Source: Patiria pectinifera
Taxonomy: Eukaryota; Echinodermata; Asteroidea; Valvatida; Asterinidae
Assembly: GCA_029964075.1 (NCBI GenBank)
Contig: CM057149.1
Span: forward strand, 320,465-384,464
Length of the DNA stretch: 64,000 nucleotides
Direction: 5' to 3'
The translations under genes were made by a program, and so were the position numbers. Of this stretch, positions 1-64,000 are shown piece after piece (within the stretch, counting starts at the first letter, position 1; the number at the start of each line of letters is the position of its first letter). The notes under the pieces were generated by a model. That model was not told the origin of the DNA. It did no database searches and worked only from the letters and a program-made list of their open reading frames with translations.

Positions 1-143
1 ACCAGACATTTGAAGGGGAAAGTCTACTGTATTGAATCAGTGACCAAAAAGGAAATATGGTCGGTGACCCATTATGGACAAACATTAAGCAAATTTACAA
101 TCCTTGTGCTGAACAAGATAAAAATACAGCGGATATGCCTTAC

Positions 144-248
144 CTGCAGGTAAAGGTTGATGAACCATGTCAATGAGTATTGATACATTGGTTCAATGTT
201 GGCCAAATCCGATATGGTAAAGAACAAAATGGAGGAATGCTTAGCCAC
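144..248 (-). CDS. Dynein exon 52 (approach to AAA6; last exon in window)
   Basis: Residues 2701-2735, 35 codons, phase 0. It reads [20 protein letters not shown] and [12 protein letters not shown] between an AG acceptor (TTTTGTAG) and GTAAGG donor, directly continuing DGYKP. It is too short to appear as a long open frame. The remaining exons are left of the window. Confidence 0.93.
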
Positions 249-3200
249 CTACAAAAGGATGAACAAACAACAAACACATCCAGCATGAGTATATTCTAGA
301 AAATAACAGCGTTGCTGTTGAAACCCCTCAGCCGAAGTTTGTCTGACATTCCAAACTCAAATATCATGTCTAACTGAAACTCTCATGCAGCAGGGCTTGA
401 ATTGAACGACGGCCACGACGGCCAGTGCCGTCGTTGCCTTCTTACTGGCCGAGGTGCCCCACAAAAAAATCCCTGTCTTCACGGCCAGTTTTGCCTTGCC
501 CCATATTTACCTTGGCCGTCGTGCCCTTTTTGCAAAAAAATCCATCAGCCTATTAAAACCACTACAATCCTTGATTTCAGTTGTTTTTCCTAACATTGAC
601 AATGTATTTCGATGCCGTGGCCAAACACCGGCGATTCCCCACTGTACACACATGCACACTGACAACTGAATCTCCAGCAGTTCCTGTATGTGCCGATACT
701 TCAAGTAGCGACACCCCCACCGCAAAAATATGTCTGTATTTGTACACACACATACCAGCAGGAGTACGTACGGCAGATCTCACGTGCAGTCAACCGACTT
801 TCTTTTTCTCAGTGCTTGCACATGCGGTATACAATGCATCGATGTTCGTGTACGAGGCCACGAGCTCGGGGCATAGTCAAAACACGCGTGCACATGGCGT
901 TCCGATTGTCAAAAGCGGATGTTAAATGGCGATCGTGTATTAATTATGGGCCCGATTCCTTAAGAGAACAAAATCAGCTTTTAATCCACATTAAGAACAT
1001 GCAGGTACATGTAGGTCATAGATAGAGGGAAGGGTTTCGAATTTTTGAGGGGAATTTTCGGGGTAAAATGACGATGACAACGACACAAAACGCAACACGA
1101 AAATAGAGATGGCAATCGCACGTCACCAACCATCAATTCTCTAAAACCGTTTACAAAAAACGTAATTTCCCCCAAAAAGTGTTCAAAATTACAAAGCAGG
1201 TGTCCTTTAAGCTGACAAAAGTCTGCTTTAGGCATGTTAGGTTGAAAAGGTATTTTTTTTTAATGATGAAAACACCTTTGACTCAAATTTGATCGAAACT
1301 AAAGAGGGGCCCTAGACTACATGATTGCCGATATAAATTCCCTTTTTTTTAGCCGGCCTCTGTGCCCCTTCTGTAGATATTAGTTTGGCCTTGGTGCCCT
1401 CCCTACTGGCCTTGGTGCACTCTATAATTTTGCTTCATTCAAGGCCAAAGTGGCCTTGCCCTAAAAATTTCTAAATTCAAGGCCTGCTGCAGAAACCATT
1501 AACTCACCACAGTGACCTTGACCTTTGACCTTTCGACCCCAAAACCAATCCCAACTTGCCTGTACCCAAGGGCAACCCCCTACCTACACGTAAGTTAGAC
1601 ACCAAAATCTCATTTCCAACTCAAGTTATCACCCGGAAACCATTTACTTTTAACTCACCACGGTGACCTTGACCTTTGACCTTTTGACCCCCTAACCAAT
1701 CCCAACTTGCCTACTCCCAAGGGCAACCCCCTATCAAAGTTAGACACCAAAATCTCATTTCTAACTCAAGTTATCATCCGGAAACCATTTACCTTTAACT
1801 CATCACGGTGACCTTGACCTTTGATCTTTTGACCCCAAAACCAATCCCAACTTGCCTACTCCCAAGGGCAACCCCCTACCGAAGTTACAACCCCTTACAA
1901 CATTTCTAACTCAAGTTATCATTCGGAAACTAAGCTGCCCGGACGGACGGACGCTCCAGCCAGATGGAATTGTGAGGTGATAGCATTGTGTTCCCATTAT
2001 CCCTTTTTCTAAAGATTCTCTTCTGGGGTGATGTTTTTTCTATTGTGAAAATAGTGGGGTGATGTGTCCTGAAAGGAACATCACCCCACAAGGGGAGTAT
2101 GGTCAGAACGGACATGTGGCCCGACGGACGGACGGACGCCATAGAGGATGACAATACCCCTCGAGCCTCTCGGCTGAGGGGTAAAAACGAGTAGCACACA
2201 ACTGAATTAGCACCTTAAATGAAGGTATTGACAAACTGTGGACCCGCCAACCTTGGGTTGGATAGCTCAGTTGGTAGAGCACCACTGGTACAGTAATCCA
2301 GTGGTTGCAGGTTCAAACCCCGCTCCAGTCAATTTCTTTGATCAGTTTATATCTATTATAACTGCACCTACATGGTTTCCCTTTGTGGTTTGCTTTTATT
2401 AAAAACAAGCTGATTTACCCGATCATAGATCGGGTATATAGGGCGTAGTGTTGGGGATGAAAATGTGGGCAGTTAAATGTAAATGGGGGATCATTGAGGA
2501 GACATGCAGTTATAGAAAAGCAATTTTTGTGGTGTGATCTGAGGCAATTTCTGACCACTGAAACCAATTTGAGCAAAATATCATCTTTTAAACATCATTT
2601 TCGAGCTTGGGGTAATTGAATCAGCTACACGGTATTCTGAGCAATAGAATCATTATAGTAGGCTACAATTTTTATTCGGGGAAGAAAAAGTGGGGGGGGG
2701 GACCAAACAATGTCCCCGCTTTAAAATGTGGGGGGGGGGGTCCCCCGTTCCCCACCGATTTACGCACATGATAATTATGTACCCTGATAACTGTCTGTAA
2801 ATTTCCCGTTGGTCTGTTAAATTGGCATTTTGTGAGGCAGTCGCATTGCCGGAAGAACGTAATGAAAAGGTTACCGTAGTACACAGGCGAAGGCTGATTG
2901 TACAGTTTTGACACTAAATCATAATGTAATCAAACGTGAAGTTGTCATTTGCAATGAAAATGTTGAGTGTTACCATAAAATTACAAACGGTGTGAATGAT
3001 GGAGGAAGGTCATAATTAAGTTTCAGTATTGGACTCTTCAACAAACGTAAACTTGAACTTCTTACAATTTGCGAGACCGTCTGCGAGGAAAAAGTCGATT
3101 CAACTTTTATTCAAGTTGGTCAACCATCTATATAAGAGCAAGTTTTACTCGGCCTCCGAGAAATGTTCGCTCCTGAAAGGTTCCGAGACCGCGGTCTCCC

Positions 3201-6200
3201 GCGACGCCAAAATGGCTCCACGTCCATAGAAAAATACGGAGAATTTCTTTCGCCAAATCAAGCACTTCAGGTCGTCCTAATTTTTTCGTACGGACCGGCG
3301 ATCCGTTTTGTCGATTTTTTTGTGACTGCGTTCAAGATTGCAATATTTGAAGCAATGCATCGACCCTTCGTTGATCCCAAACAGGCCCCCAAAATTATAA
3401 CGCGACACTGACTGTGACGTGGCGGGCCGGGCAGCGAACTCACAACGCTCAGCCTTGGTGGAAGCATAGAGCTCGTGGAAGCATGGAGCTGTAAACACAT
3501 TATGGAAGCAACAGCACTCTATCACGCGACGTCACATGCTTGTGCTTCAAATAGCGAGCACCGTAGACTCAACCTCGTTTCCAGGGTGTGACGGTTTTAC
3601 GCATAGCCGGGAAGTACCACGCAGTGTAGGCTTTCGATTGGTCAGACCGCACTAGGCATACTAATGTGTAGTCCTTCTGAATATTCGTTGCACTCGGCGC
3701 AGGGGCGGCAAGCGAAGCATATGAAAGAATAGGGACACTTGGTGGCCACGCACCATGGACAAAAAATATTTTACCAAGGTCACCCCATACTAACGTTTGG
3801 TGAACATTTTGGCAGAACGGCCGAGTAGAACACGTAAACGAAACCCCTACGTTGACCTCGCTGACCTCGCACAGTCTAGACACGCAGAAAAGCCAGCACG
3901 GGGGGCGGCCAGGCAGTCAACGTGAAAGCGCACACGACGGCAAATTCCTGTGCGAAATGCAGTCACAAAAAATCGACGAAACGGATCGCCGGTCCGTACG
4001 GGAAAATTAGGACGACCCGAAGCGTCTGACCCGGCGGAAGACACCCTCCGCATTTTTCCACGGACGTGGAGCGATTTTGGCGCCGCGGGAGCCCGCGGTC
4101 TCGGATCCTTTCAGGAGCAAACATCGTCTCGGGGGCGAGTAAACTTCTCTCTTATATATATAGATAAAATTGAAACATTTAGAAAGAATGGTTTAAATTA
4201 CTGGTAATATGTAATTCCACTTGAGAAGCAGATAGCGGCAGCCCACAAATAATCATCAAACAAATTATAATGGCAATTTATTGTATTTTGATTGTATTAA
4301 AAAATGACAGGCAATTTGTGGACTCTATTTGGATTATGGCTCCAAACTAAAACCTAATTTCATGGGAGTAGCAGTTGTTTCAAGTCTGGTGATCTGAACT
4401 TACTGGTTTGTAGCCATCTCTTGTCTCATCAATCTCCTTCTCTGTCCTACTAGCCACCTCCTGCTTCTCTGAGATCTCCTTGGATAGCACCTTACTGGAA
4501 GACAAGATCTCAATAGCCGTCTCATCCTCTAGGATGTTGCCTTCTGAGGTAGACAGAACCTCCAGGATCTTATCCTCTATCTCCTTGAGCTGTTTACGGT
4601 TGTGAGCACCCTCAATGATCAGCTGGTTCTTCTTCTCTTCAAGTTGAGGCTTCTCTCTGGCTGCTACCAGGCCAAGCAGCTGGTCCTCAAGCCCCAATGG
4701 GGTGATCATGAAATTCAACAGTGTAACCTGCAGTACATACAGACATTTCAGTAACTCAGAAAGTATGTGCAGACTGCTCTTATTCAGTGGCATATCCACA
4801 GGGGGGGGGGGGGCAAGGTGGACTCCCTGGCAGATTTTTTGACAAATATTTTTTTTCAGCAATTATTGCAATAAATGGTTAGAGACTTCTGACATCAATC
4901 CCACAAAAGAAAATCCGCTCAAAAAACATTACAATGTGCCGTGAAAATTGGTATATAACTTGCAGTATGCATAATAATGGTCAGTTTTACAGAGCGCCCC
5001 CATTTGGAATGGGTACCAGCCCCCCCCCCCATCAACAGCTAGATACGCTACTGCTCTCATTGTTTGCGTCTAGTCATGTTTTAGCCAGGCTTGCGTCCTA
5101 TGAGCAAGATGTCACAATTTTCTCTTTAAAAAAGGGATCTAGTACTTCAACAGAAATCATCTGGGTTCTCTTTATCTCCAACATAGACAATAGCAAAATC
5201 AGTATTGTCAAGATTTGTTTTGTTTTTTATATGCAAAAAAATTCTTTAAACTTTTCGGGTAATGGGAAGTGAAGCAAACAAACTATTTAAGATCGATACA
5301 AAAAAGTACATCTATGTATAAATACTATTGACACACAAAGTCAACTACTCTTTCTAGAATTGGGATACAAAACTCTTGTGTATCCAATTAAATATTGATA
5401 GACATATAGCGCAATCAAATCCAATGCTTTGCTTTTTGCAGCTCACTTTGACAGAGACTTCTGGCAGGTAGTGAGGGTTGCGAAGTCTGGTGGTGATGTA
5501 GAACCTGAAGTCTTTGCTGAACTCTATCACATTATCTCCGAGTCGCAGGTACTCAAGACCATTCTGATAAAATAACAACACAAATGATCAAAAGATGGCA
5601 TTTTGCGTAAGGGTGATGTAAATCATATTAGGTTTTGCCCCTCAAGACGTATAAACACTGTATACTCAGTGTGTTACCTCCTGAGTGAAAATGGGCAAAA
5701 AAATCACTCATATTTTAACTCACGACCTTCTGCTTTCTAGTGCAGACATCTTACAACTTGACCACCGAGCTAACGGGATTGGTTGGCTTGTTCAAATCTG
5801 ATGTACATAGTAGCAGGTACCACAATGAAACTATTCATAAGATGGAACTTTGCCTTGGGGTGAAGTAAATCAAATCAGGTTTTGCCCTTCACCATCATTT
5901 AAAGAACCAGCCAACCAATTCTGTTAGCTCGGTGGTCGAGTGGTAAGACGTCTGTACCAGAAAGCAGGAGGTCGTGGGTTTGAGTCCCACTCAAGCAATT
6001 TTTTCCAACTTTCACTTGGGAGGTAACACACTGAGTATATAGTGTTTATATGTCGGTGAAGGGCAAAACCCTAATTTGACAAATGATCAATGTTACACCC
6101 AAGATTGTGGAATTACTTTTGAAAACAAACACAGTTTTTACTTCTGGCAGACATTTGTATAAACAAATCAGCTTTTTTTTTTAATAAGCCGCCAAAAAAG

Positions 6201-9200
6201 TTTTTCCATGCAAAAAGAGCTCCAGGAATATTCCACACAGTTCCTTATATTATAATTCTTTACACTCCTGTATTTCAGTGACGAAGCAACAGAATGTCCC
6301 ACCTGTTTGAATGTTTGCTTGAGAAGTAGTGATTCAAGAATGGGATCTAACTCCTCACCAACGTTCTCCAGAAGACAAGGCTGGCCAAACTAAATACAGA
6401 AAAGAACATGAAATCAAATACCTGTCATCACTGTCATCACTCCCATACGAAGCCCGGGAAGGGACAGGGAGGCATTTTGTTTGTAATTTGCTAATTCATT
6501 CCCACGAATTGCTATTTCGTGGGAACGAATTGCTATTTCGTGGGAACGAATTGGTAAATCGTTCGCACGAATTGGTCAATCGTTCACACGAATTGCTATT
6601 GCTAACTCGTGGATCCGGGAACGGTTTAGTAATTCATTGGTAATTCGTGGGAACCAATCAGCAATTCGTGAAAACGAATTAGCGATTCGTGCGAACGAAT
6701 TAGCAATTAGTGGGAACGAAATAGCAATTCGTGCAAACGAAATAGCAATTCATGCGAACGAGTTAGCAATTCCTGCGAACGAGTTAGCAATTCGTGCGAA
6801 GGAATTAGCAATTGGAGCGAACGACTTAGCAAATTCAAAAAAAAAAATTCCACCCTGTCCCTTCCCGGGCTTCATACTCCCAACCAAATTCTATATGACT
6901 TTATTTTGTAACACTCAGGGCACTGTAAGTCAAACATCTGGCTTTAAACAAATTTAGAAGTATGGTTTTGAGAGGTGTATGATTTAACACAAGCTAATTT
7001 GTGCAGTGAATAATCACATGTATACATCATGCAAGGTTGACCCCACTATGAGGTCCTTGGTCAAATTTGACAGGGCTGGTTAACAGTTAGAAGGAAACTA
7101 CTACTTCTTATCATACTCTTGGCTTGTGTGTGTATGAGTATTGAGCAAATAGGAGGGGAAATACCTATGAATGGTTTGCTTACAAAAACTTTTACAATGG
7201 CCATTATTTTTTGAGTTGGCTTTAAAAACTTTGGGCAATTAAAATTGGTCAGCTAGAAGCCTGTGACCATTACCTGTATGCAGTTTTCCAAGGCACGGGT
7301 GTAGTTAGGATCAGACAGTTTGATGACTTGTAACTTGTTTGGTTTCTCCATGTTCTTGACCCATTTGTTAGCTTGACCCTGAGGATCTATCATCAGGGGC
7401 CAGCGGTTGGCATTGGTCACTATAATGGCATTGTCTATGGAAAAACTAGAGGGGAAAATTATGTTAGTCTACACTGCAATAGTTGTGCTGTAACACAATT
7501 TTTCTTGGAATGTTATGAATCTGTAGTTGCACTCAATAATGCAAAGTCAATAGGCCTAATGAAAATTTGGGGGAATTTTTCAATTTCACAAAATAAAGAT
7601 GTTTTGCATACTGTGAACAGATATGTGTACTCATACATTCATCTATAGCCTTAATCGGTATCAGCTTGCACAGTGTGCATATGTTTAGCTAGTGGGAACT
7701 GTTACCAATGGTAGTAGTAATTCAAAATGGCAGCTGAAGGGCAGATGAATGCCTTGTATCAACGGCAAATCTTGCATAGGAACATGGACAAATAACACAT
7801 GCATGTAAAGCAACTTATCCTCTTTCAATCAATCCTACATGTTTAATTAACAGAGCAGAAATTAAAAATCAATAATTTACTTTGTAATACACTGTGTGCT
7901 TGGATACTGTAATTTCATTGGTCGAGAATGGCCATGAGTCCAGTCTGTAAAAACACATATACAATTGTAAACCTCATATAAAATGCGCATTGCACGCACA
8001 TGTGTAGAACCTGCATGTGCACTCGCGACCGAGAGATGAGAACTGCATGCATGCAATGCCAAACCGATTAGTCTCATGTCCAGCAGGAAAGCCTGCAGTT
8101 ATCAAGGGTTACACCGCACTGATTTCACTTATTTCTTGCATAGCATGTTATAACATTTATCGTTTTGACTATTGGCACGATATAACACAATAATGGCTGC
8201 TGTGATGTGGGATACGCCGTTTTTAACCCCCTTGGGGCGCACATCATGTCCCACATCAAAACAGCCAACAATTATTAAATAAGCCTCACACTGACTCATA
8301 GTGAGTGATATATCAGTGTCATGAACAAATGAACAGAGCGAGTCGCTATGATGTCACAGGAACAAACAAGTGAAAACCTTTCCAGTGTGCTAACCATAAC
8401 TGCTCTTGTGTAAGTCCTCCTTTTTGTCCAATTCAAGTCCAGTGTGTCCCCATGCAAGACGCTTTAAAGCAATTGCTTTTTCTTTGCCAACCAGCAGCTC
8501 GACCCATTCCTTTGATTGATTGATGAAAAACACTAGTACTTGCACAGAATGTGACCTTACTTGTCAACTGGTAGACCAGCCAACTGCCAATCCCTGATCT
8601 TGACGGGATCTCCAAGAGTGGCCGACAGTGAAAATACATCAGACACAGGGATTTCCTTTTCTTTACACAGAGCATACCAGTCTTTTAAGCATTCCTGCAA
8701 ACAATTAAAAATGACAACACAATGTGTAAAGGATGTCATGTTGAGCAGTTATAACCAATGACCCCTAATAACAGACGCCATGGAGAAATGAGCACATCAG
8801 TGCTGCGGCATGTTCAATCATTGGGTTGACTGTGTGATCAAGAATGATCCTACAACCTACAAGGTGAACAATGGCAACCAGGAAGCTCTGAGCAGGGGTC
8901 TAAATACATTGCAAAGAAATCTGCAATTAGGCCAAAAGTAAATAACCATACTCTTGAGGTTTTAACCACAGTGATTCTTATAGAAAACACAACCAATCAG
9001 GCTTTTGCAAGTTGGCTTTGGCAAGTTACGCAATCCTTTTGATTCAACACAAATTGAAAACTGAGTACACTTAAAATATGAGTGCTAAGCCAAACTCCAG
9101 CCATAACTTGCAAAGTGCCCATCCTAGATAACAGTTTGCCCATCCAAATGACGAAACCCTAGTTGCAAAGTAATATCCATTGGGTAAAATAACTGACCTG

Positions 9201-12200
9201 TCTGAAAGAGAGTGTGAAGATGCCTAGGTAAGCAACAACACCAGCTGATAGAAGAACATCTCCAACAATGTTGGTGAAGGTTTCACCCAACTCTTCTGCT
9301 TGCTACAAAATGAAAAAAAATACAAGTGCTGGGCAGTTACTGGTTAAAATTGGATACTCACGATTCTGTTTTGCAGTTAATAATCTCAACTAAGAAACAC
9401 AATAATATCCAAAAACAGCTTTGTTGCTTTGCAACTTTCTTTTTGCTTTGAGAGTCTCATGCCCTCTTTCATGGACTTGATAAAAAGCAAGTTTTTTCTT
9501 CATTTCGTTCTAGTGACTGTTATCTTATTGTGTCTTCTTTGTCATTAGTAGTTCTCAGATCAATTTTGTTGAGGCGTTTTCATTTATTAGGGAAAAACAG
9601 ATTCAAAAACTGGATAAGTGTAACTAATAACATCTTTGCAGTAAAATATGCAAGAATGATGATGCTTACAGACTGATTACCAAAAAAAAGATCAAAAGAT
9701 AAAGAAAATTTATGAAAAGAGAGAGAAAAAATAGGGTTAGGGGCCTGAAGGGCTTGAGTTTTCTTTGCAAATAGGAATTACCTGCATCCATCTATCCTTC
9801 TCTCCCCCTAGGCCTGATATCAGCTTCTCAGCTCGAATCAACTTCAATCGTGTCAGCTCAATATTGTCCTCAAGTTGCTGAATAATGAGGAACAGAAGAA
9901 ATTCATTGTCTGTACACAGAATGAACATATAATACAAACACACAAAATATGATCTTTATAAACATCACAATTAAGTAGCTTGTAGTAACTGAACAATGAC
10001 ATATCAGACATCCAACCTTCTTTTCTGTATTTCTCTTGGTCAGTTTGTCATTTAAACCTTGCAGCTTATCAGTGAGTTCCTTCAGCACAGCTCGTTTTTC
10101 ATTCAACTTTTTCATCTGATCACCAAGTTGAGACTCAGCATCGTGAAGTCGTGCTCTCTTTGGAGCTACAATCTGTTTGACGAAAAAACCAAATGCACCA
10201 ATTAACACTGGTAACAGGGAAACAAAGCTTGTATATTAGAGAATCACACCACTGCCTGAAGTGACTGTAGAATGTGTTCATGAGGCCTGTGATGTTTTCA
10301 AGAAATTTACCAATTGAAATCTTGGTGATAACACATTTCATTCTGGAGAAATGGGTGGTTATAAATGTCCGCATATGGCCCACTAACCATACAGGCAGAG
10401 TACCAAACAGGGCAAGCATATTCAATTGCTGGACTCCCATAAATATAATCATTTATTAACTCTTCAATAGGCACCATACAGCGCCAAGTAAACGTAAAAA
10501 GTAGAGCTCCGGTTGAAACGACCACTTATGTTGTTATTTGAGTATTCCATTTTAAATTGCTCAGTGCACAAATTCCAAGAAGTTTCATAAGATCTGTTTG
10601 TTTAATTAGTGAATGACAGACATCAAAAGAGGGTACAACAGGTGAATTCCTTTGGGAAAAAACGTTCATGCTCTGACATTTGGTTGGGTTAGGTTTTTTC
10701 TTATTATCAACAACCCACTGTTGAAGATGTTCCATTTGCATGCTGGCATTCTGTTAGGATTGGAAAAGGTCTAAGTGTCAAATCATCAACATATTGATAA
10801 TGATTAACCACAGGAACATTTGGAACAAAAGACCAAAAAAGCATGACCAGGAAGGCAATGGGATGTAGTTCAGTACTTTGGGGAACTCCAGAATGCAAAG
10901 TCTCGCAGGAGTAAGAAATACCACTACACCTGACTGAATGTAAACGATGTGATAAAAAGCCACAAAACCAAAGAATCAAGGAAGATCATTTATGACAATA
11001 TGATTGACTCTATCAAATGTTTACTAAAATTACTGGCTATCAAAACTGCTGAATTTTGGTTTGCATATATATCATCCAAGAGTTTGATTAAGCACTGCCT
11101 TGTTGAGGATCCCTTCGATGATCCAAATTGATGTTTGTCTGAAGAAGTTCTCACATCTTTGAGAATCCACTCTACTACAACTCTTCAAATATCTTAGATA
11201 TTCAATTCAATTCTAGTTACTACTGTCTCTAACCTTAATGGTGATAATACATTCAATATTTACAAGTCTGGCTGACAAACATGCCTACATTCTTCAAGAC
11301 AAAGCTAAGAACAGTCTTACATCAGGTATGTCATACAGACCTTGGCTACCCTGTCATAGACCTCAATAGCCCTGACCCAGCTACACAAGCCTTCACAGGC
11401 AGAGGAGACTTTACGAATGGTGGCTGGATCAAAGTCTGGGTTAGGGATATAGTTGTCTCGGATCTTCTTCATCAACGGTGCTGGAATGTTGTCCTTGTCA
11501 TAATCTTTGAGAGATTCCAAGAACTTCATGTCTCCAATCATCTGGATATAAATATAAGCAGAATTCTGAATTATGGCTTGTATGCCTGGAGAAATCTTAA
11601 GACAGTCACCGTCAATATTCAAGTTGTTAGGATACTGGGAAACCCACAGACAAATATATCAGGGCAAATTGGGGAAATCAAGAAAGGTCGAGTGGCATAT
11701 CTTACTTGAGCTCAAATGGAATAACAAATTTATCTTCGAGCAAACTTACGTAAGGTTAAGATGGAATGCACATGCTGTACACAAACTTTTTAGCAGTTAT
11801 ATCCTACTACAATGTGAGTGCAGTAGGAATAGCGAGCACATCCTGGAAGAGTGTGATACGTGCAGTGCAATACGGACTGTGGTATATGGCATAATATCAC
11901 ACTGCAGTTGCCATGGATCAACCAATCAGGATCAAGTTTGCTTGAAGATAAAACTAAACATACAAATAAAACATGGTTGGAGGGTTGATAGTTGATACAA
12001 GTTCACAGAGGAATTAGAAGTTGACAAAATAGTTCCCAAGGTGCACCTGAGGGAGGCTAGTTTGTCAACATCCAATACTGAAGGGAGCCTACATTGACTA
12101 TGCACCTGAAATACACCATGTTTTATTTGTGTTACTATACCTCATACATATTTACCAAGATTTTGTCAAGTTATGCTTTATATTTCTCGGCAAAACATTG

Positions 12201-15200
12201 GTGTGTGTGTGCCCCCATTTTTTTTCAGGTAGCCGGGGAAATGTTCGTGTGTGTGCACTACCCCAATGCAATAGTTCCAAGATTGCTTCGTAAAGCACAT
12301 GCGTAGTAGACTAGCGCACTGGAAACCCTTGCTAGTCTACTACACATACATGTAGGTATTTAACCTGCATGTGAAACCTTGCATGCACATTTGCTAAACA
12401 GCTAAACTAGCGGCTGAGACAGTGAGACCTCGGCTCTCAATCATGAATATGTATGAGTTATAGAAATATACAATGTCATTCATGTTCTCTCGTTCTCTGC
12501 ATAGACCAATGTTAGCTTGATCATATGTATTGATAACACACACCTTTTTAGCTGCTGGCCAGTACTCCTCATAGGTTTTACCCTGATCATTGGTCTTCTT
12601 CTCTGGCTTGACATTCTGCACATATTGACGATTGAGGCATGTAAATGATCAATGGAACAGGTTAAAAAACATGTATTTCTTGTTGGAAGGTTGGGAGGTC
12701 CATTTGACTGGTGAACATGTAATCCTTGTGTGTGTTTTTTTGTAGCTAGCCCACTGTCACTAAGAAACATGGATAACAAAAGGTATCCCCAATTTTCATT
12801 CTTTATTTCTTGTTGCCATGTTAAAGGTGGAGAGTCAACATGGCTGTGTTTGGGGTTCAAGGTTTAATACATTAAGCAAGTAATCATTCCTCTGGTTGTT
12901 TCCTTTTGTATTATTGTTCTACTTGCTGGTAATGCAAATGACCATTTGTTTTTAAAGGTGCTTCCATATTTGTACAGTTTGTTAGTATTGTATTGAAACT
13001 AGAGCACTGACACAAACAATGCATTTTCAGCCAGCAGATAGAGCTAAGAACCCAACATAGTGGGCAATTCCATTCCATGCAAAAGTGGGCACGGCCGCAA
13101 AGTGGGCAATTTATGAAAACTTCAGAACTAAATAAAACCTGTTTTTTTTTGGCTAAAAATATGTATTTTAGGTAGCCACATTGACATTTTATTTTCACAA
13201 GCATAATGCAAGTGTAACTGTGCGTTTCTGTCTTTAAGGCAGAGAGAAAGGTTCATATGCTGTGTCAAAATATTCTGCTGCTTATTAGTTTTTTAAAAGT
13301 GGGCAGACAAACTGTACTGGAGTTACCGTAGCACGAGTTACCAAAATAAACAGCATATGACAATGCCGTAACAAGGTAAGGGCACTGAAAAGATTCTTCA
13401 AACATATATTCGTGATATTTTAATGAGCCAATGTTGGTATGTGAGGCCAGATGGTCTTTTTCACATAGGAAGATGCATTTATGGGTCTTTCTACAGTATT
13501 GGGTAATTTTGACGGACAAAGATTACACAAATGTTTTATTAAGAACCATCCATTGCAGAGTTACAAGTTATGTGTGATATTGTTAAGTATGTATTAAAGA
13601 TATATCAGAAATAAAACGAAAACCATTGGTTGTTGTGTTTGTTTATATTTCACTTACTCTGAAAGAATGTGTCCCTAAATGGTGGTGCTAAATATTGTGA
13701 CATTCCTGAAAGGCAGGAAGCTAAGTTTTTTTTCTCCCTCAGTCAGTCTAAAAATTAAGTTGACAGTGTACGAAGAGTTGGAGTTTCATAAATATAATAA
13801 ATATAGACCAAACCGCTGCGACTTGTTTAAAATGTTACGTGGATAATCCCTTGCCAGATCGGAAAACCCAAGCCTTGTATCCCCCCCTGGTTAACTGTTT
13901 TTTTTATATCTTGTATCTTTGTGTGAGGCATATATCATGACAGCGAATGGAAAAGAAAAAAGTCTCAAAACGGCAAACGAAAAGTTCTTCAACTGTCCGC
14001 CAACTCAGAATTAGATAGATCCCCAGTTGACATCTTTATGTGTTCTCCTCACTGAGATGGGTTTTCTGACGTTGTTCTTGAACAGTCTTTCCAACTTCCT
14101 GACGGGATGGTTGTTTGTTTGGTCCGTCACCAGAGTTAGTTACGTGGATAATGGCCGTTACTAATCATGACGCACAGCGAGACAGGACAAATTTGTTTTA
14201 CAGTGATACAGATGATGTCCAGTAACATCATGTTCAGTGTTTCAAGCTTGAAAAAAAATATACAACTAAACGAGCTGATGACAAAAAAGAGGGACACACA
14301 ATGACTGGTGTCATTACCTTGTAACATGATACGGACATAAATTTTTGCACTGCTGACTGAAATGGTCCATGTCAATATTCAGGGGGAAATCTGAGGTGGT
14401 ATTTGAAAGAAAGTTCATTTTCATTTTCAATCGGTTTTAACAATGTGTGTGTTAATGAACACAGAACAGGTTCAAGGTTCATGTAAATGGGGATTTAGCC
14501 GTCGACTGCGAGTCGCGAGCGATGCAGTAAAAGCCGCCATTGCAGTATTTTTTTTTCACTTTGTCGCGCTGTCATGGCCCGCCTCTCAAACTCAAACTGA
14601 CTTTTCAAAAATCAGGGAGGATTCAACTTGAAAATAGTTTAACGAATGTTGATGCATTCATACTCTTTTTTTCTTGAATTTTTTTTTCTGTACGACTTTT
14701 TTTCTGTTTTTTTTGCTTTGTTTATGCCACAGGGCTTGTTGACAGACAGAAGTTGTGTGAAAACGTGCGTGCGTGCGTGCGTGGCTGTTATGTAGGCTTG
14801 TTAGTGTGTAGGCTTATACAGCTTGTCACAGTGTAGCAGGAAAAGAACAACGACGTGGTAAAGTTTTCAAAGGCGCTAAAACTTCAAAGTTTTTCTCTTT
14901 TTTGTTATTCTCTTGTGTTGCTGTTGTTGTGAATCTTCATGTTCATTAAGTAAAAGTTTAAACTTCTTTCTTTTTTACTACTTTGATTACTAGAATTTTT
15001 GTTTTAATTTTTGTTTTTGAAGTGGGCACAAAATGGTCCGGAAATTGGGCACGTGTTCCCAGGAATTCAGTTGTCTGTCTGTGCCTGTGTTTTATTTCCA
15101 TTAGTCCGTCAATGTTACGTGGTAATTCTGTGCTAATGCTAAATAATACTTTTGAATGTGAGCCATATTATCAGACGACTTTGACAAACACACAAAGTTA

Positions 15201-18200
15201 AAAGTAAGTAGGAATGCACCAAACACTCAGTTATTGGACTGACAGACTTCATGTATTTAATCACTGTCTTTCAATGGAAAAAATAATAAAAATATATTGA
15301 CCATGTGAAAAATACAGTGATTCAGATTTTTTTTTTTTTTTTTTTCGCCCAAAGATTTTTGTGGGGGATTTTATTTACAATATTATTTACAATGATCACT
15401 TGCACTTTACAAAACACATCAAATACCTTGACTGAATTGACTGCTTACCACTGCTGGGACTTGGGGTGTCCGTCCCGTCCTTAAAGGCAGTACAAGGAAC
15501 ACAAAATTTTATTGTGTATTTTTTTAAGTTATTTTTGCTACTTTTGAGAAAGTTTTTTTTGAGTTGTTTTCTGAAGTGGTGACTGTACCCTCAAATTTTA
15601 ATTTTTCTAAGCAATTTCAATTTTGAGGTAAATGTCACACTCTTTTACCCAATACTGTAGAAAGACCCTTATATGGATTTAAATGAACCGTTCTGTTTGG
15701 ATAGATGGCATTGTCAGGGGTTCTATTGTTCTGGCAAGACAAAAAAAAATGCAGCTTTCATAGGCCTGAAATGGATAAGGAACACTTGGGATTAACTGGT
15801 AAATCAGGTAAGTTATGGAACACACAATTAACAGTGGCATAGTATTTTGAGAATCTTTACGAAAGCGTGAATTGTCACAAAATAGTGGCAGTCCATATTT
15901 TGCCAACCACTGGTTGGTAAGAACTACAGCTGTGCAACATGTACGTACATTGTAGAGATAACTGACCTTCATAATACAGATGGCTTCCATGACAAGTTTG
16001 ATTCCCTGTGGAGGGTTCTGCATGGTCTTGATGATAGTGATGTCTGGTTGCTTCAAGGTATCCAGAGCCTTGATGGCTGCATTCAGAGCTGGAATAGCTA
16101 TCTCCAGATTCTTCTCACAGTCAGCCTGCGAGTCAACAACATCAAACAACACCCGATTTGTCATCCTGGAAGTCTTTCAATTTGGAGGGAACATACAGTC
16201 AGTTTGCATTCCATTATTGTGGTCCCTATGGTAGCAACACAGTTGCATACTCTAGGAACCAAGAGGGTTCAAGGCATGCGTTATGATGCAAAACACCATG
16301 ACTATGTCATTCCTGCAGCACCATGTTTTTTAAGTGTACATTATGAAATTTATAGTCATACTATAATGACTGATAATGGTTAGGAATAAAGTCAGGTTTG
16401 GAACACCAGGATTATATCAAATAACCAAAGAGATTGGAGCCACACACATGACCAGAGGGTCATGATAAACCATCCTCAGAATAACAATACAGGTTACAAA
16501 ATATGTCAGCAGCAGTGACAGCAGCAGCTGCAACATCAGCTGCAGCCACAGAAAAGACATTAGTAGATGTACTGACCTTGATAGATTTGGCTTCTTCTGC
16601 TGCAGCATTAGCAATGGCCTCATCAGCTGCCACAACCTTCCTCTTCTCATCTACCTCTATCGTCTCTTCCTTGATGATCTCAATCAGTTCCTGGGTCTCC
16701 TTACGATTCTGGATCAGCTTAGGCTGCAGTGCTGTCAACTCCTCCTGCATGACTGAGATCTACAGGACCCAGAAGAAACAGACCTGGGTCAGCAATAGGC
16801 TTGTTGGAACAAATACAGCAGTCAGTTCCCATGCCTTTCGGTGAATCTAGAGACTGGAATGCTTACTTCTTCCTTATAACCAGTGCCAAGGCAGCGATAA
16901 GGCAGTCTGTTCAACTTGGTGTATCCTCATCAGGTGGGTCATGCAAAAGTTATGTTAATAGACTCATCACATTTCTACATCGTATCTTAACAGTACAGAA
17001 AAATACATGAGACTTTTGATGTGTCACTTTTGAATTCATGATAACCTGCTTCAGTTCAACCTGATCCGCTACTATAGCAGAAATATTCAACATGTTTTCC
17101 CACAAGATTAGAGGATGATTTGCTGATACTGCTTAACTTACCTGTGAAGAGGCAAAGTCTAGTTTCTCTAGCCCCACCATATATCGGTTCCTGAGTGTCA
17201 TGATCTCCATACGTTTCCTGTTTAAAAGATTCTTAAAGGTCTTGATCAGCTCCAAGTAGGACGTAGGTGTGACGTAATTCTGTCTCCTCAAAACAGAGAA
17301 AAACCTGGCAAGTAGAAAGGCAGAACATAAGACATGGCAACGTGGTACACCCAGCCTCCAATAATGTCTCTTGTGTATGCAGTTTGGGTTAGCTAGTAGG
17401 AACCATTATTTTGCTGATAACAACTTTCATAGATTCATAATATGTTCATAAGTCATGTTCAGACACCGTTTTAGCTAAAACGGTAAAAGTAAAAACGGTC
17501 GCTCACCACGGGAGGCCCGTCATAAAAATGAAACTGCTGAGTGTCCAGACATCATTTTATGTACAGCAAGTTCAATTTCAAGTCATTTATCTCGGTTTCT
17601 AAGATCAAGTAGAACATCCGCCTCGGCAAAAGCGAGAGCCTTCACTCTGCCATTTTTACAGTTCGCTACACGTGGTCTGACCAGACCAGAAACAGGGGAG
17701 GGGAAGGATGCAAGCAGGGTATACTCACATGTCTGACATGGCTCTGACACTCTCATGAAAGTGTTTACACATGACCACCGTCTCAGCTCGCACCTTATCA
17801 GACATCTCAACATCATCCAGGAATTTATGAGCAACCATCTCTAGGGCATCTTCTGGCCAAGCCTGCAAGGGAACACAAAACAAATAGATATTTGTTGGCT
17901 ACACAGAACAATACACAAACTTATGACTTATCATTCAAAACCAAAATGTAAGCAATTGCTGGCAATCCATGGGTGTAATTTAATCTTCAGATTAATCTCT
18001 GTTTCTAGCTTTGGATTTGACACTAGAACATTTTACAAGCCTTTAACCTTTGTTATGCAGGGTCAAAACAGCATTGTTTTTCTCTGCAATCTTGTCTGCA
18101 GATGAAACCCTTGTACAGCATATGAGATGCGGGGTGTACTGGTATGTTGTAAGTGCAAGCACTTTTTCATCAAGCTGTGGATGTAGCCCATTTGTTGGTA

Positions 18201-21200
18201 AGAGAAATAAGGACAAGCAACTGACTAAAGTATGGTTGGATCCAAATAAGAAGCATGTGCCTTAGCTTCACATTATTACACAAAACCCTGAAGATGAAGC
18301 TGAAAAGATGCCCTCGATCATCGTGTCCTTACTGTCCTCACACAACCAAACATATTAATCGGTCATAGAGACTTGGACAGTACAAGATTTTCATTGAAAT
18401 ACATAGGGGCTACAGTTTGCAACTTTGTAAAAACTAATTGTACCTTAAACCAGTCAATGGTGCAGCAGTTAATAAGGGATGGGAACATGCGGATGCGATT
18501 CCTGAAAGCATCGCCAATGGGACTGAAGGCCAGTACTACATGAAGGTTACGCCTGATCCTCTCCACAAACTTGTTATACATGTTGAGTGGTGTCATCTCA
18601 ATCTTCTCATTCTCAGCAACCGCAAGCTGCTGCATCTGAAAGAGGAAGGGTAAGGGAGAACAATTTAATGGTTCAAATAAGAAAAATTAAGTTTTACAGA
18701 AAAATCCAATTCCCTTTATGATTTGTTTCACGAAAAAAGGGGAGCAGCTATAATCTTATCTCCCACGTCAGACACATACACGCGCAAGTGTGTATTTGCC
18801 AGCAATCGGGGACCCCCATTATCCCTCTTTTGTTTGTACTTCTTTCTAGTAAGACCTCCATGTTTTGTACACATCACCAAATTGGCGACCTTCAGGAATT
18901 GGGGGCCCTATTGTCCACTATTGTTCAACGTCCCTTATTGAATGCAGAAACAAACTCACAGACACTGCCATAGATTTGAATATGGCATTTACTAAGGATT
19001 TCCCATTCTCCTCCTGCTGTATCTTTGATTTCCACATTCACTCATTTGAAATCACCTTCTTTGATTTGCAAGGTATTTTCAAGTAGGGATAGTGTGCTCA
19101 GGATTTGCAATGTGGCCTCTTGGAGGGAAATGCTTTGTAGTGCTTTGTGTGGTGAATTGATATAACTATCAACCAGTGATGTAGAACTTGAGTCCAGGAC
19201 TTGGACTGGAGTCACATTTTTCGTAACTTGGACTCGACTCGAGTCACATGGGAAAATGACTCAAGACTCGGACTCGGACTCGACCATGATGACTCGGACT
19301 ACAGCTTGGTGACTCATGACTCAAAGCACATATTTTCATTTAAAGAAAAAACAATGTTACGCATTTGTGCGACTAACGTAGCATTCTTTTTTACTCCATA
19401 GACAAAACACGGCGCCGCAGAAAATCGTATCCAGGGGCAGCCCACGGCGCATGCCTAGCGCCTACACGACAAGCACCGGGGGCCGGTGTCATGCCAAAAA
19501 GTGTTGGGAGGAGGGTTTTTTTAGGAATGGGAATTAAAAGGAAAACACATGTTGGGTCTAAACAACATGTACACACACAAGGTAAACTATATACACTGGG
19601 GTCTACTTAAAAGACAGAATGGTTGATTGAAAGATAATTGAAAGAAAATTTGAATAGTTTGGTGAACAACTAGGAGCAAGTAACTCGTGACTCGGACTCA
19701 AGGCTTGTGATTCGAGACTTGGTCTCGAGGCTTGTGACTCGAGACTTGGACTCCAGGCTTGTGACTCAAGAATCGGACTCGACATTTGTGACTACAACAC
19801 TGTTATCAATCTGCTATACTCTCTTGCATCCGTTCTTGATGTACACTGACACATACGTGTCCCATGACACTATAACAATAAGTAGCAGAGATGAAACTGG
19901 CATGTGGCAAAAAAATTGGAAAATAGGCCGAACAAAAATATGTGTCCCTAATCTGGGCCGCGCTGCAGTTACATATATACAATTGTACATGTACATGCAT
20001 GTACAATACACTTCATGCCCAATTTCTGGACACCGCTTCCTGCTTCATTTTCGATTCAAACAAAATTTTAAGATGAAAATGTGCCTGTGTTTCTACCATT
20101 GAAACACTCCAATAACGACTGGTGAAAGAGATTAAAACTACATTCGCGATGATTTTAACGTGTCGTTTCCATCAATTTTCTTTGAAACTTTGATTAAAAT
20201 AAAATTAAGTTTTGTGGAAAAATCTTTACAAAATCAAATTCCGTGGGACACATTGTAAGAAAATCGGAAATTTCGTTGAAATAGTCAAAAAGTCGGATTT
20301 CTGATTAAAATCGGAAAAGTTTTATCTCTGAAGTAGTCACCGGACCTTGTCTATTTTATGTACTTGCAGCATTTGTACAGTCTTATGCCAAGTGCTGGAG
20401 GGACATGTTGTTGCTGTTACCTTCTCTATGATCTCCAGCCTGTCTTCATTCTCAAACAGGTTAGGAATGTCTCCAGTGTTAAGGATCATGTTGATGTCCT
20501 CAAGGAAAGACTCATCCTGGAAAACAAAATACAATATGATCATAATGGCACCTGTACAGGGTGAGTCAGAATGATCTGAACCCAAATTAAAGAAAATATT
20601 AAGAATATGTAACAATTACCAAAACAAGTGCAAATGAGATATTTAGTAGAGTGGTATTTTGGACATATTTGGTAAAATTTTTAAGGATATCCACTGTACC
20701 ATTTTAAAGAAAAGCGCCAGCAAAGCACACACGCTAAAAAAAAACCCAGTTCTGTAGTTCAACAAAAACAATTTCCATGGAACCGTGGTCAGAGTAATTT
20801 TTAGAAGACTTCTGGCCGTGTCCAGGGTCAGCTATTAATACTACTTATTTAGTTTATGCAAGTCCTTGTAGAGTACCTTGATCTGGTGATCTCCAAACAG
20901 AAAGACCATGGAAGCTCCTTCATCTCCTGCCTTTCGTAGCAATCTCCTGAGGTCATCCTTCCAGTCAGCTGTTGTGTAGTTTTTGGTTATCTCGATAGAG
21001 AAGAGATCATAGACAGCAATGAAAGCAGCTAGCCTGGCTGCACTCTGTCGTCCACTGCCTCCAATACCTACAACATGGCATGACAAAAGTCAAGAGATTT
21101 TGAGCATCTACAACAGGAGATGGCTTCCATGCTATCATTGGATCTCTCCACTCAGTGGAATATAGTCTTTCCTAAAGAAAAGAGCATGATGAACCCAAAA

Positions 21201-24200
21201 TGGTACCTTTAGGAGACATTATAATAGACTTTTACACAAAAACAATCTGAACTTTAATAACCTTTAACCCTAACCTAAACTAAACTTTCTTATCCTCACC
21301 AATCTTTATAAATTTGGGTTTGCATTACAAGGAATCTATTTTAAATATTGCGACTATCAAATTTTGCCTACAAGTAGGACTTCAAAACAATAGGGAGACA
21401 TTGAAATCTCCAAGCAGATAATGGGGACTGATGTTGTTTACTAGCTATTCTTCAAATGTCTGGGACACAGAGGTAATCTGTATAATGTCTGGAGGTTCAG
21501 GTAAACTATAGAAATAATTTGTTTTTATCTTACATGGCACGGATTTTTGGCCTTGCCCTTTTTTGTATTCCCAGCAGTGACTAAAGCCATCAAATTTGGA
21601 GCCATGCACACACAAGACACCCATCACATGTGTGATATCAGGTCCCAGTCTAATATCAGACTTACACATCATGCATGGCTATGCAAGGGCAGACGGTTTG
21701 GAAGCACATGTGTGACTCAAATGAACTCTAGGGCTCCAAAGACTTCTTGAGAATTACACAGGCAAAGTTTTCAAGGTATGGTTGTATGTGTACGTTTATA
21801 GTCTACATTAGGCCGAAAAAAAAATAGTTCTGCTTCTGATTACATGCCTTTCCAAAATAGGGTCGGTCGAAAAAAAACACTTTTTTTGCCAATTTTTTTT
21901 TATGCAGATTGAATGGGGCATTCAATTATATGCGAAGTTTTAGCCTGAACTATTTCCATTGCACTACGAAAGCTATACACAAAATGGCCACAAAAAGTAA
22001 ATAAAACCTACCTTAATTATTGTCAATATATTTACGTTCGATAATTCTTAAAAAATAATGGAAAATTCATATGCACAACGCTAGTCAAGACGGGAAGCTT
22101 TTTGACGCAAATGGGTTGTTGAGAGGTATTTTGTGAAGACAGAAAAGACAACAAGCTTTTTTTTTTATTTATTCAATCTTTTTTTCTTTTCTTTTTTGGA
22201 ATTGCCGATAAAAAATTTAGGGTCACAGCCTAAAAATAGGGTTTGGTCGGGTAACCGGAAGCAAAAGTATTATTTTGTTTGGCCTTATTAATGATCTTTC
22301 TTATAAGCTTAAAGGGATGAAAGTGTCCCTTTAAGCTTGCTTCCTCATCTACAACTTTACAATTCAAGACTTGAAAGAGACTCAACTATAAAGCTGGCAT
22401 CATCTTAAAGCATACTTTTGATGCATGTTCACAGTTTTACTCAAAGTGTGAAGCTCTCTTTGACTTTGATCTACATTAAGCAAAGAATTTAAAGCTAAAT
22501 GTGACCTCTACAAATATTCACTGCTGTGGCAACAATTGACCTATCGCGGTAGAATCGCGATAGAATCGGCGATAGGTCAATTGTTGCCACAGCAGTGAAT
22601 ATTTGTGGCTGCAATATGCGCCGCAGCATCTTGTAAGCCATTATAAGGTGCTACATAATGGGTCTCATATTTCTCATAAACTTTATTTACTTTTCTTTAA
22701 TAATAGACATATCTCCAGCGCCTTGAGTACCTAATAGTTGGTAGATACGTGCGCTATATAAGACTCCGATATTATTATTATTATTATTAATCATGTCAAC
22801 ACATATTGTGAAATATTGTCCAATAACATGATACAAATGGACACGAAACGCGCAAAATCTGAGACAAACAAAACTTGGGTGTACAAATACTCCATAGGGT
22901 TGTCTAAGGGGGTTGGCTAACTCGCAAACGGTGATAGGTCAATTTAAGGGCAGTTCAGAATTCAGTGGGCAATTTCATGAGAAAGTGGACATGGTTGAAA
23001 ACATTACAAACTCATGTGGCAGTTTCATCAGTGTGATGTGGCAGTGAGATGGAATCTGGTTAAGTGTCATTTTTTTATTTTTTGGTCAAAAACCTAATTT
23101 TTATGCTAAAATTATGGCTTTAGGTTATAAATACCGTAAGAAAGAGTTCAAACTTGTTGGAGGGGTCATAATTTTGAATCTGATCATCCTATGATAAAGT
23201 CATTTATCTAGACAATTGGGGAATTTTATTAGCTACATTTTGAAACCGTGTTTGCTACCAAAGACTGTAAATAGTCCAAGATTGACAATGGTTTATGAAA
23301 AATGATACAGTTGGAAAACCGTAACCAAACACACACATGACCATATTTGGCCCCTATTGATTACACAGTGCTCAAACAAAGCATGGATCATTTGAATAAC
23401 CAACATGCTCCCATGCATACAAGCACGTTCCAGTCGGTATTCCCTAGCATTCGTTTCGGGCAGTGTATCATTGTCACATGTAATCTATCTGTTAAATGTA
23501 TTCATAATCTATTAAATGTGCAACTTTTTCAACTCCATCCTTTTTCATAAACCATTGTCAATCTTGGATGATTTACAGTCTTTGGTAGCAAACAGGGTAT
23601 CAAAATATCTATATGGTCCGGTGGTTATTGCGTTTGACTCTTGTACAATGGTGCGTGGGTTCGAACTCTGCCAGGTACCAATCATCCTCCTGGGTGGAGA
23701 GCGGCAATTGTAGTTAAGTTTCTTTCTCAATGGCAAATACACACCATGTTCCTGGCAGAGTTCATAGTGTATATTTGCCATTGGGCAAGAAACTTAACTA
23801 CAACTTCCTCTCTCCACCCTGATCCATGCCATTGGCTAACTTACCCACTAGCAGTGCATGGCCATTAGGCTGTTTCAAGACTCGACTGATTCTTGATATA
23901 TGCTCAATAGCAAACTGGAACATGACCAGATCCATGGGTGCTTTGCTCATCATGTTGTATTCTTCAAGATTCTTCTCAATTGACTAAATAAAAGACATTC
24001 AGACAGTCATTGAAAATGTTCATTCAAGTCAAAAATTGATAACCTTTACTTGTGCAAAGGCCCAAAAATACACATCAAACACACTGGAATAAGGAGGGCA
24101 TTTGCTACAAATAAATCCTGTCAAAAGACTCCCTGACAAACTGTTGGTTGATGGTTGACTGCATGATTCTCAAGATACAAGCAAAACTAGTCACAACAAT

Positions 24201-27200
24201 CCCACAATCATGGATGTACTGCATATTTGGCCACCTACGGATTTGGAGACAATACCACATCTAAATCATAATTTATTTAATGTCCCTTTTAAAGTATTAT
24301 TCCCCACTATTTACAACATATTTTGCAAACTCTATAAAAATATAACATTTTCCATTCAGACAACAAACTTCATGTTTATTTTCCCAATATTTCAAGTGTA
24401 TCAATGTCTCACAGATGCTAAATCAAACTTGCTTCATTGTAAATTGTGGGGTCTGTACAAAAAAAGTCTAAAATTGTAGGTGCATCTTATGGCCAGTTGT
24501 ACATACTTTGGACAGGGCCTAAACATATGACTTGCCCAAACAGATTCACATTTGCCAAAAACTTGGCTCTAGCAAGACGACCACTCTAATAATTACCTCT
24601 CTGAGTGCATCCATGTCAGTTATCTCATCGTAAAGTTTTTCATCGTCGCTTGCTGACAGATAATCCCCAAAGAACAGGCTGAAATTTGGAAGTGAATAAA
24701 TAACAGAATATTATACATCTAAACACATCATTTGACAACTTTTTTTTGAGGGCGGGGGGTTGTTGCAAGATACCAAGTAATGTAGGACAATTAGTCCTAG
24801 CGAATGGCTCGTGTACTCTAGGGAATAATGCATACGGAGCAATGCTCTACAGGTAAGATAAGCGCAGTACAATCAAATATCTTCAAAGAATTCAATTTAA
24901 ACTTAAAGAAATCTGCATATTGTGCACTTATTTCACAACAATTAAACACTGATAAAGAATTGAAAACATGCAGAGATTATTACATGCCTTTTTGCAAAAT
25001 AATGTATAGATGGAGTCATTAGAAGATAAAAATGAAATCAAAATGAAGTACACAAAATCTGACAGTGAAAGATACAAAACTGTGTCATAATTGGAGAACA
25101 ATGACTGGTAGAAAATAAAAGACTTGTGACTGACAATCAAAGAAAACAACATAAGGGTTGGATGGAAATGTGCAAACAGGAAAAGTGCTGGTTAGTTAGT
25201 TGGTGATAAAGTTCATCATAAGTAAAATATATTGATTATTTACAAAGGATGGAACATCCAAAGAATGTTGGCTTTACTTGAAAGTGATAAAACTCTTTTA
25301 CTGCCAGAGTGTAAAATTGCTGAAAAGTTAGACCCTGCACCACAATTTTACCCACAAATATGTGAAACTATCTTTCAAGATCAGTGTTGCAGGTCTCGAG
25401 ACTTGATCTCGGTCCTGACACCATCTTGAAACCTTTTTAGCAGATCTTTCTCAGTCTCAGTCTACCCTTATCAAAGTCTCGGTTTCAGGAGGGCTGGTCT
25501 CAATCTCGAACAGGCTGGACTTGTTCTCAGTCTTGGTTGTCAAGGTCTCAGATTCTACCCTTGAGACCACAATAAATAATGTTATTTTCATGCAGAGAAA
25601 TACGGTTGACGGCCGACTCAGCTGACAAATAAACACTGTGTACCATGTTGACCATTGCTCTTTAAAGTAGGACACAACACAGAACAAGGGAAATCAGCTA
25701 CAACACTATACATTTGTATGTATGCACAGTCTAAGTCTCAGATCCTTGGTCTCTGTCTCGACAAGGCTGGTCTTAACTACAAAAATTAATAGTCAATTTG
25801 TTCTAGAGTTTGATGATCACATAACAGTACATACGATAAGAAGTTGACTCCACACTGTCAGTAAAATATACATATTTTAACTCACACTGTATGAAGCAAA
25901 TACTGACAAGGTGCCTTCAGTCCTTCTGATTTGAAAATCACAGGCGTGCAATTATTCACACTTCTCGGTAAGCTTTTAAGTGTGCGATGTGGGGTGTGAT
26001 CGCACGCCTCAAATCAGGACTGTGCCTTAAACTACAACCCAGGCTGGACTTGAACCCACAACCTGCACTATTACCTACATATCTTGAGTTCATGCACTCT
26101 ACCAGGTCAATGATTGAACTCAATAAGGTGCTGTATAATAGCTTTTCATAGACTTGGTTCCAGACATGGCAAAGGGAGTATGGGGGCCAGTCTACAAACC
26201 CTCTCTAGTTTCATGTGTTTTTATCACCTGATTAAGACATTGAGATTCACTGCATACAAAAGAACTAGAAGTGTTCTACATTCTCAAATTGACATGCTTC
26301 ACATTTCATCGCCGAGGGGGTTATTGTGCACATAGCCAATACTTCCCCTGATATTACAAAAAAAACACAAAGGTTTTAGTAGGTGCAATTTGAAGACTGT
26401 GCCATGATGAGTGCAACTGCAATCCAAAAGCAAGACAGAGAGTGTTAGTGCCAAGCATTAGCAAGCTACCTTCTCATATCCTCCGATCGCACTTCTTTAG
26501 AGTCACTATGTCACGGACAACAAACATTTGAAGAAAAGAAAAATGCAGAAGCAGTGCTGGATGAGAATTAAATGGCATTTTAGACAAACAAAATTAGCAT
26601 TTTTTTTATGACAAATGAAATCTACAAAATATTACAAATAAATATTACTGAATTGCAATATGTGGTTCGTACCTCATTCAATGTATTACATGTTATGCGT
26701 ATGCAGCTAACATGCATATTTGTGGCAGCACACACTTGTTCATACATTGTACAGGAATCGCATACATTATGCCTATATAGGCATACTGCCTTGATTAAGT
26801 CCTGCTATTACAAACCTACATGTATTACCATGGCATTTGATAAAATAGCTAAACCTGTCATTTCATCATTAATAAAACACTCATTATTAACACACTTATT
26901 TCTGTATTTCTACTCCCCGATGGACATTCCTATGACAAACGTCACATAATTTCATCTCGCTTAAATGAACATGAAGTCAGCAAGGCAAATAATTGCCAAA
27001 GAGCAAAACAAAATTGACATAAAGGTGATTGATGAATACACTTGTACAATGACATTCATACGATAAGTGTATGACACAGGATGTACTATTATCCATGTGG
27101 CTCATATGGAATACCAAAGAAATACCAGACAACAAAGTTCAGTTGCAAATCATTATCAAAGTCAAATAAAAGGTTTATCACTGGCAAAAAGTTTATGTCA

Positions 27201-30200
27201 GTTGTCAGTCATACCTTCTGATGTTTGCATCTGTAACATTTTTTCCAGACAGAAGATGGCTAAAGACAGAATTCATCTTTTCTTTGAATTGGCTTTGAAC
27301 GACATTCTGCAATACATGAACAAGGGAGAAATGAACATTAAACACAACAATCCACTCTGGTCAAACGTTACTTAAGTTTATGCAATATTTCCAAAAATCA
27401 ATTAAAACTTGGAACAGTGGTTGAAGTGTAATTATCGAATAAATATTATTGAAAACTTAAAAAAAACAACTAAAAAAGCTGTACCTTGACTATCTTAAAG
27501 AAGATTTGTCTGTCTTCATCGTCTACTAGTCTATCATAGAAGACTCTGTAGACCTCATGGACCCAGAGGCGAATTAACTTATTGCCTGCCTCCTTGCTGT
27601 CTGACAGAGACTTGGGGTGGATCAGGAGTATACCCTGGACCACACGAGCAAAGTCACGCAGGTTGAACACGTAGTGGGACTTGGAAGGGGTGGGCAGAAA
27701 GTTGGACATGGACTGGGTATACACATCAGTGGTAGCACACACCATAATCTGTAAATGTACATGTTCAAGTTGTATTGAAATAAGTTTTTATAAACAAATA
27801 AATAACAATCAACAGTTGTTATAAACAACAATCAATGCTCACAACATGTATGAAAAGCCTCAAACTCATTATGGACACAAATGAATTATGAGTGAACAGT
27901 CAATTACACTTCCTGACACCAGAAGTTCCATGTATGGGAAACAATGGGAACATGAATTGATTTCATATACATGCATGTTGCAAGTAATTTCATTCAGAAT
28001 GTGCACACAGCCTGTATCGTCTCACATCGAAGAGTCCTGCCTTTAATCATAATTGTTGAGTGGGTACTTGTACACATAGTCCATCGGACAGTTAAAGCAT
28101 TATAAAGGCAATGAAATATCTCCAATGTGGATCTGAATAGGCTACATAGCAATTGGATTGACTACATGTCTCTAGTACCTACCCGAGAGAATCGTTTCAG
28201 GCTTGTCTCAAATCCCTGGTCAAAATGCCAGTCCATGATAGGACTAAAGATGTTATTCATGGTCTTCTCATCAAAGGAATCCAAGGTGATAATGTTGAAA
28301 TGACGTAGGAATCGTGGAGTGATGGTGTTGCGTCCTCCACCTGGTGGGCCCATAGCTGACACCATCAACAGGTCTACTAGATGCAACATACTGGTGTCTT
28401 TCCTGATACAAGACAAATGTATCAAGATAACATTCTAAGACTTTCCACTGAAATATATTGGGGCAAGGTAAAGGTCCAATATGGCAACAGATTATGTTTG
28501 AAAACAAACCAATGGTTAGTAAAACTCTTCCGTCACATCCAAATTCGTATTATTCATTCTAATTCTTAAAATATCCCTTGAAAATATCATTTTGTCATGC
28601 TGGGTGACATTCATTTAATTGCTTGCTTGTATCTAAACATCAAATAAACACTGGCACGTATTAATAGCGACATTACTTATAACTAGTGGCAACTACAGAG
28701 GAACACCGCTATGACGTCTTCCACTATGCCTAACATTTCCTAATTCCTAATTCTATGTGCAAATATATCAGTTAATGAAACTTTAATAGTGAATACCAAA
28801 GACCATCATGGGCTTTAATGAGTAGTATGCTGGCATTATTTTGCCAGTGAATAGAAGAAAAAATAACATATAGGCCTGTATGGATGCCATGATCTGTTGT
28901 GGATCCTATTGTGTTCGTTATAGTTACTTCAAACCTCACCTATCAAACCAGTAACCATGATCGATCCACTGTCTAAGTAGCTCTATTGGGGGTTGGGCAC
29001 CATACTTCTCCTTGGCTGGCATATTCAGATCATCAACAAACACGATCAGCTTCTTACCAATAGTCGGGCCATATACTCCCTTCCGTCTCCTGGACAGGAT
29101 TGACACAATACATATTGAGGCTAGCAGTAAATTCTGTAACAGGCCTTCATTTTTAGAAATTCGTGGAGCTCAGTTAATCGCTCTCCTGGGAAATCCGAGG
29201 AGCTCAATTTGAGCACCCAAAATTGCTCTCCTGGGAAGTCCGAGGAGCTCAATTTGCATGTTTTGTGCTCAAAGTAAAAAATGAATCCAAATCATTTCCT
29301 GATGCCTTTCATATCATGCACACACACTTGCATCAGAACTGAGAAACAGATGCGACTGTTCACTACAAATTGAGTGCTTAATTCGTGTCAATTTAATAGG
29401 TTTAAGTTTTACTAATTGTTTGTGAATCATCCTGATGTGGAATTGGAAATAAAAATGAAAAACAAATTGGAGTTGACTTGTGGTTCTTTAAGTGTTTCTC
29501 TTTTGTTCTATTTTACTTCGTTTTTATTATATTCACTTTATTTTGTTTTTATTTTTGTTTTATTTACTGTTTATTTCAGTTTTTATTTATTGAATTTTTT
29601 TATGAAATAGTTTGTTTTGGTTTACTAACTTTACTAAAAACCTGTTTTTGTTTAAATTTGCATATGTATCATGTGGTGTAACCGTGTTTTTGAGGGGTTC
29701 TTAATTTATATCCAAATTGATGAATAGAGCCCCCCCCCCCCCCCCCCCCAAAAAATCCAACTAAGTAATTTAAGTCCGGTCATACATCTGTCAAAGAAAT
29801 ACTTTTTGTCACATAAATCCTCAAAATTAGTAAAATAGAAAAGGAAAATAATTATATGAATATTTGGTTTTGGGTACAAAAAAATAAAAGGATCGAAAGT
29901 AAGGTAACAGAAATGAACAAGTATTAAACGCCATTACAAAATGTCGAATGGTACTACGCACAAACAATGTCACCGTGCACGGGTGGCCTGTTGACCGGCC
30001 GCGCTTGCGGGCATAGCCCGGTAGTCGACACACGGAAAATCGCTCTGCACTCTATCGTTGTGGGACAAATGAGCTCAACCTTTCGTAAGGTATTTCCAAC
30101 CCAAACTTGTCAAAAATGAACGCTAGTTTCTTGTAGATGTACCGGAGATCATTCAAAATGCCGTTCAAAAACTCTGACTCCCTTTGGAACATCACAACTT

Positions 30201-33200
30201 CCAGAAAAACGGTGTAATTTATAGGCCTACCCACTGTCATGACTGTTAATTGTCTGGCTGCACAGTACATGTATGAGATCACGCACAAGTGGGCCTACGT
30301 GTTATGCGCGCGTGGGATCGGGACGGGAAACCGTTGCGATCGCCCGGCACCACACTCAACACGTGTGCTTGGGCCACGTCCATTTTATCGAAAAATAGGG
30401 GTGTTGGTATTACAAAGTAGGTGGTTTTAATTGCTCAGCCCATCCATTTCATAATTGTTTTGTGTTTTCACTTCATCGGAGGTTTATTTATTTAGTTTTA
30501 CATTATAAATATTTATAAACTAATGTATAAACTGATCTCAACCAAAATTATTATTTCACTTTATTCACTTAATGGCGGTGCACGTCTGAATGACGATCCT
30601 GCCAGTACCCTTGATCATAATGGAACGTGCTACATGTCGTTGATGAAAAGAAAATGGCTAATGTGGTCATGTACGTGATGGCTCGAGTAACTGCGATGTT
30701 TACAAAATCCTTGCGATGATTATGGGTGGATTTTACGTAGGTAGGCCCTATTCGACTTACTTAAATTGTTGATATTTTTTGCAACAAAATCGTTCAAACA
30801 TCGGGATGACAATTAAGAAATCAAGTATATAAAATTTGGATTGACAAGATTTTACTGCTGGCTTTATGTAGACGAAAACTGGAGTCGACAATTAATAAGC
30901 TTACAAATTTACCCAGGAGCGCTATTATTCGCGCGCCAGAAACCGTGTTAAGGAGCGCGAAGGAGCGCGATCGCGCTCGCGCTCCTTAAAAATGAAGGCC
31001 TGCTGTAACATCTTACATTTAGAATTGTCAAAAAAATGACATTATTTACAGCAACACAACTTGTACACAAATATTGAGTGGCTCATCAGAGTGAAATGGG
31101 AGGAAGAGTGAAAAGGTGAAGCCGAGTGAGCTGGAAAAGTCCAAATTTTACAAAGTGATTGTATTCCCCCCATTTAACTCTGATGAGCCACTCAATATTT
31201 GTTTTATATAGCTGATATATAGATCCATGTCATTGATTTACAGTTCAAATGAACTTCTATTTCAATGCAAAATTTGTGGGAAATGTATTTCTCCCTTCCA
31301 AACCACCCCTTCACAAAATGTTTGAACCCACCTCTGTAGCTACTTACTCTTGGGAACAATATGCGCTACTCAACACGCACACCAGCATGCATTTGCACAC
31401 AAATACTGCGCCATGGAACAAGGACGATCCGAACTGTTGAATAGTAAATCCCATTCACCCTGGGCGAATTGGATTTTTTGAGCCCTGGCATGAATGGGAG
31501 CAATAATGATTGTCCCGTGATATGAGTTCCACCAATCAAATGACAAGGATCAATGAATGCCAGTTATATAAATATAAATAATCTGGAGAGGAGTTGCATG
31601 GATGAATGCATGAATATGCACACTTGTTTGACTGTACTTTCCTCACCTGTCTAATTTTGCCATTATGATATCTTGCGCCTGATTGGCTGAAGTCTGTGCA
31701 GAGAAGTTGATGTTGTTTGGGATGTAGTGACCCTTGGCCAATTCCAGCAAGAATGCATTGGTGATGGCTGACTTGCCAGTGCCTGTTGGTCCCACAAACA
31801 ACAGAGGGCGCTCTTGGCTCACAAACTTTCGCAGGAAATACAACTGGCGTTCTGTTTCTGCTGTCCTTATAATCAACTCATTGATCTGAAAACAAAGTAG
31901 ATATATAGCTTAACACAACACAGGGGAATGAAATTCCAACCTCGCAAGTAATTATTTAACCCTTATGATGACCATGTAGGGATAACCAACTGTTAATGTG
32001 CAGGTTTTAATGGCATTTGCGATTTATGAATGAAAATGAGGATTATCAATGATTCATCTAAGTCCACTACAAAAGGTTGTATCACCAACATGCAAAATAG
32101 TCCCACAGGTTTATGCTTGCAGTCAAGGATGAAAGCCAAAGTTTTTTTCTTCCTTAACTTTTTGAAGCCACATTAAAAAAAACTACACCAGAATGTAAAC
32201 ATTTTAGTCTCACTTGTTGTGTAATGGAGATTTCAGTGCTATAGTGGACACCCATTAATACTAACCCAACCAGACCCAGCCAAAATGTTTATGTCAGAAT
32301 TATGTATTAAGAGAAGCATTGATCACATTCATTGTGCATATAAATGCACAGTCCAGGACCAAGGCTTTATGTTTTCTATAACCAGAATTCGTATTAATAG
32401 AGTTTGCATTAACGAAACTAGACTGTATATGAATTTATGGCACAACAACTTTCAACAGTCAACTTTTTAAACAGTTGGATGTCTATCTAGTTTCCTTTAC
32501 TAACTCAATGACTACATCACATGCACATGCTTCAAAGTGTTAGCACTATAACAGTGATGGCACCAGGCTGAATGAGACCTTCATCTACAAATGAGTTGGT
32601 CTAACTCTACATAATGGTCATGAAGCCATCTCCTTACCATAACCTTGTAGTCTCTATCATTCTGGTAGATGACGTTTAGTGCCGAGGTGGCAGATAAAAT
32701 CAAACCCAATCCAAGCAAGAAGCATGCAGCAAGCAAACAAAGTCAGTATGTTCATATTAGTCAATATGCAGCTTGTATATCATTGAATCACTTGTTAATT
32801 AATGCAAACAAAAATGTGGTAAAATACTTCATATGTAAAATGAAATAAGTGATTTTTTATACACATGCAATTAATCAAGCATAAGAAGAAAAAAAAAGAT
32901 CTAAGAAAGATTGCTCGTTGTAGGTTCCCTATTGTAATTACAATGTTTCAAAATACTCAAACGTCAAGAACAACTGAGTAGAAAGAAAAGCAAGTTAATC
33001 TGACTATGCTTCAACCTAACAGTCACTGCACATCAGAAGTGTTGTATCCTAGGTATGTGGTTACTTGTTTCACTCTCATATAAACCGGCAATATCTTCCA
33101 ACAGTTACAGCAGTGCTATCAAGATATTTGAGCATTTGAACAAGACACATAAATATTAGGAACATTTATCAAACTTGCAAATGTTTTCACAACAATAAAT

Positions 33201-36200
33201 GTTGTAATATTTCATTAAAACATTGCTTAATTTAAAGGGATATATAAAAAATAATCAATGTAATTCTTGTTAATAAGCAAATCACCCCAAAACCTCCTTG
33301 ATTGAGAATCTTATAACAATTCTAACAAATACTGACTCTGACAATGTCGTATGTAAACAAATGATGCACAAGCCTGGTTATTAAAAGACAGCCATTCAAA
33401 CAGCAAGCACATGTACACAAGCCAACTAAACAAATCAAATACGTGCAGAGAGTCGGTTCAAAGTACAATTTATCCATTTACCTTGCAAAGCTGTTAGTGT
33501 TGGTGCAGGGGTATATGTGAGTATGCAGACACACACAGTAAAGCAACAGGCAGCCATGTTGGAGACAAAGTGCAAAAGGGTGCATATGTACGTATATACA
33601 CACAAAGTGAAAATCATTGAAAGCATGATCAGTGCAAAACAAGAGCAACAGGAAGACTTTATGATTACAATGCAAATACAATGTTGTCATTGGTCTCATA
33701 CCTTAACTTGGTTTTTAATAATGTTTCTGCAAATTTTTCTAAAAACAAAAATTGGCATACAGCATGGCTCCACCTCCAACCACATTAATTGTAGCCTCTA
33801 AAAATGGACCCTTGTAAAGAGATGTACACGTTATACACAATTAAGACCAAAAAAGTCTAAATATAGGTTACCTTTTTAACATTTCAGGTGCCCTCTCCCC
33901 CCCCCAAAAAGGTAACAAAAGATGTTGAAATGTGCCCAAACGTAGTGATCTGAGCAACATTGATTTCATGGCAACAAAGCTTCCCTGTACTGCTGCAGAT
34001 GCTTTGTGAACCCAACCAGTCACATCAGAGAGCAAGCAGTGAAATCCTACCCTCTACTTACCTTAGCCTTAGCTCCAATATCGCTAGCCATGACCAACGT
34101 CTCCCAGCGATGCCAGGAACCATATACCTTCCTGATGTAGACATAGTCATAGACTGTGCCACGTTTGGGGATAAGGAGGTTACGTGCAAACTTGAGATCC
34201 TTGGGCCTGGGATGACGACCAGCTGTGTCCATATCACACAACTGCTTGAAGAATTCACTGAAACTGGGAAATTATCAAAGAATTGCAACTTTTCAATAAA
34301 TTTATTTTAAAAATGTGAGTTTTGGAAGGACTTGCCCTTGCATCTTCCTGTAACATCAGGTGAAATATGAACATGGGCACTATCTAATGGATCAGTCTGA
34401 TGCAGTCTTGAATTGATTCTTGATCATAACAATAATTACAAAAATATGATAATATCCAAAATAGGGAGAATACTGCTCATTGACCTATCATTTCTGGATA
34501 ACAGGTTTTGGTGTCAAATTTAGCCCCCCAAAATAAACAAATTAGTAAAACAAACAGAACTCAGTTTCAACCCCCCCCCCCCCAAAAAAAACTCCAGGAA
34601 TTGGCAGCGACATTGGAATGGTCCAACTGTGCAAAGGCTGTTCTAAAACGCATTTGCACCAATTAAACCACACCTTTTTGCCAGACTTCTCCATAGATTG
34701 GCAGAACTGATCGGAAGCTTTACTGACTTACTGTTCCCTGGAAGAGTGGTCTACGGTAGCCCCTACAGACCACACCAGTGAGAAGAGGAAATGGCAGACC
34801 AGCATGTTGGTCCTTTCCTCTTGAATCTTTTGCTCTGACATGGATTGATTCTGGGCCTCCACATCCTCTTCTTCATCTTCCTCACTATCAGATTCATCAC
34901 TGTCATCAATGAATATCAGTGATTAATAACTTCATTTATAAATGTCAGTTCACCTATTAGATATCACTTAATCCAATGAAAATGAATCTAGCTTCTAGCG
35001 CAAAATTTGGCAGACTTAGCATTCACAAAATGATGCTTAGAAAATGTATTTAGGTAAAAATGTTCAACTTTATAACCTTATAAAAATTCAGACTATTTAT
35101 GCCAAGTATGCAACCAACTTAGCTAAATGTGGTGATTAACCCCCCCCCCCAATCTCTCTGTCTTTACCACTTAGCCTCAAAATGTGATTTTGAAAGTTAC
35201 ATATCTTATTTCCCCCCCCCCCCACAAAAAAAACACGAAAATCTTAATGTAACCAACAAGCAGGAATTGATACGGTCATCTTCTTAAATCTGGTAATGAA
35301 CAAATCCCACTCATTTACTGTGACTGCGTTTAGAGCTTGCAGCACTACATGACAATTATAGCCTAATCACGGCATGTGATCACCATATCACAAGGCCCCC
35401 CTTCTATGGAGAAACCATTGTGAATGCTATCATACAAAGCACGTGCCCTGTGATGGATAATCTGAACAATAGGTGGCACAATTTGCCACTGAAGGGGCCT
35501 CCATGTTAGCTATAGAAGTGATAGTGTGCAGGGATTACCCTATAGGCATGACATAATGAGATATGAAAAGGCCCAAAAACTTGTTCACGGACACAGTGAT
35601 GCATGATGAGATCTTTCACTTTGATGCTGTGGTAAAGCTATGTAAAGAAAACACTCCTGCAATAACCACAAAACAGAGTTGTTACATGATCTCTCTCTCT
35701 CTAAAAAACAACAACCAGTCAACAAACAAACAAACAAACAAACAAACAAACAAACAACCCAACAAATTTCACATTACCGTCACTAATACTACTAATAAAT
35801 TGAATATAGAAAAAGGACAAAGTACAAGTAAATGATTGATTTGCTATTAGTGGTGGACTGGTGGTAAGCTCTACATGGTCCAATTCATGCACAAGACAGA
35901 AGCAAAACTAGGAAAACTTACCAAAAGGATTACAACAATAGTAAAATATTGATAAATAGAAGATGGAGAATAAGAGAAAATGAAAGGGTATTTACTTTTA
36001 CTAAACATTTATTGCTTTATATTTAGTAACTCAGTTAAAAAATGAAAAGTCTTGTTCAAACTGTGAGTGGATTGACTCCATTTCAAGCCTGGATATACTG
36101 TCACTCTGTGTGTACGGTTGATACAGTGGTATCTTTCTGTCCTTCCACTTCAGTGACTTGGGTTAGAAACCTACCTGTGCCAACATGTAGACTGGATTTG

Positions 36201-39200
36201 TAGTTTCTACTTGATTATGTGGCCCCCCCCCCCCACCCCCGGCATTTTCTGAGATTTTCCTCCCACCTCCACAATGGAACACTTTTCATTACTCCATAAG
36301 TTTGGGAGATGTACTGGAAACCATGATTAATGGTGATAATGTATTTTTTTTAATTGTGAATCGAACCCAAAAAGTGCTGTCTAATTGGAATGACCTATTG
36401 TTAATCCAAGCCAAACCTTTTTCCTTGGGAACTTGTGTGGACTTCAACATAAGTAAAAAATAACAGCGTTGCTGTTGAAACCCCTCAGCCAGAGTCAAGT
36501 TATCATCCGGAAACCATTAACCTTTAACCCAACATAGTGACCTTGACCTTTGACCCCAGAGCCAGTCCCAACATGCCTGTACCAATGGGAAACCCCCTAC
36601 CGAAGTTAGACACCAAATTTTTATTTCTAACTGAAGTTATCATCCAGAAACCATTTACCTTTAACTCACCACGGTGACCTTGACCTTTGACCTTTTGACC
36701 CCAAAACCAATCCCAACTTGCCTGTACCCGGGGGCAACCCCCTACCTAAGTCAGGCACCAAAATCTCATTTCCAACCCAAGTTATCATCCGGAACCCATT
36801 TACCTTTAACTCACCACGGTGACCTTGACCTTTGACCTTTTGACCTCAAAACCAATCCCAACTTGCCTACTCCCAAGGGCAACCCCTACCAAAGTTAGAC
36901 AGCAAAATCTCATTTCCAACCCAAGTTATCATCCGGAAACCATTTACCTTTAACTCACCACGGTGACCTTGACCTTTGACCTTTTGACCTCAAAACCAAT
37001 CCCAACTTGCCTACTCCCAAGGGCAACCCCCTACTGAAGTTACAACCCCAAACAACATTTTTAACTCAAGTTATCATCCGGAAACTAAGCTGCCCGGACG
37101 GACGGACGGACGGTCTAGCCAGACGGAATTGTGGGGTGATAGCATTGTGTTCCCATTATCCCTTTTTCTAAAGATTCTCTTCTGGGGTGATGTTTTTCTA
37201 TTGTGAAAATAGTGGGGTGATGTGTCCTGAAAGGAACATCACCCCACAAGGGAGGTATGGTCACAACGGACAGACATACATCCGGACGGACGGACGCCCT
37301 AGACGATGACAATACCCGTCGAGCCTCTCGGCTGAGGGGTAAAAATGATGTAAGCAGGGCAGTTAAGACATGTCTCTGGTGAGTAAGAGACTACCTAGCA
37401 TGCCATAATGTTTTCCTCTGATTGACTTACATGTAATATACTAAAATGCAATAGGTATCAATAATTGAGTGCCTTGCAAACGCTGAAAGGTGTAAACACA
37501 TACTACACAAATTGATAGGTACGTAACAAAAACAAAGAAAAATTGATATATCAACCCTCAGGTGAGGTTAACCACATGTAATCATGGTGTAATTAAACCA
37601 AGAAACTTACCTATCCCGTATGGCCCTAGGACATGAGTAGTCAAACAGTTACCATCAGATTCCCACAGCATGACCACAAAAATGAACAGACAAGGGTGCC
37701 AAAAAAGAAGCGAGTTAATTTCAAAGTACAGTTAGCCAGTCAACAATTACAAGCAAATTGAAACAGTAGTTATTAGTTAATCTTCACATCATGACTGTAA
37801 TAAAGGGTTTTTACTACAAATGTAGCATTTGCATGCTATTCATTCTGCATAACAAAATTACTCAATATTAAAGGTTAATGAACAAACCACTAATCAATTC
37901 AAGCAACAATTTCCCTGCAAAATTTGTAGAACTAATCACACATGACCATCTGATAATTCTCATTCACTATTTGTTAATATTTAAAACAGACACAAATTTT
38001 AAAAAGGACACAATGTAAATTTCAGATTGACCCTTTTTCTTTCAATGTAACAAATTAATAAGGGTCACTTATATCAAGTAGTGGCTGAAACGATGTCTTG
38101 TGTGCAAGAACAATACAATTATACTCAAACATTATATTTGTATTTCTTCCAGTCAGCTATTAGTGATTGTCTTGTCCAAGACTGGGAGATGATATTGGTT
38201 TCAAACAAAATAAGTTAACCCCAAAATCTTTTGCCTTATCAAAAAATCCAATTTTCTATTCACTTCCTTCAATGAGTTGAGTCATGAGTAACAGACAAAC
38301 AACAATAATAAAAGAATGACATTGTCACAGTTGATTGGAATATCTTGTCAATGGACTTGAGACTGGATAATATGATTGCAAAGTGACAACTTGACTACAT
38401 CTCTCATGCAGGGGTAGCATAACCACCTAGGTGTTTCAGATTATTGTTAGTGATGACAGCATGTGTTCCTGACTTGATCAGGCACGTTTTCTTGTGGACC
38501 ATATGAACTTTCCGTGATTTGAGATATTCGTTTACTGTCAATAAGCATCAGTGAATGACTTACTTGACTTCATCTAGCAGACAGGAAAACAGCTTCAACA
38601 TGGACATTGTCATGTGCATGTCAGACACAGCCACAAGCTGACGACACTGCTTGGTCACATGACTGAGACACGGCGGCAACAGCCAATCAAACATCATCTG
38701 AAAACAAGTTAAAAAAATCCACTGTGATGCCCACAGACATTGCCTCACTTGCAAGTGAGAGATACCTCAGATTTAGTTAGTTTTTCCTGGAGATATTTTG
38801 TTCAACCATGTTTTGTGTTTCATTTGATAACAAACTTCTTCAATCTACCTTAACTACATGACGGGCATGTACATTGTACACTAACACTCAGAAAACCTGT
38901 TATGTACATGACATGTACAGCTTGCCAAAGTTCAGCTATGTTCCCTTTCATGATGGGAGACTGTAGGTTTGGGCTCTCCCAATCAAAACATAGTCTTTAC
39001 ATTGTTTGTCAGCGGCACTTCACTTTGCCTCAATCGGCCCTTTCATGAAAAAACAAAGAGAAAATAACCAACTCTACAAACTTCATGTGTGTTTTATACT
39101 CCTAAATGGAGTGGAGAGGAAAGAGTGATAAATCCCTTGCACAAGGGTGAAAGTACCAGTGTTGGAGCAAAGCCTTTGACCCTCAAGGCCAAGGCCAAGG

Positions 39201-42200
39201 CTTTAACCCTCAAGGCCAAGGCTTTGACCCTCAAGCCTCGAGGCCAAGGCCAAGGCTTAACCCTCAAGGCCAAGGCCAAGGCCCTGTTTTATGAAATGAC
39301 CACTGATATAGAACTAATTATAGTCACATGAGTGACACATCATCACGTAAGGGCGGACCCAGAACACAATTATTTGGGGGGGGTAAAGAAATTTTGCTCC
39401 CCCCCCCAAAAAAAAGTGGGTCAAAAAATTACGGCTTGGGCTTCAGGGCCCGCTTAAGGGCCCCGAAAAAAATTTGGATTCGAGATGCTCTGTGGTGCGA
39501 TTTGAGGCAATTTCTGACCATTTTAACCAATGTTTTTTGAGGAAAAGATGGTAGTGTACTCATTGCCTGCCTTTATTACGACGTCACATAAAAAAAATGG
39601 TTTCGTTTTTTTGGGGGGGGGGCATGGCCCCTTTTGGCCCCCCTAGATCCGCCCTTATCATCACGAATTGCTCGTTACGAAGAACAACATTTCTTTAATT
39701 GCAATCAACATGCTCGCATAGGCCTACACCGTTTTATGACTGCACTGTATCTATTAAAGTATAACTTCAGGTCTTCAATATGGTTTAACTAAACAAAATA
39801 ATGATTTACTTCTGTATTGACACACAATTCTCCCAAGTGTAACAAAAGGGGATCCAAGAAACTGATTTAGGAAATTTGTATTTGCTTGCCCAACATGGTC
39901 AGAAATATCAGCATTATCTAAAACAGATACATGCAAATCTTTAGCACTTATCAGGGAGACATATACAACCAATCAGATCTATTCCATAGTTATATGCAAT
40001 TAAAGTGATCATCTCATTAGCCCCACAAGTGTGCGGAATATTTTTGCAGCAAATATATTACAATGGTAACAAAATGTGATGCTATAAAAGTGGAAGTGTG
40101 CCCAACACACAAATCTATAGGGTGCTTCCCTCCTCCATGGTAATATGATTAAAATAGTAACAGCAAAATTTCGAACAGATTTATCTGGAAAATGCAAAAA
40201 TCTATGGGCCTTGAAGAGCCTTGACTCAAAATTGCAAGGCCCTGAACCCTCAAGGCCAAGGCCAAGGCTTTTGCCCTCAAGCCTCGAGGCCATGGCTCTA
40301 AAATCCAGCCATAAGGCAGCCTTAAGGCCAAGGCCCAGCATCAAGGCACTGCATCACTGGAAAGTACCACCGACTGACAGACTTGTATGACTCATGACTC
40401 GGACTTGAGTCACGATGACAAATGACTCCGACCCTGAGGACTCGGACTCAACCTGCATGACTAGGGACTCAACCAAAGTTACCAAAAATCACTTTTTTTA
40501 ACAATATAATTAAATATTATTTTGAAGACGATCCTCTCTTGAGCATGTGATACAGTCAGTGTGGTGCAGAAGAAATGCATCCAAAAACTGTACACATACA
40601 CACGTGTGGCTGGCTTGTTTCCGATACATTGATGTGGGAACTCAATGTATTGAAACATGTACCCCAGCGTCCACACTTGACATCGCGTAAATGCAAGCTT
40701 AATTGATAGTGTTCGGTACCAGATTATCCTTTCCAGACAATGGTGCCTTGCTTTATTTGACATGTTATACATGTATTTCCAGTTCAATAAAATAGAGAGA
40801 AGCTGTGAAAAATGGAAACATTTACATTGTGAGGTTAAAAGGAAGATACAACATTTGCAAAAATCAAAAAACGAAACGATCAAATTATCACGAAACACCT
40901 AACTGGATAGTTAGGGAATGACAGTCTAAACCATACTGTAAAATCGTGATTCTCTTGGTGTGCTGACATTTTCAAGAAAAACTGTATTTTTTTAACGCTG
41001 GTCGGCCAACTATAGCTGTGGAAAAAAGTGGTTCTTTTTCAGCAAAAGCAAATGTTGTACATCCCTTTAAGCAGTACCTCAAAATTGATATCCAATTTAT
41101 ATTAAAGGTGACTCATGACTCGGACTCGACATTCATGGCTCGGGACTTGGACTCGAGAGAGGTGACTCGGTCTAGGACTCACACTCGATATTTGTTGACT
41201 CAAATACAAGTCTGCAGGTCAATGCTGGATTTGAATTGGTTTCTAGGACTACGCAACATGATCTTAACCAACACATGACAAAATGTCAAAATTAAACTTT
41301 AGGTAAAAACAGACAGAAATAAAAAGGTCATCCAAGTCTATATGACTGCTTCCTGGTTTGCTCACCTTGATCAGTTCTTTCTGTGGTTTGGTCAGGAAGT
41401 CTGGTAACTGGTATTCCATCCATGATATAACAAGGGGTTTCCATCCAAGCTGTACAGGCTCCATGTAGATCATGCCACATCTATGAGAACAAATATTTAA
41501 CAGGCCATTATATTCACGAAGTCAGACTATTACCAAGCTGTTACAGACATGACCATGTTGAACATGATACGAGTAATTAAATACTATTGACGTGTTATCT
41601 AACATATCCATTTTGATATATCTAGGCTAATACTCTACATCTGAGGAAGAGTCTCCTAACTTGAAACAGTTGATAAATTGACACAATCCTGGTGCAGATC
41701 AGCAGTGATTCTAGCCCATTTTGGTAGTTTGTAAGCAGTCGCAAAGGCAAATGTTCCGCACTTATAGTATTTTAAAGCAGTTTGAACAGCCTGTTCACAA
41801 ATATAACAGGTTGGATTCCCAGTGAACCATTCTAAGTATTTTGAGTTTGGAGTCACTCCATTATTTATATGTTAATAATATCTCAGAAATACCTCTTGAA
41901 GCATCCCATTTTATTTCTATGGTTCTCATATTTTTTTGCCTCTGAAGTAGGGTCGGTCAGTTGAAATCTTTAAAATTTGAAGAAAATCATTGCAGTCGCT
42001 CTTGTATACATGGCTAAATTAAAAAATGCTAAGTGTGTATTGTCTCCAGTTTTGTTTATTGCAATGACTTTATCATGAGTTGTATCACTAAATTATATTT
42101 AAAAAAAACTATATTTGACAAGATGTAGTTGACTTAAGATATATGCACCAAGCAGGTGACTGATGTTTGGCTGAAGTGACAGCCATGATGTCAATAAAGG

Positions 42201-45200
42201 TCTTCCATAGCCATTTAATATGATGACAGGCAACATCCTCTCACCTTCTGGGATTTCACTGGTTGCTATACACCATACTTCTCATAAGTAATACTGATAA
42301 TGTGGTGCTCATGTAGCGCTTCATACCAAAGGTCTCAAAGCGCTTCACAATTATTACCCCTGTTCATCAGGCCATGAGACCAGTTTTGGCAGCAGCTCAA
42401 GATCAGCGTGTTCTAGTCTCTACCTATACAGGTACCCATTTATATTCCTGGGTGGAGAGAAGCAATTGTAGTAAATTGTCTTGCCCAAGAACACAAGCAC
42501 CAATTTCCCCGTCAGGATTCAAACCCAAATATCAAGGCACATGAGTCAAACACTGTAACCAATGGACCACATATAACGCTCCACAAGCTAATATTCATTT
42601 TTAATAGCTTTCAAATAACATCGAAGCTAATAGCTTGAATTTTATGTCCATTATCTATTTCCATAATGGGGTTCCCAACATGGAGGTCAGTGGTAATAAA
42701 AATGTTTTTCTTTTATTCTTGGGTCAGGAGCCCAAAATAAGGTCGGTCGGAAATGAGAACCAAAGTAAAAACGGACGCCCTAACATTATCATATCTGATA
42801 CTGATCTTCTCCAACTGGTCATTAATCTCAGAAATTACATTCCACTGCTTTTTTTTTATCTAAATGATTTAATTATTTCTATTGAATGTAGTATTTCTGG
42901 AAGGAATATCATGCCTTGAGTTTATCAGTCATGACCTACCTGCTGACAGTGGCTGGTGAGGCTTGTTCTAAGTCTTTTGGCTCAAAGATCATATTCTGCT
43001 TGTTATTCATCTGAATGATCTCACCACTCATCAGACACAACTGTAGAGAAAAGAAAGTGGAGTACTTTGCAATAACTAGAACAATTCAAGCTTGACAAAT
43101 GTCAGCACCTTTCAGACCTGTTGTTACGTTATCAAGAGCTCTGAGCTGAAAGACAGCTTTGAGTTTTCATTTCAGTATCTCAAGCCATCGATGACATCAA
43201 AGGCTGGATGATTCTTGATCTGGGTTGGTAACAGACACATGGAGTTTGTTCATGCTGCATTGGCCCCACGCCCTGCAGGCTATGAGAAATGATGATGATG
43301 ATGATGATGATGATGATCTTGGAGAACCTACCTTTTTATTATCATCCAGTACAGTATTCATGTTCTCAATCCACACAGCGTCTACCGGACCATCAAACAC
43401 ACACCATTTGCGGTCATCACTTGTACTAGCAGCCTGTTCTCTGAAGATGTTGGCCAGCACACCATCTGACCACTCATGGGAGATGGGGTCAAAGCGGCCA
43501 TACAGCTGACCCATGGTAATAGCTTTGGGATTTAGAATTTGATAGTTGACCTGTAGTTGGAATGAAATTGGACAATAGTATTAACTCTTTCGCTACGGAA
43601 TTAAATTTACCCTTTTCGTCCCAACTGGACGTAATTAAAAGCTGAAAATTCTGCCGAGCGTCGATGTGGGCGCCGCCATCTTTGAATGTATCTCCGTAAA
43701 CAAACTGCTCACAATAACAAAAAGCGCACCCCGGCCAGACGGAGAGCCGCTGGCAGCGGCTCAAACTAGGGTCAGAGGTTATACGATATAAATTATGTAG
43801 ATATGGCCCACGTCATGGGGACACCCTGTTTATTCACAGCGACGCAACCGAGCCGCTGCCAGCGGCTCTCCGTACGACCTGTACAATTTGTATGTGCCGC
43901 TGTCAGCGGCTCGCCGTAGCGAAAGAGTTAAAAGGCAAATGTGTTTATTTGTTGTTATCCACTGGAGTAACAGCCTTGCTTGTGATGTTATAGTATAATG
44001 AGGGTTGGACTCAGGTTAAACATTAAAAGTGTTCATGATCACGCTGGATGCACATTCACGCAATATAATAGCAAGGTTCATTTTTGTCTAAGGCTCCAAA
44101 AACAAATGAACTGGTCAAATCATTATGTTTTAACATATCAATTTGCATACAACAATATGCCATTTAGCTATTTAAACTGCTCATGCACACATTTCATTCA
44201 TTTATATATTTATATATTTTCAGTGGAAAATGCAAGAAAAGATAAGTCCGAGGTTTGCCTTAAATGGATATGATCACACATACTGAAATTTGTATCCTTG
44301 TGGAGACATTTCTTTGTTCTCGTGTACTAAAGTTTTCGAGTTTGAAAGTTCAGTTTCAAAATGCTCTTATTTTAACCAGAATTAATTTCCTTGGCTGAAA
44401 TTCGGACTTAATATCCCTTTTCTAAAACTCTACCATTTGCAACAAATCAACATACCTTGGAAATTCCTAGTTTTTGAGTAAAATCCATATATCCATTTCA
44501 TGAAAACCTTGTGGAGACGTATTCATCTATAGAAATTGCCCTGTGGAGACGTATACAATCTTTTGTTCCCTATTGTGTGCATGTCTCCAGAGGGCACGGT
44601 GTATCAGATCACACGCAGTTGAGAAACCAAACTGTTGTGTTTTTTTTACCTTTCGGTGTCACATTCGCTCACCTTAAATTCCTCCATTAGCTTGTTGGTG
44701 TGTAGTTCTCCCAAGGAGTCTGCCAGCACCTTGAAGGCACTTGTCTTGCCTCCGATGGCATCGCCGACAATCATCAAACCATGACGGACAAGGATCATCT
44801 CATAGATCTGATAAGTAAGGCACTTTGCTTGATTGATGGATTGAACATGTGATATCCATGTTGGATCCATGAACAACACACGAATGTGAATCCAGAATTC
44901 TGTGAATTAACTCACAAAAATCTTCTTTCTCAATCAATATTTGCTTGCCATGTTTACAATTTCAAATTCAACCATATATATACGCCATAGACAGGTTCCG
45001 GTCCTTTCATCACCAATTTGGCTATTATCTATAAAGCGCGTAGTGGGAACCAGTCTACCATTACTGCATGCATGATGCATGTACTTTAGTCTGTCACCAC
45101 CATGAAGGGAATTTGTTGATTGTATCGGTAAAAAACATCAATGAGGATTTCCTTCTGAATATAGCGATTGTAAGTAAGCAAATGGACAAATACGGACAGC

Positions 45201-48200
45201 AGAAATAATATAAGCATTTTTGACGTAAAAAAAGTTGTTGAGAAGCATTTGTATTAATGCGTTTTTTACAGTTTTTTTTACTTGCTGATAAGAATGTTAG
45301 CGTCAGGTACTTAAATAGGGTTGGTCAGTAACCGGAAGCAGAAGTACATTTTTAACAAGGGAACTGGTTAGTGCCACGATCGGCATCAATAGGGTAAGGA
45401 CGGGAACCAGTATGCTTGCAGTGCAGTTTTGTTTGAGTGCAAAAGCAACCCATAACAAACATAATTTCTGGAAGGTTGCTGATGAACAAAATAGAAACAG
45501 TTTGTACGCACGCAATGTATGCAAGCATTTACTGCAAAGACCAAGGGAAACCCAGACTTGAGCCAAGTCTATCTGTTAGTTGTTGTCTCTGATGACAAGA
45601 TAAGAGTAGTACGACAAGCATATTGATCTCCTGCTAAAACAAGGACTATTTAAAAAAAAAAAAAAAAAAAAAGATATCTACATGAACATGTGTCTTACAC
45701 TATGTTCACCAAGAACAATTGAATGGAGTCCCAGGGCTTGCTCACTTACCTGAATGATCTTTTCAATAAACCAAGGTACGGGCTGAAGCTTCTTCTTTAT
45801 AATAGTGTTACTTAATGCCATCTCTAGTTCACCATAGTCTGGCCTGGGCATCTCCAGTCCAGGGAAGAGGTCTGAGATGATACCCTCAAACAGCGGGATG
45901 TCATGTGACAAAAACTGTACAATACAAGGACAAAAAGAAAAGAAATCAGATTCCGCTTAAAACCATTCTACTAGAAAAAACTGTTGTGAATATTTTGCTA
46001 TTTTGCTAGATTTTTAATTTTGCATTTAAAGATCATGAAGTTGAAGTTCCTCTGCCACTTCAGCATATCTTTTTATTGTGTTTTTGACCCTATGATTTGA
46101 AGCAAAATACTTTTTTCCTAATGTTGCATACTTTAATACTTACTTATTCAATGCTTTTCAAAACACAGAGAAAATGTACACTGGCTCATTTAGGGACTCA
46201 AACCAAAGACCTAAATATCAGCAGTGAAAAATATAACATTATCCTCATCAGTTGCATGCATTCAGGATTTCGCTACATTCAATTAAAATGTTGCTATGTA
46301 TATCGCACATCATTGGTGTGTGTGGAACATATGTGACGCGCTAACAAGCACATGCATGTAATGTGCCCTTACTGATCCTACATTCATTGAGCAACAGGTA
46401 CAACACACACTGACAGGAGATAGTATTGCACTGTGTTGGTAAAGGCAACATATGACTTTGTTTTACCTTGGGCAGATTGACATCCTTGATGGATCTGAGT
46501 ACCAGTATGTCTTCAGCAGTCTCTGGGTGTTTGAGCTTTAGGTTACCAGCTGCTGTTAGAACTGATTTCACTGCTCTCATACCATAGTCATAGTGATGTT
46601 GCGATGATAACTACAAATAGATAAAGATATGATATTGAAAGTATCAGTTTCTGTTTTTGTCTTCTGACGAACCAAAACCATCACTCCGAGGTTATCTAGT
46701 TTCAAATATTTTTAATAACTTGATAAAAAGCAAAACCCCCACATATCTGGTTCTAATTACTACTGTTAACAGGCCACCAACAACCACAAAGCACCTGTTC
46801 TGAGCAGAGTTTGTAGGTAGCTACAATCTTAGTAGACAGTGACCTAGCAGCCACAAAACCCATGGAGTACAGGCTGATCTCAGCAATCAAGGCATAGTCT
46901 GGTACCATCATGGCAACAGTCCGGAACAAGACCTGCAACAAATATGTATATCAATTGATATTTAATATACGGCCAAAATGTCCCGATGCAATACCTTGTA
47001 CCTTAACATGCTAAAATAATTTAATCCACACATTTATTGACCAAATAAGGGAATTTTGACCAGCCTTACGGCTGACAAGTAAATATTATGGCAAATGATG
47101 ATATGCTTGTCTTTACTCCATAATTCTATCAGATTGAATCCATTAAACAATTGTTGTCTGCTTTGATGTAGTTCATGGCATATTCTTAACCTGAGAGGTG
47201 ATGGTACTAGAGGGAAAACTGAGGCTGGCATTTACCCCCAAGGGCATACAAAACCCATTCAAAGGAATGTAGCAAAAAGCAGCAGGGACAAAAGTACTGC
47301 CAAGTCTTTGAGACTGATCAGTGTAATGTACCCAGGGAACACAAGGTGATGTACTCCATCATGCCCCGTGTGTGCCTGACAATATGGCAGTCTGATGTGA
47401 AAACATTATCCAGGTTAGATCTGTACTTCTTGTAAGTTACTCAGTTCATCACACAAGTGCAAGATTCCTGAAAGGCCTCGGTTTGGCAAAGACAGTAACT
47501 GAACAGCTCCTCAGAATTCAAAACAAAAATAGCGTTTGGCAAATTGCGTTTATAAGTCAGCTGAAAATGATTCACACGTCGAGGTGCACATTATCAGCAT
47601 TCCAGTCAAAGCATAACAAATCTAGAGGTTTGAAGAGTCAATTCTGTAGCCAAGCATGCAGGCACTTGAATGCTCATGTGTCTTGTGAAGCATGACCTGT
47701 ACTGACCTTGAGGTTGTCTGGTAGTTCTGCCCGTCCTGCATAGCCAGGGTTCATGGTAATGAACATAGTACATGATGGATCCAATGAGATTTCTGTCCCC
47801 TCAAACACAAACTGTGTGACCTGTTCTGCTACAGCTCTTTGGATGCTCTGTATCTGCTGGGCTACTACTGATAAGACCTGCAAGATAAAACAAAATAATA
47901 ATAAAAAAAAAATCAGTTAAAGATTGAAAGCGTTCAAGATCAGTAATTTTAAGAAAGCTCTGTGTTTGATATCAAACACAGGCCAAACTCAAACAGTGCA
48001 CATAAAATTGATTACCATCTTTGGGAACTAACAATAAGTGTTGGCATCACTACTTTGTTTGGTAGGAGATATATGTCAGGCATGCAGTAACACAAAAGCA
48101 ATCAGATCTTAACAAACTCAGTTATGAAATACATTTTACTGAAGAATACTTTTCTTTTAATAAGAAACATCATGAACAAATATCAACAAGAATCTTGAGA

Positions 48201-51200
48201 GACTGTTGCAAATATTTTCACAGGCTTTTTCACTTTATGCTACTTATAGGAACTACAATAGAAAACTTTATTTTCCAATGGGGTTAAGAGCCTTAGAACT
48301 GATGTCTTCAATGTTTATAAATTATGTAGATTTTGGTATGGTGTTGTTGCACGAGTATCACACTATATACAGTTAAGGCGGAAATATCACAATTTTAATG
48401 CAATAAAAAAGAGACAATTTCTTATGAACTAACCTCCAGTTCAATCCTGTTGAACTCGTCAAAGCAAGCCCAGGCCCCAGATGATGCCAAACCTTTGAAG
48501 AATTTGCCCATGGCCTTATAGTCCAGCCCATCCGAACAGTTAAAGACAACACACTGCTTAGCCACAGCCTTAGCCAGATCTTTGCATGTTTCTGTCTTGC
48601 CCGTGCCTGCTGGTCCTTCTGGTGCCCCTCCAAGATTAAGTAGCAGGGCTCCCATCAGAGTTCTGATGAGAACAATTCCAACAAAAAAAATGACATTTGT
48701 GGCGTTATGTGATGCACAATGTTTATGATAAATCAATGTCATGAACATGAACTGATAGTCTGGGACGTGCACACACTTAACTTAATTAAACAAAATTATT
48801 CCATTGGTTTAGAGTATCTAAAATGCTGGTTTAACCAAATTTCAAATGCTGTTCAATGCATATTTTATACATACCTATAGCACCTATCTGTCAATGGTGT
48901 AATGACCAGCCTACTGGTATTCCCCAGATACTCATAGCCATAGGGTACTGTAGTTGTGATCATTCTCACCATGACGCTACCTTCCTCATGATAGTATCTC
49001 AACTGACTGATCCAAGAGAAACTCAGGGGGTCTGTGATGCATTGCTTGCAGAGGTTAGCAACAACGTCACGGGCTGACAAAATAACATAGTAATTACTAC
49101 ATTACTAATAACTGATAATCCATCTGATCCTCAAAACATCAGGAACACAAGCTGTTGGGAGATCAGACTGGCTGTCTGCCAAGCTAGAATAACCTGAAAA
49201 CTCTACCAAGTGCCAGTGATTTCATCTGTTGTGTAATCGAGTTACACAATGTTTTCCAGTTTGAATGTATGACAGTAGTGAATTTATGAGCATACAGGTA
49301 GTGGTGGAATCAATTATACCTATTGCTATGAGTGCATTGCTGGTTAGCATCAAAATGTGTGAAAACATGAAGAAATGGCATTTCAATATCATTGGTCTGA
49401 TTCTGACATCCTTTTGAGGAATGATAACCTTACCGTGAACATCAATGACGATAAGTGCTCCTAATGTAATGCGAGCCATCTTTGTCAGTTTGCCCCGTAC
49501 CAACTCCACTATCTCCTCAATCTGTTTATTGCACTTAGCCAGGTATGACTCTAGTCCATTCTCTTGGATTGCCTACATGAAGAAATAGAGAGAGAACTGG
49601 TCTCATGGTCTGATGAACAGGAATAATAATTGTGAAGCGTTTTGAGACTTTGGTAAAAAGCACTATATAAGCACCACACTATTTATATTACTAGACTGAT
49701 AGCCCACCATGAAGTAATGTATCATTTTACTGTTGGTAATAATTAGAGCACAAACTATGGAGAATCTGACAATACAAGAACACCTCTGAAACTGTTGGTA
49801 CTTTATTGTTTCTGTCATTAAATGAGTACAAAAGGTACTTTTGAGAGCTGTTTTTCAAGTCCTGTCATGCCTGTTTCGACCCGAACGTGCAATTTGTGTA
49901 AAAGTCGTCGTTGCGGGCAGCAAACAAAACACAGTAAATCGTGACGTAATAAACAGGACTCCCGATGCAGAGTAGCATAAACGAGTCCTGTTTATTACGT
50001 CACGATTTACTGTGTTTTGTTTGCTGATTTTACACAAATTGCACGTTCAGGTCGAAACAGGACCTGAAAATAGCTCTCAAAAGTATCCTTTGTACTCATT
50101 TCATGACAGAAACAATAGTCGTTTTTATTTCATCACACCTTAGGCTACATATACCCCCAAAATGACGGAAATGTCTTCGAGCATTCCACAACCTCTTTAA
50201 CAGACTCAAATACCTCAGCGTGTGGTGACTTATGTGATTTAGATTTGAACTTCAGGGGACTCACAACTCTACTACATGTACCAGTATGGTATGGGGTTAG
50301 TAGGTGGCCTTACTTTGGTCACTTCTGATGTCCAATAGATTGTACTTGCTGCAATGACAACCTGACCAGGCCAATTTAACACCCATGTCTTGCGAGGTGT
50401 GTTTGGGTATGCATCCACTGCTTTGCATGTCACCTCCTGTAGGCTTCTCCTCATTATGTCCTCAACCTAAAATAACAACACAACAACTTTTGAGAAACAA
50501 CAACCAAAATCTTGACACCTTATGCAGATGTTGAAGTGCATGTTCATATTGTGTGTACACAGTAGTTTTGAGATTAACCCCTTGAAATTAATCGCATTGT
50601 GCATCTGTCTTACCTGAATTAGCCATTTCTCCACCAGACCATTTGCATCAGAAGGAATGATCTTTGAGCACAGTTCTACTGCTTCCATTTCAGCTGATTC
50701 CATTGCTGTAATCTCCTTGGTGTCAGTGAAGGACAACTTGGCAATACCCTCAAAGCACTTCTTGAGGTGAGGCTGGACACGAAGTGGATCCTTAGTCTCT
50801 GAAAGGATCTCCAACAGCTCATCATTAGACAAGAAGAAGAACCTGATTAGAAACAAATCGGTTTTTTTAAGTGATATTCAAAGAAAATCAAAGAATGAAC
50901 AGTAGGTTGTAAGAGGAGATTCAGAACGCACTGTTTGCCGAGTTCAGTATCTATCAGAGATGAAACTGGCATATGGCAAAAAAAATTGGAAAATAGGCCG
51001 AACAAAAATACGTGTCTGAAATCTGGGCCGCGCTGCAGTTACACACATGCATGTACAATACACTTCATGCCCAATTTCCGGACACCAACTCCTTCTTTAT
51101 TTTTGATTCAAACAAAATTTTACGATGAAAAGGTCAGTGTTTTCATTGCATAAAACGCCTGAATTACGGTTAGTGTAATGGGGTCATCAACAAAAAAGTT

Positions 51201-54200
51201 CACTCCTTACTCTTAAAAGTCCGAAAGACAAGGCACCGTTCATGGTGCTTCAATCATGTCCATGATTCAACCACACAACTCCACTACTCCACTTGCATTC
51301 GTACGTGGGGAAAAATCAGGCATTATCGTCTTTCTCTTCCAACAAATGCCAGTGAAATGTTTCGCTAATGCTCTCTTCGCTATCCTCGAGATAATCATCA
51401 TGATTTTTATTTTTAAAAACATTGCATTTTGTACAACTAAATCTGAAACCTCAGAAAATCGCACAACTTAATGATTTTATCCACTGGATCGTTCACGAGG
51501 CTACCCGTTCCCGACCGACCATGTGCTAGCAGCCGGACGGTATACAGTGTGCGGTACGTACGCTGGTACCATTGCATATCATCTTTGTACAGTACATATT
51601 GCACGCACATGCGACACAGTGATTTTTCCATGTCACCTGTCAATGTTTAACCTTTTGTCCAGCCGGAAAAGGCTCCAATCAGTGTTATGGCCTGTGTTTC
51701 TACCGTTGAAACACTCCAATAACGAATGGTGAAAGAGATTAAAACTACGTTCGCGATGATTTTAACGTGCCATTTCCATCGACTTTTCTTCGAAATTATG
51801 ATTGAAATAAAATGACATTTTGTGAAAAAATTGTTACACAAAATCAAATTTTGTGGGACACATTGTAAGAAAATCGGAAATTTCGTTGGAAAATTCAAAA
51901 AGCCGGATTTCTGATTTAAATCGGAAAAGTTTCATCTCTGATCTATACATTGTGGAACACTGCACTATCATACAACAGTCAAAGAAATGGTTGATGAGGA
52001 TAGGTTTATATGGCCACAGCCATACAACTGACAAAAGAAAGGAAAAGATTCAATCTTCTATTTCAAAGACTAGTCAATGTTAAATAGTATATGTCACTTA
52101 ATTCTGGACAGTCACATGACTTGCCACTGACCCAATAAACAAGTAAAATAACTTGAGTTGCACCATTGCTTACGGTTTCATGAATCTACTGTAGGACAAT
52201 TATTTCAACTATGATAAAAAAGATGTATTCAAATGCTTAACACCTTTTTTCATAGGTTTTGTATGACTTTTTTTGTTTGGTTCCACTAACCTTGGAAAGA
52301 ACAGTCTTTTCTTCTCCAGGTAGTCATTCAGACCTTTCTGTATGGTGTCTAGAAGAACTTCTGACTTCTGCAGATTTTCTAGCATATGAGGCTGGGCTGT
52401 CACGACTAACGCACGAGTGTTTATCACAGCAGTCTGCATGATGTCTCTCCTTATTAGCACAAAACGTAAACAATGTAACAACCAATTCGTAATCATATTG
52501 GACATTTTTTCACTAATAAACACAGGCACTGCAGGATAGATAATGAACAACATAAAACTGCTTTTTAAAAATTTATGGACAAAGTGAAAATCGGCTATTA
52601 AATCCCAAGCAGTAAAATATTGTAAGGCATTTCAGTTGGTAACAGTCCCTTGGTAAGTTTCCTGTGCTTTTATGTTTAAGCAATATATTTCTTTATCCCA
52701 TTAATTCAATGTTTTACTATCAACTGAAGCATTGAATGTTTCTTCACGTATCTCTCAATACATTATTTATAGGACTAGGAATGAGGTACATTGATAGTGC
52801 AGACAACCTCAGTAATTATTTTGAGATTTATTTCGTGATAAAACTGATGAATAATCAATTGAATATGTTAAGGTATGTGAACAGAGCAGGACACTTAATT
52901 TGCTCCAATAATCTCAGTGTAACCTCATTCCAATTCATTTGTCAATCACAAATCTTCAAGTCAATTACCAATTCTCATCAACATCTGTGAACATAGATCC
53001 CTCCACTGGTATCTGGCGGCGAATGTCTGCCGATCCAAAGATTGGTTCAAGATATAGCCAGGCTGCTTGGACCTTGAGCCAAGAGTCTAGAATATCACTC
53101 ATACGATGCTGCAAGGATCAAGGACAAAAATTAAAAGTGAGAGATGTTTTTCTGGACAACCACGGAGCTGTTTCCCTTTTTGTTTAGCTCGGACGTATGT
53201 CTATATAATAGGTTGTATTGCAATGATGGTGTGTCATTTGGAAAATTTGAAAATTTATGCAGGTGAATATGAAAAATTGACATAAGACTATGGAATTTGT
53301 GAGTTTTATAAGGTGTCACATGACATGACATGAGGTCAATATTTATTATAGGGAGTCATAATTATTGGATGGTCTTTTTATTTGCAAAGTGTAAGGTTGA
53401 GTTGCTTTCAAATCATGTAGAACAAGGTGAATGATTTTCGGCAGTAGAAAATTGTACATGGGCAATCCTATCATTACAGACAAAACAAATTGAAATACTT
53501 GCAGTGACAGCAAATTTTATAAATTCAGTACAACTCCAGCGTACAGGGTGAATAAAAAAAAAAACGAAACCCAAATGTCAGAATTATTGTTTTAGCCAAG
53601 TTCTGCATGTAGTATTTTCAAAATCTAGGATATGAAAGCCAAATTCATACGCTTTCTTTTAGTACAAAAATCATTCAAATCACTCATGTACTTTTCAAGT
53701 TATGGAATTTTAAACACAACTACCGTTTTAAGGTTCTGTCCACGGATCACAAAAAAGTTCAGTGTTCTTTCAGCAAAACGAAAAGAAATCACATATAATA
53801 GGAATATGTGTGAATTGTTTTCGTTTTGCTGAAAGAACGCACACCTTTTTTTGTGATCCGTGTGTTTAAAATTCCGTAACTTGAAAAGTACAGAAGTGAT
53901 TTGAATGATTCCTGTACTAAAGGAAAGCTCATGAATTGGGCTTTCATATCCTAGATTTTGAAAGTGCTACATGCAGAACTTCCCCAAAACAATGATCCCA
54001 ACATTTGGGTTTCGGGGTTTTTTTTACTCACCCTGTAGAACTGAATTTATAATATGCCATGGTTGAAGTATTGTTAACTGCATTAATTAATGAGACACAT
54101 GTATAAGCACTGTAAACAACTGTTACGGACATCACACATTCTGACATACCGGTAGGTAAAACAACCTAAGATGCAAATGAATACAAACTTTCAACAAAAT

Positions 54201-57200
54201 GGAGCTGTGGTTTTCTAGATGTAGGCCTTTTAAAATGCATCTTTAAGATGATGGGTCAAAGTGTGTGTCAAGTTAGAAGACTTCAGATTCATAAATGTGC
54301 CCAAATGGGTGGGTAGAAGAACACACACATACAAATCTTGTGCACAAAGGACTCAATCTTCTTTTAAGTTCACGAGTCAGTTATCAATTTGAATTTAGTC
54401 TAGTGCTGATTTCTGCAATTAAAGAAAGGAGAAGAAATCTACGGTAGAGTATCTAAAGCCACATGACATTTCTACTGAAACCCTACTTCCTAACAGCTTT
54501 CAAAGCTGAAAGATCAATAATTACATGTAAGTGCAAAATAATTGAATGTTTTCCTTTTTGTTTTCCATTGCAGATTCTAGATTCTCTACTCACCAACGTT
54601 TCTTCCCAGACTTTCACTTGCTTCTCAAATGGAGCAATGAATGGTGATCCCCTCATGGTTGAGGTCTTGACGATGTGATCTTCTAGCAGGACTTGCACAT
54701 CTTCAGGAGATGACAGGATACTCAGTTCAGTGTCTTTGTACTCAGTGAAGTTGAAATGAACAGACTCCCAATCATCCTTCATCTTCATTAGAGCCTGCAA
54801 TCAACATTGGCATGATGCAAACATCAGACTGATTCATAGTGTTGTAGTCAAGATCTGGAAGTTCGAGACCAAGACAGAGACCTGGATGCCCGAGGCGGAG
54901 ACCGAGACCTTGAGGTTTGAGACCGAGACTGAGACTTGATGGTCCGAGACCGAGACTTTGAGGCTTCACGTTTAATTACATATAAGTAAAGTAAAAAGAA
55001 AGAATATACATGCATAATGACATATGCGTACACACATACTGGAATTTGTATCCTTGTGGAGTCATTTCTTTGTTCTCGTGTACCGAGAACAAAAGTTTTC
55101 GAGTTTGAAAGTGTACTTTCAAAATGCTCTTATTTTAACCAGTAAGAATTTCCTAGGCTGAAATTTGCACTTAATATCCCTTACAGAAAATACTTCCATT
55201 GGCGACAGATCAACACACCTTGGAAATTCCTAGTTTTTTAGTAAAATTCAAATATCTATTTCGTGATAACCTTGTGGAGACGTATTCACCTATAGAAATT
55301 GCCCTGTGGAGACTTATACAATCTTTCGTTCCCTATTGTGCACATGTCTTCAAAAGGGTTCCATGTAACGGATCAGTCATCTTCACACCGTTTAATCGTG
55401 TTTACGTTTGTACACTAACTTTTTAGGAAGACTTCCATATGTTTTGTACACAACCCCAACCGCGGACGCACCGGTACCGTATGCTTGGAATCACGGACGA
55501 TATTGTTCTCTTTTGTTCTCCAGCATTTTTCCTCCATGGTTTGAATAGACACAGGTTTGTTATGGTGTAAATGGAGGATTTGGGATGTAAATGGAGGATG
55601 AAGGTTTGCCTCTTCCCTTTTCCTTGTTTATACTTAAATATATTTTGCAACAGCTCTCACTGGTTTTGTAAACCTTTTCTAATCGAGGTCATCCTCAATT
55701 TGGTTCCTGTCCTCAATTCAACAATGATGTTGTACATGTGTGTCCTCAAGGCTCAATTTACACCATAACACGCACCATTTTTTTGTTTGTGGTATAGTGG
55801 TAAAGTGATATTGGTTGAGTCTTAACAAGTGCATTTCATCAAGGCTTATTACAAGCCAATGTTTAATTAGAAGGGCCTCCTTAATTTGAGGGATCATAAA
55901 TTACTTTGTGTGAGTAATAAAGACAAGCAACATGTTGTTGCTGAGTTCAGATTGTTTAAGGTTCATGAGAATTTGAGTAAGTTGATTTCACATTTTAGAG
56001 GAAGGAAGTTCAAAATACACCCTGCTGATCCTTCATGATGCCTCTAGCATTAGTGATTGAACATGCTGCATACTGGTGGTCTTGATCCTGAGACCAACAA
56101 AATAAGACCGAGACCATGGGGTACCAAGACGGAGACCAGAAAAACTGGTCTTGAGACCGGTCTCAAGACATACAGCACTGCTGATTCAAAAGCAATCAAC
56201 TGTCTCTTAAACTTAATAAAACCCCAAAATTCAATCTGTAGTGCCACAGCAACAAATATAAAAATGCTTTCAGATCAGGCAATAGTATAAAATTCCTCCA
56301 TTGTCTTCATCATAAGCTTAAATATCAAAAGCATATCCATTCTTATAACTCACCTGACAAATACAGCTCTGATTTTTCAAATTTGAATTTCTTTTGTTCA
56401 ATGCAAAATTTCTTGAGCAGCCTTCCCCAAGTTTCAGACATTCTCTCACTTCATCTTGTAGGCAGGTGCTCTTTGTCTCATTAATGAGTCACTATCTCTA
56501 TCTGTCTTTAATCCATCAATCATGGGAGTTTCTAATGTATTCTTCATATACATGCATTTTCACAGTATTGTCAAAAAGTGTACTTAGTGAGCTGAAACTT
56601 TGACAGGTTAGTTGTTAAATTACCTGCTTCAGATTGATTGTATTGTTCTTTCTTGAATTGGCAAAGACACATTTTTTTTGCAACTGGTGTCAATTACTTT
56701 AGCCATGCCACCTCAACATGTTACAAATGAACAAAGTACATGTACATAATACAAACCAGTAGCACATTATTGCAGTAACTCAATCTAACAACATTGTTAC
56801 CTAGCCATGCCACCTCAACATGTTACAAATGAACAAAGTACACGTACATAATACAAACCAGTAGCACATTATTGCAGTAACTCAATCTAACCACATTGTT
56901 ACCTTTTCAAGCGCAAACTCCTTGCTTGCCTGCGAACTGATCTCTGTTAGATCCTCTAGGTACTTCTCAAGACCCATCTGTAGCATCTCCAGTAATGGTG
57001 TCTCCTTTGTTGGGGTCATGTTAAATCCAGCCTGGATATAATATCATGATCCCACGAGGAAAAATGTCAAGTCAATTCTTAACGTTTGTGTACATTTTAC
57101 TTAAATGTTCAACCATTGGCACCACTACTCATTGTATTGCACTGTATTTATTTGCTGATGAATCTATTAAAACGTACAGTGCTTGGGCAGTTAGGGGCCT

Positions 57201-60200
57201 TACGATTAGTAATGGCAGGACCGCTTGCGGCGGTACAGAGACTAATCGGTTTATGAGACGAGATTTGGTAATAGCAAGTATCATCACTATTGGATGCATG
57301 CACTGCCACAGCTTCACTCAAACACAGGCCCCTTCTGCACTCGTTCATCCACTTAGCTGCACTGTACATTAGTAGAGCAGTTAAGTTACGCGCTTTGCTA
57401 AACATGTACTGGAAGCTTTGCATTCCTGATTGCATACATGGACAAGAATTTAAGCAGGCATTTCATAGAATCTGTTTAGGCGAACGTCTTTAAAAACTTT
57501 GAAAGTACATTGATTATTTTGTTGGCATGTGTGAGAAATGAGGTTTTTACCCCCTTCCTCCACAATATGAAGAATGCCAAATTCACTTGTTTGGCATGTG
57601 TTGTACATGAGTTGCCAACGCATATGTTTGTGATGTTAACGCACATATCCTTGAAACAGCGTAGTATAGGTACACAATTGTAGCTTAACCTCTCTAATCT
57701 CAGGTAAAGATCCATCAAATCTGATTTTTTTTAACCGGTCAATTACACTGAATTCAATCTGCATGTCTAAAAAAGTGAGTGCATGCAGTGGTCTCCTATT
57801 TTGACTTTTCTTGAGGAAAACTCAAAGAATCAAGCAGAACCACAGACTTAATCAATACAGTGCACTAGACAGGATTCAAACCTCAATCACCTTAGATAAT
57901 TGAGTATTTTACTCTTCGATTGACCATCCTACCTTTTCATTCATCATGTCCCAGTGTCTCTGTTTGATACCAGGGTTGCAAAGAGCTCCAATCAGTGGCA
58001 TGTTCAGCTTAAACTTCTCTAGTTTAGCTTTGATGGTGATTGATGCTCTCATTGGTCCCATCATGTCAGTACTACCAGCGAAGGTCTTACTTAACTTGTA
58101 ACTAGTCTTCCATAAAGACTGCACCTAAAAGATAGCATGAAACAATCATGACAATTACACAACAGGTTCTTTCTTGGCAAAAAAATCAAAGCTTTTTTTA
58201 TAATCAAACAGTATATGTGATAACCTTGAATGCCTAGAAACAATCTCATCACATCATGGGAAATGATTTCAACCAAACCACCATCTTGAAATTCAGACAT
58301 ATTTGGATTCAACTGTAGTTTAATCCCACTGAATTAAGGTAGATCAAGTTGACTATAACCTGGCTTTACCACTCAAATTAACCAGGTGGAATCTAGCCAG
58401 TTTTCATTACTTAAGGCTAAATCACAATTGAACAAATTCAGACTGACTGGAGCAATCTTGATGATTGCTGTAACAAACAGTCAAGCAGCATAAAAACCAA
58501 AAGAGTAAGGGTTGATGAGATCAAAGGGAAATTACACTGCACATGTACAGTTTCTTTAAAACACTTAACAATCAAATGTCTATTTCTTCAATGAGCTTGA
58601 ATAACTTTTTTGGAAGATGTCACACACATTCTGACACCAATTAACTCTGCATATACCATTACTGGGAAATATAACCAATTCTTTGCGAGTAGGTGGCATA
58701 GTATGAAATATTTCCATAGATAATGCAAAGGAAACTCAGTCTGGATAACGACATTAACAGCTGGATCAAGGAATCTCAAAGCTAGATGGAACTCAATAAA
58801 TAACTAGATCAAGATAGGTCAAATTGGATGAAGAGATTGCAGCAAAACCAAGCCAATGGAAGCCAAATCTAGCTCATGAAAGCTTGAACAAGCAACGTCT
58901 GACCGGTACATGTCTATTCCACTCCAACTAGCTACTAGCACTGACCTCTTCTTCGACCAGTTCTGCATCAACCTCAAGCAAGGGTCCATTCATCCATTTA
59001 TCATATTGCTGATGGAACTGAACCGCTGTCTGCCAAAGCTTATCAAATGGTTCCTTCATCTCACGGATGTCATCCAACAAGGTGTAGGGACTAATCTGAC
59101 CCGTGTCTAAGAGCTTCTCTTCCAAATTGATGCTGGCTTTCTGTTAAGGGGGTACAAGATTGAAAACAACTTAGTTGCATTCCATTATAACAAGGGGTAA
59201 GGCTTTTCAGAATAGTCCTCAGAAAGGGGAACATTTAAACTTATAGTGTACAAGATAAGTTCAAGGTTATGTCTAAAACAGAAAAAAACGAAATGTTCTT
59301 ATACCACACGGTAACATAATACATGTAATATAGATCAGGACAACCTTTATTTTAATTTAATTTAAAAGTGTACAGATGACACTGGGAAGGAGTGAATATG
59401 CTCCAAAGTCAGTGACCAATTCTTCAGTACACGTACTAATTATGACAGTCAAACCCTTTACCCTGACAGATTCATCTCTACATAGAAATATTACTCCCAT
59501 GAAATGATTTCAAAAAGTTCTCATCATCTAAGGCTACTGCCTTAGACATTAAACAAAAAAGGGAAAATAAGACTGAAAATCTTAGTTGGTATTACAGAGC
59601 TTACTGTTCCAATTCTGCTTCAGTCTTTTTATCAACCTTTTTTTGTTGTTGCTTAAAATAAAATCCAGAAAGGTATGAATTGGATACTACAAGAACAAAT
59701 ATTCAATGAATCATGGAATGGTACATCAAAACTTGGTTTGAGTGGACGGGTTGATATTTGTGCTGTCAGGTCAGTGTGGGCTCATTTCCTTGCCTTTCAC
59801 CGGCAGTGACCCTGCATTCATTCCTGCCAAGATCACTTTCTGGACTGGGTTTTTCTGTCCCTACTTGTTAATTCTTCTGGTCCTTCCTCCTCTAATACAG
59901 AGCTGGGATGCAAGGGAAAATGATGCTGAAGTGGACCAACCAGGATAAACTTGAAATACACTGATTATGTTCAGTTTTGTTGACCAACCTCTTGATAAAA
60001 CTCCTCTAGAACTTTCTGGATGTCTTGGAGCTTGAGCAGGTAGTCCTGAGCCTCAGACATCCTATCTTTGGTCTTGAATCCCTTGACAACATCAAGTACA
60101 TCCTGTAACCTAGCCTGGAACTTACGCTGTCTGTCCAACAACTTGGAGACTGCAATATCATGCTCTCTTTGCAGTTTGGTCTCGCTAAAATTGAATTGAA

Positions 60201-63200
60201 ACACCCATGAAGCAAACAAAATATGTTTTAATACTCTACTCTTCTGAAACTGAAATCAGTTTTAAAGCAAATCCTATTTTCTGCGTAGTTTTGAGACAAA
60301 ACAATTATTCACCAATTTTTAGAACAATTAAGAGCTCATGTAAATTTTATTTGATACGATTTCTATGGAAAATCTGACTGAAGAAATGTACAAGCACCCA
60401 TTTTTAACTGACACCATCTGCATAAATGATGATGATGAATAAAAGATGTTTTCACATTGTTTTAATGGTTGAAACAAAATTGAGTACTTTGACCAGCAGA
60501 CAGAATACCATACTTTGATGGAACAAACATTCATTGGCTCAACATCTACATATTGGCATTCTTTCAAATAATTAACTATTTATTGGTTAATTATCTTACT
60601 TTTAATGGTTCATTCTTAAACATAAAGATGCGAAACTGAAAATCACGAGTTGGGTCAATATTTGGACCAAATCACCAGCAATAGGACAGTTTTTACATAG
60701 TTTCAGAGAGAGGATAGCCTATTTGTGCACTACAGTTTCTCCATTATACTCGGAATGGAAGTAATCTAGAAATGATGGCAAATACCCCAATAGTTTGCAT
60801 CTCATTACACACCAAGCTAATTTCCTCCACGGACAGCTTTTGTTTTTTTTCTCACCAATCTGCATGGAGACCATACCTGTTCACGTTTAGCTGTGCAGAA
60901 TATCTCCATTTAGTACCATTGCTCAGTGTGCTAAGTCCAGACACTTTGAGAATACTTACCTATTTTTGATGATTGGTACAATCCTGGTGCTCCAGGTGAA
61001 TGTAGTATCATTGAGTATCAGATCATCTTTGGACAGTGTAGCATAGTCCATTAGGAAGAGGAGGTTACTGGCTGCAATCTCAAGTCTGGTCTAAAAAAAT
61101 AGGGAAGAAAACAGGTGCTTCAAGACCCATTTACGTGATCAGCAAGAGTTTCTTCGACCCTTTGCAATCAGCTGACATCAAATGCAAAAGATGTCTGATC
61201 ATGTGTATCCCTATGGAACAAAAGAACACACTGCAAAGATGGCTGTAATTCAAAGGATCTATACAGAACTCCACTACGAGTTGTGATGGCGAAGTTCAAC
61301 CCGAAATGTATAGGTTTCAGTATTGGATATTTCCGTTCTGAAACACTCAATAAGTTTCAGGTCTTAAAAACAATCAGGTCCAAGTGACACAACATTAAAA
61401 CCTACATTTTTAGACACCAGGGGTGCGTTTGGGCAGTTATAATGAGAATTGGTTCAGCTATTTGTCATTGGCTGAGCATCTAGGGGATTGTAGTAATGTA
61501 GTAATCCTACATGATTACTGTAACACCAAAGTCAATCAAACACTCCACCAATAACCAAAAAATGAAATAGCTTTATGTTACACCCATCAAACTGTGGTTT
61601 CCCAATACGCAAATTCGTATGATTAATGCAGTATCATGGTACTTCAGTATCGCAATTATTGACGTATCATGGGATCATTGCAGCCCAACTGCCTTGACAC
61701 TACGAACACATGTAGATGGCTTTGAATGCATCAAAATGAAACACATTGCATAAGACATCATGAAAACACAAATGCGTTTGAGAGCATTTTAAGTGAACTA
61801 ATCATTTATCATGCAAAAAACTGAACTTATGTCGTGTCCCCCCCCCCAAAAAAAAATACGAGAAATGTCATGCCCTTGTGCAAATCAAATACCGTTATGT
61901 AGGCATTTAACAACTGTTCCGAATCCGTAATGCACCCTGAAAATGGCCTGACCATGGAGAGCTCCTTGTGATACACTGCTATGTGAAATGAATGCACAGA
62001 TGGCATGAGAGGATCACATCAAAGTATGGCTATATCATTGAAAACCACAGTGAAGTACCCACACCTAACAAAGTTGTGCACATACATGTACCTTTAATTG
62101 CAGCAGTTCACCAACCCACAATCCATCCACATATTCCTGCAAGGAAACTAGTTGGTTTGTGGATTCTGACTGCTGAGTTATCTTCCTGACAATGTTGTCA
62201 TACTGGGTGCAGATATCACGGTTGAACTTGTGACTGGTCGTAACAATATTGGTGATCATGATGTTGGCTAGGTCATCGGCTCGAGCCATCAACCACTAGA
62301 AAAGAAAAGTTATGATTGGATTTGGACATAAATATTCCTTATCATGGATTATATATTCACTTTTTATGGTTGGCTAAGAATTCATAATGGTATTAGAATA
62401 GGTTTCCCCAAAGCAAAACTTGTGTCATATTTATTAGTTGATGGGGAAAAAAAGAGTTTAAATTTGTTCCACAACATTGATGTGTTTCATTGTTACTTTT
62501 AATTTCAAATATGGAATTCATTTTGGGCTAGCGTATTTTATAAATGTTTTATTCCAATTCATCCCACATTTATCGTTGATATATTTGTCTGATGAGGAGA
62601 TTGGCATTTGCAAACATGATAACAAATATTCATTATTATAGATTACCATTACAATAAAAAAAGAAGAGTGAATTTATTGTACAAGTATACTAATCATTCA
62701 AATAAAGACAAAGGATTGGAATCATTTCTAACTGTAATATTCCAGCTTCCCAATACAACACCAGACAAATATGCCCATGTTTCATTCATGTAGTACACTG
62801 CACCCAATATGAAAGCTACTGATTCAATTTTGAAATTCAATTTAACAATGAAGCTAAATGGTGTTGTGGAAGAAGCTCAAGTGTAAGTAACTTCATCTGA
62901 CACAACTGTTAAAGAAACCATGAAATCCTATATTATGTACCGGTAGTTTCAACTAATGTTGTGCAAACCTGACCCAAAACCGAACCGACCTGACCCGAAA
63001 CGGACTTTGGGTCGGGTTGGGTTGGTGTTTCCATCATTTCAGTCAGGTTGGTTTCAGTTTTGCATTTGCGATCTTTCGGGTCAGGTCTGGTCGGTTAAGC
63101 CAACTTGTGAAAAACCTGAAATAAACCGAAATAAACTGGAAAAAACCTGAACCAGTTCAGAAATTCATGCGGTGCAATATTATTGCAGAGTTACTGTGCC

Positions 63201-64000
63201 CGGTACGTCAACCCACCACGTGAATGTGCATACATGTGGTTTGCAGTCAATCACGTACATTCTATAACATGTAGGCACCACCAGTAGATAAAGTTATGAG
63301 TATTCACTGTACCTTGGTATGATTATTTACTGAGAAACAAGGATTTTTCAGGCACAAAAAGTGTACACAGTTGCCCGAGCCAGATATTCGTTTTTTCCGG
63401 GTCGGTTCAGTTTCGGGTCTGTTCGGGTCAGTTTTTGCTTGATTTTTGTCGGGTCAGGTTTGGGGAGTTCAGATCGGTTTTGGTTCGGATTATATCTATA
63501 ATGTTTCGGGTCAGTTTGGCCTGATGAACCTGACCCAATGCATAACATTAGTTTCAACAAATACAGAAAGTTTGCCTGAGCGTAATCTCTCAAACCATGT
63601 AACAGTGCAATACATGTCATTATAAATTAAGAAATACTTGTATGTCTGGTATGAGAAGTTGAGTTTGGATAAGATTAACTAAAAACAAAGCAAAAGTGGA
63701 CAGAAGATGTCTTCAATATATTTAGAACTTGGAGTTGTTTGGGGTTTTTTTTTTGGTTGTTTTTTTTTCTTCGGTAAAAAGAAGTTACAAAAAGTTGAGG
63801 TTTCTTTTATTTATTGTGCTCCCCCAATTTAAAGGTCTGAAGCGTTTAGGAATACATCCGGATGCTAACTTACACTATTAATGTTATTACAGTCCAGCAT
63901 GAAAACGTGCATTGGCACATAGACAGGCAAAGATGCAATCTCTTTGGCCATCGCTTTGAGTTTCTCTATCTCTCGGACATATTCTCGCAAATGCTGCTCT
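144..64000 (-). CDS. Axonemal dynein heavy chain, DNAH3/7/12 type (partial gene, 52 exons)
   Basis: Motor subunit of an inner-arm axonemal dynein: it hydrolyses ATP and drives microtubule sliding in cilia and flagella. The exons join with matching phases into 2735 codons without a stop; numbering below starts at the first complete codon in the window. Seen: AAA1 GPAGTGKT (814-821) with Walker B CFDEFNR, AAA2 GDAIGGKT (1095-1102), AAA3 GPTGTGKS (1476-1483) with [11 protein letters not shown]4 GIGGSGRQS (1840-1848), stalk coils around a microtubule-binding tip (2213-2303), then AAA5 with buttress. Known family members run to about 4000 residues, so roughly a third is outside the window, at both ends. 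The compact linker and the motif wording fit the monomeric DNAH3/DNAH7/DNAH12 group; I cannot choose among the three. All introns are GT-AG. No frameshift or in-frame stop was found, so the gene looks functional. Confidence 0.95.
391..1486. mobile_element. Nested non-autonomous DNA transposon, 6-bp TSD
   Basis: Terminal inverted repeat (TIR) CAGGGCTTGAATT at the left and its counterpart CAGGCCTTGAATT at the right, flanked by ATGCAG (385-390) and CTGCAG (1487-1492), a 6-bp TSD with one mismatch. GGCC-rich subterminal runs lie at about 405-530 and 1350-1485. It interrupts the first minisatellite unit of the enclosing element, so it is the younger insertion. No ORF with a recognisable domain. 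Confidence 0.65.
1495..1935 (+). repeat. 145-base minisatellite, about three units
   Basis: Units repeat every 145-151 bases. Each carries TGACCTTGACCTTTGACCT or a close variant, at 1513, 1664 and 1809, followed by CCAATCCCAACTTGCC. The same monomer makes up 36500-37085. Confidence 0.85.
2254..2332 (+). repeat. tRNA-like sequence (tRNA pseudogene or SINE head)
   Basis: It has an A box (TAGCTCAGTTGGTAGAGC), a B box (GGTTCAAACCC) and a 7-pair acceptor stem GGTTGGA/TCCAGTC. The anticodon arm is wrong for a working tRNA: a 7-bp stem CCACTGG/CCAGTGG closes a 9-base loop. I call it tRNA-derived rather than a functional tRNA. Confidence 0.55.
3126..4165. mobile_element. Foldback element with inverted arms of about 200 bases or more
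   Basis: The left arm from about 3126 and the right arm ending about 4165 are reverse complements over 200 bases or more, with scattered mismatches, including TTTACTCG, TTCGCTCCTGAAAGG, GAGACCGCGGTCTCCCGCG and GATCCGTTTTGTCGA on the left arm. The outer ends lie in TATATAAGAG-like sequence. The arms are clearly more GC-rich than the surrounding intron. The 600-base centre shows no recognisable protein. Confidence 0.7.
4404..4727 (-). CDS. Dynein exon 51 (AAA5 with buttress coil)
   Basis: Residues 2593-2700, 108 codons, phase 0 at both ends. [20 protein letters not shown] is followed by the buttress helices with [20 protein letters not shown] and ends RDGYKP. Confidence 0.97.
4785..5053. mobile_element. 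hAT-like MITE, 8-bp TSD
   Basis: Ends CAGTGGCATATCCACAGGGG and (reverse complement) CAGTAGCGTATCTAGCTG. Flanks CTCTTATT (4777-4784) and CTCTCATT (5054-5061) match at 7 of 8 bases. G-run on the left, C-run on the right. 269 bases, non-coding. Confidence 0.7.
5447..5563 (-). CDS. Dynein exon 50 (AAA5)
   Basis: Residues 2554-2592, 39 codons, phase 0. [20 protein letters not shown] is one of the best conserved dynein motifs. Confidence 0.97.
5622..6080. repeat. Inverted pair of tRNA-derived repeats
   Basis: Arms of about 170 bases (about 5625-5800 and 5908-6078) are reverse complements. Each arm holds a tRNA-like segment with A box TAGCTCGGTGGTCGAGTGG; the right arm keeps a good B box GGTTTGAGTCC at about 5978. 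GGTTTTGCCCTTCACC at 5876 also recurs inverted near 6056-6072, so the right copy has its own short terminal repeats. Confidence 0.65.
6303..6389 (-). CDS. Dynein exon 49 (AAA5)
   Basis: Residues 2525-2553, 29 codons, phase 0. [20 protein letters not shown] is conserved. A minisatellite-bearing element sits in the upstream intron. Confidence 0.96.
6446..6876. mobile_element. TIR element carrying a 21-base minisatellite, 6-bp TSD
   Basis: Inverted ends TAYGAAGCCCGGGAAGGGAC (24 bases in full, one mismatch) with a perfect 6-bp TSD CTCCCA (6440-6445 and 6877-6882). The interior, about 6489-6836, is a degenerate array of roughly 16 units of CGAATTAGCAATTCGTGCGA plus one base. Because 21 is divisible by 3 it reads as open heptads (NELAIRA type), but it lies in a dynein intron and has no start or codon signature of a gene. 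Confidence 0.75.
7274..7445 (-). CDS. Dynein exon 48 (AAA5 core)
   Basis: Residues 2467-2524. [20 protein letters not shown] and [12 protein letters not shown] are AAA5 hallmarks. AAA5 does not hydrolyse ATP. Confidence 0.97.
8188..8278. repeat. Imperfect palindrome (MITE-like)
   Basis: AATAATGGCTGCTGTGATGTGGGA at the left is an imperfect reverse complement of TCCCACATCAAAACAGCCAACAATTATT at the right, around a CGCC...GGGGCG centre. No TSD defined. Confidence 0.45.
8561..8694 (-). CDS. Dynein exon 47 (AAA5)
   Basis: Residues 2423-2466 plus two bases of a split Asn. It contains [20 protein letters not shown], start of AAA5. The donor must be AA|GTAAGG, since reading on meets a stop. Confidence 0.96.
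9198..9302 (-). CDS. Dynein exon 46 (stalk base to AAA5)
   Basis: Residues 2388-2422, 35 codons, phase 0. [20 protein letters not shown] is the conserved helix leading into AAA5. Confidence 0.97.
9782..9877 (-). CDS. Dynein exon 45 (stalk coiled coil 2)
   Basis: Residues 2356-2387, 32 codons, phase 0. It ends [18 protein letters not shown], the conserved base of coil 2. Confidence 0.97.
10017..10172 (-). CDS. Dynein exon 44 (stalk coiled coil 2)
   Basis: Residues 2304-2355, 52 codons, phase 0. [16 protein letters not shown] begins the returning helix of the stalk. Confidence 0.96.
10300..10980 (-). pseudogene. Decayed non-LTR retrotransposon reverse transcriptase fragment
   Basis: Consecutive minus-strand frames read SGVPQS..L.PIAFLVM, then YQYVDDLTL (the YVDD polymerase motif), then [14 protein letters not shown] and KLLGI..LSNLKWN, then [23 protein letters not shown]. 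This order is typical of Jockey/CR1-like reverse transcriptases. Frameshifts and missing ends show it is dead. It lies inside the intron between dynein exons 43 and 44. Confidence 0.75.
11341..11541 (-). CDS. Dynein exon 43 (microtubule-binding domain)
   Basis: Residues 2237-2303, phase 0. [20 protein letters not shown] and [20 protein letters not shown] are the conserved helices of the microtubule-binding domain. Confidence 0.97.
11573..11995 (+). pseudogene. Possible retrotransposon ORF2 C-terminal fragment
   Basis: A plus-strand frame contains [15 protein letters not shown]...[21 protein letters not shown]. The pattern RLR.G/NAH...C.C....EHILEEC resembles the Cys-rich tail after reverse transcriptase in non-LTR elements. 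Weak; it overlaps no dynein exon. Confidence 0.3.
12544..12615 (-). CDS. Dynein exon 42 (microtubule-binding domain)
   Basis: Residues 2213-2236, 24 codons, phase 0. NVKPEKK...EEYWPAAKK is the first part of the stalk-tip domain. It is separated from exon 41 by a 3.35-kb intron. Confidence 0.93.
13483..15668. mobile_element. 2.2-kb non-autonomous DNA transposon with perfect 23-base TIRs
   Basis: GGGTCTTTCTACAGTATTGG plus GTA at 13483-13505 is exactly reverse-complemented at 15646-15668. TTAT flanks both sides (13479-13482 and 15669-15672). The interior is AT-rich with T-runs and a short (GTGC)n at 14764-14783; no transposase frame seen. The GGG start could fit Harbinger, but the 4-base repeat is unusual, so I do not assign a superfamily. 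It fills most of the 3.35-kb intron that separates stalk coil 1 from the microtubule-binding domain. Confidence 0.7.
15967..16125 (-). CDS. Dynein exon 41 (stalk coil 1 to tip)
   Basis: Residues 2160-2212, phase 0. It contains [20 protein letters not shown] and [16 protein letters not shown], entering the microtubule-binding domain. Confidence 0.96.
16577..16759 (-). CDS. Dynein exon 40 (stalk coiled coil 1)
   Basis: Residues 2099-2159, phase 0. Heptad-rich antiparallel coil: [20 protein letters not shown], then [20 protein letters not shown]. Confidence 0.96.
17142..17304 (-). CDS. Dynein exon 39 (stalk coiled coil 1, start)
   Basis: Residues 2044-2098. [12 protein letters not shown] marks the base of the stalk. 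The helix continues through KLDFASSQ, phase 0. Confidence 0.96.
17729..17862 (-). CDS. Dynein exon 38 (AAA4 to stalk)
   Basis: Residues 2000-2043 plus a split Met. It starts [19 protein letters not shown], the approach to the stalk. Confidence 0.95.
18444..18635 (-). CDS. Dynein exon 37 (AAA4 C-terminal part)
   Basis: Residues 1936-1999, phase 0. It contains [20 protein letters not shown] and [13 protein letters not shown], near-invariant. Confidence 0.97.
19174..19802. mobile_element. hAT-like element with GACTCG arrays
   Basis: Ends CAGTGATGTAGAACTTGAG and (reverse complement) CAGTGTTGTAGTCACAAATG. Flanks CTATCAAC and TTATCAAT differ only by two transitions, an aged 8-bp TSD. Degenerate GACTCG/GACTTG hexamers fill both subterminal zones (about 19185-19325 and 19680-19795). 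No coding sequence. Confidence 0.65.
19886..20330. mobile_element. MITE with CAGAGATGAAACT ends, 6-bp TSD, short copy
   Basis: 13-base TIR CAGAGATGAAACT (right end has one mismatch) and perfect TSD AAGTAG (19880-19885, 20331-20336). Its two halves match the ends of the 986-base copy at 50955-51940. Confidence 0.85.
20421..20516 (-). CDS. Dynein exon 36 (AAA4)
   Basis: Residues 1904-1935, phase 0. [20 protein letters not shown] is a signature of this position. Confidence 0.97.
20552..20580 (+). repeat. Solo mariner-like terminus
   Basis: TACAGGGTGAGTCAGAATGA resembles the TIR of the palindromic element at 53544. No partner end was seen nearby. Confidence 0.4.
20877..21067 (-). CDS. Dynein exon 35 (AAA4 P-loop)
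   Basis: Residues 1840-1903. P-loop GIGGSGRQS (1840-1848) has Arg where the canonical Lys would be, as is usual in axonemal AAA4. It also contains [14 protein letters not shown] and [10 protein letters not shown]. Confidence 0.97.
21811..22284. mobile_element. Harbinger-like MITE, TTA TSD
   Basis: The left end GGCCGAAAAAAAAATAGTTC and the right end are imperfect inverted repeats of about 35 bases (shared AGTTCTGCTTCTGATTAC-like core). TTA flanks both sides (21808-21810, 22285-22287). It contains the phrase TAGGGTCGGTCG, also seen in part at about 41950, 42740 and 45320. Confidence 0.6.
22511..22605. repeat. Perfect 37-base inverted repeat with 21-base spacer
   Basis: 22511-22547 and 22569-22605 are exact reverse complements (CAAATATTCACTGCTGTGGC onward). 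Part of the arm, GATAGGTCAATT, recurs at about 22933. Confidence 0.9.
22709..22790 (+). repeat. SINE 3' tail
   Basis: AGCGCCTTGAGTACCTAATAG, GTGCGCTATATAAGACTCCG and a terminal (ATT)n are typical of the 3' end of tRNA-derived SINEs. No intact head was found upstream. Confidence 0.55.
23250..23593. repeat. Foldback with 53-base arms
   Basis: 23250-23302 and 23541-23593 are reverse complements with two mismatches (TGTTTGCTACCAAAGACTGT start). The 238-base centre holds no recognisable feature. Confidence 0.75.
23600..23835. repeat. Two tRNA-derived SINE fragments in inverted orientation
   Basis: The plus-strand part starts with a tRNA-like head (GGTCCGGTGGTTATTGCGTT, B box GGTTCGAACTC), then CTCCTGGGTGGAGAG. 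The right half (about 23755-23825) is the reverse complement of its TGTAGTTAAGTTTCTT...GGCAAATA body. It stops about 15 bases short of dynein exon 34. Confidence 0.6.
23845..23983 (-). CDS. Dynein exon 34 (AAA4, up to the P-loop)
   Basis: Residues 1794-1839 plus one base of the first P-loop Gly. It contains [20 protein letters not shown] and HALLV, leading straight into the AAA4 P-loop. Confidence 0.96.
24597..24678 (-). CDS. Dynein exon 33 (AAA4 entry)
   Basis: Residues 1766-1793, starting S-LFFGDYL, a conserved motif ahead of AAA4. 82 bases, phase 0 at the 3' end. Confidence 0.93.
25382..25795. mobile_element. Probable hAT-like element with GGTCTC arrays
   Basis: The left end CAGTGTTGCAGGTCTCGAG matches the other hAT-like termini here, and GGTCTC/GTCTCG hexamers are dense at 25397-25560 and 25730-25780. 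The right end is uncertain (TACAACACTA at 25694 or a degraded end near 25795), and I found no TSD. Confidence 0.45.
25909..26029. repeat. Short palindromic MITE
   Basis: AAGGTGCCTTCAGTCC...GATTTGA...AGGCGTGC on the left is mirrored by GCACGCCTCAAATCAGGACT and GTGCCTT on the right, with indels. No TSD defined. Confidence 0.5.
26035..26128 (-). repeat. tRNA-like fragment
   Basis: On the minus strand, GACCTGGTAGAGTGCATGAAC is followed by the B box GGTTCAAGTCC. It resembles a tRNA-derived repeat; no complete cloverleaf. Confidence 0.45.
27215..27306 (-). CDS. Dynein exon 32 (AAA3-AAA4 junction)
   Basis: Residues 1736-1765 plus a split Ser. It starts [11 protein letters not shown] and leads into SLFFGDYL across the splice. 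Confidence 0.93.
27485..27748 (-). CDS. Dynein exon 31 (AAA3 C-terminal part)
   Basis: Residues 1648-1735, 88 codons, phase 0. It contains [19 protein letters not shown] and [14 protein letters not shown], both conserved. Confidence 0.97.
28183..28402 (-). CDS. Dynein exon 30 (AAA3 core)
   Basis: Residues 1574-1647. It contains [20 protein letters not shown], near-invariant in dyneins, and ends FSR in phase 0. Confidence 0.97.
28940..29089 (-). CDS. Dynein exon 29 (AAA3 Walker B)
   Basis: Residues 1524-1573 plus a split Arg. [20 protein letters not shown] includes the AAA3 Walker B acidic pair at 1543-1544. The upstream intron carries a 1.86-kb transposon. Confidence 0.97.
29140..31002. mobile_element. 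1.86-kb non-autonomous DNA transposon, 6-bp TSD
   Basis: Perfect 16-base TIR CAGGCCTTCATTTTTA (29140-29155, inverse 30987-31002) and perfect 6-bp TSD CTGTAA (29134-29139, 31003-31008). GAGCTC/GGAGCGCGA repeats lie inside both ends. Interior frames have no recognisable transposase. It begins 50 bases from dynein exon 29. Confidence 0.88.
31068..31201. repeat. MITE with perfect 25-base TIRs
   Basis: 31068-31092 and 31177-31201 are exact reverse complements (CAAATATTGAGTGGCTCATC start). 134 bases in all, no TSD recognised. Confidence 0.8.
31647..31885 (-). CDS. Dynein exon 28 (AAA3 Walker A)
   Basis: Residues 1445-1523 plus a split Arg. P-loop GPTGTGKS at 1476-1483 inside [20 protein letters not shown]3 is the main regulatory nucleotide site. 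Confidence 0.97.
32638..32661 (-). CDS. Dynein exon 27 (24-base microexon)
   Basis: Encodes NDRDYKVM (1437-1444), phase 0 on both sides, with acceptor CTACCAG and donor GTAAGG. It bridges GAKAK and INELII. No other AG lies upstream for more than 50 bases, which supports the short form. Confidence 0.75.
32662..34061. other. Introns in which nothing further is seen
   Basis: This intron shows only AT-rich sequence and a C-run near 33897. The same holds for introns 57032-57932, 58125-58945, 59141-59988, 60185-60959, 61091-62091, 52450-52968, 46933-47706, 47878-48433, 44808-45749, 45915-46466, 31886-32637, 27749-28182, 28403-28939, 23984-24596, 16126-16576, 17305-17728, 17863-18443, 8695-9197 and 9303-9781, apart from homopolymer runs and short repeats I could not classify. 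Confidence 0.6.
34062..34257 (-). CDS. Dynein exon 26 (AAA3 entry)
   Basis: Residues 1371-1436. It contains [11 protein letters not shown] and SWHRWETLV, the segment ahead of the AAA3 P-loop. Phase 0 at the 3' end. Confidence 0.92.
34732..34899 (-). CDS. Dynein exon 25 (acidic connector to AAA3)
   Basis: Residues 1315-1370 plus a split His. It opens with a strongly acidic stretch ([14 protein letters not shown]) and then joins conserved connector sequence [14 protein letters not shown]. Both ends are phase-consistent. The acidic run is unusual for this position. Confidence 0.88.
35717..35758 (+). repeat. (CAAA)n microsatellite
   Basis: About nine uninterrupted CAAA units in the intron between exons 24 and 25. 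Confidence 0.9.
36462..37347 (+). mobile_element. Helentron/pearl-like minisatellite element, copy 2 (uninterrupted)
   Basis: Same start (AAATAACAGCGTTGCTGTTG) and same end (CTCGGCTGAGGGGTAAAAA) as the copy at 297-2187, but without the nested insertion. It contains four units of the 137-145-base minisatellite, with TGACCTTGACCTTTGACC at 36538, 36675, 36820 and 36964, then CGGACGGACGG runs and the GGGGTGATGT hairpin. About 886 bases, non-coding. Confidence 0.75.
38564..38697 (-). CDS. Dynein exon 24 (AAA2-AAA3 connector)
   Basis: Residues 1271-1314 plus a split Asn. It starts [18 protein letters not shown], fitting the usual connector, and ends LLDEV before GTAAGT. A 3.7-kb intron follows. 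Confidence 0.92.
39157..40359. mobile_element. hAT-like element with AAGGCC arrays, perfect 8-bp TSD
   Basis: Ends CAGTGTTGGAGCAAAGCC and (reverse complement) CAGTGATGCAGTGCCTTG. TSD GAAAGTAC at 39149-39156 and 40360-40367, perfect. Arrays of CTCAAGGCCAAGGCCAAGG lie inside both ends (about 39175-39285 and 40225-40345). A second MITE is nested at 39348-39657. Confidence 0.85.
39348..39657. mobile_element. Nested hAT-like MITE, perfect 8-bp TSD
   Basis: Inverted ends TAAGGGCGGACCCAG and TAAGGGCGGATCTAG; TSD TCATCACG at 39340-39347 and 39658-39665. It has internal G-runs, and a GTGGTGCGATTTGAGGCAAT phrase that recurs at about 2530. Confidence 0.85.
40378..41214. mobile_element. Element with GACTCG arrays and CAGACTTGTAT ends
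   Basis: CAGACTTGTAT at both ends in inverted orientation. Degenerate GACTCGGACT arrays at 40392-40470 and 41108-41210, as in the element at 19174. No TSD recognised. It begins 18 bases after the element at 39157 ends. Confidence 0.55.
41366..41480 (-). CDS. Dynein exon 23 (AAA2 end)
   Basis: Residues 1232-1270. The split Arg gives [17 protein letters not shown], invariant in axonemal heavy chains. Phase 0 at the 3' end (KELIK). Confidence 0.96.
42290..42577 (-). repeat. tRNA-derived SINE
   Basis: On the minus strand: a tRNA-like head GGTCCATTGGTTACAGTGTT with B box GGGTTTGAATCC, then CTCTCCACCCAGGAATATAA, then TTGTGAAGCGCTTTGAGACC. The same 3' portion occurs at 49605-49692 and the head is related to 23600. 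Confidence 0.7.
42940..43040 (-). CDS. Dynein exon 22 (AAA2)
   Basis: Residues 1199-1231 plus two bases of a split Arg. It contains [20 protein letters not shown] and PATVS, completing the SPATVSR motif with the next exon. Confidence 0.97.
43290..43317 (+). repeat. (GAT)n microsatellite
   Basis: About nine GAT units immediately past the donor of dynein exon 21. Confidence 0.9.
43332..43550 (-). CDS. Dynein exon 21 (AAA2 core)
   Basis: Residues 1126-1198, phase 0. It contains [24 protein letters not shown] and the Walker B region [16 protein letters not shown] (GAT)n microsatellite lies just beyond the donor at about 43290-43317. Confidence 0.97.
43585..43927. mobile_element. TTAA-type MITE with palindromic GC-rich motifs
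   Basis: Perfect 14-base TIR CTCTTTCGCTACGG flanked on both sides by TTAA (43581-43584, 43928-43931), as in piggyBac or Kolobok elements. Inside are AGCCGCTGGCAGCGGCT (43745), AGCCGCTGCCAGCGGCT (43851) and GCCGCTGTCAGCGGC (43896). 343 bases, non-coding. Confidence 0.85.
44277..44612 (+). repeat. Dispersed repeat, copy 1
   Basis: Closely matches 55035-55375 over about 340 bases (shared CCTTGTGGAGACGTATTCA, GAAATTGCCCTGTGGAGAC, CCTTGGAAATTCCTAGTTTT). No ends or TSD recognised. Confidence 0.75.
44673..44807 (-). CDS. Dynein exon 20 (AAA2 Walker A)
   Basis: Residues 1081-1125, phase 0. P-loop GDAIGGKT at 1095-1102; AAA2 binds nucleotide structurally. I chose the GTGAGC donor after EEFK because it keeps phase with the next exon; a donor 23 bases further would break the frame. 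Confidence 0.95.
45750..45914 (-). CDS. Dynein exon 19 (AAA2 entry)
   Basis: Residues 1026-1080, phase 0. It starts [19 protein letters not shown] and ends FIEKIIQ, just before the AAA2 P-loop. Confidence 0.96.
46467..46610 (-). CDS. Dynein exon 18 (AAA1-AAA2 junction)
   Basis: Residues 978-1025, phase 0. It starts [18 protein letters not shown] and ends [11 protein letters not shown], near-invariant in the family. Confidence 0.97.
46795..46932 (-). CDS. Dynein exon 17 (AAA1 C-terminal part)
   Basis: Residues 932-977, phase 0. It starts [19 protein letters not shown] and ends YKLCSEQ, the small-domain side of AAA1. Confidence 0.96.
47707..47877 (-). CDS. Dynein exon 16 (AAA1 core, sensor I)
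   Basis: Residues 875-931, phase 0. VLSVVAQQI continues from Walker [20 protein letters not shown] includes the sensor-I Asn and the conserved PGYAGR loop. Confidence 0.97.
48434..48662 (-). CDS. Dynein exon 15 (AAA1 Walker A and Walker B)
   Basis: Residues 798-874. Walker A GPAGTGKT (814-821), then [12 protein letters not shown] and Walker [15 protein letters not shown]1 is the main ATPase site of dynein. All catalytic residues are present. Confidence 0.98.
48875..49073 (-). CDS. Dynein exon 14 (start of AAA1)
   Basis: Residues 732-797 plus a split Arg. It contains [13 protein letters not shown] and [20 protein letters not shown], both diagnostic of the N-terminal side of AAA1. Confidence 0.96.
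49434..49572 (-). CDS. Dynein exon 13 (linker end)
   Basis: Residues 686-731 plus one base of a split Ala codon. It ends ALIVIDVH, leading to the conserved ARDVV at the start of the AAA1 approach. Confidence 0.93.
49605..49692 (+). repeat. SINE 3' fragment
   Basis: GGTCTCATGGTCTGATGAAC, AATTGTGAAGCGTTTTGAG and AAGCACTATATAAGCACC match the 3' part of the SINE at 42290-42577, in the opposite orientation. Confidence 0.65.
49803..50120. repeat. Foldback element with a perfect 43-base core inverted repeat
   Basis: 49919-49961 and 49983-50025 are exact reverse complements around a 21-base spacer; outer arms (about 49803-49918 and 50026-50120) continue the palindrome imperfectly. The core holds GTGACGTAAT and its mirror, resembling a CRE/ATF site. 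Its edge lies about 190 bases from exon 12. Confidence 0.85.
50314..50466 (-). CDS. Dynein exon 12 (linker)
   Basis: Residues 635-685, 51 codons, phase 0. It contains [20 protein letters not shown], which precedes AAA1 in axonemal heavy chains. Confidence 0.94.
50614..50842 (-). CDS. Dynein exon 11 (linker, [13 protein letters not shown])
   Basis: Residues 558-634. The split Arg codon restores [17 protein letters not shown], a hallmark of the linker. Phase 0 at the 3' end (EKWLIQ). Confidence 0.96.
50955..51940. mobile_element. DNA transposon with CAGAGATGAAACT ends, 6-bp TSD, long copy
   Basis: Perfect 13-base TIR and perfect TSD ATCTAT (50949-50954, 51941-51946). The outer 200 bases on each side match the 445-base copy at 19886-20330; the middle, about 51145-51690, is absent there. 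No transposase frame. Confidence 0.88.
52291..52449 (-). CDS. Dynein exon 10 (linker)
   Basis: Residues 505-557 plus two bases of a split Arg. The AG acceptor after AATA gives W-RDIM in frame. It ends [16 protein letters not shown], conserved linker sequence. Confidence 0.93.
52969..53108 (-). CDS. Dynein exon 9 (linker, WLYLEPIF)
   Basis: Residues 459-504 plus two bases of a split Trp. It contains [20 protein letters not shown], a classic linker signature, and ends VDEN before GTAATT. Confidence 0.95.
53544..54035. mobile_element. Mariner-like full palindrome, TA TSD
   Basis: Ends CAGGGTGAATAAAAAA and its inverse ACTCACCCTG next to TA on both sides (53542-53543, 54036-54037). The two halves are reverse complements almost throughout, meeting near 53800 around CAGCAAAACGAAAAGAAA. 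About 492 bases, non-coding. Confidence 0.8.
54594..54794 (-). CDS. Dynein exon 8 (linker)
   Basis: Residues 392-458, 67 codons, phase 0. It contains [20 protein letters not shown] and ends VKVWEETL, a linker motif shared by all dynein heavy chains. Confidence 0.95.
54837..56180. mobile_element. hAT-like element with GAGACC arrays, perfect 8-bp TSD
   Basis: Ends TAGTGTTGTAGTCAAGATC and (reverse complement) CAGTGCTGTATGTCTTGAG. TSD CTGATTCA at 54829-54836 and 56181-56188, perfect. GAGACC/GAGACT arrays at 54862-54962 and 56090-56168. It contains copy 2 of the dispersed repeat (55035-55375). It inserted 43 bases from exon 8. Confidence 0.88.
55035..55375 (+). repeat. Dispersed repeat, copy 2, inside a hAT-like element
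   Basis: Matches 44277-44612 in the same orientation. Its presence inside an element with a perfect TSD suggests it is part of that element's body. Confidence 0.7.
56700..56903. repeat. 102-base tandem duplication that includes a splice donor
   Basis: Two adjacent copies (56700-56801, 56802-56903) differ at about two positions. Each ends in the minus-strand donor GTAACAATGT of exon 7, so the intron carries a second donor copy 102 bases downstream. Confidence 0.9.
56903..57031 (-). CDS. Dynein exon 7 (linker)
   Basis: Residues 349-391, 43 codons, phase 0. It ends SKEFALEK before a GTAACAATGT donor. The intron sequence right after this donor is tandemly duplicated (56700-56903). Confidence 0.92.
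57933..58124 (-). CDS. Dynein exon 6 (stem to linker, RHWDMM motif)
   Basis: Residues 285-348, 64 codons, phase 0. It carries [19 protein letters not shown], one of the best conserved motifs of the dynein heavy-chain stem/linker region. Confidence 0.95.
58946..59140 (-). CDS. Dynein exon 5 (stem to linker)
   Basis: Residues 220-284, 65 codons, phase 0. The segment [20 protein letters not shown] followed by MNGP is the familiar motif just ahead of the linker in axonemal dyneins. Confidence 0.92.
59989..60184 (-). CDS. Dynein exon 4 (N-terminal stem)
   Basis: Residues 154-219. The first base completes a Ser codon and 65 codons follow. Charged helical sequence beginning [14 protein letters not shown] and ending VLEEFYQE, in phase 0. 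Confidence 0.9.
60960..61090 (-). CDS. Dynein exon 3 (N-terminal stem)
   Basis: Residues 111-153 plus two bases of a split Ser codon. It starts [16 protein letters not shown] and ends before GTAAGT. The split codon completes in frame with the exon at 59989. Confidence 0.9.
62092..62295 (-). CDS. Dynein exon 2 (N-terminal stem)
   Basis: Residues 43-110, 68 codons, phase 0 at both ends. Helical, charged stem sequence that starts [11 protein letters not shown] and ends VGELLQLK, with AG acceptor and GTAC donor context. Confidence 0.9.
62954..63550. mobile_element. hAT-like element with GGGTCAGGTT arrays, perfect 8-bp TSD
   Basis: Inverted ends TAATGTTGTGCA and TAATGTTATGCA. TSD GTTTCAAC at 62946-62953 and 63551-63558, perfect. 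Degenerate GGGTCGGGTT/CCTGACCC arrays lie inside both ends (62968-63150, 63395-63535). 597 bases, non-coding. Confidence 0.85.
63874..64000 (-). CDS. Dynein exon 1 of window (N-terminal stem, cut by window edge)
   Basis: Residues 1-42, running off the right edge of the window. It contains [11 protein letters not shown]. The exon ends in NINS before a GTAAGT donor, in phase 0. It belongs to the N-terminal stem ahead of the linker. Confidence 0.85.

Follow-up and report, generated by a model that had tools for sequence, protein, structure and literature searches.

How could a transposase and a many-copy array evolve in step while the element stays mobile, when a single altered unit out of about a dozen should bring no advantage? 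This puzzle is raised by a group of hAT-like elements in a 64,000-nt stretch of the 613.5-Mb Patiria pectinifera genome (C21:320465-384464, hereafter the window). A preliminary description had proposed that four elements, and probably a fifth (E25), share one terminus and one transposase lineage, and that their subterminal arrays are unrelated to each other, having turned over together with the DNA-binding BED finger of the transposase.

Elements in the window and their target duplications

Members of the hAT superfamily have short inverted tips that follow the pattern YARTGNTG, and such tips were present at both ends of E19, E39 and E54 and at the left end only of E25. The elements and their parts are as follows, with array types named after base N of the coding-strand unit and strand given as the coding-strand direction of the array.

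19166..19173, no strand: left copy of the imperfect duplication of E19, CTATCAAC, 6/8 against 19803-19810
19174..19802, + strand: E19, non-autonomous hAT-like element with A-type (GGACTC) arrays, from its tips CAGTGATG/CAGTGTTG and units
19683..19793, + strand: right array of E19, 27-bp period, from the tandem repeat period and units
19803..19810, no strand: right copy of the imperfect duplication of E19, TTATCAAT, 6/8 against the left copy
25382..25800, + strand: E25, a decayed relative with the T-type (GGTCTC) unit, whose left tip is CAGTGTTG; right end unplaced
39149..39156, no strand: left copy of the E39 duplication, GAAAGTAC, 8/8
39157..40359, - strand: E39, non-autonomous, C-type (coding strand GGCCTT, + strand AAGGCC), from its array match to L034-L036 and L052
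40360..40367, no strand: right copy of the E39 duplication, GAAAGTAC, 8/8
41101..41200, + strand: fragment of an A-type (GACTCG) array with no recognised ends, located 0.7 kb past E39 (TRF 41106-41170, period 27)
54829..54836, no strand: left copy of the E54 duplication, CTGATTCA, 8/8
54837..56180, - strand: E54, non-autonomous, T-type (coding strand GGTCTC, + strand GAGACC), from its match to L032
54864..54957, - strand: array of E54, 27-bp period, from the tandem repeat period and units
56181..56188, no strand: right copy of the E54 duplication, CTGATTCA, 8/8
62946..62953, no strand: left copy of the E62 duplication, GTTTCAAC, 8/8
62954..63550, + strand: E62, probably from a different hAT lineage, with GGGTY units and the ends TAATGTTGTGCA/TAATGTTATGCA
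63551..63558, no strand: right copy of the E62 duplication, GTTTCAAC, 8/8

The shared terminus proposed earlier thus applies, roughly, to E19, E25, E39 and E54, and not to E62 with its longer end. The three perfect 8-bp target duplications were confirmed (E39, E54 and E62), and 8/8 duplications were also found at L037 and at an element on contig C7, both described below; the broader claim of duplications in all of the elements weakens to 6/8 at E19 and fails for E25, where the candidate right end at 25708 gave 3/8 and nothing of at least 5/8 was reported within 5 kb. Among random pairs of positions 300–1500 bp apart in the window, 8/8 occurs with a chance of 5.5e-5 and at least 6/8 with a chance of 0.0063. 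In the window and twenty 10-kb stretches taken at round coordinates of contigs C1-C6, 8/8 was seen in 2 of 731 tip pairs, which are those of E39 and E54 (the right tip of E62 falls outside the tip pattern used); five flank-offset controls for the tip pairs gave zero 8/8, and none of the tip pairs in the 200 kb outside the window reached 7/8 or 8/8.

No coding sequence for the hAT dimerisation domain (PF05699) was found in the window elements. Five of the eight frames scanned, the minus-strand ORFs 4380-4862, 15679-16176, 48422-48781, 50467-50877 and 52209-52631, matched dynein heavy chain domains, and E19, E25 and E39 are therefore probably intronic in a dynein heavy chain gene. The interior of E39 (39349-39658) resembles repeats in L020 and L021 at 75–82% identity and is probably a nested repeat, and that of E54 (55036-55383) resembles L023:4447-4782 at 82%, as a related copy or a nested repeat. 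The window also contains a 145-bp unit in two tandem arrays 35 kb apart (1495-1930 and 36496-37085), as well as tandem arrays with a 21-bp period, built of other palindrome-like units (6446-6876; similar arrays are at L012:6321-6650 and 7461-7690), which are possibly the end arrays of further transposons.

One array unit, GGNCTY, with a variable third base

When read on the coding strand of the hAT transposases, the arrays of E19, E25, E39 and E54 are variants of a single unit, GGNCTY (GGACTC in E19, GGTCTC in E25 and E54, GGCCTT in E39). The earlier view that the arrays are unrelated does not hold, and was rejected for E19, E39 and E54 on the basis of the same unit, shared steps and the hexamer agreement given below; of the proposed turnover there remains a change mainly at N, rather than a wholesale replacement. 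The best 5-mer of each 170-bp end zone was compared with 500 first-order Markov draws, which gave p<0.002 (left) and 0.038 (right) for E19, 0.002 and 0.006 for E39, and 0.026 and <0.002 for E54; the arrays were not significant in this test for E25 (left p=0.17; p=1.0 for the 170 bp before 25800) or E62 (p=0.41 and 0.25). In other zones of the window the best 5-mer count was 8 at the 95th and 16 at the 99th percentile, as simple repeats elsewhere also reach high counts, and the count alone is therefore not unique to the elements.

Units are spaced by 6 bp within short runs, followed by a 15-bp step (6 bp plus a 9-bp spacer), which accounts for the 21-, 27- and 33-bp periods; L057 differs in having a 5-bp step of GACTC (10/16 gaps). 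At either end of an element, units are mainly in the same orientation relative to the coding strand, whereas the tips are inverted, with 25/79 units reversed in six 5′ zones and 18/172 in twelve 3′ zones. The assigned N was the commonest among forward units in 20/20 end zones, an agreement that is partly circular because the types were named from those arrays, and neighbouring units 5–6 bp apart had the same N in 100/114 pairs (the unit pattern G[ACT]CT[CT] leaves N=G uncounted, and the 20 zones include the near-identical copies L034/L036 and L038-L040). Some GACTC units are present in C-type arrays (3/18 in L034).

The terminus YAGTGNTGTAGTCGAGNCC has 979 exact occurrences genome-wide (494 forward and 485 reverse), with 0 for the reversed control. 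This pattern reads the terminal unit alone and not the array behind it, and its N is the complement of the unit N (T for GGACTC, A for GGTCTC, G for GGCCTC). A hand tally of the 100 termini listed, all on C1-C3, gave T 53, A 33, G 14 and C 0, so that the fourth unit, GGGCTC, is absent among these. All 14 GAGGCC-type termini in this list were on the minus strand, the other types being mixed. A tip probe, YAGTGTTGCAAA, gave 301 matches versus 120 for its reversed control, and 0/8 loci viewed had these arrays adjoining.

Transposase loci with matching arrays

The hAT loci with coding capacity that were fetched are the best 12 of 94 genome-wide PF05699 matches, all 12 over the cut-off. GGNCTY arrays were present at 9/12, reading GAGACC at L032, L033 and L038-L040, AAGGCC at L034-L036 and GACTCG at L037, which correspond on the transposase coding strand to GGTCTC, GGCCTC and GGACTC, respectively. 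A recognisable tip adjoins the array in 8/9 of these, L032 being without one. Autonomous hAT copies with matching arrays, as sought in the preliminary description, thus have candidate loci for each GGNCTY type. Among them is a full C-type element of 5132 bp (C7:23123321-23128452) flanked by the duplication ATAATGTT (8/8), in which a BED exon and a dimerisation domain (PF05699) both exceed their Pfam cut-offs. Its exons recur in L035 and L036 at 90–100% identity, with one stop in L036, and C-type movement may therefore be recent. L037 is an A-type element of 1596 bp with the duplication ACCAGGAG (8/8) and a decayed coding part. In scans for an RNase H-like domain, the C-type middle exons matched DUF659 at 25.1 bits (cut-off 34.7), and L031 and L029 had weak PF14372 matches below cut-off.

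The link of E54 to a T-type transposase is strong at the sequence level, as its positions 8-160 match L032 at 77.6% identity (E 2.4e-27). That of E39 to a C-type transposase is weaker, since E39 matches the C-type loci inside the array only (45–53 bp), and E19 and E25, which none of the fetched hAT loci matched at E 1e-6, would be assigned to a transposase type through motif and tip only.

E62 is most likely a member of a different hAT lineage, one that has a GGGTY array of its own. Its tips, TAATGTTG/TAATGTTA, recur in other copies: with 40 of 912 candidates scored, there were 46 matched pieces including E62 itself, the others being 69–82% identical, and seven other copies had a duplication of 8/8 in one, 7/8 in one and at most 5/8 in four, with no tip pair in one. 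Positions 396-576 of E62 resemble the region 3′ of the L031 transposase (72% over 190 aligned columns, E 7.5e-17). L031 lies outside the GGNCTY clade, and this match was the basis on which a place for E62 in the lineage of the other four was rejected, with less certainty than the other rejection. It is located ~640 bp past the dimerisation domain of L031, a locus in which no tip was found; the connection is therefore one partial match at one locus, and a truncated E62 copy could have come to lie there by chance while E62 itself shares the lineage of the other four. This is unlikely, as E62 has different ends, units and period (GGGTY, 5 bp) from the GGNCTY elements, and none of the GGNCTY loci among the fetched hAT loci matched E62 at E 1e-6.

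For the GGNCTY types, a tree of C-terminal domains (58–118 shared columns, several ingroup rows near-identical, the L056/L057 group left out) placed the partners of each array type in a single clade, with eight ingroup rows separated from three other hATs (L029-L031) at a support of 0.951. T types were grouped at 0.847 and the place of the A-type had 0.548, and array type and tree thus agree, weakly. Identity in these domains was 45–61% between array types and 29–37% to L029-L031. Such low identity between types, over so few columns, could also suggest that the array types are separate hAT families whose similar units and shared short tip arose by convergence, with no turnover within a lineage. 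T-type loci are hardly closer to each other (50–71%, the near-identical L038-L040 aside) than to C-type loci (50–61%), and the two ranges overlap. Short hAT tips resemble each other across the superfamily. The window hexamers agree in 4/6 columns, which three random hexamers reached in 0.0244 of 20,000 draws with the strand free (0.0067 with the strand fixed). The autonomous units, however, agree in 5/6 columns (0.0002 strand fixed, 0.0008 strand free; the real hexamers of both comparisons were picked after looking), the arrays are built of the same unit, run in the same direction and are spaced by the same 6-bp and 15-bp steps, and in the 979 termini the unit follows the 11-base common end of the TGTAGTCGAG type at a single fixed place, although this place is built into the search pattern. 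Independent origins are unlikely. We favour, with a probability of roughly 0.7, the reading that subfamilies of a single hAT lineage left E19, E25, E39 and E54 behind as non-autonomous remnants, with arrays that would serve as BED sites, and that E62 is of another lineage; the single lineage proposed earlier would accordingly keep four of its five elements, those for which hAT loci with matching arrays fall in a single clade.

BED fingers and the reading of the array

In the mechanism that we propose, the transposase would most likely grip its ends via several BED zinc fingers on the tandem GGNCTY array, and the short tip YAGTGNTGYAG would be handled by a conserved core, the subfamilies differing mainly at unit base N (A, T or C). 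As neighbouring units mostly share N, the array seems to be rewritten in concert when the specificity shifts. That the arrays are instead by-products of slippage or satellite growth within the elements is improbable: they do have satellite-like 21- and 27-bp periods and also occur outside recognised elements (for example 41106-41170), but they are found at both ends of E19, E39, E54, L037, L038 and the C7 C-type element, and other hAT transposases bind such repeats according to the parts of PMC3143072 and PMC10368747 used here. We therefore retain the arrays as predicted BED sites.

The BED domain (PF02892) exceeded the cut-off in C-type and A-type exons, and the decayed exon of the T-type L055 scored 16.6 against a cut-off of 20.6. 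Four BED exons were read, ending in GTTSNFTRHLQRVH for the C-type (L052), GTSSNFSRHLKGKH for the A-type (L056) and GTSSAFTRHLSRAH for the T-type (L054 and L055). Both GGTCTC-type fingers have Ala where the A-type and C-type have Asn. In Hermes of the house fly, the BED finger binds subterminal repeats, with contacts by S66, N67 and R70 (PMC10368747, in part). The S-N-x-x-R of the starfish fingers has the spacing of these contacts, which would place the Asn-to-Ala difference at the base-contacting N67 position. A PDB sequence search with the C-type N-terminus gave no match. L054 contains a stop and L055 is without one zinc cysteine, and the two T-type copies may represent a single event. L055 was paired with L032 by position alone, at 8.5 kb, and L056 was likewise assigned its dimerisation domain and array from position, a distance of 3.4 kb being seen in four pairs of this kind. 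A coupling of finger change to array change is suggested by the T-type pair. The GACTC- and GGCCTC-type fingers both keep Asn despite their different arrays, so one shared difference cannot explain all three types, and the co-evolution of array and finger in the preliminary description is borne out to this extent only. A bolder proposal, in which the subfamilies of one clade in one genome are split by N, each N is read by an altered BED helix, and N acts as a password upon whose change the array is rewritten, is tentative, and we consider it more doubtful than probable. Separately, C8:109041-2607508 holds 13 of 77 BED/second-exon matches and C8 none of the 94 PF05699 matches; the cluster perhaps represents BED genes that were domesticated, or a further type of transposon.

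hAT transposases are already known to bind short subterminal repeats, which differ from one element to another (PMC3143072, PMC10368747 and PMC8097297, each used in part). In the portions cited, Hermes resembles the system described here in its N-terminal BED finger, in short subterminal repeats arranged differently at each end and in the spacing of its contacts, but its AAGT repeats are sparse and near the tips, in contrast to dense GGNCTY arrays in three variants (PMC10368747). Herves and other hATs likewise have an element-specific subterminal motif at both ends, and binding regions that differ in sequence between transposases give specificity; that comparison spans distant elements, whereas here near one-base variants occur in one clade and one genome (PMC3143072). 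The motifs of four hAT-encoded CGG-binding proteins match the subterminal regions of their own elements, and these proteins share a BED finger plus following domain and many specificities, but they are mostly domesticated genes from many species, and the portions cited describe no array series in a single clade like the one here (PMC8097297). What seems new is the close, near one-base array series within one clade and one genome, and searches of the open-access literature brought up no paper on a series of this kind. As a single genome supplies this series together with some thousand exact termini, the partner transposases and their BED sequences, the question of how transposase and array change together becomes testable, and the series could help to decipher the BED recognition code.
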